Source of the DNA: Clostridia bacterium
GTDB taxonomy: Bacteria; Bacillota; Clostridia; Oscillospirales; Acutalibacteraceae
Reading direction: 5' to 3'
Assembly: GCA_017507805.1 (NCBI GenBank)
Contig: JAFWAC010000015.1
Span: forward strand, 62,001-126,000
DNA: 64,000 bases
Of the stretch, positions 1 to 64,000 are shown in pieces (the stretch's first letter is position 1; each line of letters begins with the position of its first letter). Position numbers and translations under genes: made by a program. The notes below the pieces were generated by a model. The model was not told the origin of the DNA and ran no database searches. It saw only the letters and a program-made list of their open reading frames with translations.

Positions 1-596
1 TCTAAAGCGGAAATTTGTTCAAGTGTTTCGTCAAACAGTGCCATATCCTTCATTTTGATTTTTGCGGCACAGGACATGGGATTGCCGTATTCCTCATTAA
101 GAAAATCAAAATATTCATCCTGACCTGCCAACATAGAGTCCTTAACGGTTTGCAGGCCCTCCTCGCTTGAAACAAAGATTACTTCGGCTACATTCGGAAG
201 CTTGGCTATTTCATCGCAAAGAGCTTGCGCTTCCTCGTCACTGTGGATTATGTAGTCGGTTTCTTTGATGCCGTTTTTATCGGCTTCATCCTCGTCAGCG
301 GAATTTTCCCCGTCCTCATTTTCCGATGAGGCGGTCTCAGACGATGAAGCTTGGTCTTCTGAGGTGTTATCATCGCTGTATAAAGCCCAATTATAATCCT
401 TCATATAAGCCATAACAACATTTTGCTGTTCAAGATTACCGATTGCCACATTCACATTTTCTGTAATAAGAATGGCAAGACCGATAATTACCATGCAGGC
501 AACAAGCACACCCACCGAGGCTAAGGTCATAAGGCGGTTTACCCATGTGTTTTTTATGCCCTCGCCCACAAGATATTTAACACTTCCTAATTTCAC
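1..596 (-). CDS. ftsX: cell-division ABC permease FtsX (partial, 3' end outside window)
   Basis: FtsX is the membrane partner of FtsE and activates septal peptidoglycan hydrolases. About 198 codons are visible with no stop before the window edge. The start is a GTG (596-594) that overlaps the ftsE stop TGA, so the two are translationally coupled. The N-terminus reads KLGSVKYLVGEGIKNTWVNR, then a transmembrane helix (residues about 24-46), then the extracellular loop, which contains an unusually acidic Ser/Glu/Asp-rich stretch (about residues 70-95). The C-terminal three-helix FtsX domain is off the window. The identification rests on position after ftsE and on the characteristic N-terminal topology. 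Confidence 0.88.
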   Translation of the reverse strand, partial: MKLGSVKYLVGEGIKNTWVNRLMTLASVGVLVACMVIIGLAILITENVNVAIGNLEQQNVVMAYMKDYNWALYSDDNTSEDQASSSETASSENEDGENSADEDEADKNGIKETDYIIHSDEEAQALCDEIAKLPNVAEVIFVSSEEGLQTVKDSMLAGQDEYFDFLNEEYGNPMSCAAKIKMKDMALFDETLEQISAL

Positions 597-1318
597 TGCA
601 GGTCACCTCCGGCATTGTCGGCAACGATTTTTCCGCCGTCAAGCATAATTACACGGTGCTGAAAATCGCGGACAAGGTTATGGTCGTGCGTTACCATGAG
701 AATAGTGGTGCCTTTTTTATTGATTTCGGTAAGCAGAGAAACAATTTCATAAGACATATTAGGGTCAACATTTCCTGTGGGCTCGTCCGCAATGATAAGG
801 TCAGGGGAGTTGACAAGTGCTCTTGCTAAGCCGACACGCTGTTGCTCACCGCCCGAAAGCTGTGACGGCATTGAGCGCGCCTTGTGTCCGAGACCTACCT
901 TGCTTAGCGCCTTGGAAACCTCGCGGCGGATATCTCTGCCCGAAGCCCCGACAACATACATCGCAAATGCAACATTATCAAAAACATTCATAGTAGGGAT
1001 AAGGCGAAAATCCTGAAAAACAATACCCATTGTTCTGCGAAGCAGGGGAACATCCTTGCGCTTCATATCGGTAAGATTAAAACCGTTCACCTTAATTTCG
1101 CCGGTGTTGGTTTTTTCCTCACGCATGATAAGCTTCATAAAGGTGCTTTTTCCTGCACCCGATGAGCCGACAATAAAAACAAACTCACCGTTATGGATTT
1201 TAATATTAACATCCTCAAGGGCGTGTGTCCCCCCGGGATAGGTTTTCGAAACACCGCGAAATTCAATTATAGGTCTTTGCGGCTGCAGAATTTCTGCGTT
1301 GGTTAAAAATTGCTCCAT
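593..1318 (-). CDS. ftsE: cell-division ATP-binding protein FtsE
   Basis: This is the cytoplasmic ABC ATPase of the FtsEX complex, which couples division to cell-wall hydrolysis. It has 241 residues, the usual family length plus a short N-terminal extension. Visible motifs are Walker A GSSGAGKST (about 51-59), Q-loop FQDFRLIPT, signature LSGGEQQR and Walker B LIIADEPTGNVD, followed by the switch His in MVTHD. The QDFRLIPTMNVFDNVAFAM segment is typical of FtsE rather than of importer ATPases. The gene starts 14 bp after the upstream regulator and overlaps ftsX by four bases, so the three genes form one transcription unit. Confidence 0.95.
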   Translation of the reverse strand: MEQFLTNAEILQPQRPIIEFRGVSKTYPGGTHALEDVNIKIHNGEFVFIVGSSGAGKSTFMKLIMREEKTNTGEIKVNGFNLTDMKRKDVPLLRRTMGIVFQDFRLIPTMNVFDNVAFAMYVVGASGRDIRREVSKALSKVGLGHKARSMPSQLSGGEQQRVGLARALVNSPDLIIADEPTGNVDPNMSYEIVSLLTEINKKGTTILMVTHDHNLVRDFQHRVIMLDGGKIVADNAGGDLQ

Positions 1319-1332
1319 TTGCCTGTCCTTTA

Positions 1333-2409
1333 TTAATATTTAACGGGATTGCTTTTAAGATACTTATTAACCATAAGGGCAATCTTAAAGATGATTGCAT
1401 GGTCAAATTCGCGCAAATCAAGACCGGTTATTTTCTTGATTTTTTCAAGTCTGTAAACCAAGGTATTGCGGTGAACAAAGAGCTTTCTTGAGGTTTCGGA
1501 AACATTAAGATTATTCTCAAAGAAGCGCTGAATTGTAAAGAGTGTTTCCTGATCAAGATTTTCTATTGAGCCCAATTTGAAAACCTCCTTAAGGAAGGTT
1601 TCGCAAAGGGTGGTGGGAAGCTGATAAATCAGTCTTGCAATACCAAGATTGTCGTAAGAAATAATAGTTTTCTCTGTATCGAAAACCTTACCAACCTCTA
1701 AGGCTGTCTGAGCCTCCTTGAAGGAACGGGCAAGGTCCTTAAGATTGTCAACAGTGGTACCGATACCGATAACCGCGTGAACATAAAATTCACCCGAAAT
1801 AGTGTCAGCAATGGTGTTGGCAAGCTTTTCAATGGTTTTGTTGTCAATACCGGGCTTTGTTTCCTTAACGAGAGCAATATCGGTTTCATTGATATTGATT
1901 ACAAAATCCTTGGACTTGTCCGGGAAAAGGTTTTGAAGAATATCATAAACCGAAATATCGTGATGCTTTGTTGCGCGGATTAAAATAACGGTGCGCAAAA
2001 CATCGCTGTTGAAATAAAGCTCTCTTGCTTTGAGATAAATGTCACCGGGCAAGATGTTGTCAAGAATAATGTTCTTGATGAAATTGCTGCGGTCATACTT
2101 TTCGTCATAATAGAACTTAATATTGGCAAAGGCAACCGCTAAAACCGAAGCGTATTTGGAAGCCAAGAGGTCATCACCCTCAACAAAAATGATGAAATTG
2201 GCGCCCTGAGTATTGCCCAAGCCCTTGAAGGTAAGACCTCCGTTTACAGACAGGTCGCTGTTGGAAAGAGGGAAGCTTTGAACCTGCTCTCCGATTTTGC
2301 CAAGCTCACTGCATGCGATAATGGTGAAGGTCTCATCAATAACACCGAAGCTGCGGTCGATAGAATCCTTCATTTGGTGGATTACACCTTGGAAAAGACG
2401 ATTTGACAT
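1333..2409 (-). CDS. PucR/CdaR-type transcriptional regulator
   Basis: The protein has 358 residues. The last 60 or so (LNVSETSRKLFVHRNTLVYR and following) form the PucR-type helix-turn-helix that ends many CdaR/PucR regulators. The middle (about residues 110-260) resembles the GGDEF-like domain of that family (VIGIGTTVDNLKDLARSFKEA), and the N-terminus is a sensor-like region. The family usually controls sugar-diacid, purine or amino-acid metabolism, but the ligand here is unknown. It is co-directional with ftsE 14 bp downstream, a linkage that need not be functional. A Shine-Dalgarno AAGGAAG precedes the ATG at 2409. Confidence 0.85.
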   Translation of the reverse strand: MSNRLFQGVIHQMKDSIDRSFGVIDETFTIIACSELGKIGEQVQSFPLSNSDLSVNGGLTFKGLGNTQGANFIIFVEGDDLLASKYASVLAVAFANIKFYYDEKYDRSNFIKNIILDNILPGDIYLKARELYFNSDVLRTVILIRATKHHDISVYDILQNLFPDKSKDFVININETDIALVKETKPGIDNKTIEKLANTIADTISGEFYVHAVIGIGTTVDNLKDLARSFKEAQTALEVGKVFDTEKTIISYDNLGIARLIYQLPTTLCETFLKEVFKLGSIENLDQETLFTIQRFFENNLNVSETSRKLFVHRNTLVYRLEKIKKITGLDLREFDHAIIFKIALMVNKYLKSNPVKY

Positions 2410-2464
2410 AGTAAGTACACTTCCTTTTATTTATAAAGAATAATTATTTTTTACATACACATCT

Positions 2465-2493
2465 ATTTTACACAATCTTGTTTCATTTTGCAA
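2465..2493 (-). promoter_or_regulatory. sigma-A-type promoter of the regulator-ftsEX operon
   Basis: On the minus strand a -35 TTGCAA (2493-2488) and a -10 TAAAAT (2470-2465) are separated by 17 bp, with the transcript starting about 50 bp before the regulator ATG. The rest of 2410-2650 is very AT-rich and shows no clear promoter for the divergent enolase gene. Confidence 0.5.
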
Positions 2494-2650
2494 GTAATAT
2501 TAATGAAAAAACGCAAAAAAGTTACAAATAAATTACAAAATCAGTCCTTTTTTGAAAAAAACACCGATTTTTAAGGAAAAAATACCCATTAATTACGGAT
2601 ATTTCTTTTTCCAAAGGTAAAGCTATTAAAAAACTTTAAGGAGAAAATAT

Positions 2651-3895
2651 ATGACAGAAAAGAAAATCATAAAGGTAGAAGGCTATGAATTGATGGATTC
2701 AAGAAGCAACCCGACAGTTGGCGCAAGGGTGATGCTGAATGATGGGAGTGTAGGCTTTGCGTTAGCACCGTCAGGTGCTTCAACAGGTGAATTTGAGGCG
2801 CACGAAAAAAGGGACGGGGACAGCTCCCGTTATTTTGGCAAGGGTGTGAGAGATGCGGTCAAGGGAATTTGCGAGGAGATTTCTCCACAGCTCATCAGAC
2901 TTGAAAGTGTTGAACAAAGAAAAATTGATGAGTGTCTTATAAAGCTTGACGGTACAGAAAATAAATCAAGATTGGGCGCCAATGCTATTCTTGCAGTATC
3001 ACTCGCAGCCGCAAAGGCTGTTGCAAGCTCTTACAATATGCCGCTTTACCGTTACCTTGGAGGAATAAACGGTGCAAAATTACCGCGTCCTATGATGAAT
3101 ATTCTCAACGGCGGTGCACACGCGACAAACAATATAGACATTCAGGAATTTATGATTATTCCCTTTGCGGTGTCAAGCTTTTCCGAGGGTTTGCGGCAAT
3201 GCAGTGAAATTTATCATACCTTGGGTAAAATTTTAAAGGACAAGGGTATGAGCACAGGTGTTGGAGACGAGGGCGGCTTTGCGCCGAATTTAAGCTCGGA
3301 CGAGGAGGCAATCGAGCTTATAGTTGAGGCAATAAACAAAGCAGGCTATAACACAGATGCGATTAAAATTGCGTTGGATGTGGCATCAAGTGAATGGTAC
3401 TCAGACGGTAAATACAAATTGCCAAAAAGAGAAGTGGAGAAAACCGCCGAGGAGCTTATCACTTATTATGAGGAATTGATAGGGAAATATCCTGTTATAT
3501 CAATTGAGGACGGCGTTGCCGAGGAGGATTGGAACGGCTGGGGCTTGCTTACAAGCCGCTTGGGCAAAAAAATTCAGCTTGTTGGTGACGATTTGTTTGT
3601 CACCAATACCGCACGGCTCAAAAAGGGTATTGCAAACGGTGCCGGCAACTCAATTCTCATAAAGCCCAATCAAATAGGAACTCTGACTGAAACACTCGAT
3701 GTTATAGAGCTTGCCCGTTCAAACGGTTATACAACCGTTATTTCTCACCGTTCGGGCGAAACCGAGGATACAACCATATCCGACTTGGCGGTAGCGGTTA
3801 ATGCGGGACAGATTAAAACCGGAGCGCCCTGCCGTACAGACCGCGTGGCAAAATATAACCGATTGTTGGTTATTGAAAAAGAAATATCAGGCTAA
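2651..3895 (+). CDS. eno: enolase (phosphopyruvate hydratase)
   Basis: Enolase interconverts 2-phosphoglycerate and phosphoenolpyruvate in glycolysis. At 414 residues it is slightly shorter than the usual 430. Signature blocks are present: [38 protein letters not shown] with catalytic Glu about 207, [30 protein letters not shown] with catalytic Lys about 338, [12 protein letters not shown] and [18 protein letters not shown]. Some residues differ from the commonest forms (HEKRDGD for ELRDGD, APCRTD for GSxSRTD), so this is a divergent enolase. All catalytic and Mg-binding positions I can recognise are kept. A strong Shine-Dalgarno, AAGGAG, lies eight bases before the ATG. Confidence 0.95.
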
Positions 3896-3928
3896 AGCTT
3901 TCCAACAATATAATAATCCGCAAATAAC

Positions 3929-3954
3929 AAGCAGCCGCTTCAAAGCGGCTGCTT
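3929..3954. terminator. bidirectional terminator hairpin between eno and serS
   Basis: A perfect stem (AAGCAGCCGCT / AGCGGCTGCTT) closes a four-base loop between two convergent genes. The stem itself has A-rich and T-rich outer ends, so it can act on both strands. Confidence 0.8.
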
Positions 3955-4007
3955 ACATAAAGCTTTTTAATTTTGACTTTTATCCCAACTGCTGACAAAA
4001 CGCCTTT

Positions 4008-5312
4008 TTAAAGTGTCTTGTTGCTGGTTATAACAGTTTTTCCGCCCATATAAGGTCTTAAAGCTTCGGGGATAAGCACACTGTAATGCTCACCGTCAAA
4101 ACGGAGGTTGTTTTCAAGGAATGCAATCAACATTCTCGGAGGTGCCACAACGGTGTTATTAAGGGTATGCGCAAGATACTTTTTACCGTCCTCACCCTTA
4201 ACACGGATGCCTAAACGGCGCGCCTGAGCATCGCCCAGGTTGGAGCAGGAGCAAACCTCAAAATACTTTTGCTGTTTGGGTGACCAGGCTTCAACATCAT
4301 AGGATTTAACCTTAAGGTCGGCAAGGTCGCCTGTGCAACACTCAAGTGTACGGACAGGAATATCAAGGCTTCTGAAAAGCTCAACAGAGTAGCTCCACAT
4401 TTTATGGAACCAATCCATGCTTTCCTCGGGTTTACAGATAACTATCATTTCCTGCTTTTCAAATTGGTGTATGCGGTAAATGCCGCGCTCCTCAATACCG
4501 TGAGCACCCTTTTCCTTGCGGAAGCAGGGGGAATAGCTGGTGAGTGTCAAAGGAAGCTTTTCCTCGGGTGTGATGGTGTCGATAAACTTACCAATCATTG
4601 AATGCTCGGATGTACCGATAAGATAAAGGTCCTCGCCCTCTATCTTATACATCATTGCGTCCATTTCCTCAAAGCTCATAACACCTGTAACAACATTACT
4701 GCGAATCATAAAAGGCGGTACACAGTATGTAAAGCCCTTATCAATCATAAAATCCCTTGCATAGGAAAGCACTGCGGAATGAAGTCTTGCAATGTCGCCC
4801 ATAAGGTAATAGAAGCCTTCGCCTGCAACCTTACCTGCAGCTTCCTTGTCAATACCGTCAAACAACTGCATTATATCGGTGTGATAGGGAATTACAAAAT
4901 CGGGATTGCTCTTTTCACCAAACTGTTCAACCTCAACATTCTCGCTGTCGTCCTTTCCAACGGGCACGCTCTCGTCAACAATGTTGGGAATTTTCATCTG
5001 AACCTCTAAAACCTTCTTTGAAAGCTCGGCTTCTTTTTCCTCCAGCATTTTCAATTCTGCCGCCTGCTCGTTTACAAGGCGCTTCATTTCTTCAGCTTCC
5101 TCGCGCTTGCCCTGTCCCATAAGCATACCGATTTGCTTGCTTACTTTATTTCTGTTGGCGCGAAGCTCACTTGCGCGGCTTATAGCGGCACATTTCTCGT
5201 TATAAAGAGCGATAACCTCGTCCACAAGGGAAAGCTTATTCTCCTTAAACTTTTTCTTTATATTTTCCTTCACAAGCTCAGGATTATCGCATATAAACTT
5301 GATATCCAGCAT
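4008..5312 (-). CDS. serS: seryl-tRNA synthetase
   Basis: SerRS charges tRNA-Ser in the cytoplasm. The 434 residues fit the family. The N-terminal 110 residues are the long antiparallel coiled-coil arm that grips the tRNA long variable arm (Lys/Glu-rich, about 28-105). Class II motif 2 (FRKEKGAHGIEERGIYRIHQ) and motif 3 (LNNTVVAPPRMLIAFLENN) are both visible, as is the TSEHS substrate loop. A good Shine-Dalgarno (GGAGGAG) precedes the ATG. It is the last gene of the pduL operon, 62 bp after the phosphatase gene. That gap is too short for a T-box leader. Confidence 0.96.
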   Translation of the reverse strand: MLDIKFICDNPELVKENIKKKFKENKLSLVDEVIALYNEKCAAISRASELRANRNKVSKQIGMLMGQGKREEAEEMKRLVNEQAAELKMLEEKEAELSKKVLEVQMKIPNIVDESVPVGKDDSENVEVEQFGEKSNPDFVIPYHTDIMQLFDGIDKEAAGKVAGEGFYYLMGDIARLHSAVLSYARDFMIDKGFTYCVPPFMIRSNVVTGVMSFEEMDAMMYKIEGEDLYLIGTSEHSMIGKFIDTITPEEKLPLTLTSYSPCFRKEKGAHGIEERGIYRIHQFEKQEMIVICKPEESMDWFHKMWSYSVELFRSLDIPVRTLECCTGDLADLKVKSYDVEAWSPKQQKYFEVCSCSNLGDAQARRLGIRVKGEDGKKYLAHTLNNTVVAPPRMLIAFLENNLRFDGEHYSVLIPEALRPYMGGKTVITSNKTL

Positions 5313-5374
5313 ATTTTTCTCCTCCGTTTAAGGTTTAATAAATCAACTAAGTATAACACATACAAGGAATTATG

Positions 5375-5980
5375 TCAAATAATATCATATACCTCCACAA
5401 TACCGCTTTTGTGGTAAAGAGATGGGGTAATAAGCAAGGAATAGCCTCTGCCGTTGTCGGCAGTCCATTCCACCGGTCGGTGTCTCGGCACAGCGGTTGC
5501 GCCCAAAAGCATCATAATTGCTCCTCCGTGCATTATAACGGCAGACTGTGTATTTCCGTTTTCGAGCATATCAAGCACAATCTGATTTAAGCCTATACAC
5601 AGCCTTTTGATGAATTCGGAATTATCCTCACCGCCGGGAGGTGCTGAGAGCTTACCCGATGTCCAAGGCAAAAAGTTAGGATTTCCCTCAAGCTCAGCGG
5701 CAGTTTTTCCCTCAAAGCTTCCAAAATCATATTCTTTAAGGTTTTCCACCGGTATAACAGGAAAATCGGGGTAGAGGACAGCGGCAGTCTGTTTGCAACG
5801 AAGCATAGGACTTGAATAAACACACTCGATTTCCGGATATTCCATATTTTCCTTTAAGAGACGAAGCTCGTTAAGACCTTCGGGTGAAATCGGTATATCG
5901 GTTTTACAGCCTATATACTGACCTCTGTAATTAGCATCGGTAGCTCCGTGTCGAATAAGATGAATTTTTAAGGTTTTCAT
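5375..5980 (-). CDS. histidine phosphatase family protein (phosphoglycerate mutase-like)
   Basis: This is a single-domain member of the histidine phosphatase superfamily of about 201 residues. The phospho-accepting His sits in LIRHGATDANYRGQYIG. A second catalytic Glu follows in FGSFEGK, and the second His is in VIMHGGAIMMLLG. This size and pattern match CobC/PhoE/GpmB-like enzymes, and the substrate cannot be told from sequence. The preferred start is the ATG at 5980, which overlaps the preceding stop as ATGA and has a GGAG eight bases upstream. A GTG three codons earlier is also open. It sits between the HemW-like gene and serS in one operon. Confidence 0.85.
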   Translation of the reverse strand: MKTLKIHLIRHGATDANYRGQYIGCKTDIPISPEGLNELRLLKENMEYPEIECVYSSPMLRCKQTAAVLYPDFPVIPVENLKEYDFGSFEGKTAAELEGNPNFLPWTSGKLSAPPGGEDNSEFIKRLCIGLNQIVLDMLENGNTQSAVIMHGGAIMMLLGATAVPRHRPVEWTADNGRGYSLLITPSLYHKSGIVEVYDII

Positions 5981-7089
5981 ACTATGCACTCCAAAAGCTC
6001 TGAAATTATGCTGTTTGATAACAGCATACCGTTGTTTGTTAAATAAAAACGGTTATTGTATATTTCCATTAATCCTGCAGATTTGAGTTGCTTGCATTTG
6101 GTAATAAACTCTGTGGGTAAGGCCTTTCCAAACAAAAATTTATATTGCTCGGCACTAACGCCGTTTTTGAGGCGAAGCCTTAGCATAATGTACTCGTATT
6201 CTCCGCCGCCGTCACCGTCCGGCAAAGGGAAATTGCCGTTTAAAAAGGCTTTCAGGTCGCGGGGATAATAAAATCTTTTTCCCGAAACCAAGGAATGCGC
6301 CGCAGGACCTATACCTAAATATTCATTGCCGTTCCAATATTTAAGATTGTGACGGCTTTCTTTACCGTCCTTGCAGAAATTTGAAATTTCATAATGATTA
6401 TAACCGATTTTTTCGAAAAACAAACACATTAAAAGATATTGCTCTGCCTGTTCATCGTCAGAGGGTAAGGAAAGCTTGTCTTTCTGTGCGAAAAAAGCGG
6501 TATTTTCCTCAATTTTGAGCAGATAAGCAGAAATGTGCTCAGGCTTAAGCCGATGCACAAACTCAAGACTGCTTTCAAGCGTGCTTTGTGAGGAAAACGG
6601 CAATCCCAGCATAAGGTCAAGCGAAATATTTTCAAACCCGTATTTTCTTGCAAGCTCCACGGTTTTAACGGTATCTGCTGCCGAATGTGACCGACCGAGC
6701 ATTTTCAGCTCATCATCATTTCCGCTTTGCGCGCCGATAGATAAGCGGTTAATTCCTGTCTCTGTGGCAAAATTTAAAATTTCATCGGTATCGCCGGCAG
6801 GATTTAGCTCTAAGGTGATTTCGGCATCGCCTGCAACCGCAAAATTATTTCTTACAGCTTCCAGCACAGGCTTAAGCCTATTACCTAACAGAGAGGGTGT
6901 GCCTCCCCCTAAATACACAGTATCAATGGGGCGGCGAAAGCTGCCGCCCCATTGAGTTAAAGACTTAATTAGTGCAGTTGTGTATCTGTCAAGAAGCTCA
7001 TCGGTTACAAACGAGGAGTAAAAATCACAGTATCTGCATTTTTTCTGACAAAAGGGGATATGTAAATATAAGCCTGCTTTATCAGTCAA
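5977..7089 (-). CDS. hemW: HemW-like radical SAM protein
   Basis: The protein has 370 residues. The N-terminal radical SAM motif CQKKCRYCDF supplies the three cysteines for the 4Fe-4S cluster, with an extra adjacent Tyr/Phe as in the coproporphyrinogen oxidase-like group. GGGTPSLL (SAM binding), SIGAQSGNDDELKMLGR and the C-terminal winged-helix region (SAEQYKFLFGK) follow the HemW layout. It is probably a haem chaperone, because true HemN carries additional cysteine and substrate motifs that are not seen here. It overlaps pduL by eight bases at its start and the phosphatase gene by four at its stop. Confidence 0.87.
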   Translation of the reverse strand: MTDKAGLYLHIPFCQKKCRYCDFYSSFVTDELLDRYTTALIKSLTQWGGSFRRPIDTVYLGGGTPSLLGNRLKPVLEAVRNNFAVAGDAEITLELNPAGDTDEILNFATETGINRLSIGAQSGNDDELKMLGRSHSAADTVKTVELARKYGFENISLDLMLGLPFSSQSTLESSLEFVHRLKPEHISAYLLKIEENTAFFAQKDKLSLPSDDEQAEQYLLMCLFFEKIGYNHYEISNFCKDGKESRHNLKYWNGNEYLGIGPAAHSLVSGKRFYYPRDLKAFLNGNFPLPDGDGGGEYEYIMLRLRLKNGVSAEQYKFLFGKALPTEFITKCKQLKSAGLMEIYNNRFYLTNNGMLLSNSIISELLECIV

Positions 7090-7654
7090 TTATCTCACCG
7101 GTACAGCTTCCGGAAACGCAAGCCGCATTTGCTTCATCGGTGTCGATGTGCATTGCTAAAGCATAGCTGTCGCTGACGCGGGCAATAACATCGTCAAAAA
7201 TAAGTGATCTGCCCTCGGTGGGAATTTTAACATTTACAATCTGCTTGTCTTTTATTCCGTATTTCTCAGCATCGGCAACGGTCATGTGAATGTGGCGCTT
7301 TGCGGCGATTACACCCTCGGTGATTTCAACCTCACCTGCAGGGCCGACAAGCTTGCAAGCACCTGTGCCTTTGATGTCGCCGGACTCTCTTATGGGTGCA
7401 GTAACACCGATAGAACGGGCATCTGTGAGGGAAAGCTCAACCTGAGTATCGGGACGGACAGGACCTAAGATTGAAGCCTTCATAGAAGCCTTAGGGCCAA
7501 CAACGGTAACCTTTTCCTCGCAGGCAAACTGACCGGGCTGTGAAAGGTCCTTTTTATTTGTAAGCTGATAGCCTTCACCGAAAAGGATTTCTAAATCCTT
7601 TTGCGATACATGCACATGGCGAGCTGAAATTTCAACCAAAACTTCCTTTTTCAT
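7082..7654 (-). CDS. pduL: PduL-type phosphate propanoyltransferase
   Basis: PduL converts acyl-CoA and phosphate to acyl phosphate and CoA. The 190 residues contain two copies of the PduL half-domain with the paired zinc-binding histidines: EISARHVHVSQKDLEILFG near the N-terminus and AAKRHIHMTVADAEKYG near residue 120. No microcompartment shell genes are nearby, and the N-terminus is short with no encapsulation-type extension. A housekeeping role as the acetate-forming phosphotransacylase is therefore more likely. It is the first gene of the operon with hemW, the phosphatase and serS. Shine-Dalgarno AAGGAG. Confidence 0.9.
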   Translation of the reverse strand: MKKEVLVEISARHVHVSQKDLEILFGEGYQLTNKKDLSQPGQFACEEKVTVVGPKASMKASILGPVRPDTQVELSLTDARSIGVTAPIRESGDIKGTGACKLVGPAGEVEITEGVIAAKRHIHMTVADAEKYGIKDKQIVNVKIPTEGRSLIFDDVIARVSDSYALAMHIDTDEANAACVSGSCTGEIID

Positions 7655-7694
7655 TTGAGAAAACTCCTTTTAAAATTAAAATTTATATTTATTT

Positions 7695-7722
7695 ATTGTA
7701 ACATAAATTTGTATTATTTCAA
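7695..7722 (-). promoter_or_regulatory. promoter of the pduL-hemW-phosphatase-serS operon
   Basis: Minus-strand -35 TTGAAA (7722-7717) and extended -10 TGTTACAAT (hexamer 7700-7695) are separated by 16 bp, about 40 bp before the pduL ATG. Confidence 0.65.
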
Positions 7723-7744
7723 GTATAAAATAGCATAAAACCGC

Positions 7745-8728
7745 TTATTTTTTAGATTTCACACCCGAAAGAGGGTTGGAATCCACCGCGTGCTTGATTT
7801 GCTTATCGGATACATGTGTGTAAATCTGGGTAGTGCCGAGATTTGAATGCCCCAATATATCCTTTAAAACACGGATATCAACATTTCCGTGCTGGTACAT
7901 AAGGGTAGCGGCAGTGTGCCTCAGCTTGTGGGTAGAATATCCCATATTTCCAAGTCCCGATTTTTCAAGGTAGCTTTTAACAATGTGCTGAACCGTTTTG
8001 GGACTTATCCGCCGGTGATTGCGGCTTATAAACAGAGCATTCTTTTCTGTAACAGCCAATCCTTCGTGAGGGCGAACCGCCAGATATTCGTTTATTGCGT
8101 TCTGACATGCTTCGTTTAGATATACCAATCTCTGCTTGTTGCCTTTACCCGTAACCGTAATGGTGCCGTCAGTGGTAATATCGGAAAGATTAAGAGAGCA
8201 AAGCTCGGCAAGCCGCAGACCGCAATTAAGGAAAAGGGTTAAAATACAGTAGTCCCGCTTCATATTATTGCCTTCAACCGAGTTTAAAAGCTCCAAGGAA
8301 TCCTCCAAGGTTAAATGCTTGGGCAAGCTTTGCTTTACCTTTGGTGATTCAAGCATCAGTGCAGGATTTTCGTCAATTTGATGTGTTTGTGAGGAGAGGT
8401 ATTTGAAAAAAATTCTCAATGTTGAGGTTTTTCGCGCCCTTGTGGCAGTGTTATTACCGCGCTCATTTTTGCAGAATACCATAAATCCGTATAAATCAGA
8501 AATAGTAACCGATTTTATAAGATTAATATCAACAGGCGAAATGTCGATTTTTTCAAATTCGGTATTCCTGTCAACCATTCCGCGGACTGTCAGCAGATAG
8601 CGGAAAAAGCTTTGCAGGTCAATATAATAGCCTTCAACCGAGCGTGATGATTTTCCTTTTATGGTTTCATTGTATGTAAGAAAATCTCTTATCACAGGGG
8701 GGCAGTTTTGTAAAATTTCAAGCTTCAT
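7745..8728 (-). CDS. XerC/XerD-like tyrosine recombinase
   Basis: This is a site-specific recombinase of 327 residues with an N-terminal SAM-like core-binding domain (about 10-115) and a C-terminal catalytic domain. The catalytic set is complete: Arg in GLRLAELCSL, Lys in TGKGNKQR, HxxR in HKLRHTAAT, then LGHSNLGTTQIYTHV with the nucleophile Tyr. The size and the TTQIYTH ending are those of chromosomal Xer proteins rather than phage integrases, so chromosome-dimer resolution is likely. I chose the ATG at 8728, which has GGAG eight bases upstream; a TTG six codons earlier is less convincing. Confidence 0.88.
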   Translation of the reverse strand: MKLEILQNCPPVIRDFLTYNETIKGKSSRSVEGYYIDLQSFFRYLLTVRGMVDRNTEFEKIDISPVDINLIKSVTISDLYGFMVFCKNERGNNTATRARKTSTLRIFFKYLSSQTHQIDENPALMLESPKVKQSLPKHLTLEDSLELLNSVEGNNMKRDYCILTLFLNCGLRLAELCSLNLSDITTDGTITVTGKGNKQRLVYLNEACQNAINEYLAVRPHEGLAVTEKNALFISRNHRRISPKTVQHIVKSYLEKSGLGNMGYSTHKLRHTAATLMYQHGNVDIRVLKDILGHSNLGTTQIYTHVSDKQIKHAVDSNPLSGVKSKK

Positions 8729-8799
8729 AATTGCAACTCCGTACAATTTGTTATATACTTAATATAACACCAAATCTCAAAAAATGCAATCTTAAAGAA

Positions 8800-8847
8800 T
8801 TCTTAATAAAATAATGCCTTTTTTCTTAAAATGATTTATTGTATAAT
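8800..8847 (+). promoter_or_regulatory. promoter of the response-regulator operon with TTCTTAA repeats
   Basis: A -10 TATAAT lies at 8842-8847, 26 bp before the chosen start, but the -35 region is poor. Two direct copies of TTCTTAA(T/A) begin at 8800 and 8823. OmpR-type regulators often bind direct repeats near a weak -35, so autoregulation is plausible but inferred. Confidence 0.35.
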
Positions 8848-8872
8848 CATATCAAAGGGGATGAAACAGAGG

Positions 8873-9568
8873 ATGTATAAAATACTGATTTGTGACGATG
8901 AAAGGGATATTGTTGCAGCTTTGAAAATATATCTTGAAGCAGAAGGGTATGATACCCTTTGCGCATACAACGGAAATGAAGCTGTAGAAATATTAAGGAC
9001 TAACCAAGTGAATTTGCTCCTTATGGATATAATGATGCCCGAATGTGACGGAATTACCGCTATGGCAAAAATCCGCGATTTTTCAAACATACCTATTATT
9101 CTGCTTACCGCTAAGGGTGAGGATACCGATAAAATATTGGGACTTAATGTCGGTGCTGACGATTACATAACAAAGCCCTTTAATCCTGTTGAGGTGATTG
9201 CAAGGGTGCGTTCACAACTGCGGCGATATATGCAGCTTGGAGGTAACAAAACTGATGAAAAAAGCGGACTTACGATAGGTAATATTGAGCTCAACGATAA
9301 CGCAAAACAGGTTACGGTTGACGGGGAAAGCATATCACTGACTCCAACCGAATTTGAAATTCTGAAGCTTCTTATGCAAAATGCGGGAACGGTGATGTCC
9401 CCGAAAGAAATATACCGCCGTGTGTGGAACGATGAAGCCTACGGTGCAGAAAGCACCGTTGCAGTGCATATAAGACATTTAAGAGAAAAAATTGAAATTA
9501 ATCCTGCTGAACCGCGTTATTTAAAAGTGGTTTGGGCACACGGTTATAAAATGGAAAAGGATATTTGA
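8873..9568 (+). CDS. OmpR/PhoB-family response regulator
   Basis: The 231 residues comprise a receiver domain (1-118) with acidic pair D8/D9, phospho-acceptor D52 in LLMDIMMPE and conserved K101 in DDYITKPFN, then a winged-helix DNA-binding domain (about 130-228; LTPTEFEILKLLMQNAGTVM, AVHIRHLREKIE). The ATG at 8873 is preferred because the in-frame ATG at 8861 directly abuts the GGGG and leaves no room for a Shine-Dalgarno spacer. It is followed by its kinase 31 bp downstream. The group resembles VanR/BceR-like regulators of cell-envelope stress. Confidence 0.93.
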   Translation: MYKILICDDERDIVAALKIYLEAEGYDTLCAYNGNEAVEILRTNQVNLLLMDIMMPECDGITAMAKIRDFSNIPIILLTAKGEDTDKILGLNVGADDYITKPFNPVEVIARVRSQLRRYMQLGGNKTDEKSGLTIGNIELNDNAKQVTVDGESISLTPTEFEILKLLMQNAGTVMSPKEIYRRVWNDEAYGAESTVAVHIRHLREKIEINPAEPRYLKVVWAHGYKMEKDI

Positions 9569-9599
9569 CTAAAGAAAAGACAGGAAAGGAGAGAGGGCT

Positions 9600-11549
9600 A
9601 TGAAAAAGATTGCTGACAGCCTTGCTTTGAAAATTGCTGCAGTAATTCTTTCTTATATAACTGCGCTTTGTTTGGTGCTTTCGGTATTTGCTGTTGTGGT
9701 TATGGGTTATTATAAGTTCTATTTCGGTAACAGGGAAAATGTTACCGCCGAGGTACTCGGGGATATGGCGCAAAAAGAAGCGTATTATATAACAAATTTA
9801 ATGTATATGGGCGAAAATTTGAGTAAATATTACTCGGATAAAAATGTTTATTTTGTTGTTACAGAGAGGGAAAACGGCAAGATTTTTTCAAGCAATTATA
9901 ATGGCGAGGAATATATAGCCTCTGCCGACAGCGAGGCATTTTTTACCGATTGGTATCCAATTGAGGAATTACCTGAAGCTATGGAAAAATACGGCGATGA
10001 AATAACCGTCATCGGTACAGATGAATTTTATGTTGAACGGGAATATGAAATTAAGGTCTATATTGCTGAGAATATGACTAAAAACGATATATTTTCGGTG
10101 GCGGTAAAGCTTGTTGAAATAGGCTTTAAGCTTCAATATGCGGTTATTTTCATAATGTTAGGCTCACTTATTGCATTTATAGTAATAATGTGTTATCTTT
10201 ATTATGCGGCAGGTCATAAGAACGGCACCATAAGGCTTAATATGCTCGATAAGCTTCCCTTTGATGTTTATGCTGCTATTATAGCAGGGGTGGCAATAAT
10301 AAGTGTTTTGGGTGCCGATATCGTAAATGATTTGGCAACTGCGATAATATATATTTTCATTGTTGGTACTGTAGATTATTTCTTTGCCTTGGGCTTCACT
10401 TTAAGCTTTGCCACCCGTGTAAAAACAGGAACTGTTATAAAAAACACCCTTATTTACAGGCTGATTGCTTTTCTCGGTAAATATTTCAAAAAGCTTTTCG
10501 GATGGATTGGTTATATAATTTCAAATCTTTCGCTTGTTAAGAAAAGCGTTTTACTGATTTGTGTGGGTATTATCTGGGAAATCGCAATGATAGCCTTTAT
10601 GCTTTGGATGGCTTATTGTTATGCGGATGAGGCTATAATACTTTTATTGGTTCCGATTAATATTGCCGGTATAGCGGCAGTGCTTTATTTTTCTGTGATA
10701 CTGCAGAAAATCAAAAAGGGCGGCGAGCGAATTGCCGGCGGCGACCTGCAATATAAGATAGATACTAAATATATGTACGGTGAGTTTAAAGACTTCTGCA
10801 ACAGCCTTAATAATATAAATAAAGGCTTGCAGGCGGCTGTGGATGAAAAAATGCGCAGTGAACGGTTTAAGACCGAGCTTATCACCAATGTTTCGCACGA
10901 TATAAAAACGCCGCTGACCTCAATCATAAACTATGTTGACCTTATAAAAAAGGAAAATCCTGAAAACGAAGCTGTGCGGCAATATGTCGAGGTTTTGGAC
11001 AGACAGTCAGGCAGACTTAAAAAGCTGGTTGAGGATTTGGTTGAGGCTTCCAAGGCTTCAACGGGAAATCTCTCTGTTAATCTCACCGTTTGTGATGTGA
11101 GTGTGCTGTTAGGTCAAGCCTTGGGTGAGTTTGAAGAAAAGCTTTTGGTCGCCGGTGTAAAGCCTGTTTTAAGAATTCCTGAAAAGTCAATCTGCATTAT
11201 GGCTGACGGCAGACATCTGTGGAGGGTGTTTGATAATCTGCTGAGTAATGTTTGTAAGTATGCCCTGCCGGGCACCAGAGCTTATCTTGATGTTGAGGAT
11301 AAAGACGGCAGAGTTAATATTACCTTCAGAAATATATCAAGATATGAGCTTAATGTTTCGAGCGATGAGCTTATGGAACGCTTTGTAAGAGGGGACGCTT
11401 CCCGTAATACAGAGGGCAGCGGATTGGGGCTTTCAATTGCAAAAAGCCTTGTCGAGCTGCAGGGCGGAGTAATGGAAATTTGTGTGGACGGCGATTTGTT
11501 TAAAGCAACCGTTTCCTTTGATACAGCAGTTGCAGGAGAGGGCGTATGA
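9600..11549 (+). CDS. membrane sensor histidine kinase
   Basis: The protein has 649 residues. TM1 is at about 10-38, followed by an extracytoplasmic region of about 135 residues. Several more membrane helices follow (about 178-204, 222-242, 246-272 and a last pair at about 315-372), then a HAMP-like linker, a dimerisation domain with H433 in NVSHDIKTPLTSI, and an ATPase domain with N box DNLLSNVCKYA and G box GSGLGLSIAKSL. The many membrane spans between sensor and kinase are more than a classic two-helix sensor has. The cognate regulator is upstream and an amidase gene overlaps its stop. Shine-Dalgarno AAAGGAGAG. Confidence 0.92.
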   Translation: MKKIADSLALKIAAVILSYITALCLVLSVFAVVVMGYYKFYFGNRENVTAEVLGDMAQKEAYYITNLMYMGENLSKYYSDKNVYFVVTERENGKIFSSNYNGEEYIASADSEAFFTDWYPIEELPEAMEKYGDEITVIGTDEFYVEREYEIKVYIAENMTKNDIFSVAVKLVEIGFKLQYAVIFIMLGSLIAFIVIMCYLYYAAGHKNGTIRLNMLDKLPFDVYAAIIAGVAIISVLGADIVNDLATAIIYIFIVGTVDYFFALGFTLSFATRVKTGTVIKNTLIYRLIAFLGKYFKKLFGWIGYIISNLSLVKKSVLLICVGIIWEIAMIAFMLWMAYCYADEAIILLLVPINIAGIAAVLYFSVILQKIKKGGERIAGGDLQYKIDTKYMYGEFKDFCNSLNNINKGLQAAVDEKMRSERFKTELITNVSHDIKTPLTSIINYVDLIKKENPENEAVRQYVEVLDRQSGRLKKLVEDLVEASKASTGNLSVNLTVCDVSVLLGQALGEFEEKLLVAGVKPVLRIPEKSICIMADGRHLWRVFDNLLSNVCKYALPGTRAYLDVEDKDGRVNITFRNISRYELNVSSDELMERFVRGDASRNTEGSGLGLSIAKSLVELQGGVMEICVDGDLFKATVSFDTAVAGEGV

Positions 11550-12286
11550 TGCAAGGAAATTATAATCGCCAGGCGGTTTACAGCACAAGACGCAAACGGC
11601 GCAGACGCCGTGAAATTTTGAGAAGAATAAAAATCTGTCTGCTCACATTTGTTGTAACTGCGGCAGTTGTCTGCGCAACGGTTTTTATTTTCGGACTTAT
11701 TAAGGGACAGCAATATGACGAAGGCTTCATACCCTCGCCTTACGGCAGTAATGTTTCCGAAAGGGTGGAAAAGGCAGAGGAGCTGGAAATTCCTGATTGG
11801 ATTGATGTTCAGCTTATTCATCCGCATAATACCGCACGCAGTGAAATCAGACTTACCGATATAAAAAATATAGTTATTCATTATGTGGGAAATCCTGATA
11901 CCACAGCGCAGAATAACCGCGATTATTTCGATAAGGAAAGCACTACAGTAAGCTCGCATTTCATTGTCGGTCTTGACGGGGAGATAATTCAGTGTCTGCC
12001 TCTTTATGAAAAATCCGCCGCAAGCAATCACAGAAATAAGGATACAATTTCAATTGAGGTCTGTCATCCCGATGAAACGGGAAAATTCTCAGGGGAAACA
12101 TACAGATCTGTTGTTAAGCTGGCGGCTTGGCTTTGCTATGAGTTTGATTTGGATGAAAAGGATGTTATCCGACACTACGATATAACAGAAAAAATTTGTC
12201 CCAAATATTATGTTGAGCATGAGGATAAATGGGTAGAGCTCAAAAATGATATTGAAAACGAAATAGCTTTACTTAAGAAAAAATAA
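11546..12286 (+). CDS. membrane-anchored N-acetylmuramoyl-L-alanine amidase (amidase_2/PGRP fold)
   Basis: The 246 residues begin with a very basic cytoplasmic tail (RRKRRRRREILRR), then a single membrane anchor (about 30-52), a short linker and an extracytoplasmic amidase_2 domain (about 88-235). The zinc ligands are His in IVIHYVGN, His in VIRHYDIT and Cys in KICPKYY. SSHFIVGLDGEIIQCLP and NKDTISIEVCHPDETGKF are family-typical. It would cleave the bond between muramic acid and the stem peptide at the membrane surface. The start overlaps the kinase stop (ATGATG), so synthesis is coupled to the two-component system. Confidence 0.88.
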   Translation: MMQGNYNRQAVYSTRRKRRRRREILRRIKICLLTFVVTAAVVCATVFIFGLIKGQQYDEGFIPSPYGSNVSERVEKAEELEIPDWIDVQLIHPHNTARSEIRLTDIKNIVIHYVGNPDTTAQNNRDYFDKESTTVSSHFIVGLDGEIIQCLPLYEKSAASNHRNKDTISIEVCHPDETGKFSGETYRSVVKLAAWLCYEFDLDEKDVIRHYDITEKICPKYYVEHEDKWVELKNDIENEIALLKKK

Positions 12287-12336
12287 ACCTGTTAGTATAT
12301 TTTAATTTTACTGCACAGAAAGGTGGAAAATATCAA

Positions 12337-15108
12337 ATGTTAGAAACAAGGGAATTGCTTAAGATTTACAAGCCTAAAAAGGGTGTGCCCGTAACAGCTT
12401 TAAACAAGGTGAGTTTGAAGTTTCCCGAAACAGGAATGGTCTTTCTTTTAGGCAAGTCGGGCAGCGGTAAATCAACCTTGCTCAATCTTTTGGGCGGACT
12501 TGACAGCTATAACGGCGGCGAAATAATTATAAAGGGTGTTTCGTCAAAGTCCTTTAAGCAGAAGCACTTTGATTCTTACCGTAACACTTATGTGGGCTTT
12601 ATATTCCAGGAATATAATGTGCTGGATGATTTTACGGTTGGCGCAAATATCGCACTTGCAATTGAGCTTCAAAACCGCAAGGCAACCGATGATGAGGTTA
12701 ATAAAATTCTTGAGGAGGTTGACCTTGCAGGCTACGGTGCGCGCAAACCAAATGAGCTTTCGGGGGGACAAAAGCAGCGCGTTGCAATAGCCCGTGCATT
12801 GGTTAAAAAACCGCAGATTATTATGGCTGATGAGCCTACCGGCGCACTTGATTCGGTTACAGGAAAGCAGGTTTTTGATACCCTTAAAAAGCTCTCCAAG
12901 GAAAAGCTCGTAATTGTGGTATCGCATGACCGCGAGTTTGCCGAAAATTATGCCGACCGTATTATTGAGTTGGCAGACGGCTCGGTTATCAGCGATATGG
13001 AAATAAATACCGATGCGGATTTTTCCGAAGCCGAAACCCGAACCATCACCTATAATCAAAATGTTATTGAGCTTCCTTGCGGTTATCACATAACCGAACA
13101 GGACCGCATTGCAATCAACGAGTATATTGACAGCATTAAAAACGGCACCGTTAAGCTTCAGGTGAATACCACTGCCTCCAGCTGCTTTGTGAAAACCGAT
13201 GTTTCAAAAATTAAAACTCAGGACGGCTCAGCCTTTAAGCTTATTAAATCAAAGCTCCCGTTAAAGAACGCCTTTAAAATCGGCACAAGCAGCCTCAAAT
13301 ATAAAAAATTCAGACTTTGTATCACAATTTTGCTTTCTTGTGTTGCTTTTGCGCTTTTCGGTCTTTCCGACACCTTCGGAGCCTATAACCACATAAAAAC
13401 CTGCACAAATTCCCTTGCCGACAGTGAGCTTAGTTATGTTTCCACCGCAAAATCTAAAAAGGTGGGAGAGGGCATAAACTCTTATTGGAGGGATTACGGT
13501 TATTCCTTATCCGATAAGGATTTAAATGCCTTGAAGGAAAACACCGGTGTGGTAATGCATGGAGTTTATGTACCTCTTGACAGTGATTTGAGCTTCGGTC
13601 AGTATATAGATCCGCAGGTAAGCCTCAGTGAAACCGATTTCGATATTTATAATACATTATTCACCGGATTTGCCGAAATAAGCAACTCTGTTATGGAGGA
13701 TATGCATTTTGAACTTTTGGCAGGCACCTTGCCCGATGGAGCAAAAAATGAAATTGCTGTCAGTGAATATGTTTTTGAAATTTTCAAAAAGGCAAAATAT
13801 ACCGATATTACATTACCGTTAAAGGAAAATGAAAAGCCGAAATATGAGGAAATAAAATCCTATAACGACTTAATCGGTAAAACACTTTTGATAGACGGAG
13901 TTAAATATACCGTTACCGCCATTGTAGACACAGATTTTAATATCGAAAGATATGTTTCTCTTACCGAGGAAAAGGAATATCAGTCCGAAGCTGACAGATT
14001 GGTTGATTATATCCTTTTCAGCGAGTTTGATTTTTCAGCACAGTATTCTTATGCCTGTGTTATTATGACAGGCGAGGGTTTTGTTGATAAAATGATAAGT
14101 GAAAGACCTAAAATTTCTAATATTACTGAAGGATATATAGGCTTTGGCGGAAAAAATTACAATGTAGATACCAACTATATGGCAAGGCTTGGTGACATTG
14201 ATAAAAAATTAATCACTTGGGTGGACGGTGAAAAAACCACACTTGGCGAGTATGAAATCATCGCCACCACAGACTCTGTATATGAGTATTTTGATGAGGA
14301 ATCGGCAACACAACTGCCAACACTTGAGGACGGTTCGATAGATTATGTTACAATGATTAAAAACAGCGGAGACCTCGATGTATGGGGACATAAATTCGAT
14401 GATAACGAAGTGCTGAGTAATACAAATAAGTATAAGCTTGTTGGAATTATCAATAACACAAGCAGTATACAATCTCAAAATATGAATATCCGTTCCACAT
14501 TGGTTTGCAGTGATAAAATGTATAATGAATTCACAGAGGGACCTGACTGTTACTATAGCTTTTCTGTCGGGGAAATGCCAAAGGAAAAGAGTGACATTAA
14601 AACCCTTGTAAGCTATTGCTACCGTGAGGATTCAAGCCTCCGCTATCAGATACAGAATTCGGTCACCTATGAGCTGGATGCCATCAACTCGGCATTGCAG
14701 GAGGTTTCTAAAATATTCCTCTACATCGGATTGGGCTTTGCCGCTTTTGCCGCATTAATGCTTGCAAACTTTATCGGAACGAGTATATCCTACAAAAAGC
14801 AGGAAATAGGTATTTTAAGGGCGATTGGCTCTCGCGGAAACGATGTTTTCAGAATTTTCTTTGCCGAAAGTTTCGTCATCGCTATGATAAACTTCGTGCT
14901 TTCTGCCTTGGGCGTGGGAATAATAACGGCTGTGATTAACCACATTGTCCGCACCAGATTGGGTGTATTGATAACCGTCCTGAGCTTCGGGCCGAGACAA
15001 ATAATTCTTTTGTTGGCGGTAAGTATTGCTGTTGCATTTATAGCAAGCTTCATCCCCGTAAAGCGTATAGCTTCAAAACGCCCCATTGACGCAATAAGAA
15101 ACAGATAA
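12337..15108 (+). CDS. ABC transporter, fused ATPase and FtsX-like permease
   Basis: In these 923 residues the ATPase comes first (1-235): Walker [22 protein letters not shown], signature [15 protein letters not shown], Walker [14 protein letters not shown] linker follows, then a membrane helix (about 325-350), a large extracytoplasmic domain of roughly 430 residues, and three C-terminal membrane helices of the MacB/FtsX type (about 790-915) ending in the [15 protein letters not shown] motif. This fused layout is common in Clostridia beside two-component systems and is linked to antimicrobial-peptide sensing or lipid and peptide export. The substrate is unknown. Shine-Dalgarno AAAGGTGG. Confidence 0.88.
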
Positions 15109-15128
15109 AATTTAATTTAGAACTAAAA

Positions 15129-15368
15129 GAAATGGGGCTGTAAAAAAACTTAATTACCTCAAAAGCCAATAAAATAAACCAACTCAATAAAAAAGAATGC
15201 GGAAGAAGTTTGTTTTTTTTCACCACTTCCGCATTCTTAATTTTTAATCATTTTATTTGAAATATAAATTATAGTTTGTTGAGGTTACTTGTAGGGAACG
15301 ACCTGTGTGTCGTTCCGTTAAAATTCATCAATTTCTAACTATAATTTGTGTTTATACAGTCCCATTTT
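15129..15368. repeat. MITE-like repeat with nested inverted repeats
   Basis: This fills most of the gene-free stretch 15109-15413. The outer ends match in inverted orientation at 11 of 12 positions (AAATGGGGCTGT at 15130-15141, inverse at 15356-15367). Inside is a second perfect 11-bp inverted repeat (AAATTATAGTT at 15266-15276 and inverse at 15337-15347). In its centre is a perfect 8-bp hairpin, GGAACGAC / GTCGTTCC (15295-15316). There is no ORF. It looks like a small non-autonomous element that now supplies a terminator; target-site duplications are not clear. Confidence 0.5.
15193..15238. terminator. terminator hairpin after the ABC transporter gene
   Basis: A perfect 13-bp stem (AAGAATGCGGAAG and its inverse) has a T-rich 20-base loop and AT-rich flanks on both sides. 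It lies between convergent genes and may be bidirectional. Confidence 0.6.
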
Positions 15369-15413
15369 CAGTTTTAAAATATTAAAATCCGATTACTCTC
15401 GGCTTTACAGAAA

Positions 15414-16889
15414 TTAGTAATTTTCAATCTTTATTATAAGTCCCGGCTCTGATGTGTCCCCTGAATGCGCACACATAGTACCGATTTTATAAATTAGTTC
15501 ACCTGAAACGGTTATAAAGCCATTGCCTATAATAATATTATCGGTTATATCGTAAGAAGCATTATCAAGCAAATCCTGTGCAAGAATATGTGATTTTGAT
15601 ATTGCCTTTGCCGTTTTAAGGGTGAGCGATTTATATTCACCGAAAATTCCGAAGACTGCGGCATCTTCTGTATCTAATACAAGCTCGCATTTTGGTGTTT
15701 TAAAGCTTCGCCCCACCGTTCTGCCGAGTGTCGCAATTGAAACGGCACCGTTTGGATTTTTTGCCGCGGTTATAAAGGGAATATCGCCGTTACTGTCGGG
15801 CACAACAGCGGGAAGCGGCAAGCCCCTTACTATTGCCGCAGGAGCGCGTTTTTCGATCACATCTCCGTTTTTAAATTTCCACCATGCCTCAATTTCACGC
15901 GGCTGATCCTCTACCTGCCAGGTATCTGTCAAAATTTCATCGGAAATAACGGTTGAGCTTCCGTTTACTGCAAAGGCAGGTGCAAGCCTGTGCCAACGCA
16001 CTGCACGGGTAACCTCGTCCAACTTTGTTTTCAGGTTGCGGTGCAGGTCGGGGAAAGAGGGATCCGGTCTGCCGTCCGGGAGGGGTCCTGCCATCGGGTG
16101 GCGCATAACTCCCATACTGCAACCGAGGGCGGCAGCAATATAGACCTCGTCTTCACAGTCAATAAGTGCAAGACAGTCGCTCTCAGCATCAAAAACAAGG
16201 ACTTCTGCAAGCTTTTCCATTGTCATCGGTATGGACATTATCGCCGGAACATCATAGGTTCTGTAAACATCGCTCGAGGGAACTAATTCCGTAATCATTG
16301 CCTGCTCGGCAATTAGCTTTGGGGCAAACTGCTTTTTTAAGGTGTTTATCATTTTACGGAATTTGATGTCTCTTGAATCCTCGCCCCAATCTATTTTCCA
16401 ATAGCTCCAGCCTGAAAAATCCGCCTCCAAAAGGCGAGCTTTCCAATATTCCTCACGGTCGGCGCCCTTAAATGCGGGAGCTGTTTGAGCGCATATCCAA
16501 CCGCCCAAGCCACGCCAGCCCTTTTGCTTAACTGCTTCATTTATGGCTTTGAGTGCAATCTTATTTTCTGTTTTTTCACCTGCAAATGATGGGAATTTTT
16601 CGGCATCCAGAATAAGACTGCCATACCATTTCGAGTCAAACGGTCCTTCGCCGTAAGGCACATCCCAGCTATCGTCCATAACAAAAAGCAGGTCGCGGCG
16701 TGCATCGGGATAAAAATCAGTCCAACCGTTTGGAAAAGACCTGCCGAAAAGCGCATTTTCATTAAGAATATCGCGCTGTCCCTGAGGACCACCGTCATTT
16801 GAAGCATAAAGCTGGGTTTGCCATGTGCAGTAATAGTCGGGGGAGGTATTAACAGTGTCTGGCACTAAATTTCTATTTAACTTTATCAT
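15414..16889 (-). CDS. glycoside hydrolase-like protein, (beta/alpha)8-barrel type
   Basis: The protein has 491 residues and no signal peptide, so it is cytoplasmic. The segment WSYWKIDWGEDSRDIKFRKM places an Asp at the end of a beta strand, as the nucleophile is placed in alpha-galactosidase-type barrels (GH27/GH36/GH31 relatives). Other barrel-like segments are LLFVMDDSWDVPYGEGPF, GLGGWICAQTAP and KLIAEQAM, followed by a C-terminal beta domain from about residue 390. I recognise the general type but not the family. I chose the ATG at 16889 because GGAG lies nine bases before it; a TTG five codons upstream is open. It is divergent from the interrupted cwlD gene and lies outside the element. 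Confidence 0.55.
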   Translation of the reverse strand: MIKLNRNLVPDTVNTSPDYYCTWQTQLYASNDGGPQGQRDILNENALFGRSFPNGWTDFYPDARRDLLFVMDDSWDVPYGEGPFDSKWYGSLILDAEKFPSFAGEKTENKIALKAINEAVKQKGWRGLGGWICAQTAPAFKGADREEYWKARLLEADFSGWSYWKIDWGEDSRDIKFRKMINTLKKQFAPKLIAEQAMITELVPSSDVYRTYDVPAIMSIPMTMEKLAEVLVFDAESDCLALIDCEDEVYIAAALGCSMGVMRHPMAGPLPDGRPDPSFPDLHRNLKTKLDEVTRAVRWHRLAPAFAVNGSSTVISDEILTDTWQVEDQPREIEAWWKFKNGDVIEKRAPAAIVRGLPLPAVVPDSNGDIPFITAAKNPNGAVSIATLGRTVGRSFKTPKCELVLDTEDAAVFGIFGEYKSLTLKTAKAISKSHILAQDLLDNASYDITDNIIIGNGFITVSGELIYKIGTMCAHSGDTSEPGLIIKIENY

Positions 16890-17006
16890 GTTTCTTTTCT
16901 CCAAGAATGATTTTATTTATTATTATAATAAAAAATACTTTTTTGTCAACAATTAGCACATTTGACATTCTTTTTAAGTTTTTAATATTAATTAGGGTGG
17001 TTGGTA

Positions 17007-17034
17007 TTGAAAAAGTTTAGATTTATAGTATAAT
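17007..17034 (+). promoter_or_regulatory. promoter of the interrupted cwlD-like gene
   Basis: TTGAAA (17007-17012) and TATAAT (17029-17034) are separated by 16 bp and form a near-consensus sigma-A promoter. The leader to the GTG start is about 130 bases and contains only a 20-codon micro-ORF of doubtful meaning. I see no convincing sporulation sigma-factor promoter. Confidence 0.6.
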
Positions 17035-17168
17035 GTTAATATGTAATATTCTAAGCTGCGGTTTAAAATCATATTTTTATAATGACTATGTTGATGTCGG
17101 AATGGCTGCCCCAAAAGTTATTTCGACAAAGCAAAATCATTATAACAGTATAGTGCCGGAGTGATAAT

Positions 17169-17330
17169 GTGATTTTAAAGAGAAAAGTGATTGGAATAAT
17201 ACTTTTGTTATCGGTAGTGTTTACGGTCTGTTTTGTTACTGCGGATGAGGAGCACGCGGCGGATACCGCCTCGACTTTTCAAAACCGCCCGCAAATAATA
17301 CTTGATGCCGGCCACGAGGGCTTCAGTTAA
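17169..17330 (+). pseudogene. cwlD: 5' part of a CwlD-like N-acetylmuramoyl-L-alanine amidase, interrupted by the element
   Basis: The start is GTG at 17169, with GGAG at 17158-17161 seven bases before it. The product has a signal or membrane-anchor helix (residues 3-23), a short linker and then the amidase_3 opening strand PQIILDAGH. After codon 49, the zinc-binding His, the sequence changes to GAG GGC TTC AGT TAA and stops. The continuation GGFDGGA and the rest of the enzyme are found in the correct frame 45 kb away at 62485-63054. Joined, the two parts make 238 codons, close to the length of CwlD, which makes the muramic-lactam precursor in spore cortex. Confidence 0.88.
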
Positions 17331-17337
17331 TACTATG
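17297..17337 (+). other. attL, left junction of the element
   Basis: Chromosomal cwlD sequence runs up to CACG at 17313-17316; element sequence follows. The shared core with the right junction is CACG. The element-side arm (17317-17336) pairs imperfectly, in inverted orientation, with the element-side arm at the right junction, which places the central dinucleotide at CA 17313-17314. Confidence 0.75.
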
Positions 17338-17370
17338 GATTTTTAAAGTTTCGCCCAAAATGCAAACACA

Positions 17371-17399
17371 CGAAAACCCGCTTAAATAGCGGGTTTTCG
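17371..17399. terminator. terminator just inside the left end of the element
   Basis: A perfect 12-bp stem (CGAAAACCCGCT and its inverse) closes a five-base loop. A hairpin with the same core sequence occurs just inside the right end at 62395-62429. Confidence 0.7.
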
Positions 17400-17508
17400 G
17401 CGTTTTCAGTAAGGTTTCGTTGACAAAAAACGCAAAAATGATTGCTGATATAAACTGACAATAATTTATACTGATTGATACTATAATATATCAGAAAGAG
17501 AGATTGTT

Positions 17509-17831
17509 TTGGATATTTCTTTATTTACAAAAATTTTAAGGGATAAGCATTTTTGCGACTATGAAAAGTTGAGATATAAATATAACAATAATTTTGATGA
17601 TTTTTTGCATACCTTATTAAAAATGGTAGGATAACCGAAAAAGAAATAAAGCTTTGAAAGTTTGTTTTATCTTTTTACGGGACATCGAAATTTTTGACAA
17701 AACAACTTGAAAAGGACTTCGGTGATGCCGCTTATGCCACCATCAGAGGTTTTGTTCTTAAATTTGAAGAATTAGGTCTGCTATCATCTGTAAAAAACGG
17801 TGTCCGGATAATATATAAGGTTGCGAAATAA
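17509..17831 (+). pseudogene. decayed small gene, winged-helix-like C-terminus
   Basis: From a TTG at 17509 the reading is LDISLFTKILRDKHFCDY onward, reaching a stop at 17632. One frame over, the protein continues (KNGRITEKEIKL), meets an in-frame TGA at 17655-17657, and goes on as FGTSKFLTKQLEKDFGDA-like sequence to GVRIIYKVAK and a stop at 17829. The last 57 residues have the spacing of a small winged helix. One frameshift and one nonsense codon mean it is not functional. I do not recognise the parent family. The rest of 17331-18058 holds a terminator and the first operator. Confidence 0.5.
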
Positions 17832-17912
17832 AGTGTTTATCTTTTATAGTATATCTCAAATAACTATAGCCTCTTACAATATGTAATAAATATATTTAGA
17901 TGAATTTAGTCT

Positions 17913-17977
17913 TGGCAAAAAAACAAAAAAAATTGGCAGATATTCATATTGTTAATAAATTCAATGTTTGCTAAAAT
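17913..17977 (+). promoter_or_regulatory. regulon operator-promoter 1 (before the GH116 gene)
   Basis: TGGCA boxes start at 17913 and 17934 (21 bp apart). A -35 TTGTTA lies at 17949-17954, 15 bp after the second box start, then a 17-bp spacer and an extended -10 TGCTAAAAT (hexamer 17972-17977). The A-rich stretch between boxes is also conserved. The layout is identical in three other copies and fits activation by the AraC-type protein encoded at 32688-33548. Confidence 0.8.
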
Positions 17978-18058
17978 GATGATGGTTAGTTGTATATTTT
18001 ATCACTAATACGGTTCTCAAAACAAAAGTATATATTTGTTGAAATGGTGGAATTTTTT

Positions 18059-20581
18059 ATGGTTTACACAGGAAAGCATTTAAAGGAAATTTCCTTTCCA
18101 ATAGGCGGAATAGGAACAGGCAGTATTGGACTTACAGGAAACGGTATGCTTCTTGATTGGGAGATATTTAACCGTCCTAATAAGGGGAGCTATAATGATT
18201 ACTGTCATTTTGCGGTAAAGGCAGAATATCCTGACGGCAGGGTGAATACAAGGGTACTTGCAGGAGATACTCTTCATAATCTTACGGGTAATTTCGAGGA
18301 TGGCTGTTATCTTGGATTCGGTCATGGACCTGAGCGAAAAACCCTTTGCGGTATGCCGCATTTTAAAAAGGTGAAATTTGACGGCAGTTTTCCTATTGCC
18401 ACTCTAACCTTTGAGGATGAAAACTTTCCGGCAAAGGTTATACTGAAGGCGTTTAACCCATTTATCCCACTTGATGCGGATAATTCCTCTATTCCTGCTG
18501 CTTTTTTTGATATAACCTTTAAAAGCCGTGAACCGAACATTAAGTATACAGCGGTGCTTTCGATGTGTAATAAGGTTGATTCGGGTATAAATAAAAGGGT
18601 TTCAAACGATAAATATACTATGATTTCGATGAAAACTGCGAATTTTCAGGAGGATAGTATCAATTATTGCGATATGACCGTGGCGGTTGATGCAAGTGAC
18701 GGACTTTATCAGGAATATTGGTATCGCGGCGGCTGGGAGGATGCACTCAACAGCTTTTGGTACGAGTTTAATAATGGTAATCTTGAAAATCGCACTTATG
18801 AAAAGGATGGTTATCGTGACAAATGTTCGGTTGGGGCAGTAAAAGAACTTGATTCAAAAAATTCTTGTAATTTCAGGTTCATTATTTCTTGGAATATGCC
18901 CAACAACTATAACTATTGGGAGCCGTGTAAAGACGAAAACGGAAAAGATGTTAGTTGGAAAAATTATTATACTACACTTTTTAAGGATTCGGTGGCTTCT
19001 TGTCTATACAGTCTTGATAATTGGGATATGCTTTATAAAAGAACCGATAGCTTTTGCAGGTCGCTTCATTCCTCCACACTTGATAAAAGCATAATTGATG
19101 CGGTATCCTCCACTATGTCTGTCCTGAAATCACCAACCGTGCTTCGTCTTGAGGATGGCACCTTCTATGCCTTTGAAGGTGTGCATCAGACAGAAGGCTC
19201 CTGTGAGGGTACCTGTACTCATGTATGGAGCTATGCCTACGCGCTTTGCTTTCTTTTCCCGGAGCTTGAACGAAGTATCAGAGATACAGAAATCAAGTAT
19301 AACACCGATGGGATAGGAAGTATGCAGTTCAGGAGTATGCTGCCGTTTGAACAGCGTGAAAGATGGGCTTTCCATCCTTGTGTTGACGGACAGATGGCAA
19401 ATATTGTTAAAATATACCGCGATTGGAAAATAAGCGGTAATAGTGATTGGCTCAAACAAAATTGGAATGATATAAAGAAGCTCCTTGAGTTTGCTTGGCA
19501 TAAGGATAATAAATACGAATGGGATCGCGACCGCGATGGAGTTTTAGAGGGGAGACAGCATCATACCCTTGATATGGAGTTTTTCGGGCCTACCGCATGG
19601 CTTGAGGGAATGTATCTTGCGGCACTTAAAGCGGCGGCAGAAATGGCAAAATTTCTGGGTGATGATGAGAAATGCAAGGAGTATACAGAGCTGTTTAATA
19701 AGGGCTATGAGTGGACTCGTGAAAACCTTTTCAATGGTGAATATTATTTCCATAAGATAGACCTTGAACATAAGGAATACGCTGAGCATTTTGATTGTCT
19801 TAACTATTGGAACGATGAAAAGCGCGAGCTTAAATATCAGATAGGTGAGGGTTGTGCAATAGACCAGATGCTTGGTCAATGGCATGCAACAATCAGCAAT
19901 TTGGGTGATGTTTTTGATAAATCTCAACGCCGTATTGCACTTAAAAATCTTTATAAGAATAACTTTAAAACCAACCTTCGTGAGCATACTAATCCATGGC
20001 GCTCTTTTGCACTTAACGATGAGGCGGGCACCCTGCTTTGCAGTTATCCCGAGGGTACAAGAAAGCCGGTTATTCCCATGGTTTACTGCGAGGAGTGCTG
20101 GACGGGGTGCGAGTATGCATTTGCGGGTCAGTTATTCAGCGAGGGACTTTATAACGAGGGTTTATCGGTTGTGAAAGCGGTGCGAAATCGCTTCAGAGGC
20201 GATAACCGCAACCCATATAATGAGTTTGAGTGCGGCAGTAACTATGCAAGAGCAATGTCAAGCTTTGCACTTTTGCCAATTCTTAGCGGATATGAGTTTG
20301 ATATGCCGAACAAGCATATCGGCTTCACCCCGAAAATCAAAGGTGATTTCAAATGCTTTTTCAGTATTGGAAGCGGTTGGGGCGATTTTGTTAAGACCGA
20401 AAGCTGTCAAAAAATTATTTTGCGTGGCGGAAAATTGGAACTTTGCAGTGTCACATTAGGCACGATAGGGAATGTAAAGAGGGTTATTGCGGACGGAAAA
20501 TGTGTAGATTTCACTCAGCGCGGTAATGATATATTGCTTGACAATGTAACGGTTAAGAGGGAAATCAAATTTGAAGTATAG
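18059..20581 (+). CDS. GH116-family glycoside hydrolase
   Basis: The protein has 840 residues and no signal peptide, so it is intracellular. GH116 enzymes are retaining beta-glucosidases or beta-xylosidases (related to bile-acid beta-glucosidase). The N-terminal block FPIGGIGTGSIGLTGNGMLL is the family hallmark. The catalytic (alpha/alpha)6 domain starts at about residue 340 with THVWSYAYALCFLFPELERS, PCVDGQMANIVKIYRDWKIS, and DRDRDGVLEGRQHHTLDMEF, which holds the expected Asp acid/base position. The start is the ATG at 18059 with GGTGGA before it; the longer reading frame begins inside the promoter. It is a single-gene unit between operator 1 and a terminator. Confidence 0.85.
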   Translation: MVYTGKHLKEISFPIGGIGTGSIGLTGNGMLLDWEIFNRPNKGSYNDYCHFAVKAEYPDGRVNTRVLAGDTLHNLTGNFEDGCYLGFGHGPERKTLCGMPHFKKVKFDGSFPIATLTFEDENFPAKVILKAFNPFIPLDADNSSIPAAFFDITFKSREPNIKYTAVLSMCNKVDSGINKRVSNDKYTMISMKTANFQEDSINYCDMTVAVDASDGLYQEYWYRGGWEDALNSFWYEFNNGNLENRTYEKDGYRDKCSVGAVKELDSKNSCNFRFIISWNMPNNYNYWEPCKDENGKDVSWKNYYTTLFKDSVASCLYSLDNWDMLYKRTDSFCRSLHSSTLDKSIIDAVSSTMSVLKSPTVLRLEDGTFYAFEGVHQTEGSCEGTCTHVWSYAYALCFLFPELERSIRDTEIKYNTDGIGSMQFRSMLPFEQRERWAFHPCVDGQMANIVKIYRDWKISGNSDWLKQNWNDIKKLLEFAWHKDNKYEWDRDRDGVLEGRQHHTLDMEFFGPTAWLEGMYLAALKAAAEMAKFLGDDEKCKEYTELFNKGYEWTRENLFNGEYYFHKIDLEHKEYAEHFDCLNYWNDEKRELKYQIGEGCAIDQMLGQWHATISNLGDVFDKSQRRIALKNLYKNNFKTNLREHTNPWRSFALNDEAGTLLCSYPEGTRKPVIPMVYCEECWTGCEYAFAGQLFSEGLYNEGLSVVKAVRNRFRGDNRNPYNEFECGSNYARAMSSFALLPILSGYEFDMPNKHIGFTPKIKGDFKCFFSIGSGWGDFVKTESCQKIILRGGKLELCSVTLGTIGNVKRVIADGKCVDFTQRGNDILLDNVTVKREIKFEV

Positions 20582-20650
20582 TATTAAAAAAGGATATATA
20601 ATATTCGTTTTCATAAGTGCAAAAAACACTTTAATGCATTAAAACAAACA

Positions 20651-20678
20651 GCACCTTACCTGTTTTATGGTAGGGTGC
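20651..20678 (+). terminator. terminator after the GH116 gene
   Basis: A ten-base stem, GCACCTTACC / GGTAGGGTGC (one G-T pair), closes an eight-base loop and is followed by a short T-rich tract. Confidence 0.6.
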
Positions 20679-20743
20679 CGTTCTATTATAAAAGGTGTTT
20701 TGTTGGAAAACATTTACATAAAGAAACAGGACAAAATCAGCCG

Positions 20744-20808
20744 TGGCAAAAAACAACAAAAAAATGGCAGATATTCACATTGTTAATGAATTTAATGTTT
20801 GATAAAAT
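20744..20808 (+). promoter_or_regulatory. regulon operator-promoter 2 (before the GH42 gene)
   Basis: TGGCA boxes start at 20744 and 20765. The -35 TTGTTA is at 20780-20785, followed by a 17-bp spacer and an extended -10 TGATAAAAT (hexamer 20803-20808). The distances are identical to copy 1. Confidence 0.8.
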
Positions 20809-20874
20809 GATTATAATTAGGTACTAAAAGGGATAATTTCACTCAAAAAACAGTTTGATATTGGAGGTAATTAT

Positions 20875-22935
20875 ATGTTTTTCCCAAAAATAGTTTATGG
20901 CACTCAGTATTATCGTTCGCCAACTCCTCTCCCTGACGAATGGGAAGGCGATATTGCAAAAATGGAAGAATTCGGTATGGATGCTTTTCAAATCCGAATT
21001 AATTGGCGATGGAATGAAAAGCGAGAAAACGAATATGATTTTTCAGATATTGACGGATTGTTGGAGCTGGCACATAAAAACGGAAGAAAGGTTGTAATGA
21101 AATTTCTTTTGGAATGTGCTCCACAGTATATTTATGACAAATATAACGGTACGAGAATAGGACCGCGTGGTGAAAAAATCAGAGGCGGCTCTCACGGAGC
21201 TTTTTATGGCGGTTGGCGTCCCTGCTTCACCAATCCGGATGTTCAACGCCGTGCCAAAGCCTTCGTTGAGAGGGTTGCTGAGCGTTATGCAGATAATCCG
21301 GATATTATTCTTTGGAACACCTGGAATGAAATACGCAATAAACCCTTTGAGGATTGCTTTTGCCCTCATTGCCGCAAGGCATTCGGTAATCATTTAAAGG
21401 AAAGATTTGGAACAATTGAAAAATTAAATGAATTTTACGGAACGGCTGAAGATGATTTCGATACGATTGCTTTGCCGTCAACCCCTCACGGTTATTGGGA
21501 TACTTTTGAGTTTAAAAAATTTAAAGGCGGTAAAGAGCTTTATAATTATCTGAAATTTGTGTATGACGGTATTAAGAAATATGACAAACGGCGTCCAATT
21601 ATGGCGCATGTTGGTGTAACAAGCGCTTTTCAGCCCTCGCTGGACGATGTTTGTGATGACCATACAGTATCGAAGGCTGTGGATTTTTGGGGCACATCTA
21701 TTCCTTGCGATTGTGCTATGGATACTCACGAAAAACGCATGGATTTTGCTATGCTTATGGACGCGGTTCGAGGCGTAGACGAGAATTTCTTTTTGCATGA
21801 AATCTATCCCGGACTTGGTATGTTTTGTATGCCGTACGACACCCCGTTTGACATGTCGTATAAGCTATATTCAGCTATTGCAGGCGGTGCAAGAGGCTTG
21901 ATATATTGGCAATACCGCGCCGAGCGCATTGGATATGAAAGTGACTGTGCCGGATTGTTCCGCGTGGATGGATCGCCCCGTCCTGTGGCTTTTGCGGCTC
22001 AGAGCTTTGCTGAAAATTTACATAAGGATATGAATTATTTTGCCGGTGCTAAAGTGGCAAAAGCGCAGGTCGCAATCGTTTTTGATTTTAATTCTTCCCT
22101 TATTTCTGCTATTGACGATACTATTGGAGCTGATTTCTCTTTTGAATTCAAAGGCTATCGTTTTTATTATCAAAGGTCTCACTCGGGAATGTATCGATTG
22201 CTGCAGGATGCAGATATAGCAGTGGATTATATCGGTGTAAATGATGTTGAAAAATTTAAGGATTACAAATTGTTATATTTCCCGTATCATACAATGCTGA
22301 ATCCTGAAATGGTACCCCATTTGGAAAAATTCATTCGTGAGGGTGGCGCAGCCATCTGCGATGAAGGCTTTGGTTTAAGAACTATGAATACATGGATGCA
22401 GCCGTATGATATTGATTGCAAACCGATTATGACAGCCCGTCTTTTTGAACGCCGATACATTAATCAGGATACAATTTCAGTAAACGGAAAAGAAATCAGC
22501 TTTACTCCGGCTAAAACAATTTATAAGGTGGAGGATGCTGAAACACTATTGTCCTTTAACGATGGCTCTCCGGCACTCTCTGAGGTCAAACACGGTGAGG
22601 GTAGGGTTTATTTGTCCGGTTTACCGATAGGATACAGTTATCATAAATATCAATCAAAGGAATTGATGAGCTATATAAAGACAATTTGCACCGATCAGGG
22701 TGTAATGCAAAATCAATATTCTGAATGCTTGTCTGATGTTACCGAAAAGCGAATGATAGGTGACGGCTATGAGATTATTTTCCTGTTTAATAGCTCGGAA
22801 GCAGAAAAAAGCTTTAAATTTGATGATGTGATTTCCTATGGCTTTACCTCGGGCTCCTTTGAAGGCGGCAAGCTTTGCCTTCCTGCCAAGACAATGGGAT
22901 ATGTTATCAAAAAAATTGATCGGAATATCAAATGA
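20875..22935 (+). CDS. GH42-type beta-galactosidase-like enzyme
   Basis: The 686 residues are cytoplasmic. The layout is an N-terminal (beta/alpha)8 barrel (about 1-390) with acid/base E152 in WNTWNEIRNK and nucleophile E309 in FLHEIYPG, the spacing seen in GH42. The family's zinc-like cluster follows the acid/base (CFCPHCRKAFGNHLKERFG). Then come a Rossmann-like trimerisation domain (about 395-590, ending in VYLSGLPIGYSYH) and a C-terminal beta domain. Family members remove beta-galactose or alpha-L-arabinopyranose, and the exact sugar here is not determined. A strong GGAGG Shine-Dalgarno precedes the ATG. It is a single gene under operator 2. Confidence 0.82.
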   Translation: MFFPKIVYGTQYYRSPTPLPDEWEGDIAKMEEFGMDAFQIRINWRWNEKRENEYDFSDIDGLLELAHKNGRKVVMKFLLECAPQYIYDKYNGTRIGPRGEKIRGGSHGAFYGGWRPCFTNPDVQRRAKAFVERVAERYADNPDIILWNTWNEIRNKPFEDCFCPHCRKAFGNHLKERFGTIEKLNEFYGTAEDDFDTIALPSTPHGYWDTFEFKKFKGGKELYNYLKFVYDGIKKYDKRRPIMAHVGVTSAFQPSLDDVCDDHTVSKAVDFWGTSIPCDCAMDTHEKRMDFAMLMDAVRGVDENFFLHEIYPGLGMFCMPYDTPFDMSYKLYSAIAGGARGLIYWQYRAERIGYESDCAGLFRVDGSPRPVAFAAQSFAENLHKDMNYFAGAKVAKAQVAIVFDFNSSLISAIDDTIGADFSFEFKGYRFYYQRSHSGMYRLLQDADIAVDYIGVNDVEKFKDYKLLYFPYHTMLNPEMVPHLEKFIREGGAAICDEGFGLRTMNTWMQPYDIDCKPIMTARLFERRYINQDTISVNGKEISFTPAKTIYKVEDAETLLSFNDGSPALSEVKHGEGRVYLSGLPIGYSYHKYQSKELMSYIKTICTDQGVMQNQYSECLSDVTEKRMIGDGYEIIFLFNSSEAEKSFKFDDVISYGFTSGSFEGGKLCLPAKTMGYVIKKIDRNIK

Positions 22936-22976
22936 CCGTAATATATCTTTTAAATAAAATTGCCCGATTTTAAATG

Positions 22977-23041
22977 TGGCAAAAAAACACAAAAGAATGG
23001 CAATTATACATATTGCCAACAAAATTAGCGTTTACTATAAT
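22977..23041 (+). promoter_or_regulatory. regulon operator-promoter 3 (before the solute-binding protein operon)
   Basis: TGGCA boxes start at 22977 and 22998. The -35 TTGCCA is at 23013-23018, followed by a 17-bp spacer and a -10 TATAAT at 23036-23041. This copy has the best -10 and lacks the TG extension. Confidence 0.8.
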
Positions 23042-23124
23042 TATATTGTGAAAAAAATCAACAAATAATCATTTTAATAGATGGTTTGATTTGAAACACA
23101 GAAATTTTTAAGGAGTTGTAATTA

Positions 23125-24618
23125 ATGGAACGAAGAATTATTAGAATTTTATCGGCTGTTTTATGCGTAAGCATTCTTTTGACACTTACAGCGTGCGGAG
23201 ATTCGGGGAGAACGGTTATCGATCCGGATTCTTTAGAAACCAGCACCGTTATTACTACCGAAAGCAATGATACCGGTTCTCAGGATGAAAACGGAGAGCA
23301 AACCGTAAGCGGTAGCTCTAATCTGCGCTTTGGGGTTACTAATACCAAAAAAATGCCCAACTTTATTTCTAAAATCAAGAACAATACGCTTACTGTACTT
23401 TCATCGTCAGCAGGTGGAAGCAGTGTTGAGTTTGATACCCAGCTTGAAATTTTTAAAGAGCTTACAGGAATTGATTTAAAATTCGATACCATCGTTGTTC
23501 CGTGGAGTCAGATGCCCGAAAAGCTTGCTTCAATGGTTATGGCGGGTTCAGCGCCTGACCTGTTTGATTATGCTCAAAGCTCTTGGCTTTCTTTGCTCAA
23601 GCAACCATATTGGGACGATTTGAATAAATATATAGATTTTGACGATGCGCTATGGAAGGATGTAAAAAATGTTGCTCCTGCTATATCTACATATAACGGC
23701 AAGCGCGTTGCATTTTTCACAACCGGTTATGGTTTGACAGGTAATACCATTATATACAATACAAAGCTTGTGCAGGATGCCGCAGAGGGCGATGCTTCAT
23801 TATATGATCCCCTCGATATGTTCTATGACGGAAAGTGGACTTGGTCTGCTCTTCAAAAGTATGTTGAAAAGATAAGTGATCCTGATGATGGTATCTATGG
23901 TATCGCTCTTCCGAATAACCGTATATCTGCCTTTATTGCAACTACCGGTAATGACATTATCAGAATCAATTCTTCTACACAAAAGCTTGAATATAATCTT
24001 GAAAACAAGAATGTTACCCGTGCTTTTAATTATGCTAAGTCATTAATTAAATTATCCGATCTTCCGGGAACCTGGCAGGGTATGAGTATGGTTCTCAGTG
24101 ATTCCTTAGGATTCTTCTGCGATGTAAACGGCGCATGGCCACTCAAGGATTCTGCCGACACAATAAAGGCTGTAAAAGCAGGAAAAATATTAGCAGTACC
24201 GTTCCCGAGAGACGATAATGTAGATGTTTATTATAGCGGAAGCCTTTCGGATCCTACCTGTATACCGCTTAAGGCTAAAAATCCGTGGCTTGCATCGGCG
24301 TGGCTGTATTTCAAGAGATATATGGCTTATAATCCGAATAAAGAGCTGTCTGCTAAGAATGAGAAGCTTTACAAAGAAACATACGGTTGGCCCGATAAGC
24401 TTTATATGTTAAATTCACCCGAAGCGCATGGGGATGTATTTAAGAAGGTTAATGTGACATATACCATGGATGTTATTCCGTTTGGTGAGCGTCTTGCCGA
24501 TTTTGATCAGGATACATATTGGAGCCTTGCTACAAATGTCAATGTGCTTACCTCTCAAATGGTAGAGCAGGTAGGACCGAGCCTGAAAACAGCTATAAAT
24601 AGATTTAACAGCAAATAA
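23125..24618 (+). CDS. sugar ABC transporter solute-binding lipoprotein
   Basis: The 497 residues begin with a lipoprotein signal peptide whose lipobox is LTAC (Cys about 25), then an acidic Ser/Thr linker (about 27-60) and a family 1 extracellular solute-binding domain. Visible features are LEIFKELTGIDLKFDTI (first lobe), KLASMVMAGSAPDLFDY and the hinge-region AFFTTGYGLTGNTIIYNTKL. It captures an oligosaccharide outside the cell for one of the permease pairs encoded 17-24 kb downstream. It is the first gene of a unit with the repeat protein and the lipoprotein that follow. Shine-Dalgarno AAGGAG. Confidence 0.87.
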   Translation: MERRIIRILSAVLCVSILLTLTACGDSGRTVIDPDSLETSTVITTESNDTGSQDENGEQTVSGSSNLRFGVTNTKKMPNFISKIKNNTLTVLSSSAGGSSVEFDTQLEIFKELTGIDLKFDTIVVPWSQMPEKLASMVMAGSAPDLFDYAQSSWLSLLKQPYWDDLNKYIDFDDALWKDVKNVAPAISTYNGKRVAFFTTGYGLTGNTIIYNTKLVQDAAEGDASLYDPLDMFYDGKWTWSALQKYVEKISDPDDGIYGIALPNNRISAFIATTGNDIIRINSSTQKLEYNLENKNVTRAFNYAKSLIKLSDLPGTWQGMSMVLSDSLGFFCDVNGAWPLKDSADTIKAVKAGKILAVPFPRDDNVDVYYSGSLSDPTCIPLKAKNPWLASAWLYFKRYMAYNPNKELSAKNEKLYKETYGWPDKLYMLNSPEAHGDVFKKVNVTYTMDVIPFGERLADFDQDTYWSLATNVNVLTSQMVEQVGPSLKTAINRFNSK

Positions 24619-24668
24619 TTACAGTTGTTTAGTTTGGTTCTATAATTATATTAATCATAGGAGGAAGT

Positions 24669-27600
24669 ATGAAAAAGGTAATTTCGTTTCTTTTAGTTTT
24701 AACAATAGTTTTAACTTCTTTGAATATGATAATTTTTTCATCCGAAGCGCTTATAACGGACGCTATGAGCCCGGGGAAAGCAGATACCATTACTATTTTG
24801 GATAATCCGATACATGCATTGGGCGATGGAACAAGTGGCGATGTTTGTATTGTTGCAAACGGTAGCTTTGAAGGTGCTTTTGCTAAAGTGAATGAAAATG
24901 TAGCCGCTTCAAAGGTGTTTACCACTTGGCGCTGGTTTTTGTGGAACAGTAGCTTTTATTCGCATATTTCTGCCGGAAACTATGTTTATTGTCCAAATCC
25001 GAACAATAATGAAGGAATTCCCGAAATCGTTTATAGCATATCCGGAAACAGTGTGTTGAAATTTAGTTTAGGCTTGCGAGCAGATACTGCAGAATGGTCT
25101 GATTTTAAAATTGAATATTCTAAAAACGGTGATGAGTATTCAGCGGTAAAAGCCTCTGATGTTGTTTATACTACCGAGAATTTTCAGGCGGATGCAGCAT
25201 ATTGTCAAGGAGAAAAGTCCGGTCAACCTCATACAGTAGCTGTAAGGTCTTATGATGTCTTTGTTGAAGAAACGGGATTTGTAAAAATAACCCTTCCAAA
25301 AGCTAAGACAATCAAGACAAATACAATAGAAAAAGGGCTGAATACCGCTGATTATGCATTTATCGGTTCTTCGGCATTTCTAATTCCGGCAACTGTGACC
25401 GAGGTTGATGCTGATAGACTTAAGCCCGGTGATGATGATATAATTTCTGTAAACACTTCATCAAGTCCTTTGTGCGGAGATAAGGGTAAATTAGCATACT
25501 CTAAGGCAGATGTAACATCATTAGCTACGCTCAACGAAGGTGCTTCTGCCGTATTGGTTGACAGCGATTGGCATTGGTCTAATAATCCCAATTTTTATCT
25601 TGAGGTTGTTCCGGTTGATAGTTGGGTTTATTCGATAAACCCCTGGAATTCTACCGTTACTCCGACCGTTACTTATAAGGTGACCGGGGGAACAAGAGTC
25701 GATTTCAAGGTGGTGCTCAGAGATGGAGCAGCTTCCTTTGAGGATGTTGAAATTTCTTACTCGGTTGACGGGGATGCCTTTGAAACCGTTTCAAAAAACA
25801 AGTTAAATTATTCCGAAAATGTATACAGTGCTGATATCAGCAAATTGCGTGTCAGAAACTATCAGGTTTATATTCCTAAGGATAATGGTCTTTTGCGTAT
25901 AACACTTCCTAAAGCAAGCACCGTTATGGATGCTATTGTTGGAAATTCGCTCAATCCTGACCGCGAAAGCGTTGTATATTCGTCCGCTATGGTCATTCCC
26001 GCTTCGTGTGAATATTCCAATAAGGTGTTGACAGCCGGTAAAAGTGATGAAATAACAGTTTCTTCGAATTCAACCGTAATTGCAGGCGGTTTTGCTGATG
26101 ATAGCCTGTGCGCGGTTGGAGCATCGGATATAGGAACAGAATATGCCCGCGTAAACGGTGGAATTGCAGCAACAAAGGTATTTTCAACATGGAGATGGTT
26201 CAGAGGAAACAGCGAGTTTTATAACGATGTTATTCCTGCCAGCACTCCCGAAAAGACAAGCTGGTTATATTCGGTTAATCCGTCATATCTCGATGGAGCG
26301 CCCACTATACAATACGATGTTGTAGCGGATACCGAGGTAAGCCTTAAGATAGGAATTAGAAACGATACAGCTAATTGGAATGATGTTAAGTTCAGCTTTT
26401 CCACAGATGGCACTTTTTTTAATAACGAAGCCTTAAACTCGGTTTATATTTCGGAAAAATATGTGTGTGAAGATGTTATGTATTCCGGCGGAAAAAAATC
26501 GGGAACCTTCCATGAGATCGAGGTAAGAGAATATATTGTTTCCATTCCTGAGGATGGCATTCTTAAGATTGAATTCCCGACGGGCGTTGATGTAGCAAAT
26601 AATATTTTAAATAACAATCTTAATCCGAGTTCATATAGCGTTGTATTTTCATCGGTGTTTATGTTGCCGGCAACCTGCTATAAAGCAGGCACAAGCACAG
26701 GCGCTTTTACCAGAGAATATCAGTATGTAGTTTCGGTTGGCAAAAAACTGATAACGATATCGGATAGCATAGCTCTTAAGGATATATCAAATTATATCGA
26801 ATTTAAAAATATGCCGAAGGAAAAATATACTTTCCAGTATTTAGATGAAAAGGGAAAGCCGCTTGTTGATGAGAATGCTATTATTCCTGCGGGCTGCAAC
26901 CTCAATATAATTGATTCTAAAGGCGAGATAGTTAAAAAATATATTATTGAGCGCAGTTACAACGAAAAGCGCCTTATGACAATAGGTACATCGGATAGTC
27001 TCAGCTTGAGTAATGCACCGCACTATTATGATGCTGACGGTAAAATGGTAATTACTTCGGCATATTTGCAAAATAGCGGTCTTGAGTATGCCACCGTTTC
27101 AGGCGCAGTCCTTCTCAAACAGACAGATAGCTGGGTATTCTCTCCGTTTTTTACCTTGGGCGCAGATGACAAGGTTTGGTCAACTGTATATGCAATGGGC
27201 GAAGCCTCCAAGATTACCGGAGAGAGAGTTTCGATTGCCTGGAGAGTAGCAGAGCGAAGTGAATTCCAGATTCCCATTATGTTGCCGGCTGATTGTTCGA
27301 GTTTTTATAATGAATTCGAGTTTTTGATTTCAAGTGACGGCGAGCATTATGAAAAAGTTCCCGCACATTTAATCGAATACAGGCAGACCACAAGAAATTA
27401 TAACAATTGGGGCGATGCTTACACACGCTTCTATTCGATACATATGGTTGAAGAGGGATATATCAAGGTTGTTTTCCCTGAATTTAGCCGTACTCAGGAA
27501 GAAATTTCCAAAATAAACAGCGGTATAAATTTCATTGAATCGGTAGTATGTATTGCGCCGCCAACAGTAGTTAAGAGCAGTAAGGATAGCTCGGTTTCAG

Positions 27601-28622
27601 TTGGTGAAAAATCCGAAAATATTAATATTACAATCGATGAGATAAATAAAAAAATCGAAGCTGTAGGTCTTAATAAAGCTAATCTTACGGTTGGCGATTT
27701 AGTAAATAGTCTTGCTTTGAATTATTGCTATGGCAAGGTTATAGACGCAAACGGAAAAGAGGTTCCCTATAGCACCAAGCTTTCCGATAGCTTTAAGTTG
27801 TCGGTTTATACAAGAGGTAATGTCTTTACTCAGGATGATACCCATTTCACGGATTATGATGTGAAAGTAACAATGATAGAGAAATTCTTTAAACCGGAAA
27901 TTTCTGCTAAGGATCAGACCGTAATCATTAATTATAATGATAATACAGTTAATGTCAGCTTTACAATATACGATACCATAAATTATGAGACCTTACTATC
28001 AAGGCTGAATTTCTCACATTGCACTTATAAGCTTACAACTGTAGGAAATGTGCCTTTTACGGATACAATGTCGAATGTAGGTAGCAGTCCTGTATTTATT
28101 AAGCTTTACACTAAGGATTGCCCCGGAATTGAGGATGGCACATACTACGATTCCTATGAAATTTTAGGAGAAATCCTTAAGGCTGACCGTGTATTTAAAT
28201 CGAGAGATACATCTGTGCTTTATATAGATGAAGGCACCAAAACAATCTATTATAAAAATGATATAACAATCGGTCAAATGAAAAAAGGCTTGATAATGAT
28301 CAACACTTCAATTAGCTTTTTTGATGCGGAAGAAAACGAGCTGTATGAGGATAATATTATTTTAAAGGAAAATATGTTTATTTCAACAACATACGGTTCC
28401 ACAGAGCTTTATTATACCCTTCAGCCAATGACGGTAGTTATCAAACCCGCTTCAAAGCAAACTGTCACAACCAAAAACTATCGGATTATTGAGGGATATG
28501 ATTCGGATATTAAGTTAGTAATAACTGTTTCAATTATAGCGGGAGCTTGTTTGCTTGTGTTGATTGCAACAATTGTTGTTCTTATCGTTGTTAAGCGTAG
28601 AAAAAGGAAGGGAATGCGATAA
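24669..28622 (+). CDS. large membrane-anchored surface protein with repeated unknown domains
   Basis: The protein has 1317 residues: a signal peptide (1-27), three copies of an approximately 200-residue domain (from about 35, 252 and 455), a divergent fourth copy (about 771-975), two or three smaller beta-rich modules (about 985-1270), a C-terminal membrane helix (about 1281-1308) and a basic tail, KRRKRKGMR. The domain hallmarks are TWRW/DWHW, FY, SWVYSxNP and LRxxxASWxDV. The same domain recurs in the proteins at 30483 and 33716. It probably displays glycan-binding domains at the cell surface next to the solute-binding protein; binding is inferred. Shine-Dalgarno AGGAGG. Confidence 0.75.
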   Translation: MKKVISFLLVLTIVLTSLNMIIFSSEALITDAMSPGKADTITILDNPIHALGDGTSGDVCIVANGSFEGAFAKVNENVAASKVFTTWRWFLWNSSFYSHISAGNYVYCPNPNNNEGIPEIVYSISGNSVLKFSLGLRADTAEWSDFKIEYSKNGDEYSAVKASDVVYTTENFQADAAYCQGEKSGQPHTVAVRSYDVFVEETGFVKITLPKAKTIKTNTIEKGLNTADYAFIGSSAFLIPATVTEVDADRLKPGDDDIISVNTSSSPLCGDKGKLAYSKADVTSLATLNEGASAVLVDSDWHWSNNPNFYLEVVPVDSWVYSINPWNSTVTPTVTYKVTGGTRVDFKVVLRDGAASFEDVEISYSVDGDAFETVSKNKLNYSENVYSADISKLRVRNYQVYIPKDNGLLRITLPKASTVMDAIVGNSLNPDRESVVYSSAMVIPASCEYSNKVLTAGKSDEITVSSNSTVIAGGFADDSLCAVGASDIGTEYARVNGGIAATKVFSTWRWFRGNSEFYNDVIPASTPEKTSWLYSVNPSYLDGAPTIQYDVVADTEVSLKIGIRNDTANWNDVKFSFSTDGTFFNNEALNSVYISEKYVCEDVMYSGGKKSGTFHEIEVREYIVSIPEDGILKIEFPTGVDVANNILNNNLNPSSYSVVFSSVFMLPATCYKAGTSTGAFTREYQYVVSVGKKLITISDSIALKDISNYIEFKNMPKEKYTFQYLDEKGKPLVDENAIIPAGCNLNIIDSKGEIVKKYIIERSYNEKRLMTIGTSDSLSLSNAPHYYDADGKMVITSAYLQNSGLEYATVSGAVLLKQTDSWVFSPFFTLGADDKVWSTVYAMGEASKITGERVSIAWRVAERSEFQIPIMLPADCSSFYNEFEFLISSDGEHYEKVPAHLIEYRQTTRNYNNWGDAYTRFYSIHMVEEGYIKVVFPEFSRTQEEISKINSGINFIESVVCIAPPTVVKSSKDSSVSVGEKSENINITIDEINKKIEAVGLNKANLTVGDLVNSLALNYCYGKVIDANGKEVPYSTKLSDSFKLSVYTRGNVFTQDDTHFTDYDVKVTMIEKFFKPEISAKDQTVIINYNDNTVNVSFTIYDTINYETLLSRLNFSHCTYKLTTVGNVPFTDTMSNVGSSPVFIKLYTKDCPGIEDGTYYDSYEILGEILKADRVFKSRDTSVLYIDEGTKTIYYKNDITIGQMKKGLIMINTSISFFDAEENELYEDNIILKENMFISTTYGSTELYYTLQPMTVVIKPASKQTVTTKNYRIIEGYDSDIKLVITVSIIAGACLLVLIATIVVLIVVKRRKRKGMR

Positions 28623-28623
28623 A

Positions 28624-30363
28624 ATGAAAAATTCAAAAAGACTAATCGCACTTGTCTTGTCTTTGAGCCTTTTGTTTTCAGTCTGCGGATGCAGAGAAAT
28701 TCGCTGGACAGCTAAAGACGATGAGATCGAATACTATTATACTACCTCTGATATTATAAACGAAGAGGAGACAAGTACATACTCATTCCCTTATGAAACA
28801 CTTGATGAAGCAGATTTTACTGTTTCTTCACATTTACCCGGCGAATTTGCACTTATTTCCCCGAATAGATTATCCTTAATTTGTAATTCTGTCAGACCTG
28901 AGTTTAAATGGAGTGTCTCGGAGTGGGCAGAGAGCTATATATTGATAGTGGAACAGTATGACAGTAAAACTCAAACATTTAATGAATTGTTCAGGGAAAG
29001 CGGAATTGAAACAACAACCTATACCGTCAAGCGTGACCTTCCCGAATCCGAGATATTGAGATGGTGTGTTGTTGCTCAGAATAAATACGGAAAGAAATAC
29101 TCCTCAGGTGTAAACGATAATTATTATGAGGCTTTTATTTCGTATGTTGATTCTAAGAATCATCCTGCAACGGCCGGTATGGATTTTAAATTTGATTATA
29201 AAATTTCCCGAGAGGTTTTGTGTAATTATCTTTCAAGAGCTGTTACCGCTGCAGACGATTTAACTTTTTTAAGCTTAGATAACCTTAAAAGCATATCTAT
29301 TTTAAACAATGTTTTATATACGGGTGCTAAATATGTAAGCCGTGCGGGATGTGTTTGGACTCCGCGAATGAAGGAAATAAATTCAATGCCGGGACAAAAA
29401 GAATTTATAGCGCTTGCTCATAAGTATGACCCCGATATAATTTTTGAGGCTTGTCTTTTTGAGAATGTAGATGGAAATGTAAACGAAATTCCCATTCCCG
29501 ATTGGGTTTTCCGTGCATTTGGACTGACACCTGAAAAACGCAATTTCAATTTTGGTAAGATTGTTCATTCCGGTTCAACTATACCGGATATGACAAAGCT
29601 TGAAGCTCAAATGCTCTTTTATTACCGAGGCACATTATACATTGATGCGGGATATGAGGCATTCCATATGGGACAGATTGATATTATTTCTTCAAAGGAA
29701 TACGGCACTTGGGAGTGTACGGCTAAAGTATTCAATATGCTGCGTGATTATGCTAATAAAAACGCGCGCCGCCATTTTATCCTGATAAATGCGCATACAC
29801 CTTATAACGATAATAAATCGTATGTAAGCACATTAGATAATAAGCTTATCTATGATTTTATCTGCTTCCCGCTTCGAGCAACCACAAACGAGAGCACTCC
29901 TCACCCGCCTTCAGCAAATAAACCGCAAACACAGTATTTGAAGGTTGGAAACGGCGATTCGCTGTTTGGCAGGGCTTTTGGAGGCGGAATGACACATTCG
30001 GGTTGGTATGCTGAAACCTTGCCTTATTATATTGAGTTTGATAATGCTTCTAATACCAATGGTTTGTTGGATATTCCAACGCCTAATATTGCAGTAAACT
30101 GGGGCAGAGACGATATAGGATGGTTTGCTTCGCAGCCTGCCTCGTATCGCTCATATTGGCTGGATTATGCTTATAGCTGGCTTAAAGAGCTGAAAAACGA
30201 ATATAACGAGGATGCTTTCGTTTGTATGCCGATTTTCCGCCCCGCAACGCCGTATGGTTATACATCGCGTACTTTTTATGATGCATCTTGCAATTTATTA
30301 TCTTCAAATGGTTATTCTGATATATTTGCGATTCGTGATATATGGATTAAAAATAACAGTTAA
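28624..30363 (+). CDS. lipoprotein with Fn3-like and unrecognised candidate glycosidase domain
   Basis: The 579 residues start with a lipobox LFSVCGC and a linker. A fibronectin III-like domain (about 65-170; RPEFKWSVSEWAESYILIVE) is followed by a 390-residue domain shared with the proteins at 33716 and 48108. Invariant blocks in the latter are NYLSRAVT, GAKYVSRA, FEACLFEN, GYEAFHMGQ, RRHFILINAHTPY, HSGWYAETLPYYIEFDNA and DDIGWFASQ. Conserved Glu residues at strand ends suggest a (beta/alpha)8 hydrolase, but I know no family with this pattern. The ATG at 28624, one base after the previous stop, is the start; longer frames run into the preceding gene. Confidence 0.7.
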   Translation: MKNSKRLIALVLSLSLLFSVCGCREIRWTAKDDEIEYYYTTSDIINEEETSTYSFPYETLDEADFTVSSHLPGEFALISPNRLSLICNSVRPEFKWSVSEWAESYILIVEQYDSKTQTFNELFRESGIETTTYTVKRDLPESEILRWCVVAQNKYGKKYSSGVNDNYYEAFISYVDSKNHPATAGMDFKFDYKISREVLCNYLSRAVTAADDLTFLSLDNLKSISILNNVLYTGAKYVSRAGCVWTPRMKEINSMPGQKEFIALAHKYDPDIIFEACLFENVDGNVNEIPIPDWVFRAFGLTPEKRNFNFGKIVHSGSTIPDMTKLEAQMLFYYRGTLYIDAGYEAFHMGQIDIISSKEYGTWECTAKVFNMLRDYANKNARRHFILINAHTPYNDNKSYVSTLDNKLIYDFICFPLRATTNESTPHPPSANKPQTQYLKVGNGDSLFGRAFGGGMTHSGWYAETLPYYIEFDNASNTNGLLDIPTPNIAVNWGRDDIGWFASQPASYRSYWLDYAYSWLKELKNEYNEDAFVCMPIFRPATPYGYTSRTFYDASCNLLSSNGYSDIFAIRDIWIKNNS

Positions 30364-30401
30364 GGAGGATAATGATAACATAATAGCATAATTTAATCCG
30401 T

Positions 30402-30428
30402 TGGATAAAAGCGGTTTTCCGTATAATT
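30402..30428 (+). promoter_or_regulatory. possible weak promoter before the dockerin protein
   Basis: TTGGAT (30402-30407) and TATAAT (30423-30428) are separated by 15 bp. The spacing is suboptimal and no TGGCA boxes are present, so read-through from the operon upstream may be the main source. Confidence 0.25.
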
Positions 30429-30482
30429 GCGATTTGTGAAATATGAGAAAAAACATATAAATTTATAAGGAGGCTAATATTT

Positions 30483-32585
30483 ATGAAAAAAATCTTATCC
30501 TTGGTTTTATCTTTTGCATTAGTCTTAAGTTTATTTACCGGTATAGTAGCTGTTAGGGCAGATGAGTCAAATAAGCTTGTCGCAGGAGCAGAGGACACTA
30601 TATCAGTAGATACAACAAACACAGGCGCTCAGCTTTTCCAAGATGGAGATAGATATTCGTTCAATAAAGCTGCCGTTACATCACTTGCTGAAATTACCAA
30701 CGGTGTGTGCGCAGTTCAGGTAGCCAACACTTGGCGTTGGCCTGAAAGCTGGTGTACTTTCTATGACGAGGTTGTTTCATATGGCTCTTGGGTATATTCT
30801 CCAAACGCATGGGCAAATATGGAGGTTCCCGTAATAACCTATAACACCGCTGCAAACACAAAGGTATCATTTAAGCTTGCTTTGCGTGATCCGGTAGCTT
30901 CTTGGGACAATATTTCTATAAAGGTATCTTATGGAAATGAAGCAGCTTATACACCGTCTTCCGATTACCTTTCTTATACAGAAAAGGATTATCCTTGTGC
31001 AAAGGGAACTATGAAAGTTCGCAGCTATGAGCTTATCGTTCCGAAGGATGGAAAGCTTATAATCACACTTCCTACCGCCGCAACCCTTTCTGACAATACA
31101 GTAGCAGCTAATTGGGGTCAGCCGGGAGATGCATTTGTTCATTCCTCCGCGCTTCTTATTCCTGCAACTGCAACTAAATATGTATCTGCTGCAAACGGTC
31201 TTACCGCAGGTTCGGCAGACGAGTTAATCGTGGATACAACGAACACAGGCGCTCAGCTATTCGGTGATGCTGATAGATATTCATTCAATAAAGCTGCCGT
31301 TACATCACTTGCAGAACTGACAAACGGTGTGTGCGCAGTTCAGGTATCTAACACTTGGCGTTGGCCTGAAAGCTGGTGCGATTTCTATAACGAGGTTGTT
31401 CCATATGGCTCTTGGGTATATTCTCCAAATGCATGGGCAAATATGGATGTTCCTGTAATAACCTATAAGGTATATGCTGGTACAAAGGTATCTTTTAAGA
31501 TTGCATTGCGTGATCCGGTAGCTTCTTGGGATAATATTTCTATAAAGGTTGCTTATGGAAACGAAGATGCGTATGTGCCGTCCTCTGAATACCTTTCTTA
31601 TGCAGAAAAAGATTATCCTTGCGCAAAGGGAACTATGAAAGTTCGTAGCTATGAGCTTATTGTTCCAAGCAGCGGAAAGCTTATAATCACACTTCCCACC
31701 GCTGCAACCATTTCTGACAACACGGTAGCTGCTAACTGGGGTCAGCCCGGAGATGCGTTTGTTCATTCATCGGCGCTCCTTATTCCTGCATCTGCTGAGG
31801 TATGTTATCTGAATGCAGGTGTATCGGATTCCTTAACAGTAGATACATCAAACGCAGGTGCTCAGCTTTTCACTGATGCAGATAGATATTCATTCAATAT
31901 GTCCGCTGTTAAATCATTAGCTGACACATCCGGCGGTGTATGCGCAGTTCAGGTAGCCAGCACTTGGCGTTGGCCTGAAACTTGGAGTAATTTCTATGAT
32001 GAGGTTGTTCCGAGCGGCACCTGGGTGTATTCTGCAAACGCATGGGCAAATTCTACCATTCCTGCTATAACATATAGAGTAATGGCAGGCACAAAGGTTT
32101 CGTTTAAGATTGCATTGCGTAAGCAGGCTGCATCCTGGGATGATGTTTTGATAAATGTTTCCTACGGTGGGGCTGCATACACACCGTCTGAATATTTCCT
32201 TTCTTACACCGAAAAGGAATACGCCTGCACAATCGGAACTATGAGTGTTCGTAGCTATGATCTTATCGTTCCGAGCACAGGAAAGCTTACAATCACTCTT
32301 CCGACCGCTGCATCCATTCAAAGCAATACTCAAACTGCTTGGGGTCAGGATCCTAATGCGATTGTTCATTCCGGCGCGCTTCTTATTCCTGCATCTGCAA
32401 TAGAGTGTGTGATTGGCGGCGACTTAAATCATGACGCGGCTCTTAATGCTGCTGACCTGGTTGCTTTCAGCAAAATGCTTTTAGAAAACGAGGCTTACGA
32501 TTCGGCTGACCTCAACTCCGATAACAATGTTAATATCTTAGACTTAATTCGTCTCAGAAAGATATTAGCTACAATGCCTCAGTAA
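30483..32585 (+). CDS. secreted dockerin protein with three tandem unknown domains
   Basis: The 700 residues comprise a signal peptide (1-26, ending around AVRADE), three tandem copies of the roughly 200-residue domain (about 35-230, 241-438, 443-640) and a C-terminal type I dockerin (about 644-698). The dockerin has two calcium loops, DLNHDAALNAADL and DLNSDNNVNILDL, each followed by a helix. Domain hallmarks are NTWRWPESW, GSWVYSPNAW, TKVSFKxALRDPVASWDN and VRSYELIVP. Dockerins attach secreted enzymes or binding proteins to cohesins on a scaffold; no cohesin is present in the window. There is no catalytic domain, so a binding or structural role is inferred. Shine-Dalgarno AAGGAGG. Confidence 0.82.
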   Translation: MKKILSLVLSFALVLSLFTGIVAVRADESNKLVAGAEDTISVDTTNTGAQLFQDGDRYSFNKAAVTSLAEITNGVCAVQVANTWRWPESWCTFYDEVVSYGSWVYSPNAWANMEVPVITYNTAANTKVSFKLALRDPVASWDNISIKVSYGNEAAYTPSSDYLSYTEKDYPCAKGTMKVRSYELIVPKDGKLIITLPTAATLSDNTVAANWGQPGDAFVHSSALLIPATATKYVSAANGLTAGSADELIVDTTNTGAQLFGDADRYSFNKAAVTSLAELTNGVCAVQVSNTWRWPESWCDFYNEVVPYGSWVYSPNAWANMDVPVITYKVYAGTKVSFKIALRDPVASWDNISIKVAYGNEDAYVPSSEYLSYAEKDYPCAKGTMKVRSYELIVPSSGKLIITLPTAATISDNTVAANWGQPGDAFVHSSALLIPASAEVCYLNAGVSDSLTVDTSNAGAQLFTDADRYSFNMSAVKSLADTSGGVCAVQVASTWRWPETWSNFYDEVVPSGTWVYSANAWANSTIPAITYRVMAGTKVSFKIALRKQAASWDDVLINVSYGGAAYTPSEYFLSYTEKEYACTIGTMSVRSYDLIVPSTGKLTITLPTAASIQSNTQTAWGQDPNAIVHSGALLIPASAIECVIGGDLNHDAALNAADLVAFSKMLLENEAYDSADLNSDNNVNILDLIRLRKILATMPQ
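30585..32398 (+). repeat. three in-frame tandem repeats of about 600 bp
   Basis: Copies begin near 30585, 31204 and 31811. The first two share long identical runs at DNA level, including the stretch around NTWRWPESW and GSWVYSPNAWANM, which points to recent duplication or gene conversion. The third is more diverged. Confidence 0.75.
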
Positions 32586-32618
32586 GCTACTTGTAATAAT
32601 TATTTAGTATAATAAAAT

Positions 32619-32678
32619 GAACCCTCTATATTTCTAACCTTTACTTATCGGTGAAAGGGAAAGAAATAAAGAGGGTTC
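32619..32678. terminator. bidirectional terminator between the dockerin gene and araC-type gene
   Basis: A long stem (GAACCCTCT plus a further AT-rich part, one mismatch) joins 32619-32635 to 32662-32678 between convergent genes, with T-rich flanking sequence. Confidence 0.65.
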
Positions 32679-32687
32679 TTATTACTT

Positions 32688-33548
32688 TCAGGCGTCTAAA
32701 TGTCTGAATTTTTTTCTATATGCTAAAGGTGATTGGCTTATTTCGGATTTAAATAATTGCGAAAAATAATAAACATCGGAATATCCGACTCTTGAAGCGA
32801 TTGTTTTTATTTTATCGTCTGTGTTGATGAGGAGGTCTTTGGCGATATCCAATCGTACTGTAATGATTTTTTTGTTGATTGTTATTCCGGTTTCTTCCTT
32901 ATAGCGGCGGGCGAGTGTGCGATAACTTACATTGAGTATGTCTGCTATTAATTTCGGACTGATATTTTCGGCAAAATATTTTTCTATATATAGATCGGTT
33001 TGATATACAAGTATTTGTGAAAAGGAGGAGGGCTTATTCGAAAAATCAATTTTTTCTTTGCAAATATCGATAATCCAATTCCAGACACCAAGTAAATTTG
33101 CAAAGTTGGATTCATGTGAAATGTTTTCAAGAAGACATTCCAATTTCATATCGTTGGATATGTGTTGTTTTTTGGAGAAAAGCTCATTGATTTGATCGTA
33201 AAGAACTCCGTTTTGGTATAAGCGTTCCAGCTTAAATCTTATACATATCTGCAAAGAAAGGTTGTCCTCGTGAGGATAGTGTGAGTGTACTATCCCCGGA
33301 GAAAGCAAGAGAGAGTCATTTTTATTCAAAGTGATTTTATTGTCCTGTAAGGAGGTGCCGAAACTACCGTCAATTATAAAAAGGAATTCATACCACGGAT
33401 GACTGTGCTTGGGTACAAACCAATCAAGAATATCATAATTGACTAAGTGAACATCGAGAATAGTTATGCTGGCATCCTGAAAAGATATTGGTATCATCAG
33501 AAGCTTAGTTAATTCGCTGGAAATTTTTTCAGCAACTGTATTATTCAT
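32688..33548 (-). CDS. AraC-family transcriptional regulator, likely activator of the element's glycan regulon
   Basis: The protein has 286 residues. The N-terminal half is a cupin sensor (HSHPWYEFLFIIDGSFG; about 30-110) and the C-terminal 100 residues hold the two AraC helix-turn-helix motifs (ISPKLIADILNVSYRTLARR; IKTIASRVGYSDVYYFSQLF). The Phe-Ser-Gln-Leu-Phe-Lys ending is canonical. It is the only regulator encoded in the glycan part of the element. It is divergent from the long operon and its promoter lies beside operator 4. AraC proteins bind paired direct repeats about 21 bp apart, which is exactly the TGGCA spacing seen four times. Confidence 0.9.
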   Translation of the reverse strand: MNNTVAEKISSELTKLLMIPISFQDASITILDVHLVNYDILDWFVPKHSHPWYEFLFIIDGSFGTSLQDNKITLNKNDSLLLSPGIVHSHYPHEDNLSLQICIRFKLERLYQNGVLYDQINELFSKKQHISNDMKLECLLENISHESNFANLLGVWNWIIDICKEKIDFSNKPSSFSQILVYQTDLYIEKYFAENISPKLIADILNVSYRTLARRYKEETGITINKKIITVRLDIAKDLLINTDDKIKTIASRVGYSDVYYFSQLFKSEISQSPLAYRKKFRHLDA

Positions 33549-33566
33549 TTAAATCACCAATTTATA

Positions 33567-33595
33567 TTATAAAAAAAACAAATCAAAAAGTCAAT
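33567..33595 (-). promoter_or_regulatory. promoter of the AraC-type gene
   Basis: Minus-strand TTGACT (33595-33590) and TATAAT (33572-33567) are separated by 17 bp. Operator 4 starts only 15 bp upstream, so the regulator could control its own synthesis. Confidence 0.65.
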
Positions 33596-33609
33596 ATCTC
33601 AGCAAAACA

Positions 33610-33674
33610 TGGCAAAAAAACATAAAAAAATGGCAGTTATCTATATTGTGAATAATTGTAGTATTTGATAAAAT
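33610..33674 (+). promoter_or_regulatory. regulon operator-promoter 4 (before the 21-kb operon)
   Basis: TGGCA boxes start at 33610 and 33631. The -35 TTGTGA is at 33646-33651, followed by a 17-bp spacer and an extended -10 TGATAAAAT (hexamer 33669-33674). The operon driven from here appears to run to 54832, because gaps are short and no terminators are seen. Confidence 0.8.
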
Positions 33675-33715
33675 ATTATAGGATTAAAAGCCAATATTGG
33701 TGGAGAGTGATATTA

Positions 33716-36700
33716 ATGAGGAGAATTTTATCCTTGGTTTTGTCTTTTTGTTTGGTTCTTACCCTTTGCAATGGTATGGCAACTGCACAGGCAGAGGATT
33801 CTGCGGAAAACTTACTCAATGCAGAAGCATCAGATTTTCTGATAGTAGACACAGCAAACACAGATGCTCAGCTTTTTTACGATGAGGACAGGTTATCTTA
33901 TAATAAGTCTGCTGTAACATCCCTTGCAAAAATAACAAACGGTGTATGTGCTGTAAGAGTAAGTAACACTTGGCGTTGGTCTAACCAAGCAGATTTTTAT
34001 ACCGAGGTCGTTTCAAGCGGAACTTGGGTATATTCTGCAAATGCATGGGCAAATATGGATGTTCCCGTAATAACCTATAACACCGTTGCAGGTACAAAGG
34101 TATCCTTTAAGCTTGCTATGCGCAAGGAAATCACTTCTTGGGAGGATGTCTCAATAAAGGTTTCTTACGGTGACGAAGCCGCGTATACACCATCCTCAAA
34201 TTTCCTTTTTTATACAGAAAAGGATTATAGCTGTGACTTTGGAACTATGAATGTTCGCAACTATGAGCTTATTGTTCCGAGCAACGGAAAGCTTATAATC
34301 ACACTTCCCACTGCCGCAAAAATCAAAGAAAAAGCAACCGTATTGAATCCTGATCCCACCGCGTTTATACATTCCTCAGCACTTCTTATTCCCGCAACTG
34401 CTACAGCAAGTAATATAACCTATATCGGCGCAGGCGATGAAGATGTTATTCCGGCGGATGCTTTGGGCTGGAACAGAGGATTTTCTACCAAATACGGATA
34501 TTTAGGCGGCGCTGCTCATCTGGGGAAGGTTAGCCTTACTGACGGTTGGCTTTGGGGCAATCCGTGGGGCAATCCATCCTATTTAATTCCTGAGCTTAAT
34601 GAAAACAAAGTTTTCAAGATTGACGGAAACAATGAATTCAGCCTTACCTATAATGTAAAAGCAGGAACAACCCTGGTTATACCGGTTGTTATGAAAAGTG
34701 TTATTTGGGATGCACTTACAGATGAAAATGATTTGAAATTCAATGTAGATGATTCCACAGGTTATAAATCAGTTACCCCCGAATATATTGAAACCTCCGC
34801 AAAATGGTCGGATAGCGATACCATTAAAATTGTAATGCGTAAATATGTTATTCGTTGCGAAAAGGCTTCTATTGTTAATATCACTATTTCTACCGAAACA
34901 TTAAACCTAATGATAACAGCCGCAGGCACGATTAACGGTGCTGCATTAAGCTATTTAGAAAATGGCGGAGCATTTGTTTGTCCGGCATACGGTTTAGAAA
35001 AGCTCCAAAACGATGTTATAACCAATAACGGAAACGGAACTTCAATCCATAATTATTATTATCAATCAAATGCCGTTTCAAGTGAAGTCTTTGCTTATAA
35101 TGACGGTATAGCAATCTCACAGATTACTAACGATTGGCATTGGTTTATCTCGGATAACCGTTTCTTCAGCGATGTTGCCGAAAATGGTAGTTATGTATAC
35201 TCGGTTGCATATAACCGTGATATTACACCTGAGCTTTATTATGCATTCGACAACGCATCGACCGTAAGCTTTAAGGTGGGTATAACCGAGGGCGTTGCAT
35301 CTTGGGATGATGTTAAGGTTGAATATTCTGCAAACGGCAGTAGTTGGCTTCCCACCCAAATCCGTTGGCGCACGGATAGCTTCAGCACAAGCAGAGGCAA
35401 CGGAACACAGTTCCCGATTAATGTTCGTTTCTGCGAAGCTAATATTCCCACAGCAGGATATTTGAGAATTTCATTGCCAAACGGAAATACTGCCGCCACA
35501 AATTGGAATAAAGAAATTAATGATAATAACCAGCTTCTGGGATATAGCTTGTTTGTAACAGGGGTTACCGCAAAGGAAGGTTGCTATGTTACAGGTGACT
35601 TGAATAACGATTCAAAGCTTACCGCCGCTGATTTGGTGGCTTTGAGCAAAATGCTGTTGAATGGTGAGGAAAATATTGCGGGTGAATTAAATTTTGACGG
35701 AGCTGTTGATATCAGAGATTTAATTCGTCTTAAGAAGCTGTTATCAAATGTAAGCATGTCATCATTTTCGTTGCTTGCTACCTCCGGCGATGAACTTTTT
35801 GTTGAAGCAGAAAACGCGCAGTTTACATGGAGCAGCTGTAGCACTGCAGATAATTATATTCTGCAGATACAAAGGTTAGATGAGGAAACCTCCATTTTTG
35901 AGGATGATTTGATTGTCAACGAAATTTCCGAAACAGAATATACAACAAATCAGGAAAATATGCTCTCTGCGGATTCGATTTATCGTTGGCGTGTTTTTGC
36001 TTGCGCCGGAATGAATAGTATTCTTGGCAATGGGGAGGGAAAAGATAAGGAAGGTTGGAATTATTTTTACACCTTATATGATAACGGGGGAAGCAGTGTC
36101 AACACAGGTCTTGATTTTGAATTTGACGGTTCTATTTCAAAAGAGGTTCTTTGTAATTATCTCTCCAGATCTGTTACTATGACAGGTGAAGATAATGTCC
36201 TTTATTATGAGGATTTTTCTTATGAGGGACTCGCGAGAAAAAGGGACATCCTTTACTCGGGCGCAAAATACATAAGCAGAGCCGCGGCTGTCTGGAATCC
36301 CACAATCACAGAAATAGAGCGTTTTGATAATCAGAAAAACTATATGGCTTCGGTTCATAATTATGATGATGAAATTATTTTTGAAGCTTGTATCTTTGAA
36401 AATATTTCCCGTGATGTTGAGCAGATTCCCGTACCCTCATGGGTTTTTGAAGCTTTTGGAAAGACGGTTCAAAATCGCAATTTTGATTTTGATGCTATGG
36501 TTTCGGGCGGAACAACACCCGATATTTCCAAAATCGAGACACAGATGTTTTTCTATTATAGGGCATGCAAATATATTGATATTGGCTATGAAGCCCTCCA
36601 TTTCGGACAAATTTTGCATATTGCCGCAAATGATTATAATTATGCGGCAACAACTAAAGTGTTCAATATGATAAGAAGCTATGCCAAAACCCACGCTCGC

Positions 36701-37297
36701 AGACATTTTGTATTAATAAATGCCCATACTCCATACGGTACTTCAAGTAAGCATAAATATATCGGAACAGATAATCTGGCGCTTTTTGATTTTTTGGTTT
36801 TCCCAATTCGTGCAACCACAGAGGAAACCGAATCGCATATGCCGTCCGAGGAAAATCCGCAAACCCAAATTTTAAAGGTTGGCAATCTTGATTCAATTTA
36901 TAAAAGGGCACCGGGCGGAAAAACACATTCCGGTTGGACGGCGGAGCATCTTCCTTATTTTGTGGAGCTTGATAATGCCGGTGTTTCCAATACAGACCAC
37001 AGCAAGCCGACACCCGAGATGGCACTAAGCTGGGGCAAGGATGATATAAGTTGGTTTGCATCCCAACCTGATAATTACAGGAGATATTGGCTCGAGTACG
37101 CTTATAATTGGATTGATGCTTTGGGTGAGGGAGGATATCTTTGTATGCCTCTTTACAGACCGGCAACATCTGCAGATATTGAGCTTCAGGGCAATTATTA
37201 TGTTGCTTCACTTAGTTATCTTTCAGCAAATGCTACATCCTTATCGGATATAACCTCCATTAAAAATATATGGAAAAAAAGTAAGGATCTGAAATAA
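33716..37297 (+). CDS. secreted multidomain protein: binding-type domains, internal dockerin, candidate glycosidase
   Basis: The 1193 residues are arranged as signal peptide (1-30), one clear copy of the 200-residue domain (about 40-225), a divergent copy (about 240-430), another clear copy with DWHW and GVASWDDV (about 440-610), a type I dockerin (about 624-680; GDLNNDSKLTAADL and GELNFDGAVDIRDL), a Fn3-like domain (about 690-785), and the candidate hydrolase domain (about 800-1190) with FEACIFEN, GYEALHFGQ, RRHFVLINAHTPY and DDISWFASQ. A dockerin in the middle of a protein is unusual. The ATG at 33716 follows GGAGAG and lies downstream of the -10; the longer frame starts at the -10. Confidence 0.78.
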   Translation: MRRILSLVLSFCLVLTLCNGMATAQAEDSAENLLNAEASDFLIVDTANTDAQLFYDEDRLSYNKSAVTSLAKITNGVCAVRVSNTWRWSNQADFYTEVVSSGTWVYSANAWANMDVPVITYNTVAGTKVSFKLAMRKEITSWEDVSIKVSYGDEAAYTPSSNFLFYTEKDYSCDFGTMNVRNYELIVPSNGKLIITLPTAAKIKEKATVLNPDPTAFIHSSALLIPATATASNITYIGAGDEDVIPADALGWNRGFSTKYGYLGGAAHLGKVSLTDGWLWGNPWGNPSYLIPELNENKVFKIDGNNEFSLTYNVKAGTTLVIPVVMKSVIWDALTDENDLKFNVDDSTGYKSVTPEYIETSAKWSDSDTIKIVMRKYVIRCEKASIVNITISTETLNLMITAAGTINGAALSYLENGGAFVCPAYGLEKLQNDVITNNGNGTSIHNYYYQSNAVSSEVFAYNDGIAISQITNDWHWFISDNRFFSDVAENGSYVYSVAYNRDITPELYYAFDNASTVSFKVGITEGVASWDDVKVEYSANGSSWLPTQIRWRTDSFSTSRGNGTQFPINVRFCEANIPTAGYLRISLPNGNTAATNWNKEINDNNQLLGYSLFVTGVTAKEGCYVTGDLNNDSKLTAADLVALSKMLLNGEENIAGELNFDGAVDIRDLIRLKKLLSNVSMSSFSLLATSGDELFVEAENAQFTWSSCSTADNYILQIQRLDEETSIFEDDLIVNEISETEYTTNQENMLSADSIYRWRVFACAGMNSILGNGEGKDKEGWNYFYTLYDNGGSSVNTGLDFEFDGSISKEVLCNYLSRSVTMTGEDNVLYYEDFSYEGLARKRDILYSGAKYISRAAAVWNPTITEIERFDNQKNYMASVHNYDDEIIFEACIFENISRDVEQIPVPSWVFEAFGKTVQNRNFDFDAMVSGGTTPDISKIETQMFFYYRACKYIDIGYEALHFGQILHIAANDYNYAATTKVFNMIRSYAKTHARRHFVLINAHTPYGTSSKHKYIGTDNLALFDFLVFPIRATTEETESHMPSEENPQTQILKVGNLDSIYKRAPGGKTHSGWTAEHLPYFVELDNAGVSNTDHSKPTPEMALSWGKDDISWFASQPDNYRRYWLEYAYNWIDALGEGGYLCMPLYRPATSADIELQGNYYVASLSYLSANATSLSDITSIKNIWKKSKDLK

Positions 37298-37327
37298 ACT
37301 ATATTTTTAGGGTGAGATTTACAGATT

Positions 37328-40132
37328 ATGAAAAAGTTTTTTGCATTTTGCATCGCAATAATTATTACCGTATCACAGCTATTGTTGGTATGTGAGGCAA
37401 ATCAAACATCTTTGCAGGATGCTTTTGCAGATGCCGATTCAAATACTTACAGCGAATATATTTCTGAATTTTCAGCATCAAACGAACAAGCTGAAAGCGC
37501 TTCTGCAATTGTCGAGCTTGTTTCAGACGGTGCGGTAAAGACGGATGAAGGTGCAGTTCGTTTTGAGCAAAATAATAGTTTTGCCGAATATAAAGTGAAC
37601 GTGCCAAAAGACGGCTGGTATAATATTAAAATCGGATATTTACCATTGGAGGGTAAAAGCTCGAATATTCAGTTTTCACTTAAAATTAACGGTAAAGCTC
37701 CTTTTAAAGGTGCAGAAGCGTTTGTGTTAAATCGTTTCTATGCCGATGACGGAATAGATAAGGATTATAGCGGGAATGAAATAAGAACACCTAAACGCGA
37801 AATCTTTTTCACAAGCTATACATTTATTTATGATAATTCAAGAGTATATCCATCTCCGCTTCTCTTTAAGCTTAAAACCGGAGAAAATATTATTACTCTC
37901 GATTTTGCGTATGCATTGGTTGAGGTAAAAGAAGTAAGGGTTACGAGCCCCTCCGAAGCTTTTTCATATAACGATTACAAGCTTTCTGTTAAGCAAAACG
38001 GCGATAATTCCAATGGTAAAGACACTATAGTAATTCAGGCTGAAACACCGGAGTACACAAGCAGTAAAATGCTTTATCCAACATACGACCGTCAAAGTGC
38101 GATTACTCAGTCAAGCGATGGTGAATTAAACAACGCGTATAGTCTTAATCTTAATACAATAGGACAGTCTTCCTGGAAACAACCGGGGCAGATAATTGCA
38201 TATAGCTTTACGGTTAAAAATAGCGGATTTTATCATATTGGTATGCGCGCTAAGCAGAGCGAAGCAAGAGGAATTTTTTCAACAAGAAAAATCACGATTG
38301 ACGGAGAATTATTGTTTGATGAATTAGCGAGCGTATCCATTCCGTTCGATAATGATTGGCAGATAATAACCTTAGGCGCAGAGGAGCCGTATGAGATTTG
38401 GCTGGATGCCGGTAAGCATACTATTGAATTTGAATCCGTGTCGGGAATTATCGGTGCATATACAGAGCGTCTTGAAAAAATAGTAGCTTCTCTTAACGAG
38501 CTTTACAGAAAGGTCATTATGATAACCGGTACTTCGCCGGATGTGTATCGTGATTACAGACTTGAAAATCAAATTCCGGATTTAAAATCACAAATGAAGG
38601 AATTATCAAAGCAGCTTGCTTCGGTTAAAAACGAAATGCTTGATGACGGAGTGCAAAAGGGTAGCGATATGGTTGTTATTGACCAGATTACCAGCTTGCT
38701 TGATAGCTTTGAAAAAAGACCCCGAACAATTCCGGAGCGCTTAAATAAATTTCAGGATGCAATCAGTAGCTTATCCTCGTGGATTTTGACTTTAAAGGAA
38801 CAACCGCTTGAAATGGATTATATTTTCATTGAAGGAAATGCTTCAGAGAAAAGAAAAGAGAATGCAGGTTTTTTTGAAACAATAGTGTTCAGATTCAGGA
38901 TGTTCCTTTCAAGCTTCACGGGAGATTATTATCAGTTATCGGACGCAAGTAATTCTAAAGAAGCATTAAAGGTTTGGGTGGCATTAAGCCGCGATCAAAC
39001 ACAGGTGATAAGCGACCTTATTAATAATGATTTTAAAGCAAAATATAATAGTGAGGTCACTATTTCCCTTGTTAAACAAAGCCTTGTTACTGCAATTGCG
39101 GCGGGGACTGAGCCCGATGTTTCGCTTTATGCCGGAGATGTTGTTAATTTGGCTGCCAGAAATTCTCTTTGTGAGCTTAGTTCGTTTGCCGGATTTGAGG
39201 AAGTAAAAACATGGTTTTCTGAAAATGCTTTTGTTCCGTACACCTATAATTCGGGTGTATATGCAATGCCATTGCAACAAAGCTTTTTAATGATGTTTTA
39301 TCGAACCGATATTTTTGAGGATTTAGGAATCAAACCGCCCAAAACATGGGATGAACTTGATTCGGTAATCACAATTCTTCAAAAAAACAAATTGAATGCA
39401 GGTGTACCGGCGAGTGCGTCAATATTTAATGCATTACTTTTTCAAGCCGGCGGCAATTATTATAATGAAAATCAATCGAAAACTCGCTTTGATGAGGAAG
39501 TTGCAGTTACAGCATTCACTAAATGGACCGAATTTTACACAAAATACAGGTTGCCGCAATCCTTTTCGGGACTTGTTCGTTTCAGAAGCGGAGAAATGCC
39601 ATTACTGTTAGAAAATTATACATTTTATAATACTTTGGCGGTTGGCGCTCCCGAAATTTCCGGTTTGTGGGAAATGGTTTCTATCCCGGGAACATTGAAA
39701 GCGGACGGCACAATTGATAATACAACGGTTTCTTCCGGAAGCGGTGCGGTTATTCTTAATTCATCTAAGAATAAGGAATTGGCATTTGAATTTGTAAAAT
39801 GGTTTGCATCCGCCGAAATTCAGTATCAGTATGGTCAAAATGTTGAAAATATTTTGGGTTCAGGTTCAAGATATGACCCTGCCAATATAAATGCCTTATC
39901 AGAATTGAATTGGTCGCCCGATAATATAGCGGAGCTGACTGAACAGCTTGTAAACAGCACCTTTGAGCCTGTTATCACGGCATCGTATTATGTGGGCAGA
40001 AATTTAGATAACGCATATCGGGCGGTTACTCTTAAGGGGCTGAGCCCGAGAGAAGCACTTTATTCTTATAATGTTGATATTAATGCTGAAATCAAGCGCA
40101 AACGGGCAGAGCTCGGAATAGAGGAGGAGTAA
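37328..40132 (+). CDS. solute-binding protein fused to two carbohydrate-binding-like domains
   Basis: The 934 residues have a signal peptide (1-25), without a consensus lipobox although LLLVCEA is close to one. Two beta-sandwich domains resembling CBM6/CBM35 follow (about 45-215 with EYKVNVPKDGWYNIKIGYLP, and about 230-385 with VIQAETPEY and AYSFTVKNSGFYHIGMRAK), then a helical linker (about 385-530) and a family 1 solute-binding domain (about 535-925; LKVWVALSRDQTQVISDLIN, MMFYRTDIFEDLGI). It probably binds a long glycan and passes it to the adjacent permeases, since the next gene starts two bases later. Family assignment of the binding domains is by appearance only. Confidence 0.78.
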   Translation: MKKFFAFCIAIIITVSQLLLVCEANQTSLQDAFADADSNTYSEYISEFSASNEQAESASAIVELVSDGAVKTDEGAVRFEQNNSFAEYKVNVPKDGWYNIKIGYLPLEGKSSNIQFSLKINGKAPFKGAEAFVLNRFYADDGIDKDYSGNEIRTPKREIFFTSYTFIYDNSRVYPSPLLFKLKTGENIITLDFAYALVEVKEVRVTSPSEAFSYNDYKLSVKQNGDNSNGKDTIVIQAETPEYTSSKMLYPTYDRQSAITQSSDGELNNAYSLNLNTIGQSSWKQPGQIIAYSFTVKNSGFYHIGMRAKQSEARGIFSTRKITIDGELLFDELASVSIPFDNDWQIITLGAEEPYEIWLDAGKHTIEFESVSGIIGAYTERLEKIVASLNELYRKVIMITGTSPDVYRDYRLENQIPDLKSQMKELSKQLASVKNEMLDDGVQKGSDMVVIDQITSLLDSFEKRPRTIPERLNKFQDAISSLSSWILTLKEQPLEMDYIFIEGNASEKRKENAGFFETIVFRFRMFLSSFTGDYYQLSDASNSKEALKVWVALSRDQTQVISDLINNDFKAKYNSEVTISLVKQSLVTAIAAGTEPDVSLYAGDVVNLAARNSLCELSSFAGFEEVKTWFSENAFVPYTYNSGVYAMPLQQSFLMMFYRTDIFEDLGIKPPKTWDELDSVITILQKNKLNAGVPASASIFNALLFQAGGNYYNENQSKTRFDEEVAVTAFTKWTEFYTKYRLPQSFSGLVRFRSGEMPLLLENYTFYNTLAVGAPEISGLWEMVSIPGTLKADGTIDNTTVSSGSGAVILNSSKNKELAFEFVKWFASAEIQYQYGQNVENILGSGSRYDPANINALSELNWSPDNIAELTEQLVNSTFEPVITASYYVGRNLDNAYRAVTLKGLSPREALYSYNVDINAEIKRKRAELGIEEE

Positions 40133-40134
40133 TT

Positions 40135-41043
40135 ATGAAAACCGATTTTAAAAATATTGGTAAGCAGATAGTGCAAAATCGAACACTCTACCTCATGATG
40201 CTTCCTTTTACGATATTATTTGTTATTTTTACAGTTCTTTCTGTAATTGTTGCTATAGGATTGGGTTTTACAAGCTATAATCTTGTGGAAGCACCGCAAT
40301 TTGCGGGATTCAGTAATTATGTGAGAATGTTTTTAGATGATGATTTGCTCCTCAAGGCGGTAAGAAATACATTGGTTTTTGCTATTGTAACCGGTCCGCT
40401 AAGTTATTTTCTTTGCTTGTTTTTCGCGTGGATGATAAATGAATTTCCGCGATATATCAGAATGTTGCTCACATTCATTTTTTACGCGCCCTCAATTTCG
40501 GGTGGTGTTTTCATCATTTGGACTTATATTTTCAGTGGAGATTCGTATGGATTTATTAACTCATTTTTAATGAATTTAGGGTTGATTGCAGATCCGATTC
40601 AGTGGCTTTCTGATACTACCTATATTTTACCTATTGTTATCATTGTGCAACTATGGTCATCGCTTGGAACATCGTTTTTGTCCTTTATAGCAGGTTTGCA
40701 GGGAATAGATTCTGCCCTTTATGAGGCAGGCGCTATGGACGGAATAAAAAACCGTTTTCAGGAGTTAAGATATATAACACTTCCTGCTATGGGTCCTCAG
40801 TTGATGTTTGCGGCAGTAATGCAGATTGGTGCGGCTTTTTCGGTAAGCGGTATTTGTGTAGCGTTAGCGGGCAACCCCAGCGTTGATTACGCTGCTTATA
40901 CAATCGTAATGCATATAGGCGACTATGCTTCTGCGCGTTACGAAATGGGATATGCATGTGCATTATCTACCGTTTTGTTTACTGCAATGATTTTGACGAA
41001 TGAATTTGTCGGTAGATTTTTAAGAAAGCATACAAATCTTTAG
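40135..41043 (+). CDS. sugar ABC transporter permease, MalF-type
   Basis: The 302 residues contain six predicted membrane helices and the cytoplasmic EAA loop (LYEAGAMDGIKNRFQELRYI) that contacts the ATPase. It pairs with the next gene to form the channel for the solute-binding protein encoded two bases upstream. The first helix is preceded by a short cytoplasmic N-terminus with no long periplasmic loop, as in Gram-positive oligosaccharide importers. No ATPase gene is present in the element. Shine-Dalgarno GGAGGAG. Confidence 0.9.
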   Translation: MKTDFKNIGKQIVQNRTLYLMMLPFTILFVIFTVLSVIVAIGLGFTSYNLVEAPQFAGFSNYVRMFLDDDLLLKAVRNTLVFAIVTGPLSYFLCLFFAWMINEFPRYIRMLLTFIFYAPSISGGVFIIWTYIFSGDSYGFINSFLMNLGLIADPIQWLSDTTYILPIVIIVQLWSSLGTSFLSFIAGLQGIDSALYEAGAMDGIKNRFQELRYITLPAMGPQLMFAAVMQIGAAFSVSGICVALAGNPSVDYAAYTIVMHIGDYASARYEMGYACALSTVLFTAMILTNEFVGRFLRKHTNL

Positions 41044-41059
41044 TTAGGAGGTATATAAA

Positions 41060-41923
41060 ATGCGTTTAGGCAAAAGAACCGGGCGGCGTCAGGTTCATAC
41101 TGTCGGCGGAGATATTGTGCTGGCAATATTTCTTGTAATAGTTGGAGTTTTTATGTTTTTGCCCTTTATTTATTCCATTGTGCAATCCTTGAAGCCAATG
41201 GAAGAATTGTTTGTTTTTCCTCCTAAATTTTTTGTCAGAAATCCAACACTTAGCAATTTCAAGGACCTGTTGTTGCACACAAACAATATGTGGGTTCCAC
41301 TTGAAAGATATATTTTTAACAGCTTTTTTGTTTCTGTTGCAGGCACCGTTGGGAGTGTAATAATAGGTTCTATGGCGGCATACCCATTAGCTAAATTTCG
41401 TTTTCCCGGTAGTGCTCTTTATGAGAAAATAATTGTTTTATCTTTGCTGTTTGTATACAATGTCACGGCTGTACCGCAATTTATCATTATGTCAAAGCTT
41501 AAAATGGTTGATACCCTTTGGGCAGTGCTTTTGCCGTCTATGGCTTCGTCATTGTCGCTTTATTTAATGAAGAATTTTATGTCGCAATTGCCGGACGATT
41601 TGATTGAGGCCGCTAAAATAGACGGTGCAGGTCATATGAAGATTTTTTTAGGAATTGTCATGCCGAATGTTAAGCCTGCATGGGTGACGGCTGTGATATT
41701 CGTTTTTCAGGGACTTTGGAATATGCAGACCGATTCTTATATTTTTACAGAAAGTCTGAAAAATTTACCAACTCTCTTGATGCAGATTTCCACGGGAACG
41801 GTTGCAACAGCGGGAATTTCGGCGGCGGCTTCGGTAATTTTAATGTTACCTCCGATTATTGTTTTTTTGATAAGTGAAAGTCAGGTTGTGGAAACGATGG
41901 CTCATTCGGGAATAAAAGGATAG
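41060..41923 (+). CDS. sugar ABC transporter permease, MalG-type
   Basis: The 287 residues have six membrane helices. The conserved loop DDLIEAAKIDGAGHMKIFLGIVMP and the preceding LYLMKNFMSQLP identify it as the MalG-like partner of the gene 16 bp upstream. The basic N-terminus (RLGKRTGRRQ) is cytoplasmic, and the C-terminus ends in MAHSGIKG, typical of this family. Shine-Dalgarno AGGAGG. Confidence 0.9.
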   Translation: MRLGKRTGRRQVHTVGGDIVLAIFLVIVGVFMFLPFIYSIVQSLKPMEELFVFPPKFFVRNPTLSNFKDLLLHTNNMWVPLERYIFNSFFVSVAGTVGSVIIGSMAAYPLAKFRFPGSALYEKIIVLSLLFVYNVTAVPQFIIMSKLKMVDTLWAVLLPSMASSLSLYLMKNFMSQLPDDLIEAAKIDGAGHMKIFLGIVMPNVKPAWVTAVIFVFQGLWNMQTDSYIFTESLKNLPTLLMQISTGTVATAGISAAASVILMLPPIIVFLISESQVVETMAHSGIKG

Positions 41924-41933
41924 GAGAATCACA

Positions 41934-43391
41934 GTGAGAAAGGCAGTATTTATTTTATTTTTTATTGTTATTTTGTGTTTTTCACAAGTGTGCGTTTCGG
42001 CTGACGGATATACCTATATTCCTTATGATGCTTACGGTTATGATGAGTGGAATTCATTGCAAAGCTCAACCTCCGGTTATATTCCTGAAAAAGCGGTATA
42101 TTCCGATAATCAATCAAAAATATTTTTCAGCAAGCCCCAGGATATGGTATTTGCCGATGACGGTAATATTTATGTTCTTAATTCCGGAGAAGTCGGCGTT
42201 ATAATACTTAATACGAATTTTGACTTAATAGGACAAATTTCGGATTTTTATAAGGCTGACGGCGAAAAAATTAATCTTTTAGAGCCGATTGGAATTTATG
42301 TGCGGGAGCAAAAGCTTTATATTGCAGATAAGGGCTTGCAAGAAGTGCTTGTATGTGACCTTTCCGGAAAAATTATTAAAGAGCTGACAAAACCTACAAA
42401 TGCAGTTTTCCCACAGCAGAAGGAGTTTTTACCTACGAAAGTTCTTTCGGATTCATACGGCAATATTTATGTGATAGTTGACGGTATATATCAAGGTGCG
42501 GTTTGCTTCGATGCTGACGGTAATTTTACAGAGTTTTTTGGTAGTAATGATGTTGTTTTAACTGCGTCACAGGCATTGCAACGCTTTTGGCGTAATTTTA
42601 TGACCGAGGCACAACGTGACTCTACATCAGGAATAGTTCCTACAGAATACACAAATTTTGATATTGATTCAGAGGATTTCATCTATTCCTGCACCGCTGT
42701 GGGTAGCGGAGATACAAATCAATTAAGAAAGCTTAATCCTCTCGGAGATAATATATATGTTCAACGCGGCTATGGCGACCTTGAAAAAAATTGGGTAAAA
42801 GGAAAATACAAGCAGACATCGTTTATAGATGTTGCGATTGATAATGATGGCTTCCTCTTTGCGCTTGATGAAACATACGGAAGAATTTTTGTTTATGACT
42901 CAGAGGGTAACGAAACCTTTGTTTTTGGCGCCATCGGTGAAAGATTAGGAAATTTTGAAAATGTCACAGCGATAGATGTATATGATAATTGTGTATATGT
43001 TCTTGACGGCAAAAAAGCTTCCATAACAAAATTTATTCGTACGGATTATGGTCAAACTGTTTGTGATGCGACCTTGGCATATTTGAACGGTAATTACGAA
43101 GACTCCAAACAGCTTTGGGAGAATGTTCTGCAATATAATTGTAATAATAAGCTGGCTTATAACGGAATCGGAAAGGCTTATTATTATAGCGGTGACTACG
43201 AAAATGCAAAGAAATTTTTTGTCTTAGGAGCAGATAAGGCGCAGGAATCAAAGGTTTTTGATATGAGCCGAAAGGTATTTTTAAGAAATCTTCTTGTGTA
43301 TGCCGTTCCTGCCGTCATTATTGGCGCAGTGTTATTGATAGCATTTAATAAAATTAGAAAGAGAGGCAAAACGAGATGCGGGAAAAGATAA
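41934..43391 (+). CDS. exported NHL-propeller and TPR protein with C-terminal membrane anchor
   Basis: The 485 residues start at GTG 41934, preceded by AGGAG. Signal peptide (1-24); NHL-like beta-propeller repeats (about 55-350; KPQDMVFADDGNIYVLN, FIDVAIDNDGFLFALDE, NVTAIDVYDNCVYVLDG); two TPR-like helical pairs (about 365-440; AYNGIGKAYYYSGDYENAKK); a membrane helix (about 455-475) and a basic tail. Proteins of this layout occur beside Yip1-family and DUF5696 proteins in sugar-transport clusters of other Bacillota. Its role is unknown; it may organise or sense the importer at the outer face of the membrane. It overlaps the next gene by 16 bp. Confidence 0.72.
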   Translation: MRKAVFILFFIVILCFSQVCVSADGYTYIPYDAYGYDEWNSLQSSTSGYIPEKAVYSDNQSKIFFSKPQDMVFADDGNIYVLNSGEVGVIILNTNFDLIGQISDFYKADGEKINLLEPIGIYVREQKLYIADKGLQEVLVCDLSGKIIKELTKPTNAVFPQQKEFLPTKVLSDSYGNIYVIVDGIYQGAVCFDADGNFTEFFGSNDVVLTASQALQRFWRNFMTEAQRDSTSGIVPTEYTNFDIDSEDFIYSCTAVGSGDTNQLRKLNPLGDNIYVQRGYGDLEKNWVKGKYKQTSFIDVAIDNDGFLFALDETYGRIFVYDSEGNETFVFGAIGERLGNFENVTAIDVYDNCVYVLDGKKASITKFIRTDYGQTVCDATLAYLNGNYEDSKQLWENVLQYNCNNKLAYNGIGKAYYYSGDYENAKKFFVLGADKAQESKVFDMSRKVFLRNLLVYAVPAVIIGAVLLIAFNKIRKRGKTRCGKR

Positions 43392-44005
43392 ACGAATTTA
43401 AGTATATTTTATTTCATCCTGAAGACGGATTTTATTCAATGCATATTTTCAAAACCGGCTCGGTTTTTATCTCGCTTGTCGTAGCGCTTCTTTGGTTTTT
43501 TGCCGAGCTTTTTACTCAGCAATACACAAGCTTCAGATATAATAACTATAATAAAACAAATATAAATATTATCTATATATTTATTGCAACCTTTATTTTC
43601 GCAATATTGTTTTCTGTTTCAAATTGGGCTATTTGCACCCTTTTTGACGGCGAAGGCTCCTTCTCTGAAATATTAATTGTAACAGGGTATTCGCTTTTTC
43701 CGTATGTATCATCAAGGTTTATTGCTATAATTATGAGCTATTTTTTGACAATTAATGAAAGCACCTTTGTTAATTTTGTTACGATAATCGGCTTGCTTTA
43801 TACTGTGGTTTTGCTATGTATAGGGCTTATACAAATCCATGACTATTCTTTCACTAAGATGATACTGTCGGTTTTTTCAACGGTGATAGGTGTATTGTTA
43901 ATTGTTGTATTGATATTTTTACTTATGACTCTTTTCGGGCAACTGTTTTCCTTTATTAGTTCAATTTTCAAGGAAGTAGCAATGCATGATTACATCGGTA
44001 TGTAA
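43376..44005 (+). CDS. Yip1-family membrane protein
   Basis: The 209 residues contain five or six predicted membrane helices. The N-terminus (INEFKYILFHPEDGFYSMHI) matches the start of bacterial Yip1-domain proteins, where a short amphipathic stretch with HPxxGF precedes the first helix. The function of bacterial Yip1 proteins is not established. It sits between the NHL/TPR protein, which it overlaps, and the DUF5696 protein (17 bp), so the three are probably one functional module with the importer. Confidence 0.72.
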   Translation: MREKINEFKYILFHPEDGFYSMHIFKTGSVFISLVVALLWFFAELFTQQYTSFRYNNYNKTNINIIYIFIATFIFAILFSVSNWAICTLFDGEGSFSEILIVTGYSLFPYVSSRFIAIIMSYFLTINESTFVNFVTIIGLLYTVVLLCIGLIQIHDYSFTKMILSVFSTVIGVLLIVVLIFLLMTLFGQLFSFISSIFKEVAMHDYIGM

Positions 44006-44022
44006 AAAGGAGGTAAAAGATT

Positions 44023-46179
44023 ATGCTTAAAAGATTTTTAGCTCTTTCGCTTGCAATGCTTGTTTTCATATCGTGTCCAACTGTGTTTGCCGAAAAAGGA
44101 ACAGAAACAGCCTTTGAAACGAATGTAAATGCAAAATCAACCTTTGAGATAACGGTTAATGATGAAGAAGGAACATTTACGGTTTCCGATTCTTTGAACG
44201 ACTGTGTCTGGAATTCATATCCATCTAATCTTGAGGAATCCGGTATGAAGAAATCCGGTAGAGAACAAGCAAAATCAGCACTTGTAATAAATGTTTTTGA
44301 TACGAGTGCAAAAACACTCTCAATAACCGCCTATTCAAAAAGCGATGCCTCTGTAACAGCTGAGATTAATGGTGAAGCTACTAAGCTCATATATAATTTT
44401 GAACAATACGGTATAACGGTGCCATTGAGAATTTCAGCTACAAAAGACGGATTTTGCGCCTCGATTAATTGTAAAGACATTGTTGAAACAGATAAAAACT
44501 ACAAGCTTGTTAATATTGAGCTTTTACCTTATTTTAATGCCGGATATTATGAGGAAAAGGGATATATGCTTTTACCGGACGGTAGTGGTGCAATAGTTGA
44601 TTTTAATAACGGCAAAGGTGAGAACAGTAACTATTCTCAAGATCTGTATGGCAGAGATTACGGCATTGATTTGCAATATTCCAAAGCAAAAACGGAAAAC
44701 CTCCCTATTGGTTATTTTGGAATAGTTCATGAAAATTCTTATAGTGCGTCCTTGATAATAAACGGTACTGCAAATGCAAATATTACTGCATACGGAAATA
44801 ATAAAAATAATCCGTATAATAGAATTTATCCTGTAGTTGCTGTTCGTAAAGCAGATATGTTTATTAATTCCGGAAGCTGGCAGGATGTTCCTGTTTATCA
44901 AGATTCTGTAGCAAAGGATACGGTCTTTGAGGTTCAATATTTGTTGCGTAAAAAAGATACCGCCACCTATTCCGACTTGGCAACTTGCCTCAGGGAATAT
45001 ATGGTTGATAATAATTTAATAGCTCCAAGCGAGCTTAGAAGTCATTTGCAGATAGATATAGTTGGCGCCACCGTAAAAAAGAAGCCGTTAATCGGTATTC
45101 CTGTCAATCGCAGTCAGGAATTAACCAATTTTAACGAAGCAACCGAAATTGTCAAGACGCTTAATAACGGGAATTGCCAAAATGTATTGTATCGTTATAT
45201 TAATTGGAATGCCGCTACTGCTTGGGGAAAACAAAAGGCATCGTCAAAATTATCTTTGCTGGGCGGAAATCAGAAATTTTCAGTGCTGAAGGACACCATA
45301 GCAAGCACTGACGGTATGCTTTTCCTAACCTTTAATTCGAATATGGTTTATAAAGGTAAGAACATATTTTCATATTTCACCGATTTCTCTCAGTCAATTT
45401 TTGGCGAGCCGATAAAGCTTTATAAATATAATCTTAATAATTACACGAAAAATAAGGATTACCGTGCGGCTTATACATTGCGCAATGACAAAATAGGTGC
45501 AACTGTAAATAGTTGGTGTGAAAAAATTAATAAGCTTGATGTTGAGGGAGTTTCGGCGGCAACATCGGAAATGGTTTATACTGATTTTAAAAATGAAGGC
45601 GCATCGCGAACACATACCGAAGCATATATAAAAGAGGCTTTGTCAGGTATCAAGATGCCTCTCATAGTTGATAACGGTAATTATTATACACTCTCAAGCG
45701 CCTCGTTCATATCAAACACTCCCGCTTCATCGAATGGGTTTGATATTTCTGATGACAGTATACCTTTTTATCAAATGCTAATTCACGGCTTGATACCGTA
45801 TTCAATTAGTCCGATAAATGCGTATCCCGATTATAATACATCATTTTTAAGAGCTGTTGAGACCGGTTCCACACTTCATTTTGTATTGTGTAGTGCTGAA
45901 AAAAATGAAATAGCCAATTCCGAAATGTCCGATTTAATTTATTGTGACAGCAGAAGCTGGAGTGAGACCATTATAGAAATGTCAGACAGGTATTCTGAGG
46001 TGTATTCGGAGATATGCAATGATTTGATAATTGACCACGAAAGACTTTGCGAGGATGTTTTTGCTACGCATTACGAAAGCGGAATTACTATTATTGTGAA
46101 TTATTCAGAGGATGATGTAATGCTTGATAATAATGAAACAGTTCCGGCAAAATCATTCATAACATTACAGAAGAATTAA
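44023..46179 (+). CDS. DUF5696-type exported protein
   Basis: The 718 residues have a signal peptide (1-24), an N-terminal beta domain (about 35-165) and then the central region GYMLLPDGSGAIVDFNNGKG, YGRDYGIDL, which I associate with the DUF5696 family, plus a barrel-like C-terminal half (about 340-700) with NVLYRYINWNAA, LFLTFNSNMVYK and VDNGNYYTLSSASF. Such proteins are often linked to Yip1 and sugar ABC genes. The barrel-like second half could be enzymatic, but no catalytic pair is certain. Shine-Dalgarno AAGGAGG. Confidence 0.65.
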   Translation: MLKRFLALSLAMLVFISCPTVFAEKGTETAFETNVNAKSTFEITVNDEEGTFTVSDSLNDCVWNSYPSNLEESGMKKSGREQAKSALVINVFDTSAKTLSITAYSKSDASVTAEINGEATKLIYNFEQYGITVPLRISATKDGFCASINCKDIVETDKNYKLVNIELLPYFNAGYYEEKGYMLLPDGSGAIVDFNNGKGENSNYSQDLYGRDYGIDLQYSKAKTENLPIGYFGIVHENSYSASLIINGTANANITAYGNNKNNPYNRIYPVVAVRKADMFINSGSWQDVPVYQDSVAKDTVFEVQYLLRKKDTATYSDLATCLREYMVDNNLIAPSELRSHLQIDIVGATVKKKPLIGIPVNRSQELTNFNEATEIVKTLNNGNCQNVLYRYINWNAATAWGKQKASSKLSLLGGNQKFSVLKDTIASTDGMLFLTFNSNMVYKGKNIFSYFTDFSQSIFGEPIKLYKYNLNNYTKNKDYRAAYTLRNDKIGATVNSWCEKINKLDVEGVSAATSEMVYTDFKNEGASRTHTEAYIKEALSGIKMPLIVDNGNYYTLSSASFISNTPASSNGFDISDDSIPFYQMLIHGLIPYSISPINAYPDYNTSFLRAVETGSTLHFVLCSAEKNEIANSEMSDLIYCDSRSWSETIIEMSDRYSEVYSEICNDLIIDHERLCEDVFATHYESGITIIVNYSEDDVMLDNNETVPAKSFITLQKN

Positions 46180-46230
46180 AATTAATTTGGAGTTTTTTTG
46201 TTTTCTTTTAATTTTGTATTATGAAGGCGA

Positions 46231-47121
46231 GTGATAGATTTGAGAAGGTTAAATTATGAAAAAAAGAAGGGATTAACGGGTTTACTCATTGCGATGCCTT
46301 GGGTAACCGGTTTTATATTTTTCTTTTTGGTTCCGATTATTACTTCAATTCGTTTTAGTTTCTCTGAAATAGTTATTAATGATTTCGGAACAGAGTTTAA
46401 ATATCAGGGCCTTTCGAATTTTAAATATCTTTTTTTGCAAGATCCTACTTTTCTGGTTGAGATGATTAAAGCTGCCCTTTTGGTTTTTAAGGATTTGTTT
46501 TTAGTTATAGCATTCAGTCTGTTTTTAGCGCTTATCTTATCTCAGGAATTTCACGGCAGATTGTTTGCAAGAGCAATTTTCTTTCTTCCTGTTATCGTTG
46601 CATCGGGCGTGGTTTTGGGAATTATCAACGGTGATGAATTTTCTCAGGAGCTTATGTCCGGTCAATCATCTCAGATGCAGTTGGATTTGTTGCAAAACAT
46701 ACTTATAAATACAGGCTTATCGGAAGATACAATCAGCACAGTTGTTGAAACGGTTGGCAATATATTTAATATCACATGGCGTTGCGGGATACAGGTTCTT
46801 ATTTTTCTGAGTGGTATAAAGAGTATACCTGTTTCTGTTAAAGAGGCGGCAAGTGTTGAGGGTGCTACGGCTTGGGAGTTTTTTTGGAAAATCACATTTC
46901 CCATGATTCTTCCGATGGTACAGCTTAATATGATTTTTACCATCATAGATTCTTTTACTGATTCTTCAAATGCAATAATATCAAGGATATATTCATTAAA
47001 TCAGGCTATGGATTTTTCCTATAGTTCTACGATTGCGTGGACATATTTTATTGTGGTATTTATTATAGTGATTTTGGTTTACGGAATATTAAATCGTATT
47101 TCAAAAAGATACGAAAGATAG
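46231..47121 (+). CDS. second sugar ABC transporter permease, MalF-type
   Basis: The 296 residues have six membrane helices and the EAA loop VSVKEAASVEGATAWEFFWK. A first helix (GLLIAMPWVTGFIFFFLVPI) typical of UgpA/LacF-like permeases is present. It is the partner of the following gene and a second importer beside 40135/41060; the solute-binding protein at 23125 is the natural candidate for it. The start is uncertain: GTG at 46231 has little spacer after AAGG, and TTG at 46240 is an alternative. Confidence 0.88.
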   Translation: MIDLRRLNYEKKKGLTGLLIAMPWVTGFIFFFLVPIITSIRFSFSEIVINDFGTEFKYQGLSNFKYLFLQDPTFLVEMIKAALLVFKDLFLVIAFSLFLALILSQEFHGRLFARAIFFLPVIVASGVVLGIINGDEFSQELMSGQSSQMQLDLLQNILINTGLSEDTISTVVETVGNIFNITWRCGIQVLIFLSGIKSIPVSVKEAASVEGATAWEFFWKITFPMILPMVQLNMIFTIIDSFTDSSNAIISRIYSLNQAMDFSYSSTIAWTYFIVVFIIVILVYGILNRISKRYER

Positions 47122-47132
47122 GGGTGTATCGG

Positions 47133-48089
47133 ATGCATTATAAATTGAAAAGAACTGTTTTTGATTTTAGGCGGTGTCTTTGGCCGATTTTCAGGACGGC
47201 TCTTTTAATAGGTCTCGGGTACATCATTCTTTACCCAATTATGTATATGATCAGTATGAGCTTCAGAGGTGTAGAGGATTTATATAATCCAACGGTGAAT
47301 TGGGTGCCCATTCATTATACCTTTGATAATTTTAAGCGCGTTGTCGAGGGAATAGATTATTTCAGGGTCCTTACTAATACAGCCATCCTGAGTGTTGGTG
47401 TTTCGGTCATCTTGCTTCCCGCTTGTTCATTGGTGGCGTATAGTCTTGCAAGATTTCATTATCGGGGCAGGACGATTATATTGGCAGCGGTTCTTTTGAC
47501 CATCGTGGTTCCAATGGGCTTCTTTACCTCTGCACAGTTTTTGAATTTTAGTCATTTTTCTATGTTCGGTATCTTGGATATGGTTAATGCTTTTTCCGGA
47601 AAAAACTTTAGCATTAATTTGATAGATTCTCTTGCGTCCTTCTTTGTTCCGGCAGCTTTAGGAATAGGTGTGCGAAGCGGACTTTATATTTATATTCTTA
47701 TGCAAACATTTAAAGGTCTGCCAAAAGAGCTTGAGGAAGCGGCATATATTGATGGTTGCGGATTTATTAAAACATTTACCAAGATTATCATTCCAAGCTC
47801 GGTGCCATCGTTTGTAACGGTATTTTTGTTTTCGCTTGTATGGCATTGGAACGATTATCAGCTTTCATCGATGTTTATGCCAAATCATCGCACACTTGCG
47901 TCATCAATTAAGAGCTTGGGCAGTATATTATACGGCGCAATAGATCCATCGGTTTTGATTGATTCGAAGCAATCTGTTCTTGATAACCAAGTGGCGTGTC
48001 TGTTGTTGATTGTTCCGTTGCTTGTGATATATCTTTTCACACAACGGTTCTTTACAGACAGTATTGAGCGTACCGGTCTTGTAGAATAA
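47133..48089 (+). CDS. second sugar ABC transporter permease, MalG-type
   Basis: The 318 residues have six membrane helices. The loop LPKELEEAAYIDGCGFIKTFTK and the upstream LYIYILMQTFKG mark the MalG-like partner. I chose the ATG at 47133, 11 bp after the previous stop and preceded by GGGGTG; the longer open frame overlaps the preceding permease gene by 85 bp and is unlikely. A stretch of about 35 residues before the conserved loop (MVNAFSGKNFSINLIDS) is longer than usual. Confidence 0.88.
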   Translation: MHYKLKRTVFDFRRCLWPIFRTALLIGLGYIILYPIMYMISMSFRGVEDLYNPTVNWVPIHYTFDNFKRVVEGIDYFRVLTNTAILSVGVSVILLPACSLVAYSLARFHYRGRTIILAAVLLTIVVPMGFFTSAQFLNFSHFSMFGILDMVNAFSGKNFSINLIDSLASFFVPAALGIGVRSGLYIYILMQTFKGLPKELEEAAYIDGCGFIKTFTKIIIPSSVPSFVTVFLFSLVWHWNDYQLSSMFMPNHRTLASSIKSLGSILYGAIDPSVLIDSKQSVLDNQVACLLLIVPLLVIYLFTQRFFTDSIERTGLVE

Positions 48090-48107
48090 TATAAGGGGGT
48101 TGAAAAA

Positions 48108-49334
48108 ATGAATGTAATTGAATCTTACGACTATAAAAGCCATCCTGCAAATATAGGTATGGATTTTGAGTTTTGTGAGAAAATTTCCGAAAAAGTATTG
48201 AAAAATTATCTTTCCCGTGCGGTGACTATGGCGTTTGAGACGGGAGAAGCCATAAACGACAACAGTACAGAATATATAAGATTTATACTTAATGTCGGGG
48301 CAAAATTTATTGGGCGATTAACTGCTCCATGGGTTGTAAGCATGGCTGAATTAGCCGAGCATGACGGACAAAAAAGATTTATCGAAAAATTACACACTTA
48401 CGATCCCGATATTATCTGTGAAGCTTGTATTTTCGAAAATACTACCGATAAAATTAATGAAATTTCTATTCCGAACTGGGTTTTTGAGGCATTCAATATG
48501 AAAATTGAAAAAAGAAATTTCAATCAGGAGCTTATGCTTTTCCCCGATGGAAGATTAAAAAATATTTTTGGTGAAGGTAGTCCTCCGGATATAACACAAA
48601 CCGAAACACAATTATTCTTTTATTGGAGAGCATGCACCTTAATCAATTTGGGTTATGAAGCTTTGCATATGGGACAGGTTAATATGATAGCAGAGACGGA
48701 TGAAAATTTCACTTGCTTCACCAAAGTTTTCGATATGATAAGAGAATATGCTAAGACTCATTCTCGCCGCAAGATGGTGCTTATTAACGGTCACACCCAC
48801 GGAATGTATAATTCAAGGGGAGAATTGCTTTATGATTTTCACGAATGGCCTTCAAGATGCATCGAACCCGAGGGAAGTGTTCAGCACACACCCGAGGAAG
48901 ATAAGCAGGATATGATTTTTGGAATAAATTCTTATCCTGTAAATGATTGGCGTGCAGGAATTTACGGAAAAAGTATGGGCGGCAAGACACCGTCAGGCTG
49001 GGAATGTGAAAGCTTGCCTTATTTAGTTGAGCTTGATAATGCCGGTGGATTTAATCCGGAGACGCGCGATAAACCGACTTTTTCATGGTATACCTCTTGG
49101 GGATACGATGAAATTAGTTGGTTCGCAAATCAAAAAGCCGAATTCCGTAGGGAATGGTTAAAATATGCTTATTCTTGGGTTCGTGATAATGACGAGCCGG
49201 GGCATTTTGAGCTTCCTGCACGCAGATTGGCAAGGGTTATATTCAACGGCAGAGACACATGGATGTATTATGCAGGTCGTGATGATTATGGCGACGAATA
49301 TATCATTCGTGAGATCTTTATAGAGAATAATTAG
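48108..49334 (+). CDS. cytoplasmic single-domain member of the unrecognised candidate glycosidase family
   Basis: The 408 residues have no signal peptide and consist almost only of the domain shared with the proteins at 28624 and 33716. Invariant blocks include NYLSRAVT, GAKFIGR, ICEACIFEN, TETQLFFYWRACT, GYEALHMGQ, RRKMVLINGHTHG, KTPSGWECESLPYLVELDNA and YDEISWFANQ. The presence of an intracellular copy between permease and alpha-mannosidase genes suggests it acts on imported oligosaccharides while its two relatives act outside. No known family is recognised. Shine-Dalgarno AGGGGG. Confidence 0.72.
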   Translation: MNVIESYDYKSHPANIGMDFEFCEKISEKVLKNYLSRAVTMAFETGEAINDNSTEYIRFILNVGAKFIGRLTAPWVVSMAELAEHDGQKRFIEKLHTYDPDIICEACIFENTTDKINEISIPNWVFEAFNMKIEKRNFNQELMLFPDGRLKNIFGEGSPPDITQTETQLFFYWRACTLINLGYEALHMGQVNMIAETDENFTCFTKVFDMIREYAKTHSRRKMVLINGHTHGMYNSRGELLYDFHEWPSRCIEPEGSVQHTPEEDKQDMIFGINSYPVNDWRAGIYGKSMGGKTPSGWECESLPYLVELDNAGGFNPETRDKPTFSWYTSWGYDEISWFANQKAEFRREWLKYAYSWVRDNDEPGHFELPARRLARVIFNGRDTWMYYAGRDDYGDEYIIREIFIENN

Positions 49335-49379
49335 TTTTAATTGTAAGTATAATAATATTTATTCATTTTGGGGTGAATT

Positions 49380-51980
49380 ATGAAAATACATTTCTTTTCT
49401 TCGAGTCATTGGGATAGGGAATGGTATATGCCATATCAGGCTTTCCGTATGCGCTTGGTAAATATGATAAATAAAATGCTTGAAATCCTTGAAACGAATG
49501 AGGAATTTGATACTTTTTATATGGATGGGCAAACTGTTGTTTTGGAGGATTATCTCGAAATATATCCGGAAAACAGGGGCAGAATTGAAAATCTGATAAA
49601 AAAAGGAAAGCTTGTTGTCGGCCCGTGGTATGTTATGCCCGATGAGATGCTTTTATCGGGAGAAAGCTATATTAAAAACCTCCAAAAAGGATTTAAAATT
49701 GCTCGCTCATTTGGAGCTGAGCCTATGAAGTTCGGTTATCTGTGTGATATGTTTGGACATAATGCGCAAATGCCGCAAATTTTGAAGGGGATGGGCATAG
49801 ATAATGCTCTTTTAGGTAGAGGAGCAAATGATCATACTACACCTATGCATTTCGTATGGGAGGGTATCAGCGGGGACGGTGTGGTTACATTTAAACTGCA
49901 AGACTCAGCAGGCTATGGCGCTTTCCAAATTAAGGTTTTAAGACCTTTGAGCAATACGGACTATACAGAAGAACAAGTAAGAAATAACCTGAAGGGTTAT
50001 ATTGACGAGGAAATTGAGCGCGCAAATATTCCGATACTTCTCTTAACAGACGGTGACGATCATGCATATTGTAGAGCAGACACGGCATATTATCTCGATA
50101 TGATAAGAGAGCTGTATCCTGAAGCAGAGGTTGTTCATGGTAAAATGGATGAGTTTTGTGAGGAAATTAATGCGTTTGAAGCAGAGCTTCCCTGTAGATT
50201 GGGAGAAATTATTGAGCCGACCAAAAAGGTTGCGGATTATTCTTTTTTACTTACAAATTGCCTATCGAGCAGATACCCCATAAAAAAGAAAAATGACGAA
50301 ATGCAGACTATGCTTGAAAAGGTAATAGAGCCTTTATATGTATTGGGTAAAATTGATAATACATATCGTTTCATTGACCTTGCCAATACATATTTGCTTA
50401 AAAACCATGCGCACGATACTATCTGTGGCTGCAGTATTGATGAGGTTCATAGAGATATGATGACTCGCCTCGGACAGGCGGAAGCTATTTGCGCTCAGCT
50501 TTTTAATGGATATTGGGATTCTCGCCACAAAGAAAAAGCTACCGAAAATATTGCGGTAGAAATTTTGAATCCATTACCTTATAATGACACGCGCACGGTT
50601 GAGGTTGAAATTTTCTTCCCTCGGAATTGGCCAACAAAATTCGCCGAGCATTTTGGCTATGAATGGACTAATAGCTTTAAGCTATATGATGAAAACGAAA
50701 ATGAAATTCCTTATGGAATCAGTGCAGTTAAGAAGAATAGTATGAGGCGGTATCATGACGTGACATTCTGTGTTTATGATGTGTATACTGTTACCTTTGA
50801 GGCGGAACTTAAGGCGATGAAAGCAAATCGCTTTATAGTTAAGCCTTGTAGCACTGCTCAACGCTATTTGGATGTAATGAATGCTGATGAGAATTCTGCA
50901 GAAAATGAGTTCCTCAAAATAAGCTTTGATGCAAGAGGTCTCCTCAATATTAAGGATAAGATAAATAATAGAGAGTATACAGGACTTCTTGAAACGGTGG
51001 ATAATTGTGAAATAGGGGATGGCTGGAATCACGGCAGTTGTATAAATGATTATACTGTTTCTAACACATTGGAAAGCATCACCATAAAAGAAAAGAGTTA
51101 TGCTCGCACTGCTTTTGAAGTCACACAAAAGCTCGTATTACCTCAAAGAGTATTGAGAACAGAACACGGTATAGTGAGAGACGATGTTAAAAAAGAGCTT
51201 TTTGTTATTCATACTGTTTCGCTTGGCAGAAATGCAAGGTATGTCGATATCAAAACTAAAGTGATAAATAATGTTAAGGATCATAGGCTTCGTCTTAAAA
51301 TGCCTACGGGTATCGAAGCCGATACATATTTTGTAAATGGTCCGTTTTGTTTTGTTGAAAGGGAAAATGGTGTTGATATTTCCACTCAGGATTGGAAAGA
51401 AAGGTCATTGCAGGAAAAACAAACGGCTGGTATTGTTTATGTGAAAGATAAAAAGTCGGGATTCAGTTTTATTTCTAAATCGGGCTTGCATGAGTGTGGT
51501 GTTACAGAAAATAACGATATTTATATAACTTTGATGAGATGTTTTTCAAGAGTGCATTTGCACGACGGTATGCCGGATGCTCAGCTGCAAGGCGAACAAG
51601 AATATAGATATATCATAATGCCTACAAGCGCTGATACATCCTTTGCACAGTTGCAACGCAGACAGGATTTCCTTCAAACTGACGGTATTTACAGCAATGC
51701 AATATCGGTTGAACTTGAAAATGAAAATTCTGATATTATGCTTTCGGGTGAAAATATTGTATATAGCACCTTGGTGGCAAGGGAAGATTATAATGAGCTT
51801 AGAATTTATAATGCATCATACGATACATCAAGCGCAAAAATAGACTTCGCTCAAAATATCAGTGAAGCGTGTTTGGTAAACTTAGATGGTGAAATCAAAG
51901 AAAAGCTCACCGTAAATAACAATTCAATTTCATTAGACCTTACCAAATGGCAGATTGCGACTATAAGATATAAATATTGA
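49380..51980 (+). CDS. GH38 alpha-mannosidase
   Basis: The 866 residues are cytoplasmic. The zinc-binding H10/D12 lie in SSHWDREWYM, the nucleophile D123 in YLCDMFGHNAQMP and a further zinc His in NHAHDTICGCS (H343/H345). The middle helical bundle (EVHRDMMTRLGQAEAI) and the C-terminal beta domains match bacterial GH38 enzymes that trim alpha-mannose from small oligosaccharides or glycan fragments. Substrates of the locus therefore probably contain alpha-mannose. It is in the long operon, 45 bp after the previous gene. Confidence 0.92.
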   Translation: MKIHFFSSSHWDREWYMPYQAFRMRLVNMINKMLEILETNEEFDTFYMDGQTVVLEDYLEIYPENRGRIENLIKKGKLVVGPWYVMPDEMLLSGESYIKNLQKGFKIARSFGAEPMKFGYLCDMFGHNAQMPQILKGMGIDNALLGRGANDHTTPMHFVWEGISGDGVVTFKLQDSAGYGAFQIKVLRPLSNTDYTEEQVRNNLKGYIDEEIERANIPILLLTDGDDHAYCRADTAYYLDMIRELYPEAEVVHGKMDEFCEEINAFEAELPCRLGEIIEPTKKVADYSFLLTNCLSSRYPIKKKNDEMQTMLEKVIEPLYVLGKIDNTYRFIDLANTYLLKNHAHDTICGCSIDEVHRDMMTRLGQAEAICAQLFNGYWDSRHKEKATENIAVEILNPLPYNDTRTVEVEIFFPRNWPTKFAEHFGYEWTNSFKLYDENENEIPYGISAVKKNSMRRYHDVTFCVYDVYTVTFEAELKAMKANRFIVKPCSTAQRYLDVMNADENSAENEFLKISFDARGLLNIKDKINNREYTGLLETVDNCEIGDGWNHGSCINDYTVSNTLESITIKEKSYARTAFEVTQKLVLPQRVLRTEHGIVRDDVKKELFVIHTVSLGRNARYVDIKTKVINNVKDHRLRLKMPTGIEADTYFVNGPFCFVERENGVDISTQDWKERSLQEKQTAGIVYVKDKKSGFSFISKSGLHECGVTENNDIYITLMRCFSRVHLHDGMPDAQLQGEQEYRYIIMPTSADTSFAQLQRRQDFLQTDGIYSNAISVELENENSDIMLSGENIVYSTLVAREDYNELRIYNASYDTSSAKIDFAQNISEACLVNLDGEIKEKLTVNNNSISLDLTKWQIATIRYKY

Positions 51981-52111
51981 TTTAATGATTGTGCTTATGG
52001 TAGTTTGAAATGAAGAATTTAAGTATACCGACAAAATGAAGTATACTAAAATAATGGGCTTGAATTTTTGAGGGAAAAGCGGTGTGAAATCACTTGCAAA
52101 AGAGGGAGCGT

Positions 52112-54832
52112 ATGGATTTTAAAAATGTGCCTAAAAAGTATAGACCGATTCCTTTTTGGTCTTGGAATGAGAAGCTGCAGGTCGAGGAAACTAAACTGCA
52201 AATAAGCCAAATGAATGAAGTCGGTTTCGGCGGTTACTTTATGCACGCAAGAGGTGGTCTCGAAACCGAATATATAGGCGAAGAGTGGTTTGATAATATT
52301 TCTGCCGGTGTAGAAATGGGCAAAAAGCTCGGTATGAAGCCTTGGGCTTATGACGAAAATGGTTGGCCGAGTGGCTTTGGTAACGGTATTGTCAACGGAA
52401 AAGGAATAAAGTTTCAGCAAAAACACCTTTGTTACGAAAAGGGAGAAAAGCAGACCAAATCTACCATCGCCAATATAGATGGGTATCATTATTATTATGA
52501 AGTCAATCCTTTTTATGTGGATCTTTTGGATAGTGAAGTAACCAAGACTTTTCTTGAAGAAATATATGCGCCTTATTATGAAAAATACGGTAATGATATT
52601 GAAGGCTTTTTCACTGATGAGCCTCAACTTTCAAGAAACTATATACCGTGGAGTTTTGTACTCGAACCCGAATTCAAGAGGGAATATGGTGAGGATTTAA
52701 TATCTGTGCTTCCACAGCTTTTCTTTTCAACGGGCGATTATATGAAAACAAGAATAAAGTTTTGGCGCCTTGTTACCAAGCTTTTTTCTAATAGTTTCAT
52801 AAAACAGATTTATGATTGGTGCGATGAGCGAGGCTTGAAGTTTACAGGACATATGGTAAATGAGGATGATATGTGGGGCCAACTGCCGACAAACGGAACG
52901 GTTATGCCAAATTATAGATTTTTCCATATTCCCGGTATGGATTGTCTTGGACGCCAAAAAATATCAAAGACCACAATTTATCAGCTCACATCGGTTGCTG
53001 AGCAGTTCGGAAAGGAGCAGGTTTTATCCGAAACTTTTGCTTTAACGGGATGGAATGTGGATTTTGAGGAATTGAAGGCAATGTATGAATGGCAGATGGT
53101 CAGGGGTGTTAATCTGTTATGCACACATCTTTCGGCATACAGTATCAGAGGTATCAGGAAAAGAGACTTTCCCGCCTTCTTTTCATATCAGGAGCCTTGG
53201 TGGGATAAGCTCAATGTATTTATTGATTCGATGAGCCGAATTGGTATGCTTTTGGCGAAAGGAAAATGCACATGTGATACACTGCTTATTCACCCTCAAA
53301 CTACTGCTTGGGCATATTTTAACTTTGGACACTATGAAATAATTAGAGAATACAATAATAAGTTTAACAGCGTTATCAATGAGCTTGAAAATAAACACAT
53401 TCGTTTCCATTTGGGAGATGAGCTGATTATTGAAGAAAACGCAAGGGTAGAGGGTAATAAATTTATAATTGGAAATCAGGCATATTCCACTATTGTTTTA
53501 CCGCCGCATCTTGTTTTATTTGATTCCACCAAAAGCTTGCTTGAAGAATTTAAAAATAACGGCGGCTTAGTTATAGAAGATGTAAATGAAATCGAGAACG
53601 ATAAGAGTATTGTTGATGATGAAAGAATCGTTTACACTAAGCGTAGCTTTGATGATTTTGATGTATATTATTTTGTAAATACAAAGAACGAAAAGGTTCA
53701 CGCCAATGTTTTAAAGGGTACACACACCCTGAATATTATAACGGGCGAGAAAGAACCGTTCGGCCAAGAAAATGTATTTGAACCCTCCGGAAGTCTTGTT
53801 GTGTTGGATTACCGGTGTGAATTTCCAAGTGTTGCAGAGGAAAAAGCAGAATATAAAAAAATTGACCTTAGCGGTCAATGGGATATTACCGAATATGAAT
53901 ATAACGCAATAACCTTAGATAAATGTGATTATTCGTTTGACAGTGAGGTAATCGAGAAAAACGGTCCCGTTATTTCAATTCAGGATAAGGCCTGCGCTTT
54001 AGGTCGCAAGGTAAGAATTGATATGAAATATACCGTAAAAGCCGAATATGTTCCGAATGAGGCATTTTTGGTTTGCGAAACACCTGAAATATTTGAGATT
54101 TCTGTAAACGGTAAAATGCTTCAGAAAAAGGAATGCGGCTATTACAGGGACAGAGCGTTTAAAAAGCTTAATTTGTCGGGTTATCTTAAAGAGGGCAATA
54201 ACGAAATTTTAGTTTCCTGCAATTTTGAACAGAGTGAAAAAACATATAAAAATCTTGAAAAAGCAAGGGAATTTGAAAGCGAAAAGAATAAGCTTACCTA
54301 TGATATGGAAATTGAAAGTATATATATCATAGGTGATTTTTCGGTTAAAACAGATGGCGAATTTACTGTTATTCCCAAAAATGCGGTAAGATATAAGGGC
54401 GATTTTGTTATAGCAGAGCCGAAAAGAAGCATTAAACTCCAAAACATAGAGCAACAAGGTTTCTCGTTCTTTAACGGAAAAATGGTGTTATCGAAAAACT
54501 TTGATTTGAAAAATGATAACTACAAAATTGAATTTAATACCAAACTTGCAACAGTAGTATCGGTAAAGGTGAACGGTAAACAGGCAGGAGACCTGCTTTG
54601 GAAACCATATAGCCTTGATATAACACCATATATAAAAGAGGGCGATAATAATATCGAAATCACCCTTGTATCGTCACTCAGAAACCTTTTGGGCCCTCAT
54701 CATATAGAAGAGGGTGAAAGCTATGATGTCACACCGGCAAGCTTTTTTAAAGAAGATACCATTTGGGGCACTTGGTTTAAAAAACCTTGGAACGATGATT
54801 ATTGTTTCGTGAATATCGGCTTAATAGAATAA
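52112..54832 (+). CDS. GH106-related glycosidase
   Basis: The 906 residues have no signal peptide. The N-terminal region RPIPFWSWNEKL, GFGGYFMHARGGL, YIGEEWF, PWAYDENGWPSGFGNG and DIEGFFTDEPQLSR is the pattern of the large family around alpha-L-rhamnosidase GH106. The Glu/Asp-rich FTDEPQL and YDENGWPSG segments lie at barrel strand ends. The C-terminal third has two beta-sandwich domains, the last with LWKPYSLDITPYIKEGDN. Actual substrate not determined. I prefer the ATG at 52112 (GAGG six bases before it) to the TTG at 52094. It is the last gene of the operon; no terminator was found after it. Confidence 0.72.
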   Translation: MDFKNVPKKYRPIPFWSWNEKLQVEETKLQISQMNEVGFGGYFMHARGGLETEYIGEEWFDNISAGVEMGKKLGMKPWAYDENGWPSGFGNGIVNGKGIKFQQKHLCYEKGEKQTKSTIANIDGYHYYYEVNPFYVDLLDSEVTKTFLEEIYAPYYEKYGNDIEGFFTDEPQLSRNYIPWSFVLEPEFKREYGEDLISVLPQLFFSTGDYMKTRIKFWRLVTKLFSNSFIKQIYDWCDERGLKFTGHMVNEDDMWGQLPTNGTVMPNYRFFHIPGMDCLGRQKISKTTIYQLTSVAEQFGKEQVLSETFALTGWNVDFEELKAMYEWQMVRGVNLLCTHLSAYSIRGIRKRDFPAFFSYQEPWWDKLNVFIDSMSRIGMLLAKGKCTCDTLLIHPQTTAWAYFNFGHYEIIREYNNKFNSVINELENKHIRFHLGDELIIEENARVEGNKFIIGNQAYSTIVLPPHLVLFDSTKSLLEEFKNNGGLVIEDVNEIENDKSIVDDERIVYTKRSFDDFDVYYFVNTKNEKVHANVLKGTHTLNIITGEKEPFGQENVFEPSGSLVVLDYRCEFPSVAEEKAEYKKIDLSGQWDITEYEYNAITLDKCDYSFDSEVIEKNGPVISIQDKACALGRKVRIDMKYTVKAEYVPNEAFLVCETPEIFEISVNGKMLQKKECGYYRDRAFKKLNLSGYLKEGNNEILVSCNFEQSEKTYKNLEKAREFESEKNKLTYDMEIESIYIIGDFSVKTDGEFTVIPKNAVRYKGDFVIAEPKRSIKLQNIEQQGFSFFNGKMVLSKNFDLKNDNYKIEFNTKLATVVSVKVNGKQAGDLLWKPYSLDITPYIKEGDNNIEITLVSSLRNLLGPHHIEEGESYDVTPASFFKEDTIWGTWFKKPWNDDYCFVNIGLIE

Positions 54833-54840
54833 TATAAGCA

Positions 54841-54990
54841 CAAAAAATATATGTGACGGTATTTGTCGGCGGTCAGCCGGTCCTCCAGCTGGCAGAAATC
54901 CTCCATAGCAAGCATTTTCGTTGCCTTGCTCGAACTCACATACGAAGCGAAGCCCTAATCCTGAATTATACCCGAAAAGGTATAAACATA
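54841..54990 (-). pseudogene. possible gene remnant, less AT-rich than its surroundings
   Basis: On the minus strand a short open stretch reads MLAMEDFCQLEDRLTADKYR in one frame, visibly less AT-rich than the flanks, with no start signal and no continuation. It looks like debris from another mobile element, but I do not recognise the parent. The rest of 54833-55218 holds two imperfect direct repeats of CCCGAAA-type sequence (near 54970 and 55011), AT-rich sequence and the promoter of the next gene. Confidence 0.25.
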
Positions 54991-55154
54991 TTTCAAAAAC
55001 AAAAAACAATCCCGAAAGGCTATAATAATTAAGCCTATTAAGAGCATATGACTATTAAATGGTATGATGTAGGTTTTCATAACTCATAGCCTTATCCTTG
55101 GCGTTTTTTTATGCCCTAATATGTAGTTCATTTAATAATTACAAGGGTTAACAG

Positions 55155-55183
55155 TTGAATTTTAAAATGATATATTGTATAAT
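55155..55183 (+). promoter_or_regulatory. promoter of the first HipA-like gene
   Basis: TTGAAT (55155-55160) and TATAAT (55178-55183) are separated by 17 bp, 35 bp before the start codon. Confidence 0.6.
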
Positions 55184-55218
55184 GTATTAAATACTAAAAA
55201 GGAAAGGAGAAGTGGTTT

Positions 55219-56253
55219 ATGAAGGATTTTGAGGTTTTAAGCCGTGATACGGTTGTAGCGATTTGGAAAGACAACAAACTTATAGTTTTAAATAATGATT
55301 TATTGCCGTTATATTTAAAACGCATAAGTAATGCTGAATCTTGGCTTGAAACAAGGGCTATTGACTCACACAGACCAAACTCTCGTTTGTTAAAAAAGGC
55401 TTTGAGACTTGCCGAAAAAGACGATGTTTCAACAGTACTTCATGTTAATGCCGCAACTATTACCGATACCTATTGGGTGCGTGAAATTGGCAGCAGTTTA
55501 AAATATGAAGACATCCGATTCACAAAAGACTATTTCTCCAATCTGGCACTTAGAGGACTATATTCAAGTTTTAATTCCGCGGCAAGACACAAGGATACTA
55601 AAACGCCTGAACTTACTAATATAGGCAGTTTTGAAAAGTGTTGGAAGCTGAAAGACGGAAAATGGTGGATTTATAAATCCGCTAACCAAAAAGAACAGTT
55701 CTCCGAACTTTTTATTTATGAGTTGGGTAAGGCATTCGGTATGAATATGGCACATTATGAAAAAGGTGTTAAATGTGTAAAATCACTTGATTTCACCGAT
55801 TACGCCAGCGTCATATTTGAACCGGCTTCATCCTTTATGGGCGATGAAGAAGATTACATTAAGGTTGTAGAGAAGTTAAAAGAACTTTGTCCTAAAGCAA
55901 TTCCCGATTATATTAAAATGATTTTCCTTGATACTATAACTGCTAACCCTGACAGACACACAGCAAACTTCGGTTTAATGCGTGACGCAAAAAATGGTGA
56001 ACTGTTAGGACTCGCACCAAATTTTGATAACAATATGGCTCTTATTGCTCGCGGTTATCCCACAAGCAAACCCGCAAACGACCTTTTAATCACACTCTTT
56101 AATGAACTAATGGATAATTTTCCTGAATATAAAAAGTTTTTGCCAAAAGTCACAGAGCAGATGATTATGAAAGTTATAAGCAAAATTAATATGAAGGTTA
56201 AGTCACAAGTAATTGTTGATTTTGTTATTAAGCGTTATCAAGCAATTAAATAA
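55219..56253 (+). CDS. HipA-like kinase-fold protein
   Basis: The 344 residues show the HipA-type catalytic loop TANPDRHTANFGLM followed by the metal-binding segment LAPNFDNNMAL. An ATP-binding Lys is plausible in WWIYKSANQKEQFSELF. The N-terminal 100 residues (TVLHVNAATITDTYWVR) lack the HipB-contact domain of classic HipA, and no HipB-type repressor gene is adjacent. HipA proteins phosphorylate host targets such as tRNA synthetases; the target here is unknown. The next gene, a SEC-C protein, starts six bases after the stop, so the pair is co-transcribed. It could be a toxin, a defence factor or an element-maintenance gene. Confidence 0.75.
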   Translation: MKDFEVLSRDTVVAIWKDNKLIVLNNDLLPLYLKRISNAESWLETRAIDSHRPNSRLLKKALRLAEKDDVSTVLHVNAATITDTYWVREIGSSLKYEDIRFTKDYFSNLALRGLYSSFNSAARHKDTKTPELTNIGSFEKCWKLKDGKWWIYKSANQKEQFSELFIYELGKAFGMNMAHYEKGVKCVKSLDFTDYASVIFEPASSFMGDEEDYIKVVEKLKELCPKAIPDYIKMIFLDTITANPDRHTANFGLMRDAKNGELLGLAPNFDNNMALIARGYPTSKPANDLLITLFNELMDNFPEYKKFLPKVTEQMIMKVISKINMKVKSQVIVDFVIKRYQAIK

Positions 56254-56258
56254 GAGAA

Positions 56259-57035
56259 ATGATTATGATGAAAGATTTAATATTAAGATATTTTGATGCA
56301 TTTTCAAATTTATACGGTATTATTCCGATGAAAAGAGCGTATCGTATTATCGAAAAACAAAATCCGGAATTGAACCTTACCAAAGAGCTGTTTGCGGAAA
56401 TTGTAAATGCCCTTGATTTTCCGGATAAATATTATGTTATCTGGAGCGAGGAAGAAGTATATGATGAAAATGCTGATGAAACGGATTTATTCGATAAAAT
56501 ATTGATTCCAGATTATATATTAACATTTGGCGATCCTGCGGATTACGAAAAACTCGTGTTTGAGCAAGGTGATAGACCTTTTTATGTGCCCGAAAAGGAT
56601 GAACTTCTAAAATATGAGGATGATTTTTATTACGAAAGAACTAAACATGTTGTTAATTTAGAAAACTATTTAAGGGATGATTTAGGACTGCGCAATTATA
56701 GAGGAATTGTTGAAGATTTTGCAGCAATGTTGAAAATTGACGATGATGAACCTGATGAGATAGTTGCAATGTTAAGAAGAATGGGAGCTCCGAAATTTAA
56801 AGAATTTTCAAGTAAAGAGCAGGCACATAAATTTTTTATGCTTTATACCAATTTGAGAAATCACACCCGAAAGCATACGCATAGAGGGCATACACCTTTT
56901 GAGCTTGATGATTGCTATACGGTAGATGGTATTATCGAAAACGGTATACTAACTAAAGTGAATACTTCAAGCAAAAACGGAAAATGTCCGTGCGGCAGCG
57001 GCAAGAAATATAAAAGATGCTGTGGCAGAGAGTGA
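56259..57035 (+). CDS. SEC-C motif protein
   Basis: The 258 residues end in a zinc-binding SEC-C motif, CPCGSGKKYKRCC. The rest is largely helical and acidic (EEEVYDENADETDLFDKILI) with no other domain I recognise. SEC-C motifs occur in SecA and in many small proteins of mobile and defence loci as metal-binding adaptors. Co-transcription with the HipA-like gene suggests a partner or regulator. The start is one of several ATGs clustered at 56259-56270; the first is given. Confidence 0.7.
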   Translation: MIMMKDLILRYFDAFSNLYGIIPMKRAYRIIEKQNPELNLTKELFAEIVNALDFPDKYYVIWSEEEVYDENADETDLFDKILIPDYILTFGDPADYEKLVFEQGDRPFYVPEKDELLKYEDDFYYERTKHVVNLENYLRDDLGLRNYRGIVEDFAAMLKIDDDEPDEIVAMLRRMGAPKFKEFSSKEQAHKFFMLYTNLRNHTRKHTHRGHTPFELDDCYTVDGIIENGILTKVNTSSKNGKCPCGSGKKYKRCCGRE

Positions 57036-57086
57036 ACAAAAAATAAGAGTATAAATGCATTTAAAGAATAAGTCGTTCACAGAAAA

Positions 57087-57141
57087 TTAACACAATATAT
57101 TGATTTTGAACGTTGACAAATCGTATATTTTGTGTTAATGT
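57087..57141 (+). promoter_or_regulatory. promoter with 14-bp operator dyad, copy 1
   Basis: TTGACA (57113-57118) and extended -10 TGTTAATGT (hexamer 57136-57141) are separated by 17 bp. Inverted 14-bp arms (TTAACACAATATAT at 57087-57100; inverse at 57125-57138, one mismatch) flank the -35 and overlap the -10, as expected for a repressor site. Confidence 0.65.
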
Positions 57142-57147
57142 AAAAAT

Positions 57148-57390
57148 GTAATTATTTTTGTGCGCTGCCCGGCTTGGGCTTACCGCAAAGATAAAATATC
57201 TTTGCATTGCACACACACGGTGAGTTTGTAAAGACCATAGGATTGTTGCGACCAAAAGTCGGCGTATAATCACTATGGAGGTTGTGAGGGTTATTATGCC
57301 CATTTACTTTTCAAAATGAATAGGGCTCATATTATGTGAGCTACAAAGGTAAAGGATCTTGATGCCGGTTTTTGCATCAAGTCCTTTTTT
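57148..57390 (+). ncRNA. candidate structured RNA, copy 1
   Basis: No ORF fits between the promoter and a strong terminator (stem AAAGGA-CTTGATGC with its inverse, 57351-57390). Visible helices are GCCC/GGGC (near 57168-57180), a perfect GCAAAGATA/TATCTTTGC (57185-57205), an outer TGTGC/GCACA closing both, CCATAG/CTATGG enclosing CGAC/GTCG (57235-57277), and GCTCA/TGAGC (57325-57341). A related copy lies at 58847-59080. Function and family unknown. It ends 147 bp before the second HipA-like gene. Confidence 0.6.
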
Positions 57391-57537
57391 GCGTTTAAAT
57401 GATATTGCAATCTTTATTTAATTGTGTTAAAATAACTTAAAATAGCAATTAAATATGTTTATATTATTTGTTAATTGTTTGGTGAAATTATAAATGATAG
57501 TTTGAATATATAATTCAATTATAGTGGAGGTGAGCTT

Positions 57538-58665
57538 ATGGGTATCGGTGTTAAAGCTGATCTAATGCAAAAAGGCTGGAAATTCTTTGATATAATGCAT
57601 AAAAACAGACAGGTTGCACGTATTTATGAAAACGGAAAATGCACTATATATTATCCTTCGTTTATGCCATATAATCTATATTTTGAGAAATCAAATGATT
57701 TCGATAGCAGGGTAAATAATTTAAATAATTTTTATTATTGGTGTGCTTCAAGAGTGTTGACTTTAGATAGAAAATATGCTAAAGAAATTTTGAGGGTTAT
57801 TGGTGCAAAACAAGCAGTAACGGACAAAGATAGAGCTCTGATCGCTGTTTCTTATCATGGGTTAACTTTAACAGATGTGTTTTGGATAAGACGTGCCAAA
57901 GAACAGATTACTTTTGAGGAACTTAATTTATATAGCCATTCGCTTTCAGATGCCTTTGCTGATGTAAGTCTTAGAGGTAAAGATATAACTCTTCAAAACG
58001 CCGAACTTTTCACCACACAAGATTCAGCAGGAGATATTGGAACAGTTGGTGTCGCACCAAAAGCTTGGGTTAGAAAAAACGGAGATTTCTATCTTTTGAA
58101 AGATGGCGATGAACGTGATGTGGATGCAGAGCTTCTTGCTTCAAAAATTGTCGGTTGCTTTAAAGTGGACTATGTGCCATATGAAGAGGAATTTTTCGAT
58201 GGTATAAAGGTGTCTAAATGTAAGATAATTACTTCCGAACAAACAAGCATAGTATCTTTTGAATTTATAGATGTGTATTGTACAAATCGTGATATAAATA
58301 AGTTTGAGTATGTTTTAAAAAAAGATAGTTATTCATATTACATGATGAATATTATTGATTATCTTATTGGTAATACAGATAGACATTGGGGCAATTGGGG
58401 CTTTTTTGTTGATAATTCCACAAACAAATTACAAGGTTTATATTCGCTGATGGATTTCAACAAATCTTTTTTATCATACGATACTATTGATGGCGCCAAA
58501 TGTCAAACCACTGATAAGAAGATTACGCAGCGTGAGGCTGCTATAGAAGCAGTCAAAAAAATAGGATTAAATAAAATATCCGAAGTAAAAAAAGAATGGT
58601 TTTCTAATGAGCAGGAATGCGAGATGTTCTTCATAAGGCTTGAAATTTTAGAAAAATCAATCTAA
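57538..58665 (+). CDS. second HipA-like kinase-fold protein
   Basis: The 375 residues carry the catalytic loop YLIGNTDRHWGNWGFFVD and metal-binding SLMDFNKSF, both HipA-like. The N-terminal part (SYHGLTLTDVFWIRRAKEQITFEE) parallels the first HipA-like protein (TITDTYWVREIG), so the two are distant paralogues with the same layout. It lies between the two candidate RNAs and has its own Shine-Dalgarno (GGAGG). No HipB-like gene is adjacent. A possible -10 TATAAT at 57509-57514 has no good -35. Confidence 0.75.
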   Translation: MGIGVKADLMQKGWKFFDIMHKNRQVARIYENGKCTIYYPSFMPYNLYFEKSNDFDSRVNNLNNFYYWCASRVLTLDRKYAKEILRVIGAKQAVTDKDRALIAVSYHGLTLTDVFWIRRAKEQITFEELNLYSHSLSDAFADVSLRGKDITLQNAELFTTQDSAGDIGTVGVAPKAWVRKNGDFYLLKDGDERDVDAELLASKIVGCFKVDYVPYEEEFFDGIKVSKCKIITSEQTSIVSFEFIDVYCTNRDINKFEYVLKKDSYSYYMMNIIDYLIGNTDRHWGNWGFFVDNSTNKLQGLYSLMDFNKSFLSYDTIDGAKCQTTDKKITQREAAIEAVKKIGLNKISEVKKEWFSNEQECEMFFIRLEILEKSI

Positions 58666-58785
58666 ATTAAAAAGGCATGAACTATTAATCGTTAACGGTA
58701 GTTTGATGAAGATCTGTTTCAGGACAATGCTTGACCTTGCTTAAATGTATCAGAGCTTATAAACAATAACCTGTTCACAGAAAAG

Positions 58786-58840
58786 TTTACACAATATATT
58801 GATTTTTAAGATTGACAAATCGCATATATTGTGTTAATGT
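58786..58840 (+). promoter_or_regulatory. promoter with 14-bp operator dyad, copy 2
   Basis: TTGACA (58812-58817) and TAATGT (58835-58840) are separated by 17 bp. Inverted arms (58786-58799 and 58824-58837) differ at one position and occupy the same places relative to the promoter as in copy 1. Confidence 0.65.
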
Positions 58841-58846
58841 ATAGCT

Positions 58847-59080
58847 GTTGATGTTATATGCGCACGCACGAGAGGGCACCCGTAGAGACGAAAATTGCTC
58901 TGCATCGCGCAACGCCGTTGAGATTGTATTGACCTTGAAGTAGTATGCCTATTTGCCATGAAAAAAGGTTTTTAAGTGCTATTTTAATGTGTTTTTTGAA
59001 AAAATGAATATGGCTCATATTCTGTGAGCGACAGTAAACTAAAGGACTTTGATGTTTGTTTCAGCATCAAGTCCTTTTTT
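58847..59080 (+). ncRNA. candidate structured RNA, copy 2
   Basis: It shares with copy 1 the promoter dyad, an outer TGCGC/GCGCA helix near the 5' end, a CG-TTGAG-TTGTA-GACC-like segment, the 3' hairpin GCTCA/TGAGC (59013-59029) and the terminator (59041-59080). The middle helix CCATAG/CTATGG of copy 1 is absent. Sequence differs greatly while the layout is kept, which favours an RNA product over a decayed duplicate. Confidence 0.55.
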
Positions 59081-59159
59081 GCGTTTGAATGACAAAAAAT
59101 ACTGATTGACTAACCCAACAATCAAAAAAGTATTTTAAAGATAAAGGAGATTAAAATTT

Positions 59160-59252
59160 ATGAAATTAAAGAAATCAGCAAATCAAATTTGCAAAAGTTC
59201 AAAAAAACCGTTTCGGTATTTCTTGCGATTTTATACCGAAACACACTACTGA
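59160..59252 (+). CDS. possible 30-residue basic peptide
   Basis: ATG at 59160 follows AAAGGAGA. The peptide MKLKKSANQICKSSKKPF onward is very basic and ends at a TGA at the foot of a terminator. A perfect 10-bp hairpin (GTTTCGGTAT and inverse, 59210-59242) lies inside it. It may be a leader peptide or no gene at all. Confidence 0.3.
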   Translation: MKLKKSANQICKSSKKPFRYFLRFYTETHY

Positions 59253-59281
59253 AAACGGCAGGACGGTGCCGTTTTATTTTT
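59252..59281 (+). terminator. intrinsic terminator
   Basis: AAAACGGCA, a six-base loop, TGCCGTTTT and a T tract form a clear rho-independent terminator. Confidence 0.75.
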
Positions 59282-59355
59282 TATAAATTTACATATATTA
59301 GATTTTCCCGTCCTAAAATCAGCGGAGTGGTAACGCTTAAAACTACCACAACAAA

Positions 59356-59392
59356 GCACCTGCAAATGCAGCCTGATATATCAGGTAGGTGC
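59356..59392. repeat. nested palindrome
   Basis: GCACCT and AGGTGC enclose a perfect 14-bp palindrome, CCTGATATATCAGG (59372-59385). It is a possible recombinase or regulator site ahead of the tyrosine recombinase. From 59393 to 59622 I see nothing else beyond the Shine-Dalgarno AAGGAG of the next gene. Confidence 0.4.
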
Positions 59393-59622
59393 AACGCCGC
59401 AGAGGATAAGCCCACCCTCAAACTTTTCAAAGTTTTATGCGGAGATTTACTAAACACACCTCGTAATTCAACAGAGACAGAATCAAATCGCCAAATAATA
59501 ATCCTTTAGATAAGCGGATTTATGCCGATATGGGTTCGGAAAACAGGCGGAAATGCCATAGTGTGTTAATAGGGATAATTGTGCTCATTTGCAGGTGAAA
59601 GAAAAAATTAAGGAGAAACATT

Positions 59623-60515
59623 ATGAAAAATTTTTATACCAATCTATTATTCCAAGCACAAAGGCTTTACCGCCACAGCAGGCAGGGAAGTTACAAAACA
59701 AAGGAACGCTATTTTGAAGCATATAAGCGTTTTCTGAAATTCGTAGGTGATACCTATAATCTGCAAAAACTACAAAGCATATCCGGTAAACATCTATCCG
59801 CTTATATTGATTATATGCAAGATAAGGGATATTCTGCATCGACAATAAAGACCGACCTTGCCGCAATTCGTTTTTGGTACGACCAGATACCAAACGCAAA
59901 GTATACTTTACCTACCAATGATGAATTCGTTTTGGAAAGAAGAAAATTCGGTAATGTTGACCGTACATGGAGTATGCGGGAATTTAATTTGATGATTGCT
60001 GAATGTTGGAAGCACAAAAGAGATGATTATGCTGCCTGTTTAGTTGTTGCAAGGTATGCAGGACTGCGTTTGCACGAAGTATTAAGGATTGACACTGCGA
60101 TAGCAAGAAATGCCCTTAAAGACGGTTTTATTACCATTAAGGGTAAGGGTGGCAAAATCAGGGAAGTACCGATAAATGAAAGTATATGCATTGTTCTTAA
60201 AAAGCATCTTAAAACCACGCCGCAAGGATACAAACTTTTTGTACCGAAAGATAAGCAGACACACATAGTAAAAACTGAGATTCAAACATTTATATTAAAG
60301 TATCGAAAAAAGGTTTGTGACGAAGGATCGGCAAGAACACTAACCTTCCACGGACTTCGCCATACTTGTGCCGCCGAGTGGTACAGTAAATTCATATCCG
60401 AGGGCAAGACCGAACACGAGGCAAAACTTATGGTATCTAAACTGCTCGTCACGAAAGGGAAAATGTGACAAGAATTTATCTTGCAAGCATTAAGGGAAGT
60501 GATGCCGATGGCTGA
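59623..60515 (+). pseudogene. tyrosine recombinase, frameshifted in the LGH motif
   Basis: The N-terminal SAM-like domain (about 1-95) and the catalytic domain are intact through Arg in ARYAGLRLHEVL, Lys in KGKGGKIREV and HxxR in FHGLRHTCAAEW. After VSKLL the frame reads VTKGKM and stops at 60468. One frame over, starting at the same place, the sequence is HERENVTRIYLASIKGSDADG and a stop at 60515. Inserting one G near 60448 restores LLGHERENVTRIY with the nucleophile Tyr. As given, the protein ends at 281 residues without the Tyr and should be inactive. Confidence 0.8.
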
Positions 60516-60600
60516 AGGGATTTAGGGATTTCGGAAACATTAAGAGCATTAAATTCGCATAATTATTTTGTAAGCGAACATTCATTGGGGGATATTTGCC

Positions 60601-60798
60601 ATGAAAAATAATTTATGCAATTATGATGTTAAAAACATATTTATAAGCAAAACCCAAGATGAAGTGAAACAAATGATAAATTTAAAAATTAGAAACCTTT
60701 GTGTAATGGAAGTTGAAAAAATTTATAGTTTCGATTATAATATAGATATTCACATTTTGGGCGATACTTCTGAAACTGAAAAAGGGGAAGTGTCGTAA
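60601..60798 (+). CDS. 65-residue protein directly before the integrase
   Basis: The ATG is preceded by GGGGGA at eight bases and the stop is two bases before the integrase ATG, so the two are translationally linked. The product (MKNNLCNYDVKNIFISKTQD onward) is small and acidic towards the end, with no known domain. Directionality factors of serine integrases are often small proteins encoded next to the integrase, so this is a candidate; that role is only inferred from position and size. Confidence 0.55.
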   Translation: MKNNLCNYDVKNIFISKTQDEVKQMINLKIRNLCVMEVEKIYSFDYNIDIHILGDTSETEKGEVS

Positions 60799-60800
60799 CT

Positions 60801-62387
60801 ATGCTGACTGAAATTGCGGATATTTATGTTCGGCTTTCCTCAGAGGACAGAGACAAGAAAAATGCCACTGATGAGAGTGAGAGTATCCAAAATCAAAAAA
60901 CAATGCTTATAAACTACTGTGTGGAGAAAGGGTGGCAGATAAACGGTATCTACTGTGATGAGGATTACAGTGGTGCAGATGCTAAAAGACCCGCATGGAA
61001 TCAAGTGCTTCGTGACTGCGAAGAAAGAAAATGCTCGATAGTTGTATGTAAAACACAATCCCGTTTTTCCCGTGATATGGAGATGATAGAACGCTATATT
61101 CACGGAAAATTTCTTGAATGGGGTGTGCGGTTTGTCGGTGTGGTTGACAATGCCGATACAAGCATCAAGGGCAACAAAAAAGCCCGACAGATAAACGGTC
61201 TTGTAAATGAATGGTATTTAGAGGATCTGTCCGAAAATATCAAATCAACCTTAAAGACTAAACGCCGAAACGGTGAATTTGTCGGCTCGTTTGCACCTTA
61301 TGGTTATCTTGTTGACCCAAACGATAAAAACCATCTTATAATTGATGAGGTGGCGGCACCGGTTGTCAGACGAATATTTGAAATGTATATACAAGGGTTT
61401 GGTTATATCGCAATAGCCAAATCACTCAACAGCGAAAATATTCCGCCGCCGTGCGTTCACAAAAAACAACAGGGTCTAAGGTATTATAATGGTAATTTTG
61501 AAAAAAACTCAAATCCTCAGAAGGTTTGGTCGGAAGCGTCTATTTACTCTATACTTCGTCGCTTGGAATATACGGGTGCTCTTGTGCAGGGGCGGCGTGA
61601 GGTCATAAATTATAAGACTAAAAAGCGCCGTAAAAAACCTGAAAAAGAGTGGGATATTGTTGAGAATATGCACGAACCTATCGTTACCTTAGAACAGTAT
61701 CTAAAGGTGCAGGAACTGAGGCACAATCGAGGAAGAGGGCAGAAGATTCCAAGCGGTAAATGCTATGCGTTTGCACGAAAGGTCTTTTGCGGCGAGTGCG
61801 GCAATACTATGTGGAAGATGAGTTATAAACTCGCACACGGCAGTTATAATTATCTTGCTTGTCGGACGAGAAAAACCGCAAACGGTGTTTGTGAAAACGA
61901 ACACAGTATTCGGCTTGATGAACTTACCGAAATAGTGCTTTGTGAAATCAACAAGCTTCTTGAAAGGTACTATGACGAGGGACAAATAGGTAGCATTTCC
62001 AAACCTAAAAGAGGCGGCCGCAATGAAAACTCGTTGCTTTCGGAAATTGAAGAGCTTGAAAAAAAGATAAAGAGAAACGACGACCGAATGGCACAGATGT
62101 ATAGTGATAAGTTGGACGGTCTTATAACACCCGAGCAATTTATTAAATACCGTGAAACATACATTAAAGAATCCTCCGCACACGAAGAACGCATTGTTTT
62201 ACTAAAGCAAAAATTAAAAACTTTAACGGGAACCACTGATTATTTTGACCCCGAAAGTGTCCTGAAAAAGTATTGGCATATCGAAGAACTAACCTTTGAA
62301 ATTGTCGATGAATTTATCAGTAAAATCTTCATTTTTAAAAAAGAGGACGGCAAAAAACGGGAGATAAAAATCGAGTGGAAAATTTGA
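60801..62387 (+). CDS. large serine recombinase (integrase of the element)
   Basis: The 528 residues hold a resolvase-type catalytic domain (about 5-150) with nucleophile S13 in IYVRLSSEDR and the Arg cluster CKTQSRFSRDMEMIER, a recombinase domain (about 170-290; APYGYLVDPNDKNHLIIDE, GFGYIAIAKSLNSENIPPP), a zinc ribbon (about 330-380; FCGECGNTMWKM ... ACRTRKTANGVC) with an inserted coiled coil (about 405-480), and a beta C-terminus. All domains needed for integration are present. It ends 92 bp from attR, the usual position for the integrase of such an element. The coupled small ORF upstream may modulate it. Confidence 0.93.
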   Translation: MLTEIADIYVRLSSEDRDKKNATDESESIQNQKTMLINYCVEKGWQINGIYCDEDYSGADAKRPAWNQVLRDCEERKCSIVVCKTQSRFSRDMEMIERYIHGKFLEWGVRFVGVVDNADTSIKGNKKARQINGLVNEWYLEDLSENIKSTLKTKRRNGEFVGSFAPYGYLVDPNDKNHLIIDEVAAPVVRRIFEMYIQGFGYIAIAKSLNSENIPPPCVHKKQQGLRYYNGNFEKNSNPQKVWSEASIYSILRRLEYTGALVQGRREVINYKTKKRRKKPEKEWDIVENMHEPIVTLEQYLKVQELRHNRGRGQKIPSGKCYAFARKVFCGECGNTMWKMSYKLAHGSYNYLACRTRKTANGVCENEHSIRLDELTEIVLCEINKLLERYYDEGQIGSISKPKRGGRNENSLLSEIEELEKKIKRNDDRMAQMYSDKLDGLITPEQFIKYRETYIKESSAHEERIVLLKQKLKTLTGTTDYFDPESVLKKYWHIEELTFEIVDEFISKIFIFKKEDGKKREIKIEWKI

Positions 62388-62394
62388 CGAAAAA

Positions 62395-62429
62395 TGCCGA
62401 AAACCCGCATAAATAAAGGTTTTTCGGCA
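62395..62429. terminator. terminator just inside the right end of the element
   Basis: TGCCGAAAACC and GGTTTTTCGGCA form a stem with one bulge. The core CGAAAACCCGC-TAAATA matches the hairpin at the left end. Confidence 0.65.
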
Positions 62430-62458
62430 CTTTTGAAAAACAGTAATTATTATCAAAG

Positions 62459-62500
62459 TATAGTGTTAGACGAACCACTCACACGGCGGGTTTGATGGCG
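62459..62500 (+). other. attR, right junction of the element
   Basis: Element sequence with two in-frame stops (TAG at 62461 and 62467) changes to cwlD sequence at CACG 62482-62485. The element-side arm ATAGTGTTA...CCACT (62460-62479) matches the inverse of the attL element-side arm at 14 of 20 positions. Confidence 0.75.
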
Positions 62501-63054
62501 GTGCAGTGGCAGGAGACGGTACGGTGGAAAAGGATATTAACCTTGAAATATGTCTTATGCTCGCAAAGCTTTTGCGTTCAAGCGGATATGATGTTATTAT
62601 GACGCGCGAGTCGGATACATCTACCGAGGATAACGAAGGCGATAAAATAGCCGCAAGGAAGAAAAGTGACTTGAAAAACAGGTTGAAGCTAATGTCGGAT
62701 TATCCTGATGCGGTTTTTGTGAGTGTTCATCTCAATAAGTTTACTACGAGTGCGGCACAAGGCTCTCAGGTTTTTTATGGCGCATCAAATGAGCAGTCGC
62801 GCCTTTTGGGTGAGAAAATTCAAAGCTGTATAATTTCACTTTTACAGCCCGAAAACACCCGTGTCAACAAGCAAGCAACCTCAAGTACATATATTCTGTA
62901 TAATGCTACAATTCCGGCAGTATTGGTGGAATGTGGTTTTTTAAGCAACAGTGCAGAGCTAAAAAGGCTCAAGGATACTGAATACCAACAAAAAATGGCT
63001 TTTTGTATTTTTTGCGGGATTAATCAATTTTTTTCAAAACATAAGGAGGTTTAA
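62485..63054 (+). pseudogene. cwlD: 3' part of the interrupted CwlD-like amidase
   Basis: It continues exactly after the zinc-binding His: GGFDGGAVAGDGTVEKDINL, with the zinc Glu in EKDINLEI, then FVSVHLNKF with the second zinc His and LVECGFLSN with the catalytic Glu. These 189 codons keep an open frame to the stop at 63052-63054. As it stands there is no start codon with a Shine-Dalgarno, and stops lie in frame just upstream, so it is silent unless the element leaves. The intact frame and conserved residues suggest recent insertion or selection for restoration. The radA Shine-Dalgarno lies within its last codons. Confidence 0.88.
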
Positions 63055-63055
63055 A

Positions 63056-64000
63056 ATGGCTGGAAAGCTTAAATCTGTTTATATCTGCCGCGAATGCGGT
63101 TATGAATCTCCCAAATGGTTGGGTAAATGCGCCGGCTGCGGAGCTTGGAATACAATGGAGGAGGACGTTGTTGCACCCGTAAAGAATGGTATAACATCAT
63201 CGTCTGCCGTCCATAGCGTTACTGCTAAAGCTCTTTCGGAAATAAGCCTTACAGACGAGGAGCGTATTGTAACCGGAATTGCTGAGCTTGACCGTGTTTT
63301 GGGCGGCGGAATAGTAAAGGGCTCGGTCATACTGCTAAGCGGAGACCCCGGAATAGGAAAATCAACGATTTTACTCCAAATTTGCAACGCATTGCAAAAG
63401 GAATCCAATATTTTGTATGTTTCAGGCGAGGAATCTGCTATGCAGATTAAAATGCGCGCTGAGCGCCTGGGGGTTAAGAATGACAGTGTTTCTGTTATGA
63501 CCGAAACCGATATACAGTCAGTTTGTGAGTATATTTCAGCCCAAAAACCGGATATTGTTATGATAGACTCCATACAAACTATGCACCATAGTGAAATATC
63601 CTCGTCTCCCGGAAGTATAGTTCAGGTTCGCGAATCTACAAATCTGCTTTTGCGTACGGGTAAAAGCTTGGGTATTCCTATTTTTATAGTGGGTCATGTG
63701 AATAAAGGTGGGGACATCGCCGGTCCAAAGGTAATGGAGCATATTGTGGATACCGTCCTTTATTTCGAGGGTGAAAGAAATCAGTCCTACAGAATTTTAC
63801 GCGGTATGAAAAACCGTTTCGGCTCAACAAATGAAATCGGTGTTTTTGAAATGACGGATATTGGACTTCGCGAGGTTGAAAATCCCTCTGCAATGCTTTT
63901 ATCCGGCAGAATGACCGATGTTTCGGGCGGGTGCATTACCTGTGTTATAGAGGGCACGCGTCCTATTTTGGCGGAGGTGCAGGGACTTGTCACCACATCA
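63056..64000 (+). CDS. radA: DNA repair protein RadA (partial, runs off the window)
   Basis: RadA is a RecA-like helicase that assists branch migration in recombination. Visible over about 315 codons are the N-terminal zinc finger (YICRECGYESPKWLGKCAGC), Walker A GDPGIGKST, Walker B-like IVMIDSIQT, and the RadA-specific motif KNRFGSTNE. The C-terminal Lon-like domain is mostly off the window. The ATG is two bases after the amidase stop, with AAGGAGG at 63043-63049, so radA normally follows cwlD in one transcript. With the element in place, its transcription must come from elsewhere. Confidence 0.95.
   Translation, partial: MAGKLKSVYICRECGYESPKWLGKCAGCGAWNTMEEDVVAPVKNGITSSSAVHSVTAKALSEISLTDEERIVTGIAELDRVLGGGIVKGSVILLSGDPGIGKSTILLQICNALQKESNILYVSGEESAMQIKMRAERLGVKNDSVSVMTETDIQSVCEYISAQKPDIVMIDSIQTMHHSEISSSPGSIVQVRESTNLLLRTGKSLGIPIFIVGHVNKGGDIAGPKVMEHIVDTVLYFEGERNQSYRILRGMKNRFGSTNEIGVFEMTDIGLREVENPSAMLLSGRMTDVSGGCITCVIEGTRPILAEVQGLVTTS

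Follow-up and report, generated by a model that had tools for sequence, protein, structure and literature searches.

RESULTS

An island lies within cwlD

The window, that is, the whole 64,000-nucleotide stretch analyzed here, carries a cwlD-like amidase gene that is split at its zinc-histidine codon by an inserted island (Table 1). CwlD is a sporulation protein. The 5' part, 49 codons whose product ends in ...IILDAGH, and the 3' part, 189 codons plus a stop beginning with GGFDGGA, rejoin in frame into an ORF of 238 amino acids that retains two His and two Glu motifs, of which we take the two His and one Glu to be zinc ligands and the other Glu to be the catalytic residue. The joined protein matches positions 3 to 189 of the 189 positions of the CwlD profile TIGR02883 (E value, 4.2e-59); its 199.8 bits lie below the curated cut-off of 221.55 although the whole profile is covered, and none of the 70 genomes of the genus reaches that cut-off. 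CACG is present at both junctions, which places the crossover to within 4 bp. In related genomes, the gene is a single ORF rather than two separate ancestral genes: from 30 loci of the genus, 23 uninterrupted cwlD ORFs were extracted, including the special case G432 discussed below. Another locus considered as a split cwlD, in G441, proved to be an intact gene spread over two contigs that overlap. The original prediction, that the parts join across CACG into a 238-codon amidase with intact motifs, that the product aligns to CwlD, that relatives have an uninterrupted gene, and that the sequence itself fixes the ends of the element, is thereby borne out.

Table 1. Features of the split cwlD locus and of the inserted island (window coordinates)
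Feature	Position	Strand	Basis
cwlD 5' part (start to zinc His codon)	17169..17315	+	in-frame join, TIGR02883
attL region (approximate extent), core CACG 17313-17316	17277..17352	+	comparison with other elements
Element, about 45.17 kb	17317..62485	+	defined by both junctions
Terminator-like GC-rich inverted repeat, just within left end	17371..17400	+	sequence
GH116 glycosidase (cargo)	17990..20581	+	family match
GH42 beta-galactosidase-like (cargo)	20875..22935	+	family match
497-aa protein (cargo)	23125..24618	+	no family match
1317-aa protein (cargo)	24669..28622	+	F5/8 type C match below cut-off
599-aa protein (cargo)	28564..30363	+	no family match
Protein with dockerin type I (cargo)	30483..32585	+	match barely over cut-off
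AraC-family regulator	32688..33548	-	family match
1210-aa protein with dockerin type I (cargo)	33665..37297	+	match barely over cut-off
Sugar-binding protein, ABC transporter 1	37328..40132	+	family match
ABC permease	40135..41043	+	family match
ABC permease	41060..41923	+	family match
485-aa protein	41934..43391	+	weak NHL, TPR matches
Yip1-domain protein	43376..44005	+	family match
DUF5696 protein	44023..46179	+	family match
ABC permease (transporter 2)	46231..47121	+	family match
ABC permease (transporter 2)	47037..48089	+	family match
408-aa protein	48108..49334	+	no family match
GH38 alpha-mannosidase-like	49380..51980	+	family match
GH106-like (alpha-L-rhamnosidase)	52094..54832	+	family match
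HipA-like protein	55219..56253	+	30.8 bits vs cut-off 30.5
SEC-C motif protein	56259..57035	+	family match
375-aa protein	57538..58665	+	weak PDC-M03A match
Tyrosine recombinase, probably broken (frame seems to end early)	59623..60468	+	family match, phage-type
orf65, small ORF upstream of integrase; candidate recombination directionality factor	60601..60798	+	position, alignment
Large serine integrase, 528 aa	60801..62387	+	Resolvase, Recombinase, zinc-ribbon domains
Terminator-like inverted repeat, just within right end	62391..62435	+	sequence
attR region (approximate extent), core CACG 62482-62485	62446..62520	+	comparison with other elements
cwlD 3' part	62485..63054	+	in-frame join, TIGR02883
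Presumed radA, downstream of cwlD, runs past window end	63057..64000	+	position; homologues after cwlD in relatives

The cargo of the window island is a carbohydrate-utilization cluster. The HipA-like gene recurs in the near element clade, and its product gave only weak matches to solved structures, the best plausible one being CtkA (E value, 0.043). An ORF resembling orf65 precedes the integrase in all seven elements aligned, with 24 to 44% identity to that of the window (only 24 to 33% in the two most distant elements); Pfam and PHROGs scans of orf65, a candidate directionality factor, returned no family match. At the ends, five elements have a CACG or CATG core on both sides; the core is found in four elements besides that of the window, three of which also have the AATACTAT arm. 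A sequence similar to the left-end inverted repeat occurs in six of the nine left ends compared, the likeness being one of sequence and not of calculated energy. No convincing relic of an att site was seen inside the window element.

One integrase clade shares one target

Twelve integrases are encoded right beside a cwlD half that is broken at the zinc-histidine motif: that of the window, nine from named records and two from genome scans (G768 and G080, the latter facing the 5' half). The nearest relatives in named records all precede a cwlD 3' half (9/9) that starts at the same His codon, which puts the junction beyond chance. In a tree built without 19 genus controls and L120, a wrongly picked ORF, a single branch (support, 98/91; recovered in 96% of 200 bootstrap trees) separates the 12 from 28 other integrases. 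L016 was labeled as abutting cwlD after the first tree had been viewed, the label resting on its adjoining a cwlD 5' half. The fetched flanks of 48 other integrases contained no cwlD half, with the 5' half sought by motif only and some flanks ending at contig ends. As far as sequence comparison goes, this shows that the integrases of a single clade share the zinc-histidine codon of cwlD as their target, in line with the earlier proposal that a strict active-site motif serves as a conserved DNA target. Integration into cwlD is probably carried out by this integrase. Within the genus, only 6 of 70 genomes carry an integrase of the clade.

In six islands, a single contig spans both ends; these islands range from 45 to about 3.7 kb, and the cargo differs among islands, with sugar-degradation clusters, defense-like genes, and redox enzymes. 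Marasmitruncus massiliensis is a cultured carrier, with an isolate genome in which an island of 3.9 kb lies on a contig of 2.1 Mb. The reading frame is open in 10 of 10 cwlD 3' halves and in all 5 left halves examined. G432 has no clade integrase, yet a complete cwlD stands beside its island, which may reflect either a restored gene or a chimeric contig.

Islands move between species

Five of the integrases are 94 to 97% identical (dS, 0.31 to 0.52), whereas the cwlD genes of their hosts are 50 to 60% identical in 9 of 10 pairs and 86.5% identical (dS, 1.37) in the remaining one. Such near identity in hosts with diverged cwlD genes shows, by sequence divergence, that the island family spreads horizontally between species. 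Since the insertions are younger than the divergence of the hosts, the open halves are no proof of selection after insertion. Split and intact pairs have similar median dN/dS values, 0.148 and 0.160, respectively. Most pairs were saturated, so that a usable ratio came from just 9 of the 45 split and 97 of the 253 intact pairs, and the comparison does not decide the matter. Shared descent of integrase and cwlD is not supported: the correlation of their identities, 0.49 over all pairs, falls to -0.04 once Marasmitruncus is left out, and split genes do not cluster on the cwlD tree, where the label changes nine times, a number as low being reached in 391 of 500 shuffles.

Sporulation genes in the hosts

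SpoIVA is found in the host of the window (G000) and in four of five other carriers of the genus; it was not found in G437, a 79% complete genome, in a search that covered the carriers of the genus but not G398, G403, G405, or G406. Sigma-K is over the cut-off and uninterrupted in G000; G404 has only a partial match, and the scores for G398 and G399 do not clearly indicate its presence. Beyond their own cwlD halves, all 10 carriers, including the host of the window, lack a CwlD match above 36% identity. The PdaA model matches in 10 of 10 carriers, never over the cut-off, and is uninformative since 10 of 14 control genomes also match.

Movement between species, changing cargo, and the fact that the split gene acts in sporulation and germination, in a host that has sporulation genes, are features that go beyond the original prediction.

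DISCUSSION

We consider it highly probable that the window holds a mobile genomic island belonging to a family of serine-integrase islands that use the zinc-histidine codon of cwlD as attB, and that its excision would rebuild the gene. The integrase would recombine attP, which in the near clade would consist of two opposed AATACTAT-type arms flanking a CACG/CATG core, with the DNA encoding the DAGHGG-FDGG motif. As this motif is strictly required, hosts with CwlD would offer a target. The integrated island would keep cwlD split, and its precise excision would restore the gene. By analogy with skin, SPbeta, and gin, we infer that excision may be timed to sporulation and happen in the mother cell. 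The rebuilt cwlD would then supply CwlD for making the cortex, and the chromosome of the spore would keep the island. Mother-cell excision is the most likely consequence of the arrangement, and we would give it about an even chance.

The model has precedents, since sigK, spsM, spoVFB, spoVR, gerE, and yabG are sporulation genes known to be split by mobile elements (PMC4191935, PMC5025042, PMC5595907, and PMC10747680 among the sources). According to PMC5595907, the gin element lies in gerE of Bacillus cereus ATCC10987, and its excision during sporulation and its directionality factor are proven. As described there, gin resembles the cwlD island in being a nonphage element with serine recombinase(s) inside a sporulation gene, with an att site containing an inverted repeat, a precise junction that restores the ORF, and no conjugation structural genes. 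It differs in its gene and hosts, in that excision of the cwlD island is inferred, and in that the cargo of cwlD islands varies by member and includes sugar-utilization and defense-like genes. Skin (in sigK) and SPbeta (in spsM) likewise combine a serine recombinase with a split sporulation gene, and YokA, the integrase of SPbeta, was one of the solved structures matched by the window integrase (E value, 1.3e-8); they are described as prophages or prophage-like and as having a small directionality factor, whereas the cwlD island has only a candidate for the latter and no detected phage structural gene (PMC4191935, PMC5025042). In Clostridium botulinum, the yin element also lies within a sporulation gene, yabG, but is prophage-like and was reported as unique to one strain (PMC10747680), whereas at least 12 genomes carry a cwlD island. 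Diverse large serine integrases sharing one conserved coding site, as here, are described in PMC10083194, in which the site is a prolyl isomerase gene and the main text mentions neither cwlD nor amidase. A literature search whose scope excluded preprints and most subscription journals found nothing linking cwlD with a serine recombinase or integrase.

A plain mobile island might instead simply knock out cwlD, with no developmental excision, if CwlD is dispensable in a gut lifestyle or poor germination suffices. The insertions do look recent and horizontal, and the clade integrase is rare in the genus. The excised junction, searched for as the attP pattern, occurs in none of the 70 genus assemblies and in no viral contig, and a strict scan recognized neither a sigma-E or sigma-K pattern nor a sigma-A pattern before orf65 in any of seven elements. 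What speaks against a plain knockout is that a single sporulation gene is targeted repeatedly, that every cwlD half examined is open, that G432, devoid of the integrase, has a complete cwlD, and that one carrier, M. massiliensis, is described as spore-forming (PMC9584879). On balance, a plain knockout is a serious contender that we somewhat doubt.

We regard it as improbable that insertion is tolerated because the element supplies a new start for the cwlD 3' half, giving CwlD without a signal peptide. Several elements do have an in-frame TTG just upstream of the core (e.g., L011 12796), and the integrase stop of the Marasmitruncus element overlaps a GTG (L014 11566), but the shortened product would have no export signal, and the window has an in-frame stop before the core, its next listed start, at 62506, lying beyond most of HGGFDGGA. 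That the island is a prophage or integrative conjugative element, as the integrase and the phage-type matches of the tyrosine recombinase could suggest, is very unlikely: among the proteins of the window element, no structural or packaging family was detected (26 scanned with Pfam, 10 with PHROGs) and no relaxase or type IV secretion family (26, Pfam), the integrase pattern has no match in viral contigs, and phage and plasmid records match only below 60% identity. An assembly artifact or an ancient rearrangement can practically be dismissed, for even if 8 of the 9 named-record carriers are metagenome-assembled genomes, the same-motif junction recurs with one integrase clade in 12 different genomes, including the Marasmitruncus isolate, and relatives carry uninterrupted genes.

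The best functional model is a skin/gin-type element whose mother-cell excision would rebuild cwlD. A more far-reaching proposal, which we hold with slightly less than even confidence, is that cwlD serves as a developmental docking site: horizontally spreading islands would have as their attB the invariant codons for the active site of a germination amidase, and excision would be restricted to the mother cell. The cortex could thereby be finished, and sugar-utilization or defense cargo would be carried without cost to spore fitness, the germination competence of the host then depending on the island's own integrase.

The excision model is directly testable, since one carrier has been cultured and described as spore-forming and its island is so small. 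With this island, cwlD would join the few sporulation genes known to be interrupted by mobile elements, and an entire integrase clade is locked on a single active-site motif while swapping sugar-utilization, defense-like, and redox genes as cargo, suggesting a route by which large sugar-utilization clusters may move among gut Clostridia.

A clade of integrases that targets cwlD

The positions that the original prediction gave for the two parts of cwlD were borne out, as was their in-frame joining across the shared CACG into a 238-aa product. The match of this joined protein to the CwlD model spans its whole length and scores under the curated cut-off, which was passed by none of the 70 genomes of the genus set. 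The last gene of the intervening element encodes a 528-aa large serine integrase and is preceded by a 65-aa ORF (orf65), a candidate directionality factor. The window genome comprises 2.34 Mb in 36 contigs, with a completeness of 87.6%. The element also holds a tyrosine recombinase that is probably broken.

A scan of genome contigs yielded nine relatives of the window integrase, all of which precede a cwlD 3' half that begins, in each case, at the HGG codons; in one of them (locus L011), a HipA-like gene intervenes. A scan of 394 genomes of the order added the integrase of genome G768. The G080 integrase (locus L016) was ruled out as a control, given that it adjoins and faces the 5' half of cwlD, the only island end on its contig, the other lying off it. 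Neither cwlD half was found beside the 48 other integrases fetched (19 from genus genomes, 8 from the order scan, and 21 others; 5' half checked by motif) within flanks of up to 1.5 kb, some shortened by contig ends. Since the Marasmitruncus, G768, and G080 integrases are 45-47% identical to that of the window versus 45-46% for the best controls, identity alone does not divide the clade from the controls. In the tree, a branch with 98/91 support separates the 12 cwlD-adjoining integrases from 28 others. The cwlD target is a property of the integrase clade.

Coordinates of features in the window and in comparison loci
Sequence	Position	Feature	Remark
Window	17169-17315	cwlD 5' part	
Window	17317-62485	Element	
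Window	17913-17989, 20744-20820, 22977-23044, 33610-33674	65-77 bp repeat	76-86% identical; precedes four cargo genes
Window	30600-34400	Internal direct repeats	70-79% identity; in each of the two dockerin-matching proteins and shared between them
Window	32688-33548	AraC regulator	
Window	59623-60468	Tyrosine recombinase	Frame seemingly stops before expected catalytic end
Window	62485-63054	cwlD 3' part	
L011 (G402)	11659-12756	HipA-like gene	Between integrase and right end, not near left end
L014 (Marasmitruncus)	11566	GTG overlapping integrase stop	Could start translation of cwlD 3' half
L122 (G432), reverse complement	4234-4404 / 14854-15024	Duplicated cwlD 5' region	171 bp, 95.9%
L122 (G432), reverse complement	3446-4127 / 12368-13049	Duplicated neighbouring region	682 bp, 88.6%

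Island ends, cargo, and movement between hosts

Six islands have both ends on a single contig and range from ~3.7 to 45.17 kb; additional left ends were found in G413, G437, G466, G432, and G080. The core, CACG or CATG, is the zinc-histidine codon plus G. The predicted excised junction (attP) has opposed AATACTAT-type arms in the four near-clade elements having both ends, and lacks such arms in Marasmitruncus. Six of the nine left ends examined have a terminator-like inverted repeat no more than about 100 bp away, and so does the window's right end. Two contigs of genome G441 (L127 and L128) share exactly 141 bases and diverge 3 bases before the CACG core, a fork as expected from possible coexisting integrated and empty sites in the sample, other causes being possible too.

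Island sizes (both ends on one contig) and cargo, from scans of part of each island's ORFs
Island	Size	Cargo
Window	45.17 kb	GH116, GH42, GH38, GH106; two ABC transport modules; DUF5696; AraC regulator; two proteins with dockerin matches just over cut-off
G401	30.4 kb	GH3, CBM30 protein, sugar-binding protein, DUF5696, Fic
G399	19.4 kb	Caspase-like protease, Hsp70, AAA ATPase resembling IetA, IrrE-like protein; SLOG match below cut-off
G402	7.7 kb	LtrA, iron alcohol dehydrogenase
Marasmitruncus	3.9 kb	ThiF and PP-loop proteins
G768	about 3.7 kb	
G432		Reverse transcriptase matching defence group UG31

The 65-77 bp repeat may serve the AraC regulator as a shared operator. The window's HipA-like protein (Pfam, 30.8 bits versus a cut-off of 30.5; PADLOC candidate family PDC-M03A, E 3.5e-11) is 78-91% identical to those of other islands, and is missing from the two smallest, Marasmitruncus and G768. 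Within the genus, 8 of the 70 genomes carry it at high identity. These include all 6 with a clade integrase; in the remaining two, G432 and G466 (whose copy is partial and lies at a contig end), cwlD holds the left end of an island.

Five integrases, of which three are partial, from G398, G399, G403, G404, and G406 share 94-97% identity (dS 0.31-0.52), whereas their hosts' cwlD genes are 50-60% identical in nine of ten pairs (86.5%, dS 1.37, in the tenth). Split genes are spread across the cwlD tree and require 9 changes of state, a count that does not beat shuffled labels. Different hosts have thus acquired closely related islands at one and the same cwlD codon. No phage structural or conjugation families were found in the window element, and searches of viral contigs, phages, and plasmids gave no close relative.

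Proposed excision and the state of cwlD

The window element is most likely an integrase-driven island able to leave with the same precision as it entered. If the analogy with the elements gin (PMC5595907), SPbeta (PMC4191935), and C. difficile skin (PMC5025042) holds, its removal from the mother-cell chromosome would restore cwlD. The excised junction was not found in the 70 genus assemblies or in viral contigs, and a strict pattern scan of seven elements recognised no sporulation promoter before orf65.

Among carriers in the genus list, SpoIVA is intact in the window genome and in four of the five others, the fifth being G437 (79% complete); the sigma-K gene of the window genome is uninterrupted, and Marasmitruncus massiliensis has been described as forming spores (PMC9584879). 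Besides the cwlD halves, nothing above 36% identity to CwlD was found in the 10 carriers. The 3' half is open in all 10 and the 5' half in all 5 examined. A strong claim from the open halves meets two objections: the insertions are young, and split and intact cwlD show no difference in dN/dS, a ratio that could be used for a minority of pairs.

In G432, neither the stretch nor the assembly, the latter searched at E 1e-60, gave a clade integrase. Next to the island, the duplicated cwlD 5' region runs on, in its second copy, into an entire cwlD with radA after it. This arrangement may be a chimeric metagenome contig. If it is genuine, recombination restored cwlD in a case of integrase loss, which would fit selection for a whole cwlD.

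Split sporulation genes already reported in the sources consulted are sigK, spsM, spoVFB, spoVR, gerE, and yabG. In the literature searched, no paper linked cwlD with a serine recombinase or integrase, and the papers matching cwlD and intervening elements seemed, from title and abstract, to be unrelated. What appears new here is cwlD as a target gene, the broad horizontal spread, and the swappable cargo.
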